From Tetmemena sp. SeJ-2015 (lineage: Eukaryota > Ciliophora > Spirotrichea > Sporadotrichida > Oxytrichidae): a DNA stretch of 64,000 nucleotides. This document shows positions 1 to 64,000 of this stretch, piece by piece. The notes under the pieces are model-generated. The model was not told the origin of the DNA, made no database searches, and worked only from the letters and a program-made list of their open reading frames with translations. The translations under genes and the position numbers were made by a program. Numbering within the stretch: the stretch's first letter is position 1; the number at the start of each line of letters is the position of its first letter. The DNA lies in contig JAJKFJ010021321.1 in assembly GCA_027382625.1 (NCBI GenBank), positions 31,275 through 95,274 on the forward strand, written 5' to 3'.

Positions 1-490
1 AAAGCACTTAGTCGGTATTGGTCACAAGTAGAGTCATAAACTCACTGAGGGAGAGTAAGGTATCAGAGTCTAAATCATAGTGACTCAGCAGATCCACCAT
101 GTCCACTGAGTAGCAGTTGTATCCATTTAAGAAATATATATCTTTATTTACTTAGAGTTTTATAAAATCCATTTTAATTGTCCTTGAGGAAGCTTGTGAG
201 GTCGAGGGCTGAGATAGTGTGATTATTTAGGCGATTAATTCTCTTGAAAGCCGCCTTTGGATGGAATCTATAATGTTCGCACAGCTCAATTCTTCTGCTC
301 TCGATCTATCCACAATTAAATTAGAAACTCAAGCCAGAGACAAAGAAATCGAGGAATAGTTTAGGTTAAAACTATTTGTATCCAACTTACATTCTTTTCA
401 TGAGCAGAGAGGTTGTATAGATATTCTGCAAAAGCAAGCTCTGTTTCTAATTTCATCATCTCCTTCAATCGAGCACAGATAATTTCCTTA
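1..490 (-). CDS. EF-hand protein, C-terminal part cut by window edge
   Basis: With TAA/TAG read as Gln, the minus strand codes for a helical protein that contains an EF-hand. The loop DLDSDTLLSLSE has acidic residues at positions 1, 3, 5 and 12, as expected for calcium binding, followed by FMTLL. A GT..AG intron at about 306-390 (85 nt) splices in frame. A 46 bp IES at 129-174 interrupts the stretch just before the EF-hand; removing it joins FLKDN to QNGYNCYS in frame. The reading frame runs off the left edge, so the stop is not seen. The start is uncertain: candidate ATGs lie near 457-459. Multi-EF-hand proteins of this style are common in ciliate cilia and cortex, but the specific family is not recognised. 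Confidence 0.75.
129..174. other. IES, pointer ATCCATTT
   Basis: The 8 bp direct repeat ATCCATTT at 121-128 and 167-174 flanks a 38 bp AT-rich spacer in the EF-hand gene. Deleting one copy plus the spacer restores the frame. Confidence 0.85.
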
Positions 491-631
491 AAATGTTTGA
501 TTCAGAGGAGAAATAAATTAAATTCCCAAAATTATTACAATTTTCTTGAAGTACTTGAGAATTTTGGCCACTTTGAGTTTTTATATTTTGTTTGGTGATA
601 AGATTGATTAAAATATAATTCGTGTGAATAA

Positions 632-2483
632 TGCAGGGCCAATTAGAAGCTTCCTCTGAGTAGTAGCATAACCAGATGCAGCAAATCTTCTTTTAAAAGC
701 GAAACTCAACTGCTGGAGCAATATCCTCAGCCAGGAGGCTTAAAATTGTACTTTTTTGGATTAGAATAAATACATTTAGAGATGTTGAGAACGGGGAGCA
801 CTTATTTCACTACTCCAAAGGTTAGATAATTAGTCAGGAAAAAAACTAAAAACATGATAGATCTAAATTTTTGCATATGCGAGAAATGTGAAAGCCTTTT
901 TTCTTGATTGGCTAAAAATTTTTAGTTTTTTTTAAAACCCAATGAGAAAGAAAAAAAAAAAGAAGAAAAAGGAAGGGAAAAAAAAAAAAAAGGAAAAGGG
1001 TTTTTTTAAGAAAATTTTCCAAAATTTAACCGGGGGAAAAAGAAACAAAAATTTTGCCCCTTTTTAAAAATAAAAAAATTTAAAAACTTTTTTAAAAAAA
1101 TATCCATTCCCTCAGGAACAATACTGCTGCTATCTATCCCTAAAAAGACGACAATCGACTTTAATCTAAAGTTAAAAAATAATTTTCCATTGCTTTTATT
1201 CTCCTAATCTATCACATAATCAAGGCAAGTGTCTCCGACAAGAAAGAAAAAGGGACCTGCCAAAATAGTACTCCTTAAAAAGAATGCATCACACGAGCAG
1301 CTTATAAACGCAACTCTAAGAGAAATCAAAGCCAAGAGGGAGCTAAAGCATAATTAGGTCCATATCATCGAAGAACCTCTTTATAATTAGACAACTACAT
1401 CACCTCACTATCATCCTTAAAAGAAAGAATGGTTTTTATTTTATCCAATTCCAGATGATTCTAATAATCCACATGCTGCTCTAGGCAATCTATTTCTAGG
1501 ATTAAAAAGATAACATTAAGCCTCCTAAGGGGATCTCCTCTCCCCTTACTAAAATAAAAATAGCTCACGAAACCATAAACTCCTAAAAAGCTAATCAGTA
1601 AAAACTATAGAAGTCTCAGGAGATCATCATCATAATAATCAATATAAATAAAAAGAAGAAGATACCACCATTTTTGAGCCCATTCAATGGAAATCCTCTG
1701 CAAGTAAAATGGTCCACTCTAAACCTGCTTAACCTATTGAATTTACTCACAACTCAGTTACTAATTTAAAGTCAAGATATGTACTTGGAAATTTGTATTC
1801 CAGAGTGCACTTATTCATTATATATGAAATCATGCTGACTTCTAGACCACCTTCTTTTAGAAGAATAAGACTTAAGCTCCTTAGAAAGGGGCACCTAGAA
1901 ACCTACTCTCTGTGGCTTTTGCAGCTAATATCAGAGCCTATCTTTTGAAATACCGATCGAATAACGATGTGAAGAAGTAAGAGGAACAGCCAGAGCTAGA
2001 TGAAATGGAGCAAATGGATATTGCAGTTAAACAAATATAGACCAGACAATAGGAGGAGAAGGATACGAAAGAGAAGTAACTTACAAATACTATCCATTTC
2101 TATCACATTCTACTTTTTGTAAACTTTAGCTTTTGCCAGTTTGTCAGAGATTGAAGCTTTCAAAGGAGGAAAACGCTCTCAAAACTTATGAGAAGATGGA
2201 AGAATACTGGCGAACTCAAAAAGCCTTTTTTGCAAAGAGGTTCAATCGCAGTCAGGAAGAGCTTTTGATGACGCAGTCTGAAAATTACAGAGAGCAGATA
2301 ATTGAACCTCAAGAGACTCTGATTGCTCACAACAGCAACATACCGGAGAGGTTTGGTAATGACTACTGGCTACTCACCTTGCGCTAACCTGATATAGAGA
2401 AAGAGCCTATGACTAGGGGAAAGAAGGGAGTCAAAAAAATTGTTTGCTACAAGTAGACTGCACCTAATAGCGATATCAAATGA
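632..2483 (+). CDS. Unrecognised basic/Gln-rich protein with conserved C-terminal part
   Basis: Starts at ATG 632 (MQGQLEASSEQQ) and ends at TGA 2481-2483. The body (about 1220-2080) is hydrophilic, rich in Lys, His and Gln. A GT..AG intron of about 45 nt near 1811-1855 splices in frame. The last about 120 residues contain KTYEKMEEYWRTQKAFFAKR and a segment reading PERFGNDYWLLTLR, which look like a folded, conserved region. Codons 895-1110 fall in a low-quality block, and one junction near 2070-2140 could not be resolved into a clean intron or IES. Two genes rather than one remain possible. No family was recognised; a ciliary protein is only a guess. Confidence 0.5.
895..1110. other. Probable low-quality sequence block
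   Basis: Long runs of A, G, C and T (AAAAAAAAAAA, CCGGGGG and the like) break an otherwise coding region with no pointer or intron signs. It resembles unreliable base calls rather than biology. Similar blocks occur at 3225-3520, 4066-4212, 10640-10690 and 11290-11405. Confidence 0.5.
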
Positions 2484-2505
2484 TCAATCATTATAAGCTA
2501 TTTTG

Positions 2506-3260
2506 ATGCATAATATCCAAGTTATAAAAGTTGCAACAGATCTCTCAAAGCATTTCCTCAGAATCAGACCGTAAAATTTTGAAGAGAGAAAAGATGAAAG
2601 TCAAAGGATTTTTAACGACAAATCAGAAACAGAGCATAAAGATGAAGATCAAACTTAAATCAGGATAAAGATTGAGAACCTTAATCAAAACGAGAGTGCC
2701 ATTAGGATATGCGATTCCTCAAGTGTGCCAAGTCCAGGCCCTCACGAGTTGTCTCTCTAATCGACTTAGCTTAATTTCTTTGACTAGCTTTCCTAGTTCA
2801 AGAAACTTTAAGAAGAAATGAGTACTCTTGAGTAGAGGAAGGGGTAGATATATCGTAAGCTGGTCAAACAAGATTTAAATGATTACATTTAGGATTATTT
2901 ATTGCGAGATGGTGGTGATAGCTTGGAGTTTAGAGGTCTTAGTGGTCGATAAAGTTAAACTTGTCTCTATAAATAGGCAGTAGAACGCACTAGAAACAGA
3001 CTCTTCCCTTCTGAGACTGTCGCCTAGACTCTTCCTTTGCAAGTGCTTACTGCCAGTAAATTGAAAGAAGAGCTCACAAACTTTTAAGTGGAATTAATTA
3101 TCTATTCTTAAAGAGATAAGGCACTACACTTAGAACGCAAAACGTAATAAAGAGGACAAAGCATAACTAGAGCTAGAAAAGCAATAAAGAGAGCAGGCCT
3201 AAGCAAATCTCTAACAGCAGAGCATGCTTCGTGCTAACCCAAAGGGGAACCCTTTTTAAG
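2506..3260 (+). CDS. Coiled-coil protein, possibly kinesin-like start, 3' end unclear
   Basis: ATG 2506 opens MHNIQVIKVATDL and soon RIRPQNFEERKDE; the pair NIQVI...RIRP resembles a kinesin motor N-terminus with a short insertion, but no P-loop or switch motifs follow, so this is weak. The rest is a long helical, charged protein (KKLQEEMSTLEQRKGQ, DYLLRDGGDSLEFRG). Near 3144 the frame slips by one base, after which a Gln/Glu-rich coil continues (DKAQLELEKQQREQAQ). The slip is probably a sequence error. The gene then enters a low-quality block (3225-3520) and its end is not visible. Confidence 0.5.
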
Positions 3261-3520
3261 GTCCCCCTTGTTGATCCCCGCGCCCCCTCTTAAAATTAAT
3301 GTTGACCCTTAAAAAATAGAACAAATTCCAGTAACCCTTACCCTAATCAAAAATCCCAAGATAAATTTTCCCAAAATTGACACCAGCTTCAGAAGGAATA
3401 CTTTGCAGAAGAACTACAGATACCCAAGCCATTTTCAAAGAAAGCAAAAAGGGGCCCAGTTAGGCTCTGAGTTCCCCCAAGGGTTAAACATTTCCCAGAT
3501 CCATAAAAGGCCAAAAAATT

Positions 3521-4215
3521 TATTAAATGATTATTAAAGTTTATTAAATGAAAGTTTTAACCCTTTATTTCAAAATTAAGAAAAAATATATTTTAAATTT
3601 TGCTTTGTTATATTTTTTAATTTTCATTTTCTAAATAATCTCCCTGCTCCAGCTAAAAAAATCTGAAAGAAATTAAAAAAAACTAAATATAGGCATATAT
3701 GTGGAGGACCAAATCTTTAGAGTTTTGAAATCGATTATTTTCAACTAAGGTTTATCATCTAGGAGAAACAAACTAAGACTTAGCTAATGCGAGATGAATT
3801 TTAATTAATTTGGAAAATATCATATATGATAATAAGAAATTAAAACTATACTATGAAATATTAACAAAAGATTCAAACTGTAAAAATCCCTGCTATAAAA
3901 ATAATTACTTATTGGTTTTTAAATCAATAGAAACTTATACACACTGATTCATTTTAAAAAATATGCAACTAAACAATTTCAATTTATCAAATGCTATTTA
4001 AAATAAAGTTTAATATGTAATATCAGATTCTTTAATAAGAGTTAAACTTTCAATGATATTTTAAAACTTTTTAAAAAAGTTTAAAAAAATTTTATTTTTT
4101 TTAAAAGCCAGGGGGAAATTTTAAAAACTTAAAATTTTTTGGATAAAAAAAAAAGGGGAAGAAAAAGAGTTTAATTGGGTCATAAAAAAACTCCCCGAAG
4201 CAATTTTAAAAAAAA
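3521..4215. other. AT-rich non-coding interval
   Basis: No convincing frame on either strand under the ciliate code. Very AT-rich, with a low-quality block at about 4066-4212. Probably spacer or IES sequence. Confidence 0.6.
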
Positions 4216-4289
4216 AGAACTTAAGAGCTAGTACATTAATTTACCCTCTAGCGGTGTCTATTTATATTCATCCTTTCAATGATATATTT

Positions 4290-5565
4290 GCTTGCTATTA
4301 AAACTTGGACGAGGAAGTGAACGAGTCTTTAAACGTATCTCGCATTGGCGATCCTAATTCTTAGCTGCTACCATTCTCTGAAACCCCTAACTATTTTTCT
4401 CCTACTGATGAGAATCACCTTTTCGGTAATAATGGCAATTAAGGATAGAATCCCCTGCCTTAGAGTCTCTCGCACTTAAACATGAATAATAGAGAAACCT
4501 CTTTCGAAAATGCCTACCTCGATATCACTGAGGAGGAGCTATGAGGAGTCGCTCATCACAATGACTATCGAATTCTAATAGTAAAGTTTAGCATATAAAT
4601 ACACATACTTTTTTCGAATTGAGGCTCAAATGCATAGAGTTAAAAAAGTGAAGGCGCAAGCTGAAAACGTTGAAATGGATGAACCTATTTTCAATATGCA
4701 CGAACAAGCCTTCAAGAAGAAAAACAGCACAGGCCCTCTTCTCAAATAAGGGCAGCATGTAGCAAACTAAATAAGTAATCCTTATTAGCAATCAGCACAG
4801 CCAAGGGAGAGTTACAATAACGAGCCAAATATCTCTACCAGCATGGCTCAAGATGATTAGAGCCCCTTTTTCAATAATATAATGTAGACTGATAACTATA
4901 ATACATAGGGCAATATATTCACCAGCCACATGCCTGATACCAATAAATATGGTGGTAAGACAAGCAGCAACAATTTAATTCCTAATCCTACTAGCAAGAC
5001 AAACTAAGATGCCGTTGATTACATGTAAAGTTACAAACTGAATTTTGGTAAAATGGCTAGCTAAGAAGTGGGTGGCAAAAGATAAATTGATAGCAATGCA
5101 AGTATAGGAGTTGGATTAGCGAGAGGGGAGAGAAAGGACAAGTAAGGAAGCAATAAGAATATAACTGCTGCTCTGAAACTAAACCTCGAATAAGGTGCTG
5201 CTAAGAAAGCGGAGCCTAATAATGTGAAACGATAGGCCACTCTTCGAACCTCAAGTTTATATTTTCTATCTTTAGCTAATTAAAGGAAGTAATGTGCAGA
5301 CGGAATAATCTCCGACTAGCAAGAAAAGAAAACAGAGGCAGGATTTCTTTGGAATAGTAACTGTTGATGATGAAAATGGAAGGAGAATGAGTATCAGGTA
5401 AGAGAAGTTATGGAAATAAACTTTTTTCTAGAAAGATAGACAAAGGAAGGTAAATTGAAATAGAGATGAACTCCACTTCTATGATTGATAATGAATCCAA
5501 TTCATCCAAATCAAGAATTATAGAAATTAAGGTTGAAATAAAAGCCATAAAAGTGGGTTGTTCTT
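4290..5565 (+). CDS. Unrecognised Asn/Ser/Gln-rich low-complexity protein
   Basis: The frame codes for a hydrophilic Asn/Ser/Gln-rich protein (for example NLDEEVNESLNVSRIGDP, later LNMNNRETSFENAYLDITE). A 91 bp IES at 4534-4624 is removed in frame, joining DIT-E to AQMHRVKKVKAQAEN. A 31 nt GT..AG intron near 5250-5280 and another GTAAGA..CTAG intron near 5398-5431 keep the frame. The C-terminal part contains DFFGIVTVDDENGRRMSIR. The 5' start and true stop are not certain; the gene converges on thymidine kinase, whose stop is at 5582. No known domain was recognised. Confidence 0.55.
4534..4624. other. IES, pointer TGAGG
   Basis: TGAGG at 4529-4533 and 4620-4624 flanks an AT-rich segment with an in-frame TGA. 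Removing it restores a continuous frame in the surrounding gene. Confidence 0.75.
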
Positions 5566-5581
5566 TAATTACTAGGATGTT

Positions 5582-6726
5582 TCAATTGGCTGAATCTCTT
5601 CTTATATCGTTATAATTGATATATTTTTAAATAAGTACTGTGATAATTATAAATGCATCAAAGCAGTGCCTACAGAGAGGTTCATACATTCCTTTCCACC
5701 CCACAAGCTCAACCTCTTTATTTTAAACTATACATATAGATTAGAGGATGCACTTCAAATGGTTTGACTAATTTTTACCTATCCTATGAGTGAAGGGTGC
5801 ATCGTCTCCACATCTAGAGCATATAGCATTTAGTTTTATGAGTTCATCACAGAGGGGGATGAGTTGAGGTATTTAGCCAAAATTTTTCCTCTCAAATGTT
5901 CCATCAAGAGCAGAAATTATGATCACTTTGTCCTTTTTCACAAACTTAGAATATTATAGAGCAATGCATTTTAATTATCTATATATCGAAAACTTATCGC
6001 ACATTTCATATAAGTCTGGATAGAACTGGCCTTCGTCAATTGCGATAACATCAACAGTGTCTATTTAATCTTCCAGCTCTTAAAGCCTCGTGATAGCCTT
6101 GATCTGCAGGTTTTCATTCCTATAGCATTCATCGATTAATAAAGGCCCTTTTTTAGCTCAGATCTATGGTCTAGAAGCTTAAGTTCTGGTCAGACTTACA
6201 ATGAGTTCTAGATCTAGGCAGATTTGAAAGTCTCTTGCAGCTACCTCTCATCTTTCAGATATTGATCAATATTTTATTTAAAAGGATGCTAAAATCTCAT
6301 TTGTGGAAGTGTTGAAATAAATTTCATAAAATTCTCCATCGATTGTTTATAAATGAGATAGTTTATGCTTTCAAATATATTGAAAAATACTCTTCCCATT
6401 TATTTATAGATAGTAAATTAATGTTCAAAAAATTATTTATGAAAAAATGGGAGAGATAGATCATTGTGAAATTCTTTATGGCTCAAAATTTAGGAAAGAG
6501 CAAATAAAATACGAATAATTTAATTATTTCAACTTCTTAAAATATTATATTGATACTTGGCTAGTAGGCAGGATCTCTGAGCGATGGAGAATCTAAGGAG
6601 TCTTCGAAACAGCTCTGAGGATTTTCCAGAAAACATAGGCCCGAGTATCAGTTCAATTCTTCCCTTTTACACATGATGGGTCCTCTTAAGGCTATAATAA
6701 ATTTAGCAAATATTGAATGCTTCCAT
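5582..6726 (-). CDS. TK1: Thymidine kinase (TK1-type), germline form with two IESs
   Basis: Phosphorylates thymidine to dTMP with ATP in the salvage pathway, normally cytosolic. The minus strand shows the family order: P-loop [12 protein letters not shown], then IDEGQFYPD (catalytic Glu and Mg site), [11 protein letters not shown], and two zinc-binding Cys pairs, CSRCGDD and CRHCF. Start MEAFNIC at 6726; stop TGA 5582-5584. A GT..AG intron of about 69 nt joins THRI to EVELVGW. Two IESs (5949-5996 and 6267-6554) are removed in frame. Between the second IES and the YRNENLQIK segment the splice is unresolved and one TGA remains, either an unrecognised intron or a sequence error. Identification is very secure. 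Confidence 0.95.
5949..5996. other. IES, pointer AAACTTA
   Basis: AAACTTA at 5942-5948 and 5990-5996 flanks 41 bp. It interrupts the kinase between MCDKF and VKKDKVII; deletion restores the family spacing. Confidence 0.92.
6267..6554. other. IES, pointer ATATTGAT, 288 bp
   Basis: ATATTGAT at 6259-6266 and 6547-6554 flanks an AT-rich segment after the P-loop region. Removal joins LAKYQ to YLKDERQ in frame. Confidence 0.88.
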
Positions 6727-7114
6727 TTATCGTTGACATTTTGAACATCTTGGCTGATTAAAAGTAAATTGCAGCGAGTGGAATTTTATTTGTGAATTAT
6801 TGAATATTTCAAGCCAGATATTAGTTAGTTATACTTTCACCTCTGATAGAAAATTCTCCTCTAAGTAAATTACTTGCTTTAATGAGAGTGAGTGAATGAA
6901 TGACTTAGTTTAAATAAATGTAAGAGCTTGAAAGTCAGGCGAAGGATAATCGTGAACTCCTTTGATATTGCAAATTTATTTGCAATTCTGCTACACTAAT
7001 CCAATGCCTCTCTTTGCGTCTCTTACTGGGGTTAATATTTTATCTCAGACTCAGAGAGATTAAAAGAATGATGTATACAACTTATATCTTTATGACTCCT
7101 TTCCGCTCGAGAAA
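6727..7114. other. AT-rich spacer
   Basis: No supported coding frame on either strand; lies between the start of thymidine kinase and the stop of the next minus-strand gene. Confidence 0.6.
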
Positions 7115-7621
7115 TCATTGGAGGAGAGTTCTAGCTCTTTCTTCGAGTTCTTGAGAGAAGCTGGAGAGCATGTTGTTGTTCCACTTGTTGTGGCATGCCA
7201 AGAAAGCTCTGTCCTTAGCCTCGTTGGTTGGCAGAGCTTCAAACTCAGGAGATTCGAAGCATGCCTTGTACTCGTACATCATCTTGGGGTAGTGATCGTT
7301 GTAGAAGCCCTCGATCAGCTTCAGTTTGAAGTCATTGTCGATGTGGAATCTCTCGCAGATTCTGCCGTGCTCGTAGTTGTAAGACTTGTTTTAGAAGCAG
7401 TTCTTGTTGATGTTCTAGTAGAGTTCCTTCTCACGCAGCATTCTCAACTTCAAGAGGATGCCCTGCTCTAAGTCTTGCTGCACGCGATTTGAGGTGTTGA
7501 AGGCCTGGGTCAGGTAGCGAGGATCGGGTTACCAGGATTCAGCTGAGACCTGGAGGTTGTTGATGGACTTGGCCTTGAGCTGCTTGAAGTAGTCTGACTC
7601 TTGCACTTGAGCTGCTGACAT
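7115..7621 (-). CDS. Small conserved-looking protein of 168 residues, uninterrupted
   Basis: A clean frame from ATG 7621 to TGA 7115-7117 with no intron or IES. It starts MSAAQVQESDYFKQL and is hydrophilic, with four cysteines in two pairs (NCFQNKSYNYEHGRIC and ACFESP...FLACHNKW). Paired cysteines in a small helical protein recall mitochondrial CHCH-like intermembrane-space proteins or respiratory complex accessory subunits, but the spacings are not the canonical CX9C, so this is only a suggestion. The overlapping plus-strand reading frame is a shadow. Absence of IESs is notable beside its interrupted neighbours. Confidence 0.75.
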
Positions 7622-7845
7622 ATTATGTAATTAATTATTTATAATTAAATCCGTGATTCTCATGTTGGCTGTATCACATCAGACTGCATGAATAGTTTGA
7701 AAGGATTGAGTTGAAATGATTTGGGACTTTATTTATTGCAAACTTTTAGTGATTACTCTTTATAGTAAACAGTTATTAGTTAGGTGATAGGACATGTCAT
7801 ATTAGTAGTTAACACTTATCTCCTCTGATGCTCCTAATCTTATAC
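7622..7845. other. Short AT-rich spacer
   Basis: Between two minus-strand genes; likely holds the upstream region of the 7.1-7.6 kb gene. No coding support. Confidence 0.5.
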
Positions 7846-9407
7846 TCATATGGTTAGGAGCTCAGAGACTTAGCCATCATACTTCTAAAATAGCTGGAAC
7901 ACAGCTGTGCCCAGCCGTTCTACTTTCTGCTCCAGTTTCTTGACTCTGCGCATCGCGCCTTGCCCTTCCCCTGCTTTGCCCTCGAGCTCTTTCTGTAGCT
8001 CCTTTTCTTCATCGCCAAGGTTGAGTGATATGTGATTCGTGAATTCGAACTTGTTAATGCGCTTTATCTATTCAATAGTCTATTTAATACAAGTAGAGTG
8101 AGTAAGATGATCATGATGATTATAATGATATACGATAATGAATATGATAGGTATTTTGAAGTCTCCTCCTTGTGTTCGAGGACATTTTTGCGGACTATTT
8201 CATTGTAGCGCGAGGTGATCTTCTTCTTGATCTTGGTACTAAATTCCTTGTACTTTTCGAAAAGCTGGTAGAGTCTATTCTTCCTCAGCCCATAGCAGTC
8301 CATATCAGTCAAGGCCTTGTACAGGAATTCAGATCGCTTGTGAAAGATCACAGAGTAGTCCCCGATCACCGACTTCTGACCAATCTTCACTGATAGGTAT
8401 TGCTGGTTGTTCAAGGTGTATCCCACTCCGTACTCTCATCACAAAAAGAAATTATGCAACTGTGAATAATAGCAATGATCTCCTGTGCAAACGAAAATCA
8501 CCTCATCGACCTCGTCTAAGTCGAGGAGGATCAAATCGTTCTTGAGGAATTTGCGCGGCTCTAGGCTTTGCATAACTGCCACCATGAAGGAAGAGTACTG
8601 AGAGTCGTTCCAAGAGTAGTTCTTAGATCTCTTTCTCCTGGTGTCTTCCACTTACTCACTAGCATCTCGCTCGATCGTGAAATAGGCGCGAAATAAGTAC
8701 AGATAGTTCTTGAACAAAAACTCACGGAAAATCTACAAAGAAGATGCTATCAATATGTATTGCATATGAAGCTCACATATGTTTGAAGATGAATAAGTAG
8801 AATTTGAACTTACACTTATCCTAATCTGTTTTGGGAGCTCCTGCATGAAGCGCAAGTCTTCTTCACTCTTGATAGCGTAGTTGCGATCCTTGGCCCAATA
8901 GTAGTCGAAATAGTTTTCTATCTTGCGTGTCATATCCTTGGGGAGAGGGCGTCCCTTGTTGAAGCGAGCCAGCAACCCCAGCCACTTAGTGAGGTTCTCA
9001 CTTTCCTCATTCTCTGCCGTGACAATCTTGAAAGACATGAGTATCTCTATAAAGTTGCCCATAATGAAGGAAAACACTGCCACTCCAAACAGCAGCACAA
9101 AACTCCAGATCAACCTCTCCACCTCATCAAATTAAAAGATTACGCTGTCTTTATAAGTAAAGCATTATTTTTTGGTTCATTGATGGGATGGAAATCTCCA
9201 TAGCCGACGGTTGCGAGAGTGGTGAAGGCGAAGTAGACTACCATAATCATGCTAAACTCATAACTTAATAAGTTGCAAGATATTGTTACCTCTACATGTC
9301 CTCTCTTTCCTCTTTGAGTTCTACGAAACCAAAAGTCTGAAAGAAGTTGGTGGGTTTTTGGCCCGGCTGCAACTTCTGCCCATCATTAGCCTGCCATGTG
9401 AATATAT
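7846..9407 (-). CDS. Cyclic-nucleotide-domain K+ channel, C-terminal half (pore, S6, CNBD)
   Basis: Encodes the pore and cytoplasmic end of a voltage-gated, CNBD-type K+ channel. In order: extracellular loop, selectivity filter TTLATVGYGDF, S6 (LIWSFVLLFGVAVFSF), C-linker, a cyclic-nucleotide-binding fold (FLKNDLILLDLDEVDEVIF, then KSVIGDYSV), and a coiled tail ending at TGA 7846-7848. Introns: one before SMIMVVYFAF and one after KQIRIS, both GT..AG. Three small IESs (8082-8164, 8430-8483, 9128-9180) are removed in frame. The segment begins at a 12 bp pointer (9396-9407), and S1-S5 are missing here. They lie at 33604-34443 on the same strand with the same pointer. Ciliates have large families of such channels controlling ciliary beating. 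Confidence 0.92.
8082..8164. other. IES, pointer AGTCT
   Basis: AGTCT at 8077-8081 and 8160-8164. Removal joins HKEET to IEQIKRINK in the channel tail. Confidence 0.85.
8430..8483. other. IES, pointer CTCC
   Basis: CTCC at 8426-8429 and 8480-8483. The IES carries two TGA codons; removal joins VIFVCTG to VGYTLNN in the CNBD. Confidence 0.88.
9128..9180. other. IES, pointer TCAT
   Basis: TCAT at 9124-9127 and 9177-9180. Removal joins FHPIN to EVERLIW, linking pore to S6. Confidence 0.88.
9396..9407. other. Pointer ATGTGAATATAT (pairs with 33604-33615)
   Basis: Exact 12 bp match, same orientation, at the two facing ends of the split K+ channel gene. Deleting 9408-33615 leaves one pointer and an open frame. 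Confidence 0.92.
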
Positions 9408-9518
9408 CCTTTGCAATAACAAAGAAGAAATAAGAAAATAAGGAGGTCATAATACAGCAATTAAGACATATAAAGGGAGTTATTATTAAAGTTGAGTGTA
9501 ATATATTTGTGAATTGAA

Positions 9519-11936
9519 ATGTCAACTAAACCTAAAAGCAGGCAAAACAATAATAGTAAAAAGAGTGTCAACAAGGAAGAAAAGAAGGAGAAGGTACAAA
9601 CCAAAAATACTGATCCCTCGCAGGAATAAGACGAAGAAGAAAAGTAGACTGTATCCTCTAAACCCAAGAAAGTAAAAGCTCAGCCTAAGTCTAGGGCCAA
9701 ATAACCGAGTAAGACTGAAATGACAAAGAGTGGATCTGTTGTAAAAGTAAAAAGTGAGGATGAAAGCCTAATTCCTAAATAATCTGACAAATTATACTAT
9801 ATTTTAAGACAATTTAAAAATGACAAAAAGAAAAGAGATTAGAAGGCTCAGTAAAAGGAGAAAACAAAAGAGGAAAAATAAACCACCTTGAAAGCTGAAA
9901 TTTCAAATTAAAACCCTTAGATTGAATTACCTTAACAGGAGGCTTATTAAGTTGTAGTAAAGGGCAAAAGAGGGAGGAAGGAAAAACAGGTCCCTTAGCT
10001 TCCTTAGATTAAATAAGAGCGCCAAGAGGAGCTCTCACAAAATAACCAATCAAATACGATTACTATAAGTTTGACCACACCTTTAAAAGAGAAACCCTAA
10101 AAAGAGCAAAAGCAGAAAAGAAAGACTAAATAAGCTTTTTATAATTAATGATTATACATTTAAATAGCTAAACAATCTGAAGAAGAGAAGGAGCAAAATT
10201 TACCCATGCTTAATTAAATCATTTACGAAAGTGGAGAAGACGAGCAAGATATCAAATAGAAAGCAGCCTAAAATATTAATTGCTCAAAAGCTCATGTAAA
10301 TTTATTCCCTATATTTTTGGTTGTCAAATACAAAATATTGAGTTTAGAAGCTACTTATTCCTATAGAGAAGAAGTAAAAGAAGACACCAACAGCGAAACC
10401 TAAAAAGGAAACAAAAAAGTAAATGAAAAATGCTGAAAGTAAATCTGAAAATAAGACAGCGATTATCTTCAAATCAAGCAATCTAGAGATGGATCTAGAA
10501 GCTATTCAATTATAGCAAGATGAACCTAAAATGAAGAAATCGAAAATAGGTTAACCAGCAAATCTCTAGCTAAAATAAGAAAGTAAGTCTTCTAAGAGAA
10601 GCTCAAGCAATATCAGATAAAGCAAAATAGGCGAATTCTATTATAGGGAAAAAGAAAAAAAAAAGGGGGGGTTAAAAAAAAAGAGAATATAAATTTTTTA
10701 ACTATAAGTTAGTAATGAGTTTTTAGAATCACAGAGAAGTTTTTATTCGATAAAAGTAGCTATCCTAAGACGACGTAAGTTTCTCAAACTTTTTCTCTGG
10801 TCAAGGCCTCCGAGAGAGCAGAATTAGATAAATCAAATGATAAAATCACACCTACTCAGATTTCAGTAAGCTTGCTAAAACTCTAAAATTTGTAAAAGCT
10901 AGTAACTTAATCCCCCCTCCAGAGTTTTACTTCAAGCCTAAATCGTTATTTCCATCACGTTAAGATGATTTCAAGGCAGATGTTCTATAACTTTTCAATA
11001 GAACAACTTAGCTCTTCCATATATACTCGTATGAGTCATATACAAATAGTTTAAAAATTGATGAAGACTAAGATCAATAAGCTCCCTTTAATCCATATCC
11101 TGATTAGCTACTGGCGATGAAAAGTCTGAAAGAAGCTTGGAAAGAATTATAATTCAGCTTTATTCACCACTCGATACATAGAGACGAGTCGGAGATTGAT
11201 TACTATGATGTTTTATATGAAACCCTGCTGATAGAATCTCGAAAGCTTTTGAACCCAATCGACCCTGCACCTTTCAGTCTCTAATCCTTTTCTATTAAAA
11301 ATTTTAAAATTTTTCAATTTTTTTTATAAAAATTCTCTTTTTTCTCCTTAATTTCAAAAAAAGCTATTTTAAAACCTCCTTTTAATTTTAAAAAAATTTC
11401 CCTGACAACTTTCAAACAGCTCTTGGAGACTTAGAGTCTGATTTTAAAATTCTGTCATCAACAGGAAAATAAGCAGCCCCTTTTGGAAAGGTACTGGAGA
11501 TTTTATTGGTCCAAGAGAGCGCTTTGAACTTGAGTTACAAAGATGGGAAGTAGAACATCAAGCTCGATAGAAGATTAAACCCTTTTAGAGATCACCTCAA
11601 ATTAAAGCCAGAGGAACTTTCATTAGCTGTTCTAAACAAAGTTCAGAGTATGCGTCTTTAGAATGAGTAAATGCTTTAAATGGCTAATCAGAGCTAGCAA
11701 CAATAATCAGTTGAACCTTCTATCAATCAACTGTAAATTAGGACAGCAAGGGAAGAGAATTATTAACTCAAAATGAGAACTATGAATAGTCTAACTTTGA
11801 GAAGGCTCTTGAAAAGTAAACTAAAACTGTGGAACAAATCCAAAGAGAATTAAAGAAAAGTCTGATCATGATTGGTGAATAGAAAGATGAGGGCTTATAA
11901 TAAATCTAGGAATTTATAACTAACTTCAAGATTTGA
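9519..11936 (+). CDS. Lys/Gln-rich protein with AT-hook-like motif
   Basis: ATG 9519 begins MSTKPKSRQNNNSKK; the first about 250 residues are a Lys/Gln/Glu-rich disordered stretch with a KGKRGRKEKQ patch like an AT-hook, suggesting a nuclear DNA-binding protein. A 33 bp IES (10137-10169) and a 52 nt GT..AG intron near 10297-10348 are removed in frame. The later part is better folded (FKPKSLFPSRQDDFKADV, IDYYDVLYETLLIESRKLL, then a C-terminal coil ELLTQNENYEQSNFEKAL) and ends at TGA 11934-11936. Two low-quality blocks (10640-10690, 11290-11405) and two one-base slips lie within it. No family was recognised. It starts just 111 bp beyond the channel pointer. Confidence 0.6.
10137..10169. other. 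IES, pointer AGCT
   Basis: AGCT at 10133-10136 and 10166-10169; 33 bp including one pointer. Removal joins KTKQA to KQSEEEK. Confidence 0.75.
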
Positions 11937-12108
11937 TTTTAATTAAAATACAAATCATACTTCATAGCAATAGTAATAACTGACTAAATTAAAGTTGATA
12001 GATAAAGCTTTTGGGAATTCTATATTCTACAACTGATTATTTCTATAGGATTGGAATAAATGTTCATTTATTTAATCTACAGGAAGTGGGTGGGGATTTC
12101 ACCAGTTT

Positions 12109-12623
12109 TCACTGGTAAGAGAGGTAACTAATGATGAAGAAGCCTACCATTAGTGCGAAGAAAGAGGGTTTGCTGACGATACTTTAACTAGTTTTGGCAT
12201 TAATGATGTGGATCTCCTTTCTGAGTGTGATATTGCCGACTGCATCCCAGTATTGAGAAACTTGGGAGTTCTTCTTAGTGCACTCGTCATTATCTCTAAT
12301 GAGAGAGTTGCTCTCCCTCTCATAGTGCTCCTTTATGAAGGCATTCAACAAGTCTTAGTCTTGAATGTTGTGTAGATCAAAAACAAAATCATCATGTGTA
12401 TTAGTATTGAGAGATTGGGGTAAAGGCATTGATAAATGTTGATTCTGTCGAGAGTATGGCAGGTTGAAGAAAGTCTCTCAGTGACTCTCGCTAATAGTTG
12501 AGTGTAAGTTGATGTGTAAATCTTAGGGCAGTAAGCATTTCCGAAGGGATTCATTCCACACTAGCACTGAAGGGTGAAAGTTCTAGACACGTTGTCCTCA
12601 TCAGTGTGTTCGTATAAGCATGA
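12109..12623 (-). CDS. Cys-rich secreted/membrane protein, 3' part (inverted MDSs)
   Basis: Minus-strand segment from a pointer at 12613-12623 to TGA 12109-12111. It reads SCLYEHTDEDNVSRTF, then LQCQCGMNPFGNAYCP, further Cys residues, and ends in a hydrophobic segment FFALMVGFFIISYLSY that is probably a membrane or GPI-signal helix. It has no start and no signal peptide. The 5' part lies on the plus strand at 24162-24943 and shares the pointer. A one-base slip near 12420 (in a run of four G) interrupts the frame and is probably a sequence error. Ciliate surface proteins of this Cys-rich type are common; exact function unknown. Confidence 0.8.
12613..12623. other. Inverted pointer TATAAGCATGA (pairs with 24933-24943)
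   Basis: Reverse complement TCATGCTTATA occurs at 24933-24943, where the 5' part of the Cys-rich gene ends. Joining the two at this sequence gives EDSCLYEHTDED in frame. Confidence 0.88.
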
Positions 12624-12715
12624 GATAATCTAATGGCAGTCTGATTATATGAGTATTTGTAACAATGACAATCATGAAATTAATGCATATGCAAATCAAC
12701 ACTAATTCATCATCA

Positions 12716-15294
12716 TCATTCATTCTTAATTAACTTCTGGTGGCTTTCTCTGTGGGGTTAACTCTGTCCTAACCTCTACATATCATCATATGCCTTCATT
12801 GTCTATTTGGTTTCACTAATCTGAGACATGTCCATTTTCATTAAGTGAACTCCTATACCTGCATTATTGAAGGAAACCATTTTCTCCCAACCACAGTTGG
12901 AGAATTTCTCAAAGCTCAACTTATGGCCATAGTGATGAGACTATGCTAGTACAAAAGTATTCTTCTCTAAGGTAGGGAAGTAGCGAATAAACCTTCCAAA
13001 TCGCCTGTAAAGATTCTAGAGATCCTGGTCTGTCTACCTCTGCGCTTCTTTGGACTGAACACCATAAGGGACATTTGTCAAAATGCTAAAGTCTTTAAAA
13101 CCATCAGTATGCTCAGCAAGCTAGTTCCCGATAAACTAGAAATCTCCTTGGTAGAGTGAGAGTAGCTAGGGCCTTTCTTTTTGGTTAAATAGGATTGGAG
13201 TTGATTCTTAAGATTAATTTCGAAGTTAAGTAAAACGTAATAAAGTTTGATTCACTCTCGATAATGGCTGCATCATCTTGTGACTGATTATCGTCCATTC
13301 TTTAAATATTAAACCTCTTTGGATAGTGCTGACTGAAGATCAAAGGATGATTGATAATTTTTCTTTTCTCCGCTCTTACAAGTCCCTCGGTAATCAGCTT
13401 TTCTATATCTGTATGTTCGCAATTAGAAATACTTGTCTATATAAACTGACTGAAAGAGAAAAAATTTTGATATATAGCGGCCTGACTGACATCACTACCT
13501 ATCAGCTATATATCTATTTCATTCTTTCTCACCATTTTTTAGTAGTCATTCAAGTCTTCTTTGAATTTTTCATAGTCTTCTCTTTGATGAATTGGCCAGA
13601 ATTCAAAAGGCAGTCTATCACTAAATACTCTCACTGGCTGTTTAAGCATCATCATCAGTGCCAAAATGTATAATTAAAACTATGAGAGTGCCTCAATGAG
13701 AAAAGAGCCGGATCCACAGAAGGGGTCCCAGAGATAGAGCTTGCCGGTTTTGTTCGCCTTTTAAATTACACCAGACTCTATAATACAAGCAGCAGCTAAA
13801 GTTTCCTTCAACACTCCCCATCTCACAAATGGTCTGAAGCCGTGCTTGTAAAGGTCATCGTTACTGGTTCCAAGCAAAATTTCTGCTTTGTCCTTGACTA
13901 TATTGATCTAAATCTTTGACAGAGATTTAAGTCCTTTCTGAAATTCTATCTTCGCTCTGAATTCAGCTTTAACTTCATCTAGACTCTTTATTTTTAGATC
14001 ATGCTTGTCTTGCTTTTCAGGGACTATGTGTCCATCAATATCTCTGTCATCATCTTCTTCTTCATGATCTATTTGACTCTCAGCATAATAAAAATACCCA
14101 AATCAATTACAATTATTTATTAACTAGAGCATATTATGAATTATCAGTATCTTATTATAGTCCAAGTTCCTTTCTGCGCTGCTCTCTGATTTCTTCCTTC
14201 TTTTCTATCTTTGATTGAACTATGTTACTAACCTTATCTTGCTTTTAAATTTCTTTCTTCTCAAGCCATTAAACAAAATTTTAATGGCATTAAAATTTAT
14301 TTTAGGACAAGAAAAACTATTATAAAAAAATTATTCATTCAGCATGTGAATTAAAAAATAATTTAGAAGGCTAGATTCAAAAGAATTTCATGGATATTTT
14401 TTTCTTAATCATTATGATAAATAAGGTAACTCTCAATGTAAATATTTTTATTAGATAATATTTTTTAAATAATTCATATTCTACTAACAAATCTAATCTT
14501 TCTAATTGAAGATCATTTTATAGATTTCTTATTTTTATTATCTTTTTTTTTATAAACATATCTGGCTCCATTTTTCACCTGCTTATTTGTAATTTTTTTA
14601 TAGAAAAAAGTTTCCTCTATATTAAATAAAAATTAAGCCATTACTTCTTGAAGGTTTTGTAGTTAAGACCTTGCTAATACCCCTTCAAGATCAATCCATT
14701 ATTCTGATATCTCTTATATTCTCTTTTAATAGGTATCTCTACTAAAGCTTTGGCTACTATATCCTTAACTAGCTGTGTATGATATAGCTTTGATTTGTAA
14801 GACTTCGCGCCAATCTAAGGCATTTTAAATTAAAGTTCTTCTTCCTCTTCATCTCTCACCCTATTAGATTATGTATTTTTATCTTGGCTTCCTTATTCAC
14901 TCTCAGGCACTATTTACTCTATCTCTATATAGCCTCCATCACTCTGCATCTACACTTTTCTTTTAGGTGGAGTGACTTTGGACTACGACTTTGCTTTTGA
15001 CTTGTCTGGGTTGGGTAAGTAGCAGTGCCACGGGAGCTTCTGGATATTTTTCTCAAGCTCCTCCTCTCCTCTAGCCAGGAAGGGCTATGTGACTCTCAGC
15101 TGGATGTCTTCCACAATTCTGGACTTGTGCATTATCTCCCACAGCATGTCTTGCTTGCCCTGGATCTCAATTACTTTCCTCCCCGGAAGTTTTCTTGGCT
15201 TGGAACCTAAACCAAGAGAGAGAAGTTCCTTTATGAGTGTCTTCTCTAAACCAAGAGGAGGCCGCAACCTATAGGTGTATATTGTGGCTGACAT
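12716..15294 (-). CDS. THUMP/UPF0020-type SAM-dependent RNA methyltransferase
   Basis: Probably methylates guanosine in RNA (RlmL/TRMT11-14/THUMPD-like superfamily). Start MSATIYTYRLRPPLGLEK at 15294 matches the N-terminal ferredoxin/THUMP region. Next comes an insert rich in Lys and acidic residues, then LYKHGFRPFVRWGVLKETLA, the SAM motif DPFCGSGSFLIEAL, LPFEFWPIH, IGSDVSQAA, and the catalytic-type motif TNVPYG (usual form NPPYG). Stop TGA 12716-12718. A 372 bp IES (14272-14643) and a GT..AG intron near 14090-14136 are removed in frame. Between GSDVSQAA and the TNVPYG region the protein is longer than expected and AGTCAG occurs three times, so an unrecognised IES is likely. Confidence 0.85.
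14272..14643. other. IES, pointer AAGCCATTA, 372 bp
   Basis: AAGCCATTA at 14263-14271 and 14635-14643 flanks a very AT-rich segment. Removal joins KTFKKQWL to EKKEIQKQD in the methyltransferase. Confidence 0.92.
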
Positions 15295-15446
15295 TATTCC
15301 TTAAATTACTATTTCAATACTTTATCTCAATCTAGTTTACATTAATATACTTATATTCTGAATTGTCATGAATACGCTTGACAGAGTAATTTAAATTGGG
15401 AATTAGGTTTGTCTGCTATCATCATTAAATTTCAAGCAGCAGTAAA

Positions 15447-17010
15447 ATGGTAGACAAATAACTCAAGTAAACTTCTTTCTATTTGCTTATCTCATTAATT
15501 ATAGAATAAGCCAGTCCTCCAAGTGCCCTCTTAAGGTAAAGCAAAAGATCACGATGTCCGACTGCAACGGAGGCGCCCTCTCGATTTAGTTTGACTAGGA
15601 TGACAAGTTTCTTGCCGTGGGTATGTTATAAGATCGCTTTGAAAGCAGTAGAAAATCTCTCAAAATCTTTGAACTTCTTTCTGTTAATGTTGTGTATAGG
15701 ATGTGGAGATGGAACTATCAAGATATTTAATGCATTCACTGCTAAGCAAATATAGAGTCTCGGCAATAACTAGCATCATTCAGAATAAATGCCGGTCACA
15801 TGCGTCCGCTGGCGACCTCAAAGCTCTTTAAAACTTGACAAAATAATTTTAAATAAAGGATAATGCAAATAAAATGTGCAAGTATGATAAATTAGGGTAA
15901 TGGAAAAAAGGAAAGGGTAAAATTGTCTGAGTTTAAACCATAAATACCTTAAAGATTTTAAACTCTGATTAGGGATAGAAGGCTTCAAATGTTGTAGTGT
16001 CGACGACTTCAGATGGATCGATACAACATTGGATCTAAAAAATTATTACATTCATCATCTTAACTTTTTTGGGCAATTAATTCCAGCAAATGCATGCACA
16101 CAATCAAAGAGGAGAGCGGTAATAATCTCTATGCTCTGGATTTCTCTCCTGATGGAAGGCTATTTGCAGCTGGAGGTCAAGACACTCACTTGTACGTATA
16201 TGATGAACAAACGAGGCAGCAGGTGCTAGACATGAAAGTTGGAGGGAAGAATATACCTGGCCACTCAAGTCGAATTTTCTCCATTAAGTTCAGATGAAAC
16301 CATATTATTTTGTGTGTTAAAAGAGTTCAATTAGAGCAATCCCAACATGATATTGAGTGGAGGGTGGGACAGAACCTATCTAGATTTATGACTTGAGAGA
16401 GGGGCGAACCATTGGTAGTATTTACGGACCTCAAATAAGCGGTGATGCTTTGGACATCCACGATGACTTAATAGTAACTGGCAGTAATAGGAACAAAGAC
16501 ATCATTCAAATGTTCAGTCTCTCCCAGAGGAAGGCCATCTTCAATATAGATTGGGAAAGTGCCTCCAGAAAAGATCATATTCTAAGTTATATAGCATTTC
16601 TTGATTAAACTTTTCTCTTTAAGATGTTGAAGCAGGCTACTTATTTGGGTGCAAGTTCTCAAGACCTCATCCAAATTTAATAATAGCAGGAGGTGCAGGA
16701 AAGAATGAAGTGAAGATTCTGGAGAATAACGCAGATGGATCTGCAAACTTCAGAATCTTAACTCACATTCACGATCTAGAATCTCCCTGCCTTGTCAGTG
16801 GACACCACCAAATCTGGAGATAACTTTGCCTTTGGCTGTCAAGATGGCCGCGTATTTCTCTGTAACTATAAAATTGAAGATAAAAAAATTCAACCTCCTT
16901 TTTATAAAGTGTATAAGTTGTTTAAGATAGCTCTGACTTCGAAGGATATAATGGAGGAACCTTCAAAGAGCACACTATATATTCCTAAAAATAATAAAAA
17001 GCTTTAACTT
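15447..17010 (+). CDS. WD40-repeat protein
   Basis: A beta-propeller scaffold, partner unknown. Start MVDKQLK at 15447. Two introns (GTAAAC..TATAG and GTATGT..TATAG) lead into WD repeats: GALSIQFDQDDKFLAVG, MPVTCVRWRP, VVVSTTSDGSIQHW, LYALDFSPDGRLFAAGG, SSRIFSIKF then MILSGGWDRT, IYDLREGRTIGSIYG, YLFGCKFS, and FAFGCQDGRVFLCNY. Four IESs (15833-15962, 16033-16072, 16293-16329, 16576-16625) are removed in frame. Single-base slips near 16380 and 16796 look like errors. The real stop is unclear; the frame stays open without TGA to about 17425, and coding character fades near 17000. WD proteins with this layout are frequent in cilia and trafficking. Confidence 0.85.
15833..15962. other. IES, pointer TTTAAA
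   Basis: TTTAAA at 15827-15832 and 15957-15962. Removal joins RWRPQSSL to NSDQGQKASN. Confidence 0.75.
16033..16072. other. IES, pointer TTGG
   Basis: TTGG at 16029-16032 and 16069-16072. Removal joins GSIQHW to AINSSKCMHTI, a normal WD-repeat transition. Confidence 0.85.
16293..16329. other. IES, pointer AGTTCA
   Basis: AGTTCA at 16287-16292 and 16324-16329. Removal joins RIFSIKF to NQSNPNMILSGG. Confidence 0.88.
16576..16625. other. IES, pointer AAGAT
   Basis: AAGAT at 16571-16575 and 16621-16625. Removal joins ESASRKD to VEAGYLFG. Confidence 0.88.
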
Positions 17011-17452
17011 ATAAAAATATAAGTAGCGATCTTGATTAAAAACATATACACTAAGAAATCCAATAGAGAAGGATTGCTCTCTTCCTTCTTTATTTTTTAT
17101 TACAGAGTCATTAGAAAATTAAATAAAAAAATTACGTTAATTAATTTGAGTGGTTATAATGATTATCATGTTTATAATAATCTACTCATCATACTCGGCA
17201 TATTCGTGACTAGGAAGAAGAGGAGGAAAAGAAGGAACAGAGTTGATGATTATTACTTAAAGAATCACTTATTAACGTTATTCATGCATGCATTATTATT
17301 TAATCTTAGTAAAAAGCAGCTCACATAAAATTTAAAGTTCCAAAGCATGATGATATTTATTGTTATTATTGTATTAAAATAAATAATTAAGTCGACTCAT
17401 CTTCTCCTTATTTTATAATGAGTTACTGATTATTTTTATTAACTTTTTTATA

Positions 17453-19961
17453 ATGGATACTACATCTGGCTAAAATACACTCTACTCGACCAATATCCAA
17501 ACTGCCAATAATTTCTATTATCTCTAGGGCACTCCCCCTCAGTAAACCAATGAGACTAGCTCTAAGTCTCTCAACAAGTAGAATCTGAATGATACTCTAC
17601 GTGTAATCCCGAATGATTCATACACATTAATGAGATTATAATTTCTGCTCTATTTGAATGTGAAATAGTTGAAGGGGCTGATGTGGGATGCAAAGTCACC
17701 TCGGTTTCTGTTTGCTTGCAAGAAACTGGGCATAGAACCATATTCAGAGCTACTCATCGAAAATATACTTTAGCATTTTATCTTTTTTATCATCAAGTAA
17801 GAATAGAAAGAGACCTAAGTATGCTTTTAGGGAATTGGAAGACTTCCAGAAAGGGAGTGTTGAAAAAGAGATAGCAGAAATGAGGTACAAGCATCATCTA
17901 AATAGAATTAAAGACACCCTCAATAAAATCATCTTAGAGCGCTAAAAGATCAAAGGTAATTATCTTTAGAGCAATTTTAAGTTCAATCCAAATTAATCTT
18001 CCTTTTAGAAAGCTACAGTAACGAATACGAAGATGACTTCAGGAACTAAAACCAAAGTCTAGTGGTGAGCAAGTCCAAGAATAAACTGCTGACTCCCAGC
18101 TATAACATTCAGAACTTACTGTCGAAGAACTAAATGCTGTCCAAGAACCCCTTCACTACTAAAATTGACAGCGTCAGTTGCAAATAAAGACAGGATGAAT
18201 CGAAATTTCTCCATGAGCAGAGCCACATCTCACGCATAGCTATAGAGCAACAGATCTTAGGCAAATTTTGCGCAACCAATCGTAAATAACAGTTTCAAAG
18301 AGCAAAGAAATTCTCTCTAGTATAATTCTCGAATCAGATATAACAACCACACTAAATCAAATTAAATCAAACTACTATACAGATAAAAGATGAAGCTATA
18401 TAGTTTACCTTGGACACACCTTCAGTTTACTAAACACCTTCTATGCTGTAAATACTGAATCACTCAGAGCTGAAGTCCTCACTCACCTCTTCAGCTAATC
18501 AGCTTGTGAATCCAAACATCATCTTCAGGGACTTAAATTTATGAACTCAATTACAATTTTGTCCTTCTATTTTAAAGGTGAAGATATAGAGACAGAAAGA
18601 GTAAGAGCAGTTACTAGTCAAACACTAAGCGAAGTTGCGGAAGTCAAAGGAAAATAAAGACTACTTGGAGCACTCGCTTGAAGAGAGGAGGAAGAAGTAA
18701 TCTGAAACAAGACTCAAGCACAGTGAGAGATACTAAAACATCATGCAATCCCTCGAAGACAGATCTGTAATTCAGTACAAGAAGCACATCAAAGAAACTA
18801 GAAACCAAGGTGGTAATGGAGGTGGGTCTTATACCAAGAAGTTTAAGACCTACTATATATTTTAATTTAGTTATTGAGGAGTTATAAATATTAATGTTTA
18901 CTAGAACAACTCTCCCAACAGTAACAATACCAAACTGAATCACTCGCATCAGCTTTCTTCAAACGGGTAGCTAACTGACTTTGAGCTATTTAAAGTAGCG
19001 TATAAGCAGCAGTAGGAAAGGCTGAAGTAAATAATGGATAATTCAGCAGAGATGAATAAACTTAGATCAATAACTACTTAATTATCCCAATCAATTTCTT
19101 AAGTTAAAATTAAGATCCATAGAGCATAAGATGCACAGATCGAGTGAGAACTACTAGAGTGAATTATCACAAAGGAAATAAAGACTCCATGAGAGAAATA
19201 AAACTCAAGAGGAGCGATTCAGGTAAATAAGTGAGAAGAAACGCAAACAGGAGGAGGAGATCTTCATTAAAGTCTAGAGCAATCAATATGAATAGCTTCT
19301 AAGATCTTAAGATTACTTTTAAAAATGATACTTGTGTATCTTAATTTTTATTATAAAGAGAGGGAAAAGGAGTTCAAGGAGCTCTAAGACCATAAATAAC
19401 AAGCTAAGATATCAATTAATCAAAATATTTTACTCCTTTTTACTTTTTAAAGCAAAAGTGGAATAGTTTCAAAAGCTTTAGGAAAATAAGAAGCTCGAAG
19501 AGAAGAACAAAAACTACAAGATAAAAACACTTCTATCAAGATTTGAGAAGGCAGAGGTACACAGACAAGAACTTAAGTCTCAGGTGGAGTAATAAATGAG
19601 AATTAAGCACGAGAGGCGGAGACTGAAAGAGGACGATTCAATGATAATTCAAAACAGGACAAAGAGGTAAAGGGAAAATCAGAAATTTCAGATATTGCTG
19701 AGGCAGAGTGAGCAGGAGTAAAATCTGTTACTCAAGTAAGCTTAAGAGGAAGAAATGCGAAGGATAAAAAAGGAAATGGAAATGAAGATGCAGATAGAAA
19801 AATTGAAGCTAAAAAGTAGTATGACTGTTGGAATTGTGATAGAGGAAGACGGTAGAAATAGTAGAGCTAGCTCGAAACTAAAGATTTTGGAATCAAAGTT
19901 GCTGCCTTAGATACTCAGGAATGACAAGGATTTGGGAATATCTAAAAGCCACTATCTATGA
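17453..19961 (+). CDS. Long coiled-coil protein
   Basis: Start MDTTSGQNTLYS at 17453, stop TGA 19959-19961. The N-terminal part has a short ordered segment (MRLQFLLYLNVKQLKGLMWD); most of the rest is predicted coiled coil, rich in Lys, Glu, Gln and Arg (YLEHSLEERRKKQSETRLK, KLQENKKLEEKNKNYKIK, LKQAQEEEMRRIKKEMEMK). Two GT..AG introns (34 nt, near 17798; 53 nt, near 17957) and four IESs (18538-18576, 18856-18903, 19313-19359, 19405-19453) are removed in frame; one slip near 19140 is unresolved. No family was recognised; a cytoskeletal or basal-body role would fit the architecture but is inference. Confidence 0.7.
18538..18576. other. IES, pointer TTAAA
   Basis: TTAAA at 18533-18537 and 18572-18576. 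Removal joins IIFRDL to KVKIQRQKEQ. Confidence 0.85.
18856..18903. other. IES, pointer TACTA
   Basis: TACTA at 18851-18855 and 18899-18903. Removal joins KKFKTY to QNNSPNSNN. Confidence 0.88.
19313..19359. other. IES, pointer AAGA
   Basis: AAGA at 19309-19312 and 19356-19359. Removal joins EQLLRSQ to EREKEFKEL. Confidence 0.8.
19405..19453. other. IES, pointer AAGC
   Basis: AAGC at 19401-19404 and 19450-19453. Removal joins DHKQQA to KVEQFQKL. Confidence 0.82.
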
Positions 19962-20106
19962 TTTTATCATGATAATTAAGATATTAGATTATAGCAATAA
20001 TACTATAACTATCTAGAGTCATCATTTGATTATTAGAATTGATTTTCCTGAGTTTAAGGTAGATAACCTAATATTTTAATTTATAAGACAATAATATATT
20101 ATTTTA

Positions 20107-21220
20107 ATGGCACTAATACTTCATTCAAAGAGTCTAAGGGTAATTCAGGATCAGGCTCTGCGCCATTTGAGTCATCCTTAAGCAATGAAGGAGCAAGCCC
20201 TTTGGCTTCTCTCTACCAGTTAACATAGAGGTTTCTCTGGGAAAGTAAAGGAGCAGAGTCTAATAGATCAAACTGAAGTGAGGAAGTAGTTGAAGACACT
20301 TAAGAATGAATTCATGGAGCTTACTAAGTTCAAGCTCTCTCTTCTTAATTCTTTCGCTGCCTATACAATGTTTCTTTATCATGCTCCGCTAGCTACAGTT
20401 GGCTTGCTACCTACTTTAACCTTTATTTTCGCGACTCAGACAATTGCTATGTCAACTCAAGCATTTGGGCAGGTGAAAGAAGCTGACAAAGATGCGATTA
20501 TGGTGAGGACGCACAATCGACCCATTCCCAAAGGCACGATAAGTTCAAAGAATGGCTGCTTTATTGGTACTGGACTTTCAGTAGCATCATTAATGGCCTA
20601 CACAACATTTGCCCCTTACACTTGGATAGTTTCAAATACAGTTTGGTTTTCATACTTGCAGGTCTATCTGCCAATGAAGCAGACCTCTGCTTGGAATACA
20701 TTCTTCGGAGCAATTGTGGGAGCACTCCCTCCTATGATTGGAACTATGGCTCAGCTTGGCACTCCTTTCTCAGTTGAGACTATGCTCCTGTCAGCTTACA
20801 TTTTCTCATGGCAGTTCCCTCACTTCTATGGTATCCTCTATGAGAACAAGCAAGACTATATCAAGGCAGGATTTTAAATGCTCTCTAACTTATATCATTG
20901 ATTATAATTGACTGTACTTACTTATTTAAACTCAGATCCTAAAGGACAGAAGGCATTTTACTAAATTGCGGCATGCTCTATTTTCAACACTCTAGTTCCT
21001 CTAGGTTTCTACTCGACAGGGATGATAAGCCCGATATTCCTCGCGCCTTTCTTTTACTATCAGGCGCAATATCTACGCTCTGTGATGGAATTCAAGACCT
21101 AGGAGGGGTCAGTGAACAGTGCAAAGAAACTTAAGAGAACTGCCTACGCTCCGTTCATAGTGCTGCTGATGGGCTTTGTGGCTTCTACAGCATTCAATAG
21201 GTATCAAAAGAGGCGATAAA
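20107..21220 (+). CDS. COX10: Protoheme IX farnesyltransferase (heme O synthase, COX10)
   Basis: Converts heme B to heme O with farnesyl diphosphate in the inner mitochondrial membrane, the first step to heme A for cytochrome c oxidase. UbiA family. Start MALILHSKSLRV at 20107 gives an N-terminus fit for mitochondrial import. Family signatures: TKFKLSLLNSFAAYTMF (TM1), acidic prenyl-diphosphate site EADKDAIMVRTHNRPIP, SAWNTFFGAIVGALPPMIG, and FSWQFPHFYGILYENKQDY. A 42 bp IES at 20891-20932 is removed in frame, joining GFQMLSN to SDPKGQKAFY. The last helix ends near AFNRYQKRR. The first in-frame TGA is only at 21394-21396, so the true stop may lie behind an unrecognised IES. Confidence 0.94.
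20891..20932. other. IES, pointer AACT
   Basis: AACT at 20887-20890 and 20929-20932 in COX10; the IES holds in-frame TGA codons. Confidence 0.85.
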
Positions 21221-21396
21221 ATTCACTCATATTTTAAATTCCTTCTACAATTAAAATATTTATTCACTAATCGAAGATAAGGTTGAATGATAGGAGTTCA
21301 AGCAAAAGATATTTTATTCTAAAGGGAATTAATAATAAGCATTTATAAAATATAAAAACTAGATAAATATATAAAAGAATTCAGAAATCAATCTGA

Positions 21397-21980
21397 AATG
21401 CAAATTATCATCAACACCTAGTTTTCTGAATGATCTTGCTTATCAATTGCTGACTTTTTCATGATTGTTGTCTTAAGTCTTCCAAGGCTTAGCTTTTCAA
21501 TTGAAAAATATTTTCTCTGAAATATTTTTAAAAATATATTTTATTTGTTCAAGGTCTAAATAAATACGAGGATAGTCCTCTTGTCAAATCATTTTTTAGT
21601 GATAAACTGTAATTTTGAAATTTTATAGCTCTAATTTTATATGAACACAAAAGATAAATCTCCTTGGTGAGCCATTCAGATTCAAAAGGGGAATCACACA
21701 AATTTACTCTCTATCAGCAAGCTACATAGAAAGAACTCTTTCGTTTTTTGAGTAAATCTCTATAAAAATGATTGCTAGTTCTTTTCTTAAGCTGCTGAGT
21801 GTTTTATTTAAATTACTTAATATCGCTGAATTCATTTTCTCATGTGCTAGCTAAGTATACCGCAAAAAAATTTTGCAATAAATTAAGACTCAATAAATTA
21901 TTAAATTAAATAGCAAAACTATTTCTCAATCACTCATCACTTTAGCATCCACTCTCTTTCTAAACTCCAAATATTTTTGT
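21397..21980. other. AT-rich spacer
   Basis: No supported frame; between COX10 and the EI24-like gene. Confidence 0.6.
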
Positions 21981-21984
21981 ATCG

Positions 21985-23919
21985 ATGAACAGATCAGTGA
22001 GTATGAATCCCAAGAATAGCAAGGAAGTGCCTCAATCTCCACCTAAGAGAGTTAAGATCTTCTAGCAAGGTTCTCCTCTCAGACTTAAGAGTAAAATTAT
22101 TCGTACTCTCATTACAAGAGTCTAGATGGAATTATTGTGAGTAGTTCTAATGCCAGGAGACTTGAAAGAGAACTCAAAGTACTTTAAGAAATGGTAAGTT
22201 AAACTCCCCTTCTCCGAAGTAAAAGCAAAAAGTAGCAGGAGTGGATCGTTTTTATTCGATCTTTTCAAGCAGCTGCCCAGCAAATAGAATTTTGTGCTTT
22301 ATCTAATAAACTTGAAAATATAGTATGACTGCCTGAAGATAAAGTAACTGACTCAGCAAAACATAATGGAGGACCCTACAAAGTACAAACAGGAAATTAC
22401 TAAGATGAAGGAGTACAAGGAGGAGATTAAGTAAGTTTAAATAGACAAACTCAGAAACTCTCTTTAGTGTAAAGAGAGTTCTAAATTACATCCTTGACTA
22501 TAATTTACTCACACTAAATTTGTGGTGTAGGAAGAAGGAACACGACATCCTATTCATTATTCTTAAAATGAAAATTGTAATAGTTTGAATTGATCCCTGA
22601 ATTTTGATAATAAGCTTAACATGAAGGATTGAAGACAAAAGTTTTTAAATGAGTGATCTTTCCATAATAAACATCTCAAAGAAGTTAACTTATTCAAATG
22701 AAGCATAGAGAAAATTATAAAAAAAGAACACCATGAAAGACCTTTCGTAGTAAATTGGGCCAAGAATGAATTTGAATGATAAATTTGGAATTTCGAAACT
22801 TCAATAAGAAACCATATAAAAATTTATCCACTTTCTATCAAAAGCTGGCTATAATTTATGAATTAATCTATTATGTTTAGATATGAATCATAATATTCGA
22901 TTGATCGAAATTGTAAATTAAAATCAATGGAAAACTTTCACTTGTTCATTTTAGGGATCAAAGACTCTCTCTAAATACCCACTTCAATTCTAACTATAAT
23001 AGGCAATTAAGAGCTGCTCAAGAAAACTTGCAATACTCTTTTAATCAACGGCCTCTGTTATTTGGGATCTATTTTCCTTTATAACTATTTCACCTCCAAG
23101 GTTTTCGGAGATGGCAGCAGCAATCTAATTGATAATCAAAATTAAGGATTTGAAAGTTAAGAGTCGGCGAATTTCTTCGTTTTGATTCTCCGAGCTTTAC
23201 TTTCAGTTCTCTACAACATTTAAAACATCTTTATATGTGTAGTGGTAAAATATTTTCCGTTTGTAATTTGGATAATGGGAGTATATATAGTAGCAGTGAC
23301 TTTGAATACTTTTTGGGTGTAGGACATTTTCGATATCTTAGTGCAGTAATAGCTAATAGCAAAATTCGGACAGAAAGCTCAGTAAGACCCCTCCAAGTAT
23401 ATGAAGCAGCTTCAAGAATCAGAGCAAGTTAAAATACTCAGCCAGATAAGAGAGAGAAGCATCTATCAAATTTAGCGAGTTCTCATCATAACAATCTATT
23501 GCATGATCATTGCTATTTCAAGCGTCTTGCTAAAGCTCCTCTTCAATAACTTTCTAGCTGCAGTCAGCAACATATTCCTCTACAGTTTGTTGCACGCGTA
23601 TTACTGCTATGAATTTAAAACGACTCTAATGGACATCAGTCTAGTGCAAAGCTTGGAGGAATTTGAAGCTCAGTGGGCCTACTATGGAGGCTTTGGTTTC
23701 ATCTTCACTTTAGTCATATTCCTATTTTAAGATGTTGGCTCAGCTACCTTCTTCTTGCTCTTTCCTTTGATGGTCGTAGTGAGTTTGAACGATAGTGGGC
23801 AAGGACTTCTAGCTTTTAAGAAATGCAGATATAGTCCTAACAGCTTGCCTCTCTTCACCCTTGCTAATAAGCCGAACAGGTAATTCCTGATTTTCTTGAG
23901 AGACAAGTACAAACTTTGA
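21985..23919 (+). CDS. EI24: EI24/PIG8-like ER membrane protein
   Basis: EI24 family proteins are multi-pass ER membrane proteins linked to autophagy and p53-induced death in animals; the role in ciliates is not known. Start MNRSVSMNPKNSKEV at 21985; stop TGA 23917-23919. A hydrophilic N-terminus with heptad-like RLERELKVLQEM is followed by several hydrophobic segments (LINGLCYLGSIFLYNYF, FFVLILRALLSVLYN, FPFVIWIMGVYIVAV, IITIYCMIIAISSVLL). The diagnostic block near the end reads CYEFKTTLMD, EEFEAQWAYYGGFGF and FFLLFPLMVVVSL, matching the EI24 YxFEYxW/WxxFxGFG pattern. Three GT..AG introns and one 392 bp IES (22559-22950) keep the frame. Confidence 0.82.
22559..22950. other. IES, pointer TTCATT, 392 bp
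   Basis: TTCATT at 22553-22558 and 22945-22950. Removal joins EHDILF to ILGIKDSLQIP in the EI24-like gene. Confidence 0.9.
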
Positions 23920-24161
23920 TTATTCAAATATGCTCTTTTGATTTTCTTAATCATCTTATATTTCGGCATGAAAGTCCATTAGATCACAAGCAAAGTAGCT
24001 AGCTTAAGTAAAATACTCTCTTTGAGAAAAGGTTTATATCCAGGATGAAAAGCGGGCGTTAGAAATGAATGAAATTTAATGTTGGGATGGGAATAGTAGT
24101 TATAATAAATTTAATTCTTGATTTGAATAATCACACATTTACACGTAACTCTAGAAAGAAA

Positions 24162-24943
24162 ATGAGACGCTAAACTGTGAAACTTACTCTGCTGTTACCC
24201 ATTATGGCAGCTACTGCTCAAGCACAAGAAAAGGCAAAGCCAACTAACATGGCTACCAATTTCGGATAGTTTGACTCGACTAAGACTTGTCCAACTGTTC
24301 AGTGCGTACCTGATGAACGCATGAATGGAATGGACTTCTGTCACAAGAGAGAGATCATTGAGCCAGATACCATATATTTGAAAAGATGCCCTGGTGACAA
24401 GAACATGTGTCATCATTAGCTCAACCGTTGCGTTGCTGACCCCTACATTCAGTACTCTGGGCTCTTAGCTGGCTCTCTCTGTGAATTCGATTTCTAATGC
24501 GCAAGTTAAAAGTGCGACTGGAGAGGCGAAGAGGATTCTTTCATACTTGAGGGAGAGGATGCCATATTCAATAATGGAGACTTGAAGGGAAGATGCTCAG
24601 CTCCCGTAGATTTCAAATAAGAGAACACGTGTTCAACTTCTCAAGATTGCAATGTTGGATTCTATTGTGACTCTATGGCTCTTACTTGCCGTCTTTAAAA
24701 GCAAGAGCTTGCTTCTTGCACGAGAAATGAACAATGCCAGAACTCTTTCACATGCGCTAATGAGTAATGTGTGAAGTATGGAAGCATAAAGAACTTCTAG
24801 AAATCTGACAATGGTTTAGCATGTGTCAGTGGCTTCACTGGTCAAAATGACAATGGAGAATTCATTTGTCTCTCAACACCTTCTATCATCGATAAAGAGG
24901 GGCCAAACTTCCAGTGCAGTTCAATTGAGGACTCATGCTTATA
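24162..24943 (+). CDS. Cys-rich secreted/membrane protein, 5' part
   Basis: Start MRRQTVKLTLLLPIMAATAQ at 24162 is a signal peptide with a likely cleavage after AQA. The mature part has about 25 cysteines in repeating clusters (TCPTVQCVPDERM, RCPGDKNMCHHQLNRC, CSTSQDCNVGFYCDS, CTRNEQCQNSFTC, EQCVKYGS), a secreted adhesive or surface-receptor style. The coding sequence runs smoothly to the pointer TCATGCTTATA at 24933-24943, after which the frame degenerates into a basic tail ending at TGA 25014-25016. The matching pointer and the rest of the protein are at 12109-12623 on the other strand. No IES or intron is needed within this part. Confidence 0.85.
24933..24943. other. Pointer TCATGCTTATA (pairs with inverted copy at 12613-12623)
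   Basis: Exact 11 bp match to the reverse complement of 12613-12623. The junction restores a Cys-rich frame across an inversion. Confidence 0.88.
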
Positions 24944-25036
24944 TTTAAAGAAGAGAAGTATAAGAGGATATAAAAAGAGAAGAAGAATTGAAAATAGAGA
25001 CTTAAAAGTGAGATGACTCTAAATTTGAATTAAGTT

Positions 25037-25381
25037 TCATAGTGCACAGGCAAATAAAGTTACAATAACGTAGAGAAAGTCATTTTCATACCTCACTGAT
25101 GTCTATCCATCGGTGCTAGAGTTCCAGAAGCAACTTTAAGTTAGCTCAAGTTGGTCCCCTGATGCGGACTTCTTTTGCATGGCAGATGTAACCACCATAT
25201 ATTTGAAGTTCTAGTTATTATTAAGTAACTGTTTGACACACTCCTCATTAGTTTAGCCTATTTATGTTGCAGTTGTAGTCTAATTATATTCCTTGTTTTG
25301 GAAGATTCTTGAGCAAATATTTTGAATGATGGCCTCGCTTTCTTATCTGATGTGGCCGAATACCACGCTATCTTGCGGCAT
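25037..25381 (-). CDS. DYNLT1: Tctex-type dynein light chain (DYNLT1)
   Basis: A 114-residue light chain that dimerises on dynein intermediate chain in cytoplasmic or axonemal dynein. The frame runs uninterrupted from ATG 25381 (MPQDSVVFGHIRQE) to TGA 25037-25039, close to the 113 residues of the animal protein. Family features: N-terminal helices (EAIIQNICSRIFQNKEY, TNEECVKQLLNNNQNFKY), the first strand MVVTSAMQKKSA, the signature CFWNSSTDGQTSVRYEND (animal form CFWDSSTDGSCTVRWENK), and the final strand FLYVIVTLFACAL. No introns or IESs are present, an unusually compact germline gene. The product is probably encoded by its own small macronuclear chromosome. Confidence 0.93.
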
Positions 25382-26005
25382 TACTCTCCTAATTGATTTA
25401 TTAAATTTAAATTTATAAACGACTGTACCTATTTTCAAAGCTTTTATTAAACTTAATGAAATGGCTTTAGAAATAAACTTAATGAGGAGAATAGTAAGAA
25501 AGAAGAATAAGATATTTTATTATCCACTTAATTAAGGGTAATTAATTATTACATATAGGTTAAAAATCTTCTTTTTAAGGAATTAGAGTCTATCTAGGAT
25601 GATAACTTAAGTCTACTGATGATTTTTTGGCTAAATTATTTTAGTTTATTTATCATTTAAGTTTAATGTAAATTCAATCTTCTTCTTCCCAGTCTACAGG
25701 GCTAAAGTTGTTGTTGTTTGCTGACCATTATAAAATTTACTCTCTGCTACAGATAGCCTTTATTAGTTATCTCATACATTAAGATAGATAGAGGGAAACA
25801 TTACAGAGGAGATATGAGCAAATCTCTCTATTGCACTTGCCCTATCGCCCTCAAACCCATGAGCTAAGCTGCTAAAGCTTCTCAGATGATATACTTAGTT
25901 AGTTATTAGCAGATATTATATTAGTATCTGTTGAAACTCAGTGGCCAGAGTGCTTCACCGTTGCTCTGATGAAGGCACCTCTCACACACTGTTTATTGCG
26001 AGCGC

Positions 26006-29000
26006 TCAGTAGGGCTTGTAGGCTCTGTCCTACTGGCTGCTCATTTACTGAGGAGCGTACTTAGATCTAGCAGGGCCATATTGCTTGGCGCCCTCTTGAA
26101 GAGTGAAGGCTGATTAGTTGGGAAGTTGCTCCTGTTGGTGAGGGTTGATGATAGTAGCCTTAGTCTCTTTCTAGTTATCGTTGCTGTTTTGAGGATGTGG
26201 TCTTAGAGGCGGTGTCTTGGCTGTTATCTGAGGCCAAGAAGTTGCCATCCTCCTTTTAAGAGCTAATGTTAAGCATGTTCTCTCCCAGAGAGAGACTGAT
26301 GTGAGAGGGGGCATGGAACTGCTTAGGGACTGGCTCACTTAGGGAAACCTGCTTTTGCTCAGCATTTGAATGATGAGAGTGATGGGATCTCTGAATAGGT
26401 GAGTCCTAGTTAGTGAGTCAAAATAGACTACTATATATAGAGGAATTTTAAGAAATGAACAATTTTAAAAAATTAAGTTTCTTAAAGACAGGAAACTGCT
26501 CTTATGATTATATCGCGAATATGGATAGTTTGAGATGCAATAATTTATAACATTTCAGAAGTAATCTCATAAAATCCTAATTGATCACTTACTAGAAAAC
26601 CTTTGCCATTATTAGCTTTATCCTTTGCAACTCTTTTATTTTCAATTAAAACCCCACAATAGCTATTTAACGTAGAGAGAAATAAATGTTTATGAGGTTA
26701 TGCTGGGAATTGTGTGATTATCTTGAGTCTTAGAGCTACTTTTTAACTTGCTAAGAATCATCATGACTATGCTCGATGTCTTCTTCCTCGATAGGAATGT
26801 TAATCTATTACTGTTGCTTTATTCTGTTACTCTATAGGTGATTCTAGATCTCTTAACTCAAGTCAAGGGTGTTGTTGAAGAATGAAATTCCCTGACTGAA
26901 GAAAGAGTTATCAGCGACTAGACTATCCTGACTCACATCTTGGAGCAGGATGGAATCCTGCTTGCTCTAGTCAGCTACAACTTGCTACTGAACTTAGAAA
27001 CTGCTGAACATGTTTTAGAAAAGGGGCTGGTACTATTGCTGCTGCTGCTGTTAGCTGGAGCTTACTGAAGTTTAGCTAGGTCTGTTTCTATCTGCCTGCT
27101 CAACAGCGGGCTTGTGTTACATTTGCTAGATCTAGCTTTGGAACTGAGCGGCTTCAGTTTACTGCTGCTTGCTTCCCTGGCTCATGTTTTGAACAAAGGC
27201 CTATGCAAAGGCTGAGTTGAACTACATAGACTAGTTAACCAAATTTTGATTGCTAGCAGGAGTCTGTTATGAGGTATTGCTCACTGGTTTTGACTCCTCG
27301 TGGTGGCTTCCAGTGCTGCTGTGACTAGTGTTGTGCAGCTTTGAGTTGTTCTGAGCAATTTACTTCTGCACCTGTTAAGGATTCAATTGGGGAGGGACAG
27401 CAGTCTGAGGGAAATAGCTGCTGCTATTGCTAGTGTTGATGCTTTAATTCTAACCTCCAAAGCTGAAGTTTTGTTGTGCGTTGCTCAAGTTCATCTGTGC
27501 GCCCATGCCCATATTCTGCCCGTAGCTATGGTTACCTCCTTACATGCTCATCTAGAGCGGATTGTTGAAGTTAGGCTGACCTGAGTTAAAGTTCATACCT
27601 CCCATGGGTGGTTTGCCAACACTGTTGCTGCTGGCATTTGGATTGAAATTGAAGTTACCCTGGTTGCTATTGTTGAAGAACTGGCTTTGCTGCTAGTTCT
27701 GATTAAACATTTGTTGCTGATGTTGTTGTTGAGGGTTGAATTATTGCGAGTTGCCATTGCTGTTGAAATAGTTTGAGAAGTTCTAGTTGAACTGGTTTGC
27801 AGTAGAGTTAGGCCCCATAATGTTTTGACCGTCGAAGGAGGGGTTACCTTGCATGGGGTATCCTGACTGATTAAAAGTATGGTTTTGGGGTTAGAAGTTA
27901 GGTACACCCTGATATCCGTTTAATAAAAGAGCATACTAAAAAAGGGTTTCTATCTCCCAGAGAGAGTTAATAAAAATTTTAAGAAATAGCAAAGATATAA
28001 AGTTAGTCTTGGAATTGCTTAGTCAAGTTGGATGCTTGTTGGAAGCCAGGTTGATTGTTTTGTGGATAGTTATTGTTATTGAACTAAGAGTTATTGGAAG
28101 ACTACTACTGCTGCGGGTTGAATCCTTGGGAGTGATTATTATTTTAATTATAATATGGAGTATTCTATCCACCTGAGAAGTTTCAATAAATTATCATAAT
28201 CAAGAACCACTGAGTAGAATAACACTTTTAATGAGTTTGAATTCTGTGAGTACATATTCATGTTGTTCATATTTTATTGTTGCTAGTACTGAGAACCCAC
28301 TTGCATGTTGTTGTAGCCTTGTCCGCCCATACCCATGTTGGGATTGAAGTTGTGGGGACCGTTTTAGAACTACTGATAAGACGACTGATAAGATTACTGA
28401 TTGTGGCCATTCATGTATTGATTGTTCTGCCCATTAGGCCCTGATATTTAAACTTCTTTCCTACAAATCGATCAATTCAAGTAAACTCTTCTCAATTTTA
28501 AGTTTACTACTAGTTATAAAAGTTTTACTATTGCATCTGATAATTAATATTTGGGTTGCCCATAGTCATCTGTTGTTGCTGCTGGCCCTAGGGATAGAAG
28601 GGTTGAGATTACATCTGAGATTAGTTGAAGTTGAAGTTGCCTTGGCCCTGGGGGAAGAAGCTATTTGTTTGCTGTGGTTATAACTACTGTTGCTGGTTGG
28701 AATGCTAAGTCTGAGCAGCCATCACGAATTATTACCAAAGTTAAAAAAAAACCATCATATATACCTCTTAAAATATCCACTACACTTGGGTGATAGTTAG
28801 AGTTTTATTATTATTGCTAGTTTATAAAATCGGATGCGATTTTATCGATTAATTATTTGAATTGCAATTGTTAATCGACGCTCAAAAATTAAATGCCACT
28901 TACGCCCTGGCTGCTATCAGTGCCAGCCGTAGTTGAGGGACTGTGGAGGGCCCTAGTCTCAAATGAATCTTTCTAACTTTTTTAGAAAGATGAGCTTTGG

Positions 29001-29927
29001 CTCTTAATCTCTTCCTAGCCGTGGTTGAGAGAACTCTCACTTGAGAGGGTCTCGCTCCTCCGCATTTAATTTAGCGACTGGTCTAATTAATTCTGGAATG
29101 TCTGGTTGTGGAATACATTCTTTCCAGATTCAGGACTCTTGCCTTCTGGCCTTGTGTCAGAGATGTCAGAGAAAATTCCTCCCATACTTGAGTTGGGGTC
29201 TTAACTGATGGCGCCATGGTTTGGGAGCTTTTTGAAAATCTTTTCTTGCTGAGAGGCGAGTCTTTAGCTCTGGCTCTTTTCTTGCTTGGCTCGCTGGAGA
29301 ATCTGATGATTAATGGGCATGGCTCGCTTGCAGTCCACCCATTTTCCATTGAGGTAGTGCTAGTCTTTGTCATTTAAAAGACGATCGACGCTCATTTATT
29401 ACTCGAATGTTACAAAACCGAAACCCCGAGATTTCAAAGAGTTCTTATCCACCATGATGCTGCACTCTAAAAATAAAATAATCTTGTATTGTTTAGCAAT
29501 TGAAATAGTGATATTAGAGTTGCTAAATGCTTTAAGGATAAGAAATTAAGAGACTCATCAATAGGACCGTATTTTCCGAAGTAATCCCTGAGATGATTTG
29601 CAGTGATGTCGTGAGTGAGTCCTCCCACGAAGACCTTGTTAATTGCTTTTTCTAGATTCTGTCCTTCTTCTTCCTCTGAGAACGTGGTATTTTATACCTT
29701 CAAAAATACATCTTCTCATAAAATACCTTTACTTCAAATAGAAGTCAAAGCTATAAGGCATTAAAACACATTTTTATAACCTTAGAGTTTGAATCACATT
29801 GGATTTTCTGATAAGAGGCACTTATAATACTAATATTGCTTTGGCTCCCAGAAAAGTTAGACTTCTAAAAGCCCTACCTCACATAAGCATCCGAGTAACC
29901 CATAGTCTGAAGCGCATTTGATGTCAT
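26006..29927 (-). CDS. RRM RNA-binding protein with long Gln/Asn-rich prion-like tail
   Basis: An hnRNP/Musashi-style protein. Start MTSNALQTMGYSDAYVRQ at 29927. One RRM has RNP2 KVFVGGL and RNP1 SRGFGFVTF, with the linker YGPIDECSIMVDKNSLK restored by removing an 89 bp IES (29468-29556). A Ser/Gln-rich region follows, then several hundred residues rich in Gln, Asn, Gly, Met and Ser (GQGNFNFNQSQ, NMGMGGQGYNNMQ, FNPQQQHQQQMFNQNQQQ), typical of phase-separating prion-like domains. Introns GTAAGTGG..CTCAG (about 28720-28910) and GTAGTAAAC..TTGTAG (about 28450-28500) keep the frame; two more IESs (26406-26729, 28177-28240) are called. The end DRAYKPY, TGA 26006-26008, follows a one-base slip near 26200. 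Probably acts in mRNP control. Confidence 0.88.
26406..26729. other. IES, pointer TGAGTC, 324 bp
   Basis: TGAGTC at 26400-26405 and 26724-26729 (a further copy at 26413-26418). Removal joins QLQDS to PIQRSHHSHH. Confidence 0.85.
28177..28240. other. IES, pointer TGA (3 bp)
   Basis: TGA at 28174-28176 and 28238-28240. Removal joins YSQNS to GGQNTPYY. The pointer is short, so the exact edge is less certain. Confidence 0.6.
29468..29556. other. IES, pointer ACTC
   Basis: ACTC at 29464-29467 and 29553-29556. Removal restores the RRM loop GPIDECSIMVDKN between RNP2 and RNP1. Confidence 0.9.
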
Positions 29928-30839
29928 CTCGCTTTTTTTCTCTTTTCTAATAAGTTAATCTTAATATTCCTCAAATACATATTCACTCTCTACGAAACAT
30001 TATACAATTTAAAGAATTATGAAATCCGATTATCATCTTTAGTACTCATCTTCATTATCATTGATTACATTTGTATTTTTGCGATAATTCTAAATTTCAT
30101 ACTTATTTAACTTATAGTTTTCCCCTTGCTGATAATTAAGGAGAGATCTACCCTAAATCTTGGTGGTGTCCCCCTATCTCACTAGGGCATCCTATAAAAA
30201 TTATTAAAACTTGATAACCAACCTCCCCCTTCACATCTTTAGTACACAAGAGATAGAAAATGAATTTAATTTAATTTGTCCACATGAAGTTATTTGGGCT
30301 GATATCTGGTTTAGCCTTCAGATAACTTAGCTTAACTCTAGCTAACTTTCTACTAATTTTTTGGGTTTTGTTGCGATTTACAGCCTTTCTGTTATATTTC
30401 TTGGTACATTAAATCCTCTAACTATATATCGCAGCTATCATATTTATGATGTATTTTTGTATGTGGGTGGTACATGACAGGTGCGGATTGATAAATAGGA
30501 ACTTTCTATGATGTGTGTGAGGGTCCGTGGATAATTTATTAACTAAAACTAAGATTCTTATATCAGCGGCAAGATAACCTCTGATAAAAATTGCGGTCGT
30601 GAGCTAATTAATTTGCCTAACCACCTACTAAATAGAGCACACCCAGATTTCGCTAATGGAAAGTTCTATCACCCACTTAAGCAAAAATATAGCCCCTCCT
30701 TAACTTACCCTCAAGCTTCTTTTCTCATTATTTTCACTTTTTCATGCCATTAATCTACCCTATAAGAGGAATATGATAAAGAGTAGAGTGGAATTTAATT
30801 AGATTTTGGAGATGTAATTATTAGAAATTTAAATTTGCT
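29928..30839. other. AT-rich interval with one possible small membrane ORF
   Basis: Largely non-coding. It holds the promoter side of the RRM gene and a single hydrophobic ORF at 30260-30511 described separately. Confidence 0.5.
30260..30511 (+). CDS. Possible small multi-pass membrane protein, 83 residues
   Basis: With UAR as Gln, ATG 30260 to TGA 30509-30511 codes for MNLIQFVHMKLFGLISGLAF, then two strongly hydrophobic stretches (TLANFLLIFWVLLRFTAFLL and QLYIAAIIFMMYFCMWVV). AT-rich DNA can give hydrophobic spurious ORFs, and nothing else supports it. Confidence 0.25.
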
Positions 30840-32423
30840 ATGTTGAGGAAAGCTATCCAAGTAAGCATCTAGCAACAGTAAGAGAATAAAACTATTTACT
30901 TACATATAAAAGGATAAACGATGAACTGGAGGATCAGTCGAATGAAAGAGGAGAAATTTTCTCTCACTAAGATTCTAACATGGAAGATGGATTCTTAAGT
31001 AAGGAGTTATTTAAAATAATTTTTATCATGATCTTTCGAATTTTATGAAGTCAGAACGACTATAAGAGTCTAAAATAAATGAAAGATTCAGCTATATCCC
31101 TCACGTAATTACTCTCAAATATTTAAATTTAAATTGTAAATGCTCAGAGATAAACGACTTATGAATTCCAAGAGCAACAAGAATTGGGAATGAGAACTTC
31201 TATTCTTACAAATGAGCTTTCAAAGCAAGTTTTGAGCAAGAGGCAGTAAGAAAATGATTCAGACCAGTCTAGCTTCCTCTTGGACGGTGTGGTTTACTCT
31301 TTCCAAAGTTAGCTCCTCCCAGGCAGAGATTCAATGTAAGATATTATTACTCTCCAATACTTAATCTCAACAAGATACCTTTCAACAAAAAATATCCTCT
31401 AGCTAACTATTTGAATTTAACAGCCTATAACTTTATTTATTCTTTCTTGCAGCGAGAGTAGAGCAGCTCTCAATGGGATAATGAGAATGAGTGTAGGCAT
31501 GCAACCCAGACATTCTAAAACTAATCTAGAGAACATTGTTGAAGAGAGTAATCCAAGGTAAGAAGCAAAGTATAAAATTCTATTAAGCAAATAAAGACAA
31601 TTTATTTATGATGCTTCTAATATTTTTGGAGGTTATTTAAAGCACAAAATAATCAAATTTAACAATATAAGTAAAGTTAAATTATTAAATTCAGAGAAAT
31701 ATTACTGAAATAGGATGCCTACGAATATGGAATTCTATTTTAATTTATCTTCCCCTGCAATTATTTCTTTATCATATTTGATTTTCATAAATCTATAGCG
31801 ATACTCAAGAAAAGATTTTAGAGGAAGAGGAGGAAAAGAATGGGCGAATTCAGAGTTTCTCTCCTTAAAATCGAGCACCTCAATATGCAGAGACTCCTTT
31901 CAAGACCCTGGTTGACATATCTAATGTTAAGAGAAGAAATGAAAGCATCATGCGACAAAGCGTCAGACCCTTAACTTTAAATTCTCAAGTTTTGCAAGGA
32001 AGAAATACTGAGTCAGATAAAACTATGCAGCAAGAGTCTCAATTCTAAAGTTAAGAGCAGCATGTCACTCAAGCTTATTGCATTTTCAACTATAAGGTAA
32101 AATGCAAACCAATAAATTGGCAAAAGATAGAAAATTCCTTTAATATCCCCGTCTTCTTCGATTTCTTGATCTTACATTTCGCAAATTTCTGACATTAGTT
32201 TTAGACTGAGGACTTTCCAAAAGAAGCTGAGATGATAAAGAAAATCTTTGCAGATTACTTCCCAATGTTTAAAGGCTTTATCAGGCTCTTGCCCAGGCAC
32301 TATAACACGCCTTTCTTGAAAAAGAACTTCATGAGAGTCTTCGATAGAGAGTCAGGAGGTACTATACTATCAAATTTTGAACTTATTTATAGACATGATT
32401 GGATTCATGGTGCCATGCTTTGA
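30840..32423 (+). CDS. Unrecognised multi-exon gene
   Basis: Coding blocks run on the plus strand from a possible ATG at 30840 to TGA 32421-32423. Clear introns are GTAAGATATT..CTTGCAG (31338-31452), GTAAGAAG..CTATAG (about 31558-31799) and GTAAAATGC..GTTTTAG (about 32097-32202); each keeps the frame. The protein has a Gln/Glu-rich N-terminal part (QEQQELGMRTSILTNELSK, SFLLDGVVYSFQSQLLPG), an acidic middle (EKILEEEEEKNGRIQSF) and a more ordered C-terminal block (KKIFADYFPMFKGFIRLL, FDRESGGTILSNFELIYRH). The first exon junction near 31000 does not splice cleanly and may hide an IES. No domain was recognised. Confidence 0.6.
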
Positions 32424-32554
32424 CTTTTAAGATCCAGAATAGTGGATTTAATTTGCAGATGCTTATGATGACTGAATTATTTAGAACTTCCTTTTAAGCT
32501 ATAAAAAGTATTATAATTGAAATACGAAGTTTGATAAAATAAATTAACAAGATA

Positions 32555-33554
32555 ATGGAAGGGCAATAATTAGAGAGTGAATACAAAGTGAGGGACTTCA
32601 TTTTTGAAAGGCTTTTGAATAACAATCAAGATTAAAAGATCATCTATCTGCTTGGGCATATGAGAGAAAGAGACCCTGAGATCAAGGCGATTCTTAAGCT
32701 AGAGAAGCTATCCTTCGATGATAAAATCCTATCTCAGTTAGGGCAAGATACTTTATCTACTGATCATCAGAATGCAAATGCAAACTAAGAATTGATAAAA
32801 TCAGAGGATCATTTCTTTCAGAACGACATCTATAGCAAATTTATGATATGGCTAAAAGATGATGCTGCTAAAACTGAAGCAGAGATCAATTATCCAGCAC
32901 CCTAGTTCTTAATTAATAAGTATTCAACTCAAAAAGTGCACATCATATCAGAGACTCCTAAGATGTACTTTGATTACGTAAGACCCTAATATATTGAGAA
33001 ACTGGAGAAGCCTTAGTGGCTCTATAACGTTCTCGAAGGCACTAACCCCATAGAAGAGGAGAGGAAGCTTTTCTAAAATGAGGAATTTATGCTTCAAATG
33101 GACTATAAAATGGTGAGTGAAGATATAGAGACACTTCACCTGCTCGCCATGCCTTTTGATAGAACAATTTACACTCTACGAGAACTAAATGAAACTCACC
33201 TTCCTATGCTTAAATCAGTGAGAGATGAAGAGTTATAAGGTTCTCAGAGATAAATTCAAACTTGGCTAATCGTAAGTGAGGGCCTTCTTCCACTACTATC
33301 CAACATTCTATCATCTGCATATCCATTTCTGCCACATCAAACTCATAGAGAAGAAAGGTGCTCATTTAGGCAAGGGAGTGCTTTTGGAAGATGTAATTGA
33401 AAATATTGAAATGAAGAGCGATTACTATCAGAAGAAGAGCATGTCTGTTCTTAAATCACTTCATTTAGAGTTTTTTTTTTAAGTTGTTTTGGTAGGAGAT
33501 ACTTCAAAAATTTATCAGATCTTCAAAGAAATCAAGCTCATAGATATTGATTGA
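32555..33554 (+). CDS. DCPS: Scavenger mRNA-decapping enzyme DcpS
   Basis: Hydrolyses the residual m7GpppN cap after 3'-5' mRNA decay; cytosol and nucleus; HIT family. Start MEGQQLESEYKVRDF at 32555, TGA 33552-33554, about 330 residues, the family size. The N-terminal swapped domain ends with LINKYSTQKVHIISETP; the C-terminal HIT domain has KMYFDYVRPQYIEKLE, QWLYNVLEGTNPIEEERKL, TLRELNETHLPMLKSVRDE, FFHYYPTFYHL and the catalytic HIT motif HLHIHF. A one-base slip just before VRAFFHYYP (near 33273) is probably a sequence error. No IES is present. It ends 50 bp before the channel pointer at 33604. Confidence 0.95.
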
Positions 33555-33603
33555 ACTTATTAAATTCCTCATTCCTCCTCTTTTCTGATGTTTGTATCTT
33601 AAA

Positions 33604-33615
33604 ATGTGAATATAT
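33604..33615. other. Pointer ATGTGAATATAT (pairs with 9396-9407)
   Basis: Distal copy of the channel pointer; flanking bases differ from the other copy (A vs C on both sides), so the match is exactly 12 bp. Confidence 0.92.
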
Positions 33616-34443
33616 ACCATAGAGTGCCGATGAAGTAGCTGATAGAAAATATGATGACAACAAGTTTGAAGACTCTGAAGGCGTAGTTTATCATAATCTA
33701 AAGCATGATGTTGTTATTGTCCTGCAGCTAATCATTCTTAGCACTTTGATTTTTAATAAGCCTCTTTAGTCTGCCATCATAGTAGGATTTCACCAGATTT
33801 TTGAAATTTCTGGTGTCAAGGAGCAGAAAGAGCTTGGGCAGACGCAGAATTTTGAAGAGAGTGAACAGCTGCTTAATGAATATACTTCTATCAATATAAT
33901 AAGATATAAGTTGGTTTAAAGCTTGGATTCGTCATCAGCCATGAAGTATCTGAAGGGGATCACACTCATGATATCGAAGAAGAAAGAGCGCCTATAAATC
34001 TCAGTGATTATTAAAGACTATGGAGAATCTAATTTGAAAATAGGTAGTTTAATTGAGAGAGAGTGGTGACGTACTTAAAATAGCGGATGGCTATCTTTTT
34101 ATGGTCGTGAACTGGATAAAAGTCATCCTCGCTATTTAGTAAATAAATAAATACTTTCTAATATACGCTAATGTATTCTGTGAAAAAGTCTAAACAAGCA
34201 ATTGTACTTAAAGCAACAATCTTACTCAATATAATATCCACTCCGAACAAAACTTCCACCGTTTAGTTGAGGGCGTCACTCGCAGCTGAAGATTACAATC
34301 CAAAAGCAGCACTAAATGATTCATGAATCAGCCACTCTTAAAAGCTCTTACAAATATGTGGAGGTGTAAGTAGAGTAGACTGCAAGTAGGATCATGAAGA
34401 TGTCAAAGAAACCTTTCCACCTGCTCTGCTTGGTAATTATCAT
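33604..34443 (-). CDS. Cyclic-nucleotide-domain K+ channel, N-terminal half (S1-S5)
   Basis: Membrane helices in family order: S1 (FFDIFMILLAVYSTYTSTYF), S2 (TVEVLFGVDIILNFFTEY), the loop HDHKKIAIRYFK, S3 (FFFDIMSVIPFRYFM), S4 (LFTLFKILRLPKLFLLLDTR), the S4-S5 linker, and S5 (VFKLVVIIFSISYFIGTLW). Introns GTAAGAGC..TTTAG, GTAAGATTG..TTTAG and GTACGTCACC..TATAG, and one IES (33875-33924), are removed in frame. The likely start is ATG 34443 (MIITKQSRWKG). Coding ends at the 12 bp pointer (33604-33615); no pore or CNBD follows, as DcpS occupies the next bases. The missing half is at 7846-9407. Joined there, the frame reads IGTLWYIFTWQANDGQ. Confidence 0.9.
33875..33924. other. IES, pointer GCTT
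   Basis: GCTT at 33871-33874 and 33921-33924. Removal joins FMADDESK to QLFTLFKILRL (S3-S4). Confidence 0.88.
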
Positions 34444-34619
34444 TTACTGCATAAATGACTTCCGATTACGATCGTTGTTATCAATCATAACGATAAAACT
34501 AATCTTTGAATTTTATATTTAAGCTTGAAATAAAATAGGAATATGTAAAGATTGTAATATAAATTTCCATTTCGATTAAAAAATAAGATTATAGAATCGT
34601 TCTCTCACGATGCTCAGTT

Positions 34620-35240
34620 ATTCAAGGATAATTGTAATATAATGCAAAATAAATTAATTGTCTCCATTGGTAGTTATAAAAAGGGACTTAATGTATTAAT
34701 CCTGCTGTTTTGTGTCTCATAGCAAATCCTCAATCAATAGATTACCTTAAAGTTGTTAATTATACAACACTGAGTCATTTAAAATAAGATGAGAATATTA
34801 TATAGTTCATTTAGAGCTGAGATGAACTTGCTTGTATTTTCAAAACTGAAGAGAAGTATAAGAATCAATTTTTTTTAACTTCAGTCTCTCTTCCTTCAGA
34901 TTTTAAACTTTCTAAATCCAACTCTCTTATTAAAACAGTCTACCTCAGTTTTTCAATAATGCTATCTCTGTTCTTCAGTACAAAATTTTAGAAGTTTTAA
35001 GTTGCTTTCATCTTCTATGTTTTCTGCAGATATTAAATTCATCTGATCTATAATTCTTTGGTCAGATGAAATTTTAAAACTGGTCTATCATTTTATCTAA
35101 GGCTTGAGATAACAGAGTTGAGCCTATTCTTGACTCAAAGTCAATAATCTATCTGCTAATTTTATATAAGTTAGTTGTTCTTTGCCACTTGCAAAAATAT
35201 TGAAGAGTGTTATTACGAATTCATTATTAACTTTGAGTTA
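34620..35240 (-). pseudogene. Diverged copy of the 45.7-46.2 kb coding segment
   Basis: The sequence parallels 45570-46200 nearly end to end and codes in patches on the minus strand (IDFESRIGSTLLSQALDKMI; IIDQMNLISAENIED) but with frame breaks, whereas the 45.7 kb copy is open. A third, more diverged patch lies near 43100-43450. Function unknown. Confidence 0.5.
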
Positions 35241-35544
35241 TTTTTGTAGCGGAAGTTTAAAACTGATTTTATTATCCGAATCAAAGAAAATATTTAATAC
35301 TGCCTGACACCTTCAAATAAACTAAATTTCTCAATTTCTAATTATCGTCTTTCTTGATAAAATTAGATATGATAATCGTACTGGTTTTAAACTACTCTTA
35401 ATATTAGTTAAATCCAGTTATTACAAGAGTTTCTTAATTGCAAAATAGAGGATCTTATTTAATATCCAATTAGCTGATAATTAAAATTATTAACTCAGAA
35501 TGTCATTAAAATTAAATTCTTATTTTTAATATAGGATAATTATA

Positions 35545-38518
35545 ATGCTTTTGACACGTAGCAAACAGTAGTTAAACAAGGCGGCTCTTAAAAATCCTAT
35601 TTATTATTTTATCTTTGCCTGCTAAGTTTAATGCTAAGTCGATTGTGGCTTAAGACTTCACCTTCTGAAAAACGACTCAACATATAAAATTTTTAATAAA
35701 TTAAAAAATATTAGAGAAGGATGATGAAACTCAAGACCTAATGGGAGGAGTATCTCGCATCCTAGCTCATATCTCCACGGACAAGTTAGTTTACAAGCCG
35801 AATGATGTGATGTTTGTGGAAGTATTCCTAGTAGATGCCATGACTAAAAAGATAGTCACTCATGCTGGGGATATCCCACTAGAAAGAATGCAATAACCAG
35901 CCACTTTTATGGTAAGCAATCTATCTGCTTAATAAAGCACTTAATATAGATAAAGGACGCTTCAAACACTAAGATTTACACAGAAACCCTGAGAACAAGG
36001 GCGCAAACGGAACTATAGTCTACACTTTTAAGGTGCCCCAAGATTAATCTGGTGGTGAAGTTCACACTTGAGGTCTCCTCAAACTTTTTCTAAATTGTTT
36101 ACTGAAATGTTTTTAATTTCCCAACTACTCAAAGGAAAATTAGATTCAGGTAATATAGTGAGGGGAAGCTGTTTGTGACAGTTGACTTCAACTTAAAATC
36201 ACAGTCTTTAATGTTTTGTTAAATAAACAAAGAATCCTTCAGTCCAGGGGATCTAGTCTTTGCAAAAATCAAAGTGAGAAGAGTTGACGTCAACCTGATT
36301 TATTTTTCGCAAATAGAATAAACTTAAATAAAATACATGATCAAGTAAGAGGATGCCCTAAAGTAAGTTAAGAGATTTAAAGCAAAATAATTTGAAAATC
36401 GTTAATTCAAATTATAATAAATGAGCTGCCTAAAAACCTTAATCACATAGCAAGTGCCTACCTATCGTGCAGCCAATCTCTTCCAAAAAGTAGTTCAAAA
36501 TCCAATCTCCTCTGCTAAGGTAACATCTGAACTATAAGACTGTTAAAGTTTTTTATTTTTATTAAAAAGAAATGTCATCTGGTAAACGTGAGATAAATTA
36601 ACTTTACTAATATAATGAATCGAGGGGTATCAGCGAGAGGGGAAGATAGCACACTGGCAAACATCAAGCCTATCACCATGGTACAAGGGTATCACCAAGG
36701 CTACACACTATCTTTAGGCTGGGTAGAAATGGTGATAAGCTGGTTGCCAAGGTGCTATCTTCCTTTTGAGAGACTCTGAGTAATTAAGTGAAATTTTAAA
36801 GTGGCGTGTAGCTGAGCTATGAAAAACTATCACCTCATGAAATGGAGTGAGCATCTAAAAAGGATATCCTTGCATCTGCCACACATCTACTCTTAGAGTT
36901 ATTAACCTTGATTGTTTCTCTAGTGGACCTATTTTTTTCCTTGGAGAGGGATAATTAATCCTGTGACAAATAACTTTGGGTCTCCATAGCCCTTTCACTC
37001 TTATTTTATAATATAACTAAGGATGCCCTTATATCTTACACTGCTAGCTTCGCGTAATAAATTGTCGAAGATAGTGGTCTACAACTCGATTCAAATGGTG
37101 AACTAATCATATCCTTCTAAATACCCTCTAATTCTGACTTTGAATTACTCACTCTAATTGTACACGTGTCAATCAAGAATTACGTTACAGAGTCTTCAGT
37201 TCACTCGCGAGTCATCAGCCAAGAGAAAGACCTCTACATCAGATTCCACACTGGAAGTGGCGCACTTATCAATTTAGATTTAAATTTGCGTATTTTTATC
37301 CCAGGAGTTGTCAACACTGTGTATTTTGAGTGTTTCTCTGATTATGACGGCACTGATGTCGCCACCTTCGAGGAAGCAAAAATAATTGAAGTGAGTCCAG
37401 AAGGAAAGGAAACAGAGTTACTTTTTAACAATGGATTGGGATATTTATCATCCTCAATGTTAAGGAATGGAAGAGGCTCCTTTATGGTCTCAGTTTCTTA
37501 GTAAGAATAAATATTTCAATTTTTCCCTTTCTAAAATTTATTTTTAAGAAGGAATATATTTGCTAATGAAAGTGAAATGGACAAAGCAGAGTCTTTGGGA
37601 AAAATATGAGCTGCCCAAAGTAGACTTTACCAAAGAAGTTTACATGCAAGTTGAGTCAATATAAGATAGGTCTAATCCTGCTTTGGAGGTATAAATCTTA
37701 AGTTCTAAAGTCACTTAAGGCAAGTAAACTTCAAATTATATTCTAAATAAGTGAAAATTTCAATACATAATTTATTACAAGATTCAGATTTATAAAAAGG
37801 AGAGAATTCTATTTGAGTCTTAAGAAAATTACTTATTATTTGTATTGAGTCTCTGTTACCGCCTAGTATATAAATTTTATCTTACGCCCTTGAAAGAAAA
37901 CAAGTTAAAACTCTAGATCCCTCTCTCTGACAGTAACTAAATCAATCAGTCAGAACTCGAGATTCTAATTTATATTTAGAGAATGTTATAGTTTTTGTTT
38001 GAGAATGGAGGGATCTTCCAGGTGAATTTATTCGAATTGATCAAGGAAACAGATGTGATTTTAAAAAAGCTTCAAGAGTAACTTGTATTCATTCTCCCCA
38101 AGAACAAGCTTAAAAATGTGTAATATAAATAATAAAGAGGAGCTTCAAGTTCAAGTCACGCTTAACTAGGAAACGTTCACCCCTGGTGATAATGTAGATA
38201 TTAAAGTAGACATTTAGAATAGTGTAGCCACTACCTCCATCTCTGATGTATGTAATTCAATTAATTTTTATCCCTAAAAATTAAAAAAAAGAGTTTCAAT
38301 TTTTGACATGATGATAAGGATGAGATATTTTACAGCGTCATCGTCACTGACGAAAGTTCTTTCCTTGAGGTGCCTGCAAGAGTTGCTTAACCTTCGCTGC
38401 CCACTATGGTCTATCTTGAAGATGAAGTCTATCAAACTTTTGGCCAAAATGAGTTTTGGTTTGCAAACTCCTACTTAGACTCACTTTTCAACAACGAGGG
38501 CCAAAAATTTGATTAGTC
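35545..38518 (+). CDS. A2M: Alpha-2-macroglobulin-like protein, 5' part (MG domains)
   Basis: N-terminal macroglobulin domains of a thioester protease-trapping protein, normally secreted or surface-bound. A signal-peptide-like start lies at 35545-35660, close to an intact version at 46578 (FYLCLLSLMLSVAEAQG). MG signatures follow: HISTDKLVYKPNDVMFVEVF, IYTET..FKVPQDQSGGE, IRFRQYSEGKLFVTVDF, ESFSPGDLVFAKIKVRR, VVNTVYFECFSDYDGTD, YELPKVDFTKEVYMQVES, VTLNQETFTPGDNVDIKV, and VIVTDESSFLEVPARVAQP. Introns such as GTAAGCAATC..ATATAG (35911-35949) are visible; several IESs and slips are not resolved. The coding ends at the pointer TTTGATTAGTC (38508-38518), whose inverted copy begins the 3' part at 42018. 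Confidence 0.85.
36628..36777. repeat. Imperfect inverted repeat (hairpin) inside the A2M locus
   Basis: GGAAGATAGCAC at 36641-36652 is the reverse complement of GTGCTATCTTCC at 36752-36763; the arms extend inwards with mismatches (CCTATCACCATGG against ATGGTGATAAGC). It lies between coding blocks, so it probably sits in an IES. Confidence 0.75.
38508..38518. other. Pointer TTTGATTAGTC (pairs with inverted copy at 42008-42018)
   Basis: Exact 11 bp match to the reverse complement of 42008-42018. The join reads GQKFDQSNLELLLGVQGW in frame. Confidence 0.9.
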
Positions 38519-38732
38519 TACAAAATATATATAAGTCTAATTAAAACGTAAAATGATCAATTCAATTTGTAAGAAATATAGAAATAAGCTCTCAGATATT
38601 GTTATCTTGAGATTAAATTATCTTGATGTTAAATAAACTTGGACTAATCTTCATGTTTTTAGTCATCAAATCCATATCTTGTTATCCTGGTTGTAGTAAA
38701 GATAAAACTAACTTGCCCTATTTTGGCATTTG

Positions 38733-41700
38733 TCAGCTCTGAATTATACATTTTAGAAGAAAAATTAATTTAAACGAGTACTAATAAATTAATCTATACT
38801 TGACAAGGGTAATGTCAACCTCAAGAGCATTTAAATAATTATTATGATTTTAAGTTAAAGAATTTCTCTTTAACTCGTCATAAGGCTCAATTTGAGTCCA
38901 GTAAAGAGTGTATGAAGAGAGGTCACTAGCTATTTCAAAAGAGTTGAATACCTTCTTCTATTTCAAAAGCTCGAATTGATTCACATCAAGCTTATAGCAA
39001 GAGGGAACACTCACAACTGCAACTACCATCCCTTGCTTTTTAGAGTCCATGTTTATAATCTGGATATTCTAAATTACTGTTTCTATATCTGAGCTAGAAG
39101 TTGAACTATTAGGAACATTCAGTTTAAGATAGGCTTCAATAATAGGATTTGAAGCTGACTCAGGATACTAATCAAGGAAGTCAATCTGAAGGGTATAAGA
39201 AAGTTGGAACTCCTTAGAGTCTGACTTCGAAGCTTCATAATCCTCTATCTTGATCTCGATATTATGGGTCTTGGTCTTTGATGCAAACTGGTGAAGGTAC
39301 TTTTGAATTTCAGCTGTGAATTCGTAGGATCCTTAAGCAGAACTCTCATCGAACTTGAGTGTGTTGATGAGCTTTCCATCAACATAAAGATTGAAAGACC
39401 CCTCACCTCTAATTCCTGAGTACTCGTCCATGTAAAGTATAAGAGCTTTGAGAGCAAGGATTGTGCTTTGAGTGGAACCAATCCTTCCTCCATCTGAAAT
39501 CTGGCTGATCAAATATTTGATTCCCTTCTCAATGTTTGGCGCATATGTGCCCCTACTGTGTTTCAGCCAGGCAATCAAACTCAAAGAAGTAGTCTCAATA
39601 AGTAAACTTTATCCACTTGAACTTGTGATAGATGTCTCTGCTTTTTCAACTACTCCTTATGAGTTTTAATTCTTAGATAGTCTGTCTAAATATTATACGT
39701 TCATCCCCGATTTTTTAAAAACTTTTCAGTTTGCTTTTATAAAGCCTGGATGAACTTTTTTCATCTGTTCTAAAACTTGGTACTGTAATCTATCCTAATC
39801 GGCCATGTATTGCTAGAAAATTTCAAAATAGGTAAATTTACTGAATTATTAATTCCCAAATTATAGGGAAAGTTCTAGCACATTAGAATAATTCTCAAAT
39901 CTTTTGAATATACCTCTATAAAAGAAAGTATAAAGATTAAAATCAGTGGCTTCTTACAGTAAAAGCTGGATTCCTAGCCAATATTGAAAAATCGGGGCTG
40001 AGCGGATAATATTGCTAGGCTTCGTTGTGTCTACCAAGATTAAATCTTAAAATTTGAAAATAAAGAGATAAAGATTTATAGATTAATGAGAGATCCGGCT
40101 AAAAGAGAGAGGAAGTAAGAGTCGTCATATGTTCTAGATACGTCAATAAGAGCAGCTATTTCTTAGTCAACTGAAGTATAACCCAGTCCAGTCAATACCC
40201 AAATTAAGTATGCGCTATGTTGAGAATAAGATAAGGGAGAGTCTTACTTTGTAATAGAACCTGGAGCCATTCCGAAAGAGTCGATAGATAGAGGACTGAG
40301 ATTGAATCCCCCTGTACCATCTCTTCTACTAAGAAGCCATTACTGAACCCTTCTGCTCATTTCATCGCTCACTAGAGTCGGCATAACTTTCTTCATTTCG
40401 TGGAATTGCATCATACCATAGGCTGATAGAGCCTCATGCCCTGGATTTTCGCCAAACCACTCATATCCTCTATAACTTAATGAGCAATTAAAATTATTAC
40501 CCTGTGGAAGATTCATATGAAATGAGTTTCTAATAGCCTTTCTCAAGCTTCTATTGGGCTTCAATTATCATCTTTTGTATCTTAGACTTTTGAGTTTCTG
40601 TTTTTGCTCCACTTTCGGCTCTTTATAAGAATTGAAGAGCCATTACAATAGGATAGGTCACTGAAGAGCACTGCTCAAAGCAACCGTAAGGATCTTAGAT
40701 AAGGCTTTCAACCGCTGCTATTATGTTATCTAGTGGCTCAGCAAATATCTTAGCAGCGGTCACCTTGATAGTTTGATCGAGATATGTTTCAGGGAGCTTG
40801 AAAGAAAACGCTAATTTATCCTCTACATTCTAACCCTTGCCAATCAACCCACTTTGCCTGAGCTAAAATTGTTATTTTTTCCTTCATTTATAATATTAAA
40901 TTTAATGAACTTCTAAGGGAAACCATTCAAATTGAATTTGGTAGACTTGGTTAATTTATCTTATGATAAGTTTCCCTACTTGTCTGTAGCTTTTGCATTA
41001 GCAATCAAGAAAATGAGTCCATCCTTATTGCCATCTTTTAAATAGCTATTATAATCTCTATGTTAATTTTAATCAGTAGCCTTGAAATGGTATTCATAAA
41101 TGATTGACTAAAATGGTTTGAGAGCAAAATCAAGAACAGTTTTCTTGGTTGATTTGCCAACCTGTTCTAACTCTAATTCCACATCCAAAGCAGTATTCTG
41201 GTTATTTTGCAGAGCTATGGGAATGTAAAGGCTGTCATCAGAAATCACATTTTTGGGCAGCTCAAACTATGTTGTGAAGGGCTTCTTGGTTTAGATTGCG
41301 AGTTGCTTGAAGCCATAATATTTTGATGTTAATAAATAAGCTTTGAAATATAATGACCCGATTTTGAGAAAGCTACAACTGTAACTTAAAATATATAAGG
41401 AAGTTATTATTTTGAAATCATTCTTAACGACAAATTTGTCTTTATTTATAAACTCTGAAGGAAGAGATCTGATCATTGAGATGGAATGATTCGATATTTG
41501 TGGCATTAGTCTAGTAGGGCTTTGCAGACACGAATTTAAGAGTCTGAGTGAAGTCTACTCTTGAATTCGCATCCCATCCCTTTCTTCTCTTGTGAGTGTA
41601 GTCTCTTGTATTAGTCTTAATTCCAGTCATGAAGTCAGTTTGAATATCGTCAAGGTCATCCTCTGAACTTGCTGACCTTGATGATTATCCCTCACCACCT

Positions 41701-42018
41701 TCCATGTCAATAGTTGGTCTTTCTCCTCCACATGAAGAATCCCTAAGGTAAACTTCTCTCCACATCCCGTCCTCCATATCGTCTTCTCTCATAAAACTCT
41801 CATCCATCCCATAATCGATCAAGTACAATTCGCCCATTAAAAAATAAGCACATCTCCTGTTTTTTCTCCGCAAAGAGACGCTCCATTCGGAGCCTTTCAG
41901 GGTCATCGTCTTCCATGCTTTAAAATGTTCTCTTTACATTATGATATTCCTCCTCTATAAAGTTGTATCTTCTCCACCCCTAAACTCCTAGCAGGAGTTC
42001 CAGATTGGACTAATCAAA
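38733..42018 (-). CDS. A2M: Alpha-2-macroglobulin-like protein, 3' part with thioester (inverted MDSs)
   Basis: Starts at the pointer (42018) with FDQSNLELLLGVQGWRRYNF, then a charged linker, THKRRKGWDANSRVDF, FHLNDQISSFRV, a long MG/CUB-like stretch, the thioester region PYGCFEQCSSVTYPIVMAL (Cys and Gln of the CxEQ motif near 40668-40684), GYEWFGENPGHEALSAYG, GGFNLSPLSIDSFGMAPGS, GGRIGSTQSTILALKALIL and a C-terminal receptor-binding-type domain (SVPSCYKLDVNQFELL, SSYTLYWTQIEPYDEL). Order and motifs match the A2M family, with the CxEQ spacing of GCFEQ rather than the vertebrate GCGEQ. One slip near 41830 and TGA at 38733-38735 as the likely stop. Opposite in strand to the 5' part. Confidence 0.9.
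42008..42018. other. Inverted pointer GACTAATCAAA (pairs with 38508-38518)
   Basis: Start of the 3' A2M part; its reverse complement TTTGATTAGTC ends the 5' part. Confidence 0.9.
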
Positions 42019-43080
42019 CATATAAAAATTAATTTTGCTTTAAATTGATTTTAGAACCATTTTTTATAAGTAAACTTTAATTATAAATAAAAAGCAGATA
42101 ATTCAGGGTAAATATAATTAGAGATCATGATCATAATGCACGAAGTTAAATTAAAATTTTCATTTTTTTCAGCATTAAAAATAGTGACTTATTAGAAATT
42201 GTAGAGTGGACAAAATTGGATTGCAAACTCATTAAGCACATTCTAAAATCTCTATATTTCGTAAAGATTTAATAATATAAATAAACCGTTTTAATCATAA
42301 TATTAGGATCTTTATTATTATGTTTAGCTCTTATTCTACTCAACTTGGCAATTTAATTTAGGATATTCAAAAAACGAAGATTAAGAAGGTATTGAGGAAC
42401 ATGAAATTTCTAAATGACTTTAAAGGAAACAGACTTATTTTAAAAGGAGCTATTTTAGATAAAGTTAGCGCACTTATTATTGAGAACTGGATAGTGCTTA
42501 AATGAAAATAATTGATAAATTTCTTACATTATATTGCATTGATAAAGAACTTGGTGAAATCCTTAGAAAATCTAAGTTAGTGGTCTTAATATAGAAATTA
42601 ATTAAACACAACTTCATCTCACTTTTTTTTATCATATTATGAGGTTCTAAAGAACAAATTACTATAAATCTTTTATTAAGACTAAATTAGCCATATTCAA
42701 ATATAAGTCTTAAAAAATATGAATAGGTTATGTTTAATAGACTCCATAAAACATTTGGGGTACAAAAGTATACTTTTACATTAAAAATTAGATTCCTATA
42801 ACCTTTATAAAACTCAATAAATATAATATTTATTTTTGAGATTTAAGCCTTAAATGATCTGAATATTTTAAATTTAATTTCTCATTTTATTTGAGTTTAA
42901 ATAAGTTAGGTATTTTTTAATAAATTTATATCCTATCCTCAATCTTGGATAATTAAATTTTATTTCACTAAGTATTGACTTTATGTCAATTACTAAAAAA
43001 TTATTGAATGTCTTTTAAACAATTTTTATTAAATAATAATAATAATCTTAAAGCAGCAAATTAATCAACACACAGTCATA
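42019..43080. other. AT-rich interval
   Basis: No supported coding frame on either strand; very AT-rich with many A/T runs. Confidence 0.6.
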
Positions 43081-43489
43081 ATAGAAATAAAAATTCTATT
43101 CAATTCTCTCCCCTCCCCTCAATACAAACGAATTTCTAACATTTTAAATCCGTTTTAGTCTTTCTAAAAATGCCCTTAATAATTTTTTTTGTATCTGCTT
43201 TTTAAGAATAAAAGTTTAGAGGTATTACTTCTTCCTAATTTTTCACAGCTACTAAGTTCATCTGTATAAACTAAAATTGCTTGGTTTAGGTAAAACTTTT
43301 GCTGAGATCTATTATTTTTTAAGGCCTTATTTAAGAGAACTGGATCTATTCTCAACTATAAGACAATAAAGTGTAATTTAGACTTGATAATTATTTTTCC
43401 ATTTTCAGGAATATGGATGAAAACGAATAGTTGATAGGGGCAACACATTTTTGAGAGAAATAAAGCAAGAGATGATGATTTAAGACATT

Positions 43490-43980
43490 ATGATCTTGAA
43501 TTGGCGTCCCTTACCCTCCTCCTCTTGTGAGAGCAGTCTCACGTATTAATCTTAATTCCAGTCATGAAGTCAGTTTGAGTCTATTAAAAATCATACAAAG
43601 AATTTAAAAAAGCTCCTCAATGTCTATTTCATCCAAAGATGATTCATGATTCCTTCCTTCTAATTCAGCAGCATCAGATATTAAATCTATGTCTTCTATA
43701 TCAAAATCTATGGGGTACTTGCAGTCATAATTTACGCTATCATCTTAATAGGCACCATTACTCCTAATTTTACTTAGTGAACTCTGTACTAGAAAATAAT
43801 TTCATTTACACATTTTTCTCACCTAAGAGGCGCTACACACACAATTTTTTAGGGTCTTTTTCGATCATATTATAAAGTCAATTCTTAACTTTGTAACAAT
43901 CTTCCTTTACAAAGATGTATCGTCTCCATCCCTGCACTCCTAGCAATAGCTTCAAATCAGTTTAATCAAAAAAAATTGCA
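43490..43980 (-). pseudogene. A2M-like fragment, copy B
   Basis: Repeats the start of the 3' A2M part in diverged form: FDQTDLKLLLGVQGWRRYIF, KEDCYKVKN, then a TGA and a shifted frame (KDPKKLCVQRL). The region near 43500-43590 matches the 41.5-41.66 kb stretch. It carries a disabling TGA and lacks the thioester block, so it is probably a dead or partial duplicate. Confidence 0.7.
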
Positions 43981-45690
43981 AAATTAATTAGGTTTTAAAT
44001 TAGCTTTAAAGTCCATATTTCATTAATTTGAATATAATTATATTTTAAGGCCTAATTTATTCTACTATAAACCAAAATTGAATACATTAGTTTGATTAAA
44101 TCAAAATTGATTTCTGCTATTTCAAAATACTCAAAGGAAATTTAATTTTGAAACTTTTAATATTAATAGAATAAATAACTATTTGGGAATAAATAAACTT
44201 AAGAAACAGCCATTTAAAGTCCTGCAAACTCTTGCTCTCCTTACTATTCATTAATTAAGCTGCAAGGGTGTAAGTAAGTAAAGTAAAGTAAAATTTGAGG
44301 AATGTAAATAATAATTAATTTCAAATCTCAGCACTTATTCAGTACTAGATAAGAAACCGTACTATTATCCTATGTAAAGCTGCAAGGGTGAATAATTGTA
44401 CTTGGTAAAGCATTCAGAAAATCATCATCGCATGCTAGACTTGAAATATAATTAAAAGTGAGAAGTGAGTGCACACCCCCACTTTTTATTATTCGAATAA
44501 ATTCCTTATACTTGTCAAAATATATCCGCAAAATTACGAAATTTGCTTATAAAATTTCCTGAGAGCGTAAATTTATGACTTTAAATTGTAAAGAATACCC
44601 TTTAAATTAACTCAGATAACATTTTTTACTAAATCATATCTCTTTTTCATAGTAAAGTTAATTTAAGCATTATTTTAAAACCCCTTCAGTTTTATAAACA
44701 CAAATCCGTTTCTACACAAATGAACTTATTTCATTCTTGAATTTTATTAAATTGGAGAACCTGAAAATTAAATTAAAAGCTCAGATAATTTTATCAACTA
44801 TACTTAGAATAATCTTTTTAAGTCACATAAATGAAACTTAATTATTATCCAAAGAAAAAAGTAATTATAGCTTTGCCATTTATATTAAATTCAATAAAGA
44901 ATTTAATATAAACGTAATTCAAACCCAGAATCATAAAATTAAGTAAAATTATGTTTTGAGGCCAATTTTCTCTGATTAAGGTTAAAAATTAAATTAAAGT
45001 GGAAAATTTTTTCGGCAATTTTCGTGTAATTAAATTTTAAAGAGTTATAAAAATTTTTTACAAGCATCATATCTAACAGGCGAGAGGTGCAGAGAAGAAG
45101 ATTAAAGAAGAAACTCTTAATAAATTTAGATAGGCTATCGAAAAATCTGTTGATAATCAGAAGTGACTCTTTCAATTGTCACGGACTTGTAGCTCCCTAT
45201 TTATAATTTAAACCAACCCCTAGATTAATTAAAATTTCTACTATAAAAATTAGCAAAATATATTATACCCAACTTATTCTTATTATCATATTTTAGTGTT
45301 ATAATATGCAGGGAAAACAAAATTTCAGAAGGGTGACTCAAAGATTTATGATTCAATTATTAGAATCTTAAAAATGCAGAGTTGCACTATGTTGTAAAAG
45401 TAATATTCTATAACTTTAGAATTTCAATTCCAATTAAGTTAATATTTATGCTTGACATTTAAGTGATAAATTGTATGGAATTTTAAAGATTTTAAATATA
45501 AATATTTCCTTTTATTTAATTTTAAATAAGTAAAGTACTCTCCTCTTCTCTTTCATGATGCTCGTTCGTTCTCTCATGCTAGGATAATTGTAATTTAATG
45601 CAAAAATAATTTAATTGTCTCCAGTGGTAGTTATAAAAAAGGTACTTAATGAATCAAACCTGCGGAGTAGCTGTCTCTATATCCGATCCC
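43981..45690. other. AT-rich interval with short repeated motif
   Basis: No supported gene. GCTGCAAGGGTG occurs near 44261 and 44381, each followed by T/A-rich sequence, suggesting a short direct duplication. Confidence 0.5.
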
Positions 45691-45692
45691 AA

Positions 45693-46175
45693 TCAATATG
45701 TGGCCTTAAAGTTGCTAATTGCTTAACACAGAGTCATTTATATAAGAATTAAAATGTTATATAGTTCATCTAGAGCTGAGACGAATTTGCTTGTATTTTC
45801 AAAACTGAGTAGCGGGATAAGTATCAATTTCTTACTCCCAGTCTCTGTTCTTCCATATTTCAAACTTTCTAAATCCATCTCTCTGATAGTAACAGACTGC
45901 CTTAGTCTTTCTATAAATGCGCTGAAGATCTTGGTGTTGTATCTGTTCTTTAAATACAGAATTTTAGAAGTATTAAGCTAATTGTCATCCTCCATGTTTT
46001 CTGCAGATGTTAAATTCATCTGCATCTCAAATTCCTTTGCAAAGATGAAATTTTTAAACTGGTCTATCATTTTATCTAAGGCCTGAGTTAACAGAGTTGA
46101 GTCTATTCTTGATTCCAAGTCAATTATCTATCTATTAATTTGAATAAGTTAGTTATTCTTTGCCACTTGCAGAAA
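45693..46175 (-). CDS. Unrecognised helical protein segment (open copy)
   Basis: An open minus-strand frame to TGA 45693-45695: IDLESRIDSTLLTQALDKMI, FKNFIFAKEFEMQMNLTSA, IFSAFIERLRQSVTIREMD, KKLILIPLLSFENTSKFVS. Helical and charged; no start in view. Two disrupted copies lie near 34.7-35.2 and 43.1-43.4 kb, each beside an A2M copy, so it duplicated together with A2M. Confidence 0.5.
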
Positions 46176-46577
46176 TATCTAAGAGTTCTATTCAGAATTC
46201 ATTTTAAATTAGAGTTATATAATATTTTAAAATTGCGGACTTTTAAACCTTCTTTATTATCCGAATCTTAGAAAATATTAAATACTACCTGACTCCTTTT
46301 CTAATAAATTATTTAACACTTAGTTGATTGATTATTAAGATGGTCTTAGTTGATAAAATCAGATGAGAACAGTTAGTGATAATCGTACTGGCTTAAATTT
46401 GCCTTTAGTAATAGATATATCCATTATATAAAGAGATGCATTGCGAAAGAGTGTGAGAGGATCTTAATTAATATCTAAGAAGAGATTATTATAATTAAAC
46501 TTCCAGAATCATCATTAAAATACGAAATCTAATTTATTTTTAAAGATAATTAATGCTGATACGTAAAAACCTTAGTT

Positions 46578-46760
46578 ATGCTTGGCGACTCTTTGACACT
46601 CAAGATTTTTTTTTATCTTTGCCTGCTTAGTTTAATGCTAAGTGTGGCGGAGGCTCAAGGCTTCAAACATCTTCATAACGATCTCAAAATATTCCAATTC
46701 GTTTTTGTAGCTTTAAAATATTGCCAGATGATAGACCTCGTTATATTGGAACCATTAGGA
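46578..46760 (+). CDS. A2M signal-peptide segment, copy C
   Basis: ATG 46578 reads MLGDSLTLKIFFYLCLLSL, a textbook signal peptide ending SVAEAQG. It matches 35545-35660 at the start of the main A2M gene but is better preserved. At about 46770 the sequence switches directly into an inverted A2M middle part, so the intervening MG-domain region is deleted. Confidence 0.6.
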
Positions 46761-46769
46761 CTAATTTAG

Positions 46770-47862
46770 GTACAATCAAGAATATGAGTCCATCCTTATT
46801 TCCATCTTAATAATAACTATAACCTATCAATAACTAATTTAATCAGAAGCCTTGAAATGGCATTCATAGAGAGATGATTCAAATGGCTAGAGAGCAAAAT
46901 CGAGGACAGTTTTTTGTTGTTGATTTGCCAACCTGGTCTAACACTAACTTCACATCTAGATTTATGTTTGGTTGTTTTGCAAATATAAGGGAATGTAAAG
47001 GCTGTCATCAGATATCACATTCTTGTGGAGCTCAAATTATGTTGTGAAGAGTTTCTTAGCTTAGATTGCGAGTTGCTTAAAGCCATAATATTATTATTAT
47101 TATTATGTAAACTTATCTAAAGAGACTATTAATATAATGATCCGATTTTGAGAAAGCTACGACTGTAACTTAAATTATATTGTAAGGAAATTTAATTTCA
47201 AATCATTCTAATCGACTAATTAATCTTTAAAATTTAAACTCTGATAGAAGATATCTAGTCATTGAGATGGAAAGATTCGCAATTTGTGGCATTAACCTAG
47301 TAAGGCTTTGCTGACACGAATTTAAGAATCTGTCTGAAGTCGATCCTTGAATTCGCATCCCATCCCTTTCTTCTCTTGTGAGTGTAGTGTATTGTATTTG
47401 CCTTAATTTCAGTCAAGAAGTCAGTTTGAATATCGTCAATGTCATCCTCTGAACTAGCAGAGCCTGTTGAAGGTCCCTCGATATCTGTAGTATCATCATC
47501 CATAGAACAAATTAAAATAGAAGAACTTTAAGTGTTGTTTGATATCGCCCCTCCAACTGCAGCAGCCATTGGCATAAAGTCTGCGGCTTCCATGTTATCA
47601 AAGACCACCATCTCGTTTTCATTCATGGCATTCTTGAACTTGGGTCCCATGCCTCCTCTTGCGAAGGCGTACATTAAATATAAGTTCATGATTTGCTGCT
47701 TCTCCGCAAAGAGTCGCTGTAGTCTAAGTTTTTCAGGGTCTTTGTCATCCATGCTGTATAGTCTACCCTTAACTTTATCATAGTCCTCTCCCACGAAGAT
47801 GTATCTTCTCCATCCCTGTACTCCAAGTTGGAGTTTTAAGTCGCTCTAATCGAAGAAAGCAA
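46770..47862 (-). pseudogene. A2M-like fragment, copy C
   Basis: Minus-strand FDQSDLKLQLGVQGWRRYIF, GEDYDKVKGRLYSMDDKDPE, LRLQRLFAEKQQIMN, LMYAFARGGMGPKFKNAMN, then TDFLTEIKANTIHYTHKRRK and GWDANSRIDFRQILKF: an open frame of about 220 codons to TGA 47198-47200. Downstream, 46770-47180 matches 40980-41510 with breaks. The thioester and C-terminal blocks are absent. The copy is cleaner in this section than the main gene and is possibly an alternative MDS set. Confidence 0.7.
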
Positions 47863-50445
47863 TCTAAAAAAAATATTTATAACAAATATTTTATATAATC
47901 TTATTTTAAGCATATTGATTTTAGTATTTCATATTATTTTTCAATTTTCCGATGCTTGATATCGCTAATTTTGTTTTTTAAAAAAATATTATCTTTGTTA
48001 ATTAAATTGTATTATACAAAAACTCTTATTGCTTAGACTTTAAAGGCCTTGAAGGCTTAAAATAAAATTAAAAGAACCTTTTTTCTTAATAATTTCTTTA
48101 AATCTATTTTATTCAATATTTCTATAGAAAATTTTAAAAATTAATTGAAATGCCTAAATTCGATAAAACTATTATAGTAAATATTTGAATAAATAAGCGC
48201 CCTTAAGTATTCTTAGTAAAGATTTGATTATAAATCTTTTTTATTTACAAGAGTGATTATGACAACTATCTTTAACTAATCTTACACATAATATATGTGT
48301 GAAGACAATTTGAGAAAAAAACAAGTATGGAGATTTGTTCTAGCTGAAGTGATTTACAAGCATATGATAATAAGGAATAAAGAAATAAAGTGTGGTAAGT
48401 CTTTATCAGTTATTTGTATACGAGATTTCAATATAATTACAATATATCTTTCTAGGATTTTAAAATATACACAAGTTTTGAATTTTAGTCAGTTTAAATC
48501 ATTCTGCGAAGAAAATAATAGAAAAAGATTTGTAAATTGTTTTAAAAACTCATCTTATTTCAGTATGCCTTTAAAATAAAAGATACAAATTAATTGCTTA
48601 CAAATTTCTTATTCAGAATTGTTTTTTAATTATAAATTTGAATTTTTTTGAGATTAATAAATATGGCCTTAAAAAATAACTTTCGAAAATTTATAGGCCT
48701 ATTTAAATTTTTAATACCTTACGATATTTTTAAAATAGCCATATTATAATCAATTTAATCTTATTAAAAAGAATTACTCTATTCAAGAAATTATAATTTT
48801 ATCAATAAATATGAAACTTGATTTATTAAAATAGTTTTATCATCACCATTTTTACCTCACTGGACAAATTCAGCTTTTACTATTACGTAGTTTAGTTCAA
48901 GCACAATTTTGAGGGATGGACTTGATTTTAAGATTTGATAAAGCTGATGGCGGAGGAAGACTCCCTCAATTTGCTGAAATAGTGTTTTAAACACTAATTT
49001 GGCATATAATATGTGCTTATATTACCAGATTGAGGATGAAAAATTAGGAATTAGCTTCCCTCCGGAAACTTTTCTTCATTTTACAAAATCTGAACTGAAC
49101 ACATTATAAATCTTTACTTTTTATTTTGTTTAAACTTGTCTAAATTATTTTTAATTAGAAATGGCTTTTAAAATAAAGACATAAATCCACTCTTAGCATA
49201 TTTTTTCCTTTAAAAGTGAATGAAAGATTCAATGTGAGCCTTTACTAGGCTCTTCATGAGTTAATGGTTCGAGAATTTTAACCTATCCCTCAAATCTCCA
49301 CTACCGAAAAAGTGGAAATTTGGTATTTGAATTCTAAGGTCACTGTATTTCATTGAAAGATTATGATAAAAATTTTATGAAGCTCTTTTGTGAAAGGAAC
49401 TAAATTAAGATTTAAAGCCATTTTTCCATCATTAATAAAATAATAACCTGCTCCTGTTTCATTAATTTTAAATTCCATAAGTAAATATTTTTTTATCAAA
49501 AGTAGTACAAATTTAAGGATAAAATATACTAATGTTGCCTATATTCAAAGCTATGTTTTTCTTCTTAAAAGTAGTTATATATAATTCCCAAAAATATAAA
49601 AATATTGGTCTATAATAATTTAAAAATGGAATGCAACAAGCTGTGCCCAAAAGCCCAGCTTGAGTAGAAATACTCAAAATAGTCTACTTATATAAATTAA
49701 TTTATACATAGTATCTATATAACAATGATAAATTATCAAGGTCGTTTATAGAGCCTAATAAATAATGTGTAAGACTCCTCCAGAATAATTGCAATGATTT
49801 AAATATTTTACTTACCCTTTTATTAGCTTTAAGCATGTCTTCTCAAAATTCAGCTCGTCAGACAAAAAACAAAAATGTTCATAAAAGCCTGACTAAATGG
49901 AGCTTAAAATTATATTATATTTTGAATCCATAAAATAATTTAAAAAACTTTTTATCTCCTCCCCTCTATTGAATAAACAAATAATCTTTTGCATAGCTTG
50001 CGAGATAGGCTATAATTAAAAGTAATAAGGCCATAATTATTCACCAAGAAACTTATAAGAGATATCAAAATTCTGCGTTAACTTGTACTACTAAGAGGTT
50101 ATAATTATGCTACACAGCCATCGAAAAATGAGATAAAGGTATTTTTTAATTAGATCAAAGTTGAGAGAGATGGATCAAGTGATATCTCAACTCATTACCA
50201 TTTATTTTTATAGTAGTTATCGTTCTTCATCATGTGAAGAAAAAACTCATTCTTCTTATAAAATATACATGATTTGCTTATTCTTTTATTAAGTCCGCTC
50301 ATATAATCATTTAATTTTCAACTATAAATCAAATTTATAATGAATATAAATTAATGTATTTTTAAAATGAATAAATTTTAGTCAATTCCTAATAAAATCT
50401 AGCTTATATAGCCGTTAAGGATTCAGAAACTTCTTTTTTCCATAT
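47863..50445. other. AT-rich intergenic or IES-like DNA
   Basis: About 2.6 kb with no supported gene. An open frame at 48295-48579 is of AT-rich random composition and was not accepted. Confidence 0.6.
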
Positions 50446-50559
50446 CTAATTATTATAGGATGAATACGATTACTTTATCGTGAATTGTTTTTTCTTTTAA
50501 ATAACTGGCAATTATTACTGGGGGGGGGTTTGATAGCTTAATTTGCGATTTTAGTAATA

Positions 50560-50860
50560 TAGGCCAGAGTATGTATTTGTTGTTGAGTAGTTTAGCTCTT
50601 GAATCTGTAGTCCCAGGATTGTCTAAAACTCGAGTGAGAATTCTTGCTGCCAGTCGTTCAACTATTTTAGCTCTCTATTAATGACTCCACTCACTGTGCT
50701 TCTGATTTCTAACTTAATCTGGACTTTATGTCTCATTTCCCTTAACAAAGAATTCTCAGGGCAAGGTTTCGCTTGAGTCTTAGTGCTTTCTGCTTCCCAT
50801 TTTGACTCTGCGCTGCAATTTGAGCTATAAGGTAAGTTAATTATCCTAAAGATAGAAGAA
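50560..50860 (-). CDS. Orphan coding segment
   Basis: Minus-strand frame with good protein character: SAESKWEAESTKTQAKPC, LREMRHKVQIKLEIRSTVSG, ELKQLNDWQQEFSLEFQTIL. No start or clear stop. It may belong with the 51.7-52.2 kb segment in one interrupted gene. No family recognised. Confidence 0.4.
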
Positions 50861-50923
50861 TGGAACAAAATGGAGTTCTGGGCTAAAAATAATAGATGTA
50901 AATCAAAAGTACGCTTTTACTTA

Positions 50924-50989
50924 CCCCGCCAATTCGCATCATTGACCCCGCCAATTCGCACCATCGACCCCGCCTATTCGCACCATCAT
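50924..50989. repeat. 22 bp tandem repeat, three units
   Basis: Three head-to-tail units at 50924-50945, 50946-50967 and 50968-50989, each beginning CCCCGCC(A/T)ATTCGCA. GC-rich in AT-rich surroundings. Confidence 0.92.
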
Positions 50990-51008
50990 TTAGTAAATTA
51001 GCTCACTA

Positions 51009-51586
51009 TTAATTATGTCTTGCAGAAGACGATGAGGAAGACGAAAAAGATGGAGTTTGGAAAAAGTGGGAATAATAATAATAATAAAATAACAATAATA
51101 ACAGCAACATCAATAACAGCAACAGCAATAGCAGCAGACTATAAGCTTAGAGTCCAGACACCATATGACTACCGACTATGAGGCTACCCCGAGATCTTGC
51201 ATTGGAGGCAGAGTGCGCGCTCTCTTTGACCAGTCCACTGAGCCCCCAGGCATGGCGCCCGAGGCCCCCGAGTGACCGGCAGCTCACGCCCTCAGTCAGG
51301 GAGGGTTTGAACGGCAGGGATTCCTGGCCATTGCCCTGTGCAGTGAGTGGCAACGCTCGCGTCCTCTTGTGGCGATCGGTAGTGACCCCCCTGGTCAGTA
51401 ATGCCTACGGCTAGAGAGTACCAGTGAAGCTTTGGAGGGAGAGCGGCTCCTTGATGGACTTGAGTGCCCATATTTAAGAGGGGGGCCGGTAGAGGTATAG
51501 ATTAGTACTAGATAAGCAAATCAAATATATATTAAATATCTCGCTAATTCACTCTAACTTAATCGTCTTCTGCAAGACATAATTAA
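51009..51586. mobile_element. Small inverted-repeat element with GC-rich core
   Basis: A perfect 25 bp inverted repeat: 51009-51033 (TTAATTATGTCTTGCAGAAG...) and 51562-51586. The core contains a trinucleotide microsatellite and a GC-rich island with no supported gene. The element is in turn bracketed by the direct repeat TTAGTAAATTAGCTCA near 50990-51005 and 51705-51720, as expected of an IES with pointers or a target-site duplication. Confidence 0.8.
51073..51142. repeat. AAT/AAC/CAG trinucleotide microsatellite
   Basis: Imperfect run of AAT, AAC, ACA and CAG triplets. Could encode Asn/Gln repeats if translated, but no gene frame contains it. Confidence 0.85.
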
Positions 51587-51718
51587 AAGTGATTATGAAC
51601 TGTATAATCTTGCCTGATCTCTATTGTTTGAGATTGGAATCTGATTATTCTTTTTTATGCTCAAAAGTTCTTATTCTTATTCTTTTATTCTTATTTTTAT
51701 TCTTATTAGTAAATTAGC

Positions 51719-52170
51719 TCAAGTAGGATACAAGGTGAATTCATAGCTGTGCGCAATGAGTAACGTATTTAGATAACCGCTCTTAGTTTCCATTCGGATC
51801 TCCATTTGTAGGGAGAACTGCTGAGTTGAGGTAACACCAGGATCATAGACATATGAAGGAGCTGGAAAAGGTAGATCATTTTATCCTAGCGCGAGAAGTG
51901 ATTAGTACAAGGTATAAGAAGACATCTGTTGAGCCCTTCAAGAAGCATTTTCTGGAATTCTCCTCCCTCTCCAGAGAGATCAAGAATAATAGAGGTTGGC
52001 TTCCCGAACATTCTATAAATGAAGTAATATGACTCCTCCTGCAAGAAAAGCAGTGCTTAAGCATGTGATAGAATCAAGGACTTGAAGTTGTAGCCGTAAA
52101 GGGTATCGTGGCCTGCTTCTTCGATGAAATATCAAGGCTCCATTTTAAATCTATAAGCTGAAACCCCAAT
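51719..52170 (-). CDS. Unrecognised gene, 3' segment
   Basis: Open minus-strand frame: EEAGHDTLYGYNFKSLILS, LQEESYYFIYRMFGKPTS, ILDLSGEGGEFQKMLLEGLN, then after a one-base slip near 51880 DLPFPAPSYVYDPGVTSTQ, FSLQMEIRMETKSGYLNTLL and EFTLYPT, TGA 51719-51721. A genuine folded protein by composition, but not recognised. It lies inside the 1.8 kb inverted-repeat element; the start may be elsewhere. Confidence 0.5.
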
Positions 52171-52277
52171 TATTATGTAAGAGTCTTAATTAATCAGACG
52201 TTATTTTAGAGAAAAAAAAACAATTCACGATAAAGTAATCGTATTCATCCTATAATAAATTTTAAAAGCTACTAATC

Positions 52278-52990
52278 ATGATTACCATCGACACAGAGGA
52301 CATGGAGTTCTTGAATTCTCCAAGTAACAATAGAAGGTATTCTTTATTAATATTATTTTTGTTCTATCAATCATGTATTTAATAAAGGTTGACTCAGGAC
52401 TCGGATGGCCAAAATAGAGAATTCAGGTAACCAAGGATTCAAGTATAATTGCGACCTACTCTAACTTAGAATTCTCAAATATAAATTCGATTTTCAGCTA
52501 GAAATGGTACTGAAGATTCTTCTCATTAAAGGAAAAAGAGAAATGATCATTCATGGCCAAGGAATTATTTTTAAAGTTAATTAATAAAATCTAATTTGCA
52601 TTATAAATAATTCACTATCCACCACCTATACCTTCATCGTAGAAAAAAGTAGATTTTATTATTTAAATATTAATTTAATCATTATATTGCTAAAAAAGTG
52701 GATGTGGCATAGAAGGACGGGCAGAATCTGAATACGCCCTTAACTACAGACTATATTTATTTTAAAGATTTAATTATTAAATCTAAAGAGAAAGAGATAA
52801 ATGAAATAAAAGCGATAATCAATTATAATGAAGAAGTGCAGATTCTTTTATTATAAAATTAAGTCCTAAAATTATGAGAATTTAATTCTCTTTTAGCTTT
52901 ATTTTTAAAAACTTAAAGATTACAGAAGATAAAGTCAAACTAGCAAAAGTGACCCACTCACGAGAGCATAAGTTTATTTTATAAAAGTGC
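52278..52990 (+). CDS. Unrecognised gene, 5' segment
   Basis: ATG 52278 (MITIDTEDMEFLNSPSNNRR) follows directly after the right inverted repeat. A GTATTC..TAAAG intron (52337-52388) joins it to LTQDSDGQNREF. The frame then stays open without TGA to about 52875, with coding-like patches DYIYFKDLIIKSKEKEINEI and, after a break, KITEDKVKLAKVTHSREHK. Function unknown; IESs probably unresolved. Confidence 0.4.
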
Positions 52991-53158
52991 TGTCTCGAGG
53001 TTAAAATATTTTTAAGAAATGTTAAAATTTGTAGCTCCTATTTAATTTTTCCAGACTGGCGATTCACAAAATATTGGCTCTGCCTTAAATTTTGGAAAAT
53101 ATAGATAAATTATAACAATCTCTAAGTAAAAAAAATACTTTTGTTGTACTGTATTAGA

Positions 53159-54000
53159 ATATAGGGGGGGGGGAAACGGAAGTGCACCTCCCCCTTTTTT
53201 ATGGTAACAAATGATCAAAATCGTCCATAGAGGGTGAAATCGGCCCAAAACGCCCCAATAAAAATTAAGAATTTTTGGCCTTTGAAATTTCCTTGAGGGC
53301 CAAATTTTATTATTTCAATTTTATGGGGAAAAAATGATGTATTTTTATTTATTTAGGCTAATTTTTAAGACTACTATAATGTTTTTTTTGTTTGATTAAT
53401 CTCTTTTTAATTACCGCGCCACATGTGCGTTCTTAAGTATTACTCTTTTTCAAATGGGATAGTCTACTATATATAGGATAAAGAGAGGGACAAGTTATGC
53501 TATTAATTTCCAAGAACTTTAATAATTTTGCTAAAATTAATCAATAAAGCATGTCATATTTTTTAAAATAGTAGAAATGACCCTTCTCTTTAAGTAAAAG
53601 CCAGAGTTTAAGATCAAGTAATGCAATAGATGAAATTATCTCGACTTTTAACTTAGCCTGCCTTATTCTTCTTAAGTCAATATATTCGAGGAAAGATTAC
53701 TTTAAATTGGAGAGGACGTCAAATAGCTGCAAGAATTATAAATATTGAAGGGCAGTTTTATATAATAGCCAAAATTTGCTCTAAATCATTTAAAAACTAT
53801 GTTTTAGATAGTAAATTTGACATGAAATGATTTTAAATTATTTTCTAAAAAAAATTGAAATCATAAAATTTGACCCTCAAGAAAATGGTCAAAATTTCTT
53901 AATTTTTTGGCATTTTGGGTCGATTTCAGACTATGTGGATGATTTTGAGCATTTTTTACCATAAATAGAGGGGAGGTGCACTTCCGTATCCCCCCAGAAT
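53159..54000. mobile_element. Foldback element with about 180 bp diverged inverted repeats
   Basis: The sequence from about 53159 (run of G, then CGGAAGTGCACCTCCCC) recurs in reverse complement from about 54000 back to 53815, ending in the same CGGAAGTGCACCTCCCC block. The arms differ by several substitutions and short indels. The centre, 53346-53814, is AT-rich without a gene. Confidence 0.8.
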
Positions 54001-54119
54001 ATATTATATTTTTTTCCTATCTAATGCTCGGACTCTTATAGATAACTTGAGGGAGCAAATTTAGAATTTATATTTAATATAAAATCGGAAATACTCATTT
54101 CTCTATCTAAAATAATATT

Positions 54120-54362
54120 ATGGCCGGAGAACAGGAGAGTAATCAAGAAGGAGACGAATAATTGTCTGAGTTTTAAAACACTGAGGAAATGAGCTTTGAT
54201 GAAGAAATCGAAACATAGAATTGCTAGGCTGCTGCATTCTAAATCCCCTAATCTGAAAATGAGAATGATGAAGGCAAAACCTCCGATAGAGAGTTATGTT
54301 CAGAGCCCAATTAAACCTCACCAATAGATCCCGACGAATGCTTAAAATTAATATCTCTAATT
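54120..54362 (+). CDS. Acidic gene start (MAGEQESNQEGDEQLSEFQ)
   Basis: ATG 54120 opens an acidic Glu/Gln/Ser-rich N-terminus of about 80 residues ending at TGA 54369-54371 or at an unseen IES. Similar acidic starts occur at 60813 and 63429 in comparable surroundings. Probably the first MDS of a gene whose rest is not visible. Confidence 0.4.
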
Positions 54363-54470
54363 TATAATTGAAAAGATTTAATAAATGAATACTTACTTTT
54401 AAAGTATTTTGCTAAGCTGGTAAAAGGAAATTATTTATAATCATCTTTTATGAAGCTCAAAATTTAATAT

Positions 54471-55090
54471 GAGGGGATCCTTTCCTTGTTATCCACCTTT
54501 TTCATGAAAAAATGAAAAATCACTCTCTAGTCTAAAATCAGCCAAAAACTAAAATTCTTTACTCAAAATTTAAATCCAAAAGGTCTAACCCTTCAGTTTA
54601 GAGATTTAGGGAGAACCCAAAAGAAAATTTATTTAAAAAAATTTAAATTGTAAACAAATTGTAATATAATTTAAGTAAATTAAATGCCTTAATAAGATTA
54701 AGATTTCTAATGTAACAATTAATTCATAGATCTGAAGGCTTATATATAAGAGATTAAGAATTCTCTTACTTTAGGGCGCACATTAAAGCCTTGTTACTTT
54801 TGACTTTGTATCTTCATTTTGTTATTATTATTTCAATAATTTTTAATTTAAACATGATAAAAAAGAAGAAATTCTATTCAGTATATCTATAAAGTAGAAA
54901 AACGACTAATTTTCCTGTAATCTTCATTCAAAAACTTTAAGATACTTCCTCTAAATAGAAGATTATGAGCAGTTTAGACCCTTTGGATTTGAATTCGGAC
55001 TAAAGAATTGTATTTTTTGGCTGATTTAGGTGAGAGAGTGATTTTCCATTTTTTCATAAAAAAAATGGATGACGAGGAAAGGCCTCCCTC
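54471..55090. mobile_element. Foldback element, about 620 bp, about 110 bp arms
   Basis: The left arm 54471-54580 and the right arm about 54985-55090 are imperfect reverse complements, sharing for example AAAATCACTCTCT and AATCAGCCAAAAA. AT-rich centre without a gene. Confidence 0.8.
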
Positions 55091-55582
55091 TTTTAATTTT
55101 TATCGCAAAATAAATTTTTATAATTATTAGTATTTTACAAATAATATTTATTTTTTCATTAGCTTTATTTTTACTACTGCTTAATTTAAAATTCATATTA
55201 GATTACCAAATATTTCTTTACACAGTGAATTATATCTATAATTCTTTAATGAGTTTTAAATAATTCTATAAAATAAAGGAAAAATAATAAATATTTAGAG
55301 TGAATTAAGTTTGTAAGCCTCCTTAAATCTAAAGATATTGAATTTTACTAACTATGTAATAAAACCTCATAATAAGATAAGAAAGTGAAAATAAGTTGTA
55401 TTTTATTAATTTCTTATTAATAGCTTATAAATCATAGGCAGAGATCGCTCTAACTGCAAGTAACTACATGACTCCATCCTATTCGTTTCATTTTGACTCT
55501 AGGTAGGGTAGTCCCTTATCAGAAGTATAGCAGTTGTTTCACATCAATGCATCGCAAAAATGTTTAGAGCGCGCGCGCACTA

Positions 55583-56453
55583 TACTCTGATTTGAAAGTT
55601 GCTTTGCAGATGAGAGAGTTAGGAGTTGCAGCTGTTCCTGATCGCACTTCTAAGTTCGTGACACATATTTGATTGATCTAAACTCTTCGCCACTAAGCGA
55701 ACTTCAGTTTGGAGTAGCGCGCGAAGATTCCATAGATGTTTCTTATGTAAGATCTCTCCGTAGACTGATAGCCAAACATCTATTCGTTGAAATGGCATAT
55801 GCAACAAAATTGTGAAATTGGAGTGAACGCGTTATAGCTTACTGCATTTATTTACAATAATCTGAATATATTTGCGACTATGCTGCTCAGGTGGTGAGAG
55901 GTAGCGTGGAAGTTTGTTGTGCTGAGAAGCTGATGTTCACAAAACCTTCTGGAAGAAGAGTTGGTACAAAGAAGCAGATACATAGACAGTTTACGAGTAG
56001 AAAGTAATTATAACTACAAGTGCGTTATTGCAGGATCAGCGAAGACTCCAGGCTTAGAAGTTTATGACCTTCATCCTCGCTCTATCAAAGCGGAGAGCAG
56101 TATGTTGCGTTCCTTAAAAAGCTCAGAGAGAAGATCAAGATCGGAAAAATCGTTCTACTCGTTGAAACCTCAGCGTACACAGACAAAGGAGCGAAGAAGG
56201 CATACGCTGAGTTGAAACATCACTCCTGTTTTTAAATGTTCCATACTCGCCAGAGTTAAACGGCATTGAGTTTTACTGCTGGAACTTAGTTAAGGGCACT
56301 ATAAGAAGCTTGCTGCTCTGTCACTTGATGCATGATTAAGCTATGGATACAGAGGATTTAGTGAGTAGATGTAAGAGAGTGGAAGAAGAGACAAGTTATG
56401 TGCGAATAAGTAGAGTGAATATTTAGAGGAAAAGTTTTTAACTTAACTTATGA
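55583..56453 (+). pseudogene. TBE-type DDE transposase (42 kDa ORF), degenerate
   Basis: A Tc1/mariner-IS630-type transposase remnant. Visible in order: an N-terminal patch (DLKVALQMRELGVAAVPDR), an HTH-like patch, FTSRKQ, CVIAGSAKTPGLEVYDLHPR, SIKAE, then after a one-base shift QYVAFLKKLREKIKIGKIVL, and the C-terminal DDE signature NVPYSPELNGIEFYCW, ending at TGA 56451-56453. The middle catalytic Asp, expected in the block after KIVL, appears as Glu in VETSAYT, and several frameshifts are present, so it is very unlikely to be active. Such transposases are thought to take part in genome rearrangement in Oxytricha. Confidence 0.88.
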
Positions 56454-56459
56454 TTAAAG

Positions 56460-57094
56460 TCACTTTGCTTATCTGGGAAGAAGGGATTCTATAAGAGGTT
56501 CCATTTCTCTATCTAGTTGGGCCGATGGACTGTCCTCATCTTCGACTGCTTCCGCTTCTATGTGCATCTCGTCGTCCCTAAGTTTGGATAGTGATAGACG
56601 CGCTTGCTCACCTCGTGCTTGTATTTTGCTTCCGTGCTCTGGATACCTTTGCTCTCTCCTTTAAGTAGATGCCAGTGCCAGGTTTTCTCTACACAGTTAA
56701 ACTCTAAACTTCTAAGAGAAGTAGGGCATACTTTGAAGCTGCCAACACATTCGTCGCTGAGTAACTATTCTTGCTTCTTGGTCCGTTCTCTTCTACTTAG
56801 AATCTTTTCCTGTGTGCATCTTCAATGATCTCATTGAGGTACTCTGCACGTACAGTAGCAAAGGACGCCAAAGAAGAAACCTTCGTTCTGGAAACTTGTT
56901 TGAGAGTTGTTCTTGGTAGGAAGGAATAGAGCAACCTCCGGATTTCCCATCGCATCGCTATACATATTAGTGACTGAGACTTCAGGATATTTGGATCTCA
57001 TTGTTAGCTCGAATTGTTTTGGAGTTTCTTCTATCAGAAAGCGAATTGCTTTGAGAACGAATCTTTGTTCATACATTGTCGGAAGGAAAACCAA
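56460..57094 (-). pseudogene. TBE 22 kDa-type ORF remnant
   Basis: A minus-strand frame between the transposase and the kinase ORF: MVFLPTMYEQRFVLKAIRF, LIEETPKQFELTMRSKYPE, NPEVALFLPTK, then broken. Position and opposite strand fit the small TBE ORF of unknown function; the sequence itself was not recognised. Confidence 0.5.
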
Positions 57095-57770
57095 CTAAGA
57101 TTAATTGCTTGTCCTGCATGAGAGCTTCTTACTGCTAAGTGAGGTATGTAAGAGGTTTCTTGCTTCGGAACCTGTCTGCATCAACTCTGCGCTATCATTC
57201 TTAAATCGCTTACATTCAAGGTTTTTCCAACCATCTGCTCGAGTATCGTACTGTGTCTAATTTGAGAATTCAAAGTTATTATTATTGATCTAGATCCGAC
57301 GAACTAAAGTCTTACTATTTAATAGTGAGATCCTATAGGATGACAAGCTGAAATAGATGAAGCTAGGAATAAGCGAATCAGGTTGGCAGTTGTGAAGATG
57401 GAGCACTTTTTATAATGTGGGTGCTATTAAATTAATACTTATTATACTATAAACTTTAATAAGTAGCAATAACTAGTTGCTGCAATTAATTGTAGCACTT
57501 CCAATGCTTGCAATGAATGTAGCAGCTATTTTAAGCCTTTCGTCAGTCGACATTTAACATGAGTTGGCAACGGATTAGTAGCACTACTAACTGGGTTTTG
57601 AACTTAATTCGTAGAAATCAAGCAGAATAAGAATAAATATGGATCTTAATAATAAATAAGAAAGATGAAGAATATATGACATCTTTGCACTTGAGTTCTC
57701 GTGGTGTGCTGACTGAAACAGCAATACATTATAAGTGGCGGGGCTCTTATAATTTAAAATTTGAATTAAG

Positions 57771-59170
57771 ATGGCAACCAACCTAGGTAAGAGACAAGTA
57801 CAACCTTAGCAAACCCAAGCTAAACTAATGTTCGGAACAAAGCAACCAAACAAGATGGTGTGTGCACTAAGTGCAAGGGAGAGCTTTCTGAACTTGAGCT
57901 CGGCAAGAGATCTCTGTGCTTTAAATTGTCAGCCAAGAGTTTGAGAAGATAGTGGGCGTTAAACTAAGCTTCTGTTCTGCCTCTTGTTGCTGCTCCGAGA
58001 TCAATGAGGAGGAAGAAACTTTTGAATGCGAGTAATGTCACGACAGTTCGTATCCTCAGAGCCTCAAGCGCACATCAAGGAAGTCCACTCACACAAACCT
58101 AAGATCTATATGAGCATTAGGAAAGTGGACGGTCGTACTTGCTCACTTGTGAGAGACATTCTCTCACTCTGCTTTCTTCAAACACATGGAGAAGAAGCAT
58201 GGCTGAGTTCGTAATTGAGGATAAGAACTTTAAGATGTGCCAGCCTAAGAGGCAACAGATAACTTGACAGGTTCAATAAAGAGGAGAAGAGAAGGAGAAG
58301 AAGAGGAAGATTGAGTTCATGAATAAGAAGCCTTAGTGTATGGTGTAGTAACAGTTTAGCTAGCTCAAGCAGACTCCATGCTTGAGAGTTGTAAATTTGG
58401 AGGAGTGTGTTCAAAATTACTCCTTGCTGATGCGAAGCGAGAGACACATCATACAAGAAGAGTTATGCTTACAAGATTTCTTACGAATACTTGTAAGAAA
58501 GGGCAAGAGAGGGTCTTGAGTTGCGAATCGAACTGACAGTGGTTGGAGAAGCGAGGGACAAAACTTGAAGTACGTATCTTCATCTTGCTGGTGTTCTATC
58601 TTATGAATTGACATCGCCATTCGCTTCCTAAATGGGAGATCACTAAGAAATTTCTCAGACGAGGCGCAACAAAAGTGTACTTGCTGGCTATCTACTGAGT
58701 CTTAGGGATGTGATGGAGTTTTGCATGATTGGGATTCGTGCACAGAGATCTCAGGCCAGAGAACATAACATGATAAACTTTGAACCAGTCAGAGCAACTG
58801 TATTAGACTTTCACAGAGTTGTAAGAAGAAAATTGAGGAGCTCGGTGCAAGGAACTGCAGGCTACTTCCCATGAGAGAGACTTGGTCAACGGATCAGTGC
58901 AGTGGGACATTTGGTCTATAGTTGCATTATACTTGAATGCGGCCTATGAAACAAGAGGAATCTACTAGGTGTGAAAGTGAAGATGAATGCATATATAATG
59001 TCGCAAAAGAATTGAAGATACAAGGTATCAGAACTTTGAAAAAGTTAGAGACTAATAATCAACTATAAAAACTAACACTCAGTTATCTGAGATAGAGAAG
59101 CATTAAAGGTATAAAATTCGAGAATATGAGAGAGACGTCAATGTCACCTTCCTAGAAGACTTTAGATTGC
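57771..59170 (+). pseudogene. TBE 57 kDa-type ORF, Cys clusters plus protein kinase, degenerate
   Basis: ATG 57771 (MATNLGKRQVQPQQ) precedes Cys clusters (CTKCKGE; SFCSASCCCSEI; CEQCHD) in shifting frames. Further on, the kinase catalytic loop VHRDLRPENI (58738-58767) and the subdomain IX block VQWDIWSIVALYLN are clear, with the DFG position reading LDFH. TBE elements of Oxytricha are reported to carry a zinc-finger/kinase ORF of about 57 kDa. Many frameshifts and TGA codons mark this as dead. Confidence 0.72.
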
Positions 59171-59379
59171 TGTTTAGGGTTAAATTTAGCATGATTATAA
59201 GTTTAAGATATTATACAAACTTTTTTCACTTTCACTTTTCAAATAAATATTTAATAAATATGATTTATTCATATTATTAAAATATAAAATTTTAAAATCT
59301 ATTTGCATGTTTGTATTTCGCAGGAGAATCGGTCTATTAAAAATATGAACTCTCTATAATTTTGATTATGTTCTAGGTT

Positions 59380-59490
59380 TTGATTCTGAACTGAAGGACG
59401 TCTCTCGTTCTCTCAGGGATGTACTGGAACTTGTCGGACTCCTCATGCATCAAAGCATCCAGCCCTATGATCTCATTAATTGATCACCTT
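59380..59490 (-). CDS. Orphan coding segment
   Basis: A short minus-strand block with protein character: NEIIGLDALMHEESDKFQ, YIPERTRDVLQFR. Flanked by AT-rich DNA on both sides. Probably a lone MDS of a gene located elsewhere. Confidence 0.4.
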
Positions 59491-60179
59491 TTAATTAAAG
59501 GTGGCAGCCACCTCAACTTAGAATAATTAAGATCTCTGATTCTAAAAAACATTCTTAAAACAAACATGGAGTTGACTTTCGCTTCCTCCCAGACTTCCTC
59601 TATTTTTTACTTTTCAAATTATCTTTGCACTGATTTATTCTCTACTTCTACTACCTACAAAATGCCTTTTGATTCTAATAAAAAAGAGTAGTGAGTGTTC
59701 TAGATTGTCTTTATTAATGCTGGATGGATTATGGTGACCCATAAACTTTGGAGAATAGTTTTACTTCACAAGGTATTGCTTTGATTTAGAATAGCAGTCT
59801 CCTTGCGAAGAAAATGGGAAACTAAAAGGAGTAAGTAATGGCTACAAATCCTCAATTGTTTTCTTCATTAGTTACATTATTCCAGAAAAATGATAATTAA
59901 AAAGATTTGTTTTAGACCTTTTCATTTAGAACGATTAATGTTTAATATAAAGTGGAGATAAAATCTGAAAATGTTCTTTGGAAATTATTGAGAGTTTTTT
60001 ATAATTTATTAAACATCCTCAATAATTTAAATTGTACTCCACTAGAATATTTTATTGTTTTCCTTCACAATCCTATCTCCTATTTAAATATAGCATCTTA
60101 CACATTTATTTAAAAATCATTGATTTGCTAATTATTTAAATACTAGTAATCATATTTATAAATTGAAAAAATGATAACT
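59491..60179. other. AT-rich interval
   Basis: No supported gene; a short open frame at 59567-59692 (MELTFASSQTSSIFYF) has no further support. Confidence 0.5.
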
Positions 60180-60585
60180 TTGCACCATCATAAGGCGGCG
60201 GAGTTGCAGCACAAAGAAGAGTCGTAGTTTCTAATGGCACAAACAAGGACTTATACTACGAGAGGTTGAACTCAGCGGCTCTATACGCAGATAGCCAAGT
60301 CCTCCAGTGTTTCTCCTTGCAATGGTCGCTACCCTGAACTATGAGCAAGGGTAGAAAAGGTAGACCACGCTTTCGGAAAAGAAAGGTTCAAGCAGAGGTA
60401 GAGGCCTTCCTTCCCGCCTCACAGCGAGTGGCAGCGTCCTGACCTAGCCTTGGTGATGACAGTTGGCATGAGCAGTACTCTGCGCAAGTGACATCCTAGG
60501 AGCCTCTGTGAGGGTCACCTACGTCTAGACCTGAGCGGGTTTAGGATATTGCATTCAAACAGATGCGCTTAAATCTAGTCTAATG
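60180..60585. other. GC-rich island
   Basis: About 400 bp of near-balanced composition in AT-rich DNA with sharp edges. No tRNA, rRNA or convincing protein was recognised; a plus-strand frame GGGVAAQRRVVVSNGTNKDL is open for about 50 codons only. Confidence 0.5.
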
Positions 60586-60812
60586 AAGAGTAGAACAGAA
60601 GCCACCTTTAGTAGGTAAAAGTAAACATTATTAACTTGAGATTATATTCTCCTAATCTACACTACCCCATCTAATCTTATTAATTTCCTATTTAAGCACT
60701 TCATTTTCCTTAAAAGAGAAAGTGAGAACTCATTATTTTAATATTCATAAATAAAGAATTAATAGATATCTCAATAAATAAAAATTTATTTTTATATAAC
60801 TTCAAGGAAGAG

Positions 60813-61800
60813 ATGAATAAAGAGAACTTTCCGACTAAAAAATAAGGCTTCTAATTATTTAATTAGTTATAAGCTTTATAACTGCACTACTAACTCTAAA
60901 ACAGATCGCCGAAATTTTAAAGATGAGTAAAATGATAGTGGAGACAGTATTGATTATGATATTATTGTTTATAATGATGAAGCAGATTCACCACTAGAAG
61001 AATATAATTTAATATTTAAGAAAAGCAATTATTTAAGTTGTAAATTATTAAAGAAAAAAGAAGCCCGAATTTTAGTTTTTAAAAAAAAAATTGAACATTT
61101 AAAAGCCTGATAAAGTGACTAATAGAGATGCATAAAATAATGATGAAAAAATGAAAAAGATATTTTCTCTTTAAAATTTTAGCTGTTAGATTACAATGTT
61201 CTAAGAATCAAGAATTAGGTCAATAATTTAAAAAGCTTTATTCTGATCGATATATTATGAAAAGCATGTTTGTAGGCATTTTCAGTTGCTTGGTTGATCT
61301 CTATCTCGTTCAGATATAAATGATACCTGATATGAATTAAAAAAATCAATTTTAAATTTTAATCTTTCCCTGATTTTTAATTGCTTGATTTATAATCAAG
61401 AGATCCTAATCTCAATTACCTAATATCCATTTCGACTAATCTACCGCAGCTCAACTTAAATCGGAAGTATTAGGGGCCATCGGAGTCTAATATGAACGAT
61501 CTCATCTCTTCTCTGAGCACCAACAGTATCACACGAAGCATGAGTCTGATCCATAGCCTGCGGAGTACCCCCATGGGGAGAGGTTTAGAATCCTACAGGT
61601 GACTTCTCCTACCCGGATCTCAGAAATGCAGTTCATTTGCAGATGTTTTTGTGAAGTGAGACAACTGGCGCATGTAACACTTATTCTATGGAGTATTGCT
61701 TTATAGATTATTAAGAGGATGAGGTTTATTTTCTCCATTACCTCATCTGCAGCTGTTAAGTGTATTTATCGAAGGACTATAGTTAAATTGTAAGGAAAGT
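60813..61800 (+). CDS. Interrupted gene, copy 1 (acidic start and downstream MDS)
   Basis: ATG 60813 and an acidic block (DEQNDSGDSIDYDIIVY) are followed by AT-rich spacer and a second coding block at about 61440-61730: KSEVLGAIGVQYERSHLFSE, HQQYHTKHESDPQPAEYPH, GERFRILQVTSPTRISEMQF. The spacer holds a sequence (61266-61390) repeated at 63840-63975, and the block start is echoed at the window end. Function not recognised. Confidence 0.45.
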
Positions 61801-62216
61801 GATTGCTGAGTGGTTGCTTTGTTTAAGTCCACTAAGATTCTTTCGTGCGAAAAAATTGAAGCGCTTTGTAGTTAATTCTCTATATCATCTTAGACTTGAG
61901 ACTTGTGCAATTGCTGGTTCTTCCTGCTACGCTAATATTTTTATAAATACCCAGAAAGTAGCATAATTCAGCTAAATTATAATGATTTAAGTATAATTTA
62001 TGCTTGTTAACCTAAAAGTTAACTCTAAAAATTTAAAGTACATACTTACTATGAGATATTAATTGGATTATTTTTAATATAGGAAGTATACGATTAGATG
62101 ATCGTTGACCTAAGTAAAATACAGATTGAATTGTGTGAGCTATTTGAAACAGAACTCCTTTTGAAACTCATTTATTCAGGTTTATATTTTGATTTTTGAA
62201 TATTTTCAGCAATTAT

Positions 62217-62767
62217 TCCCCATAAATAATATGGATTACTATTTTGAGATATGAGCAGTCAAAAAATTAGGAGGACAAAATTTTGCAGCTCAAAAATTAG
62301 GAGAGTCTATATATCGAGCAAGTATGAATTGAGATGATTAGTTATATTATAATTTTGCGCCATTACGATTAAAAATTTAGGCATAATAAAATTAATTTTA
62401 GTATTTAAAAAGCCTTTATGTCTTAGAGAATTCTATGTTAGAAATTAAAAGTCTGAAATTTTGATATAATCATCTGACTCTTAATATACTTCATTAAAGA
62501 TTAAGAAATTTTTTTGTCAGTCATAAAAATTTATTTACCTGCTTTTTCTTAAGAAAAAAGAAAAGATTTGGGAATATTTTGAGATATTTAATTTTTAAAT
62601 TTAAATATTTTACATGCAAAAATTAATGGCAACCTAAAGCATATATCATGGAAAAAAAACTTTTCTAATATTATGATGGGCTCCTAATTTTTGAGCTGCA
62701 AAATTTTGTCCTCCTAATTTTTTGACTGCTCATATCTCAAAATAGTAATCCATATTATTTATGGGGA
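62217..62767. mobile_element. Foldback element with perfect 87 bp inverted repeats
   Basis: 62217-62303 (starts TCCCCATAAATAATATGG) and 62681-62767 are reverse complements over 87 bp with no mismatch seen. The 377 bp centre is AT-rich without a gene. The perfect arms suggest recent origin or conversion. Confidence 0.9.
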
Positions 62768-63428
62768 TTGTATGATATTCTAACCATCTTCTAGTGTTTT
62801 ATCTTTCCAAACAGCACTCCTTTTGGTCTTAAGTTGATCATTAGCACATGAACAAATGTCTTAATAGAATTCAGAGGCATTCATTCTCTCTTTGATAAAG
62901 TTTTCACCTTGTAATCATTTTCAAAGCGTGGTAAATTTTTTTATGTAGCAATCTAGCAATCCCTGTTTGCCATTGTAGCGTCCTAATAAGATCAGATTAT
63001 CAACATTTACCTTATGAAAATTAGCGATATTCATGGCTAAACTTTTATAATAATTCCAAATAAGATAAAAAGTGAAAAGGCTTACTTACCTTGCTGTCTT
63101 TAGTATGATGAAGCGTAGAATCAGTTCAGAGGTAAAAGAGATGAGATTACACATTCTGCCTTTTATTTATAAATAATGAACGGTGGGCTTTCGCGGTGAC
63201 GTGGCACAACTGATCAAGGAGTTACGCCTGTGAATTACTTTAAATCGATTAAGTATTATATGCCCGTTAGGGGTGCTTAATTCCTAACTATTATATTATA
63301 TTTATAAATAATGAAATTAATCTAATCCTAATCAAATAAACTACGTTGATAAACTTTTTAAAAATAGCAAATATTTTTCATTTATTTTATGATCATCTAT
63401 TCGAATACTATGCTTCCTAAATAATAAA
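62768..63428. other. Intergenic interval
   Basis: AT-rich with a short GC-richer patch near 63180-63230; no gene supported. Confidence 0.5.
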
Positions 63429-63704
63429 ATGTTAAATTAAGAATCTGACTCTTAAAAAGTTCGAGGTGAAAGCCTATTATAAGACTCAAACATTTCTTCA
63501 GATCATCTACAGAATATACAGCAATCTGAATAATCAAATGAAGAATTTTGCAATGATAATCTGTCTGAAGATAGATCTTCAAGTGACGAAGTAATTGGAG
63601 AACCCTAGCTTTTTGTTCATTAAAGCAAGAATCACAGTGAATCCGATATTATAGTAGAAATTTTAATTTAAAAATTCTGTGATTATTTAAAATAATAAAT
63701 TTGA
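63429..63704 (+). CDS. Interrupted gene, copy 2 (acidic start)
   Basis: ATG 63429 (MLNQESDSQKVRGESLL) opens an acidic Ser/Glu/Asp/Gln-rich stretch (NEEFCNDNLSEDRSSSDE) to TGA 63702-63704. The downstream sequence at 63840-63975 matches 61266-61390, and the last bases of the window resemble the start of the 61.44 kb block. Copy 2 therefore probably continues past the window edge. Confidence 0.45.
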
Positions 63705-64000
63705 TTTCAAAATGTGAAGTTAAAAGCTGATTACCCCTTGTTATTGTCGATAGAGAATCAAAAATTTATATTGTGACAATCAAGGGTTAGGTCAAAAGTT
63801 AAATTAAAGTTTATTCTTGTTCAAAAATATTTGAAATAGCATGTTTGTAGACATTTTCATTTGACAGGTTGATCTCTAATCTAGTTCAGATTTAAATAAA
63901 TACCCGAAATTAAAAAAAAAATAAGATCAACTTTAAATTTTTAACTTTCCCTGATTGGTTTATTTGGTTTTTTAATTAGTCTACCCAACTCAACACCCAC

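Follow-up and report, generated by a model that had tools for sequence, protein, structure and literature searches.

A putative scrambled germline locus in Tetmemena: a potassium channel gene in three blocks with other genes between them

Nested germline loci have been described in Oxytricha, in which 1,301 of 15,811 MAC contigs contain MDSs of others (Braun 2018, PMC5940158). A locus is nested when all or some of the MDSs of one nanochromosome are surrounded by the MDSs of another (PMC5940158). In the 'Russian doll' loci known from Oxytricha trifallax and Tetmemena, one gene has MDSs of other chromosomes between its own MDSs (Braun 2018, PMC5940158; Feng 2022, PMC9797194), complete non-scrambled loci are embedded (PMC5940158; PMC9797194), and long pointers bridge the intervening DNA, one of 18 bp across two other loci and another long, conserved one across three. 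Nesting to a depth of up to 4 has been reported. A second precedent is the actin I gene of Stylonychia lemnae, for which the available part of the published account (PMC2394655) describes 5' segments inverted with respect to the rest, assembly by conventional IES removal plus inversion, and longer pointers at the scrambled junctions. The same part of that account gives pointers of ~4 bp for non-scrambled and ~9 bp for scrambled junctions.

The K+ channel locus analyzed here resembles both systems. As in the Russian doll loci, genes lie between its blocks, and these genes may become separate chromosomes; in Stylonychia, the channel and DcpS sit on contigs of different length (2,852 bp for the channel, 6,383 bp for DcpS). 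One layer of nesting is supported. Unlike those loci, a single 12-bp pointer pair spans 24.2 kb and at least six domain-supported genes. The channel gene shares with actin I, as described in that part of the account, the inverted 5' portion, the combination of IES removal and inversion predicted for its assembly, and the contrast in pointer length (4-7 bp in seven small IESs, 12 and 12 bp at the scrambled junctions). However, it has just two scrambled junctions, its blocks lie kilobases to tens of kilobases apart, and foreign genes stand between them, a feature not mentioned for actin I in the same part of the account (PMC2394655).

The channel gene and its three blocks

The window, meaning the whole stretch of DNA that we analyzed, comprises 64,000 nt of contig JAJKFJ010021321.1 (positions 31,275 to 95,274, forward strand) from Tetmemena sp. 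SeJ-2015 (GCA_027382625.1); the assembly used in the DNA searches is 146 Mb. The window is likely germline DNA, from a ciliate that is probably a hypotrich, as the original prediction had supposed. The evidence is indirect: no C4A4/G4T4 telomere repeat occurs within the window, DDE_3 transposases are abundant across the assembly (150 scored of 921 candidates), and, in the 67 matches listed, 11 contigs have C4A4 repeats at position 1 or 9, as judged at contig starts. Neither Rfam (gathering threshold) nor ARAGORN gave a match in the window. The six-frame Pfam scan covered the window up to 49.5 kb.

Within the window, the channel gene consists of three blocks over 30 kb, with other genes in between:

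4630..5491, plus strand: channel block A (M1 side), coding for the N-terminal part, with the ATG at 4630 as candidate start and the pointer 5480-5491 at its end
5480..5491, plus strand: scrambled pointer 1, copy 1, TATGATTGATAA
7846..9407, minus strand: channel block C (M3 side), with pore TVGYGD, S6, CNBD-like region and TGA stop at 7846-7848
9396..9407, minus strand: scrambled pointer 2, copy 2, the same 12-mer as copy 1
33604..33615, minus strand: scrambled pointer 2, copy 1, ATATATTCACAT on the minus strand
33604..34489, minus strand: channel block B (M2 side), S1 to S5, from the frame and the relatives' alignment
34478..34489, minus strand: scrambled pointer 1, copy 2 (inverted), TATGATTGATAA

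The germline order is M1, M3-inverted, M2-inverted, with block A on the plus strand and blocks C and B on the minus strand. The segments are thus out of order and inverted relative to the product predicted from relatives, and each junction has a pointer in the orientation it needs, direct at B-C and inverted at A-B (12 bp each), as in scrambled genes. From the sequence, we consider it highly probable (about 0.9) that this is a scrambled germline locus whose three blocks would be joined in the macronucleus at the two 12-bp pointers. The original prediction was of a two-piece channel gene, which missed the third block, inverted at 4630-5491. Its S1-S5 piece at 33604-34443 is real, although the block extends to 34489. 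The pore and S6 that it placed at 7846-9407 are both there, whereas a CNBD in block C is only suggested (Pfam cNMP_binding 23.0 bits versus a cut-off of 27.5).

Block A was found by tblastn with the Stylonychia protein P0002, residues 84-119 of which match at 5309-5401 (E=0.002; 37 queries, among the matches listed); in one single comparison, the block A peptide matches P0002 with E=3e-05. Its frame runs on into block B. The block, 252 residues long, is weakly conserved, with 37 of 122 aligned residues identical to P0002 and 22 of 100 to P0001, an Oxytricha-like protein, and the choice of ATG 4630 as the channel start codon is a guess. This weak conservation would suit simple nesting, that is, a two-piece gene with one giant 24.2-kb IES and no scrambling, and the direct pointer 9396/33604 alone does restore the channel from S1 to the CNBD-like region. 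However, such a gene would lack ~250 N-terminal residues. These are present at 4630-5491 in inverted orientation, their frame is continuous, and an inverted 12-bp repeat marks the edge; we regard simple nesting as unlikely.

With all introns and IESs removed and the blocks joined, the prediction is one frame of 878 aa with zero stops. The product is 72.6% identical to P0001 over residues 180-878 and 64.5% identical to P0002 (a cation channel of Stylonychia lemnae according to its source) over residues 215-878. The joined B-C protein (608 aa) gave a match to P0001 with 78% identity over 100% of its length and a match to P0002 with 70% identity over 96%. The product has the marks of a K+ channel (Ion_trans 52 bits, Ion_trans_2 49.2 bits, selectivity filter TVGYGD), and PDB matches to AKT1, KAT and KCNH. 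Block C alone scores 51.6 bits for Ion_trans_2, against 49.2 when joined, so Pfam is no test of the join. An important caveat is that the cuts (six introns, seven IESs) were chosen by eye for frame continuity, which keeps the uninterrupted 878-codon frame from being fully independent evidence. The cuts in blocks B and C, except the TAGC one, were chosen before the relatives' sequences were known.

It is very unlikely that the locus is a broken remnant of a rearranged chromosome, with a diverged, working channel gene elsewhere in the genome. The 878 codons contain no stop once the pointer-flanked inserts and introns are removed, and in the alignment with P0001, 163 of 210 residues are identical in block B and 326 of 413 in block C. 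DNA searches of the assembly returned no second copy of either junction region. A complete separate channel gene for each half and germline reads with the two halves adjacent were what the original prediction had named as evidence against itself, and neither was seen.

Pointers, short insertions and introns

At the B-C junction, two channel pieces on the minus strand face each other across 24.2 kb, as originally described, with the identical 12 bp at their ends. This 12-mer, ATGTGAATATAT, has exactly two copies in the window, 9396-9407 and 33604-33615 (0.03 expected), and the two copies have different bases next to them at either end, which limits the repeat to exactly 12 bp. Joining at the repeat restores the frame (...SYFIGTLWYIFTWQANDGQ...), and both P0001 and P0002 are contiguous across the junction, which bears out the earlier claim of an uninterrupted channel frame. 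The chance that a specified point pair falls inside a direct match of at least 12 bp is ~3.5e-6 (all pairs 15-35 kb apart in the window).

The sequence of pointer 1 occurs once per strand in the window, and the corresponding chance for an inverted match is ~3.9e-6. This pointer was the longest shared word among about 240,000 position pairs searched, for which ~0.07 matches of at least 12 bp are expected by arithmetic from the measured rate; in the roughly 5,400 pairs compatible with the protein edges, the expectation is ~0.002 (arithmetic). At the A-B junction P0001 is contiguous, and P0002 is gapped there, yet matches block A just upstream (DFFGIVTVDDENG). With 300-nt queries, the joined A-B DNA was found nowhere in the assembly, each half occurring once, on this contig; the joined B-C DNA was likewise found nowhere, each half occurring once and both on this contig (2 candidates, both scored).

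Both 12-bp repeats lie at the ends of blocks that the protein alignment makes adjacent. In an assembly artefact, a chimeric contig or misjoin would have put the halves 24 kb apart, but a misjoin would not leave exact 12-bp repeats, direct in one case and inverted in the other, at two junctions that the protein predicts independently. Moreover, the whole window contains zero N characters, and the DcpS gene extends to about 260 bp from the 33604 edge. An artefact is, in our estimate, even less probable than a remnant.

The channel gene also contains seven small IESs (36-83 bp, 17-33% G+C, direct-repeat pointers of 4-7 bp):

4568..4620, plus strand: 46 bp, TCGAATT at 4568 and 4614 as a direct 7-bp repeat; no GT-AG register
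5220..5296, plus strand: 70 bp, pointer TAATGTG at 5220 and 5290; no GT-AG register
8077..8164, minus strand: 83 bp, pointer AGACT
8434..8482, minus strand: 45 bp, pointer GAGA; in-frame TGA stops inside
9124..9180, minus strand: 53 bp, pointer ATGA
33871..33924, minus strand: 50 bp, pointer AAGC
34131..34170, minus strand: 36 bp, pointer TAGC(G)

In size, base composition and repeats, these insertions fit conventional hypotrich IESs. They are short, flanked by repeats and not GT-AG, and their removal restores the gene, less certainly for the TCGAATT element, which is less secure than the other six because it precedes the candidate start of the final protein. Removal of the TAATGTG element restores the frame NNVQTEQSPTSKKRK. 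An intron reading of the seven is ruled out, since no GT-AG register gives the same product. Cutting the TAGC(G) insert as an intron breaks the frame, as does treating the TAATGTG insert as a candidate block A intron, and both were therefore assigned as pointer-flanked IESs. The six other interruptions of the channel gene are GT-AG introns.

Although these six introns exist, joining at the RNA level, through a 24-kb intron or trans-splicing instead of DNA rearrangement, is the least probable alternative: no GT-AG register within the 12-bp repeat removes the 24.2 kb with the same product, no GT-AG pair whose two splice sites fall within 30-42 nt of the repeat starts keeps the frame, no single transcript contains all three blocks because the opposite strand carries block A, and genes occupy both strands of the interval.

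Genes between the blocks

The channel blocks are separated by at least seven genes, on both strands, in which a Pfam domain exceeds its cut-off; more genes are supported by ORFs. Six of the seven, in 9408-33603, carry seven Pfam families over the curated cut-off. The stretches between the blocks are as follows:

5659..6660, minus strand: thymidine kinase gene, between blocks A and C (Pfam TK 86.5 and 30.3 bits in two frames; cut-off 20.6)
7115..7621, minus strand: small ORF gene, between blocks A and C (ORF list and codon-score scan)
9408..33603, both strands: 24.2-kb interval from block C to block B, holding six or more domain-supported genes
13478..13838, minus strand: RlmKL-type (UPF0020) methyltransferase domain (profile 2-87 of 197; 29.2 bits, cut-off 22.3)
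16067..16330, plus strand: WD40-type propeller stretch (WD40 27.4 bits, barely over the cut-off of 27)
20233..21195, plus strand: COX10-type UbiA prenyltransferase (Pfam over cut-off and codon-score scan)
22999..23719, plus strand: EI24 domain (Pfam over cut-off)
25051..25333, minus strand: Tctex-1 dynein light chain (Pfam over cut-off)
29341..29631, minus strand: RRM in two pieces, just below the Pfam cut-off
32588..33345, plus strand: DcpS (two Pfam families, DcpS and DcpS_C)

The RlmKL-type domain has PDB matches to bacterial methylases, and four propeller families match the WD40-type stretch under their cut-offs. Q/N-rich coding sequence continues downstream of the RRM to about 26000. Further coding stretches in the interval come from a rough codon-score scan trained on the channel and the Pfam-supported pieces; a self-retrained version was dropped after it drifted to Q/N-rich stretches. 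Among the Pfam matches listed for 9408-33603 (E up to 0.01) there is no transposase family. PDB searches gave no match for 15.3-20.2 kb (plus strand, one frame) or for 12.1-14.2 kb (two of three minus frames).

Whole genes on both strands between the channel pieces had been predicted, and COX10, EI24, the Tctex-1 dynein light chain and DcpS all exceed their Pfam cut-offs. As for the predicted 'about a dozen', at least six genes are Pfam-supported, and the full dozen is plausible from the rough scan but unproven. A conventional IES is germline-only, removed as a unit and usually short. The 24.2-kb interval differs from conventional hypotrich IESs in its 12-bp pointer and in its wealth of genes, which lie on both strands, and with at least six domain-supported genes inside it is not 'eliminated sequence' in the usual sense. 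What survives of the original giant IES is the pointer-flanked join; the inverted block A and the genes inside do not agree with just one such element. The genes nested between the channel pieces and the proposed kinship with 'Russian doll' loci are supported as well. Size and nesting are indeed striking, but nesting is already documented (PMC5940158); nested scrambled loci are known from Oxytricha, and the present one carries a heavy gene load under one pointer pair. The original observation is thus confirmed and its interpretation partly supported.

Predicted assembly and its implications

We propose that the small IESs would be excised first during development. Recombination at the direct pointer would join blocks B and C, with the 24.2 kb released or bypassed. 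A further recombination, at the inverted pointer, would turn the B-C unit around and attach it to block A. Because block A lies beyond block C in the opposite orientation, assembly needs an inversion besides excision or bypass. RNA copies of the old macronuclear chromosome may guide these steps, as in Oxytricha, and the in-between genes would be kept as their own chromosomes, either from the released segment or from other replicated germline copies.

On balance, we lean slightly toward a model in which one 12-bp pointer pair bridges about a dozen independent genes, each bound for its own somatic chromosome, so that the same 24 kb is both 'eliminated' and kept. If this is true, one stretch of DNA has two incompatible readings, lost for the channel gene and retained for many others, which the developing nucleus must resolve. 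It might do so by drawing on different copies of the replicated chromosome or by processing the 24-kb segment after its excision.

The locus offers a compact system in which to test how ciliates bring DNA together across tens of kilobases. The channel gene has just two long-range joins, one direct and one inverted, with 12-bp pointers each, beside seven short IESs in the same gene. The domain-supported genes between the blocks turn this into a testable question, namely whether the intervening DNA is released and then processed, or whether different germline copies are used for each product.

Three blocks, predicted to join at two 12-bp repeats

The K+ channel gene lies in three pieces, listed here in germline order.

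4630-5491, +, block A (first in the product, M1)
9407-7846, -, block C (third in the product, M3)
34489-33604, -, block B (second in the product, M2)

Blocks B and C share a direct repeat, the 12-mer ATGTGAATATAT (minus-strand reading ATATATTCACAT), and joining them there gives ...FIGTLWY then IFTWQANDG... in a single frame. The joined protein of 608 aa has 36 matches with E up to 0.001, led by P0001 (EukProt; 78% identity, query coverage 100%), presumably from Oxytricha, and P0002 (70% identity, query coverage 96%; source name Stylonychia lemnae cation channel), on a 2,852-bp contig. Both are uninterrupted across the junction, in keeping with the original prediction that joining would give a continuous channel frame. 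Its other premise, a split at identical 12-bp sequences, also holds, as ATGTGAATATAT has just two copies in the window, starting at 9396 and 33604 (0.03 expected). With a 300-nt joined DNA query, each half matched the assembly once, both on the window's contig, and the joined sequence was absent from the assembly. We reject splicing as the cause of this join, because GT-AG occurs in 0 of 13 same-product registers and, of the GT-AG pairs near both repeats, none preserves the frame.

P0001 has more than 100 residues N-terminal to the region coded at 34.4 kb. When the 36 protein matches and one N-terminal piece were used as tblastn queries against the window, P0002 residues 84-119 mapped to 5309-5401 (+), with E=0.002 among the matches listed; in a single comparison, the block A peptide matched P0002 with E=3e-05. 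The longest word shared between 5.2-5.8 kb (+) and 34.4-34.8 kb (-), about 240,000 position pairs, is the 12-mer TATGATTGATAA, at 5480-5491 and 34489-34478, with one copy per strand of the window. At the window rate of inverted matches, about 0.07 matches of at least 12 bp are expected in that search; the per-pair chance of such an inverted match in the window is about 3.9e-6. The joined frame reads ...RRMSIRKIDKGRQIEIEMNSTSMIDNNDRNRKSFMQQMIITKQSRWKG..., where P0001 has ...SGRKGDKRANEIENANFGLIENDPKIKKSFFQQLIITKQNKWKS...; P0002 is gapped at this junction, yet matches immediately upstream. A query spanning the A-B junction found each half once in the assembly and did not find the joined sequence.

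Because an inverted pointer and a frame join block A to block B, the channel gene is scrambled: A(+), C(-), B(-), or M1, M3-inverted, M2-inverted, with pointer word 1 2 2 1. The gene had been seen as interrupted by one giant IES; the split across 9396/33604 stands, but block A, inverted relative to the others at 4630-5491, makes it a scrambled gene.

Small IESs and the predicted product

Small IESs (pointer, length)
TCGAATT, 46 bp, just upstream of the candidate start
TAATGTG, 70 bp
TAGC(G), 36 bp
AAGC, 50 bp
ATGA, 53 bp
GAGA, 45 bp
AGACT, 83 bp

Reading these seven insertions as introns was rejected, a GT-AG register giving the same product being found in 0 of 7. GT-AG introns account for six further interruptions, one of them in block A and the other five in blocks B and C. 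With all of these removed, at cuts chosen by eye for frame continuity, and with TAA and TAG translated as glutamine, A-B-C forms a single 878-codon frame from the ATG at 4630 to the TGA at 7846-7848.

Identity to P0001 over aligned residues is 163/210 for block B and 326/413 for block C. For block A it is 22/100 to P0001 and 37/122 to P0002, which makes the far N-terminus the weakest section of the predicted channel. In Pfam, the joined protein scores 52 bits for Ion_trans and 49.2 bits for Ion_trans_2, with a cNMP_binding match below cut-off; block B by itself gives no Ion_trans match with E of 0.01 or less. Pfam is no test of the join, since block C alone retains Ion_trans_2 (51.6 bits).

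Genes between and beside the blocks

Pfam scans of frames across 9408-33613 gave seven families above cut-off, in six genes.

Pfam matches between blocks C and B
~13.5-13.8 kb, -, UPF0020 methyltransferase (profile 2-87/197 only)
16.1 kb, +, WD40 (27.4 bits, cut-off 27)
20.4-21.1 kb, +, UbiA (over cut-off)
23.0-23.7 kb, +, EI24 (over cut-off)
25.1-25.3 kb, -, Tctex-1 (over cut-off)
29.3-29.6 kb, -, RRM (just below cut-off, 20.1 vs 20.7)
32.6-33.3 kb, +, DcpS and DcpS_C (both over cut-off)

COX10, EI24, a dynein light chain and DcpS had been placed inside the 24.2 kb, and UbiA, EI24, Tctex-1 and DcpS all exceed their cut-offs there. The source names of the UbiA relatives (protoheme IX farnesyltransferase in 4/42, heme o synthase in 3/42) fit a predicted COX10. 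DcpS has two protein matches; one is from Stylonychia, where its contig of 6,383 bp differs in length from the channel's (2,852 bp). A Dickkopf_N match was too weak to count (18.5 against 25), and no transposase family is among the Pfam matches listed for the interval. After the RRM pieces, extended Q/N-rich coding occupies 26009-29688 (-) and may belong to an RNA-binding protein whose tail is of low complexity. The DNA separating blocks A and C holds a thymidine kinase gene (Pfam, 86.5 bits) and a small ORF.

Adjoining the channel gene, 35714-41626 has alpha-2-macroglobulin-like coding on both strands: a + strand part from 35.7 kb that we take, from its motif, to be N-terminal-like, and on the - strand a TED domain (39.8 bits, cut-off 22) and an A2M match below cut-off (19.3 vs 21). 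The two parts may represent a pair of paralogues, or else another gene that is scrambled and inverted. Kilobase-long direct repeats, possibly germline-limited or partial gene copies, lie at 34620-35640/45576-46643 (pieces 77-93% identical; the first directly beside block B) and at 41002-42018/46773-47854 (72-94%; in the macroglobulin-like region). A perfect 87-bp inverted repeat, 62217-62303/62681-62767, with 377 bp between its arms, is perhaps a small transposon-like element.

Probable germline setting and a possible assembly route

The assembly (146 Mb, 5,213 contigs, the window's being C2400) fits the germline of a spirotrich, likely a hypotrich. This reading draws on 67 C4A4 matches, from a search whose control was uninformative because the pattern is identical read backwards, with the repeat at position 1 or 9 in 11 contigs; on plentiful DDE_3 (Tc1/mariner-type) transposase domains (150 scored of 921 candidates, the matches listed all exceeding cut-off); and on the 64-kb window, which has no C4A4 or G4T4 telomere repeat though it is gene-rich. 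Within another contig, two + strand C4A4 repeats lie 4.3 kb apart (G000:C126:8437-12810), presumably about the spacing of a telomere-bearing transposon.

PMC2394655 describes time-courses of scrambled-gene processing, in Stylonychia and in Oxytricha, where conventional IESs are usually lost first, with inversion and translocation later. By analogy, the seven short IESs would be removed first; the direct 12-bp pointer would then link block B with block C, and the inverted one would turn the B-C unit over onto block A. RNA guidance of rearrangement is described in the introduction of PMC5940158, and may similarly direct assembly of the channel gene. Because the interval holds domain-supported genes, its DNA is likely retained in another form rather than destroyed.

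Nested germline loci had been noted as known in Oxytricha, and PMC5940158 documents them: 1,301 of 15,811 MAC contigs contain MDSs of other contigs, to a depth of up to 4. PMC9797194 describes an 18-bp pointer spanning two other loci and a second long, conserved pointer spanning three. The channel locus probably belongs to this documented kind, here with a heavy gene load under one pointer pair. Its value is as a clean, large and testable locus that is scrambled and probably also nested.
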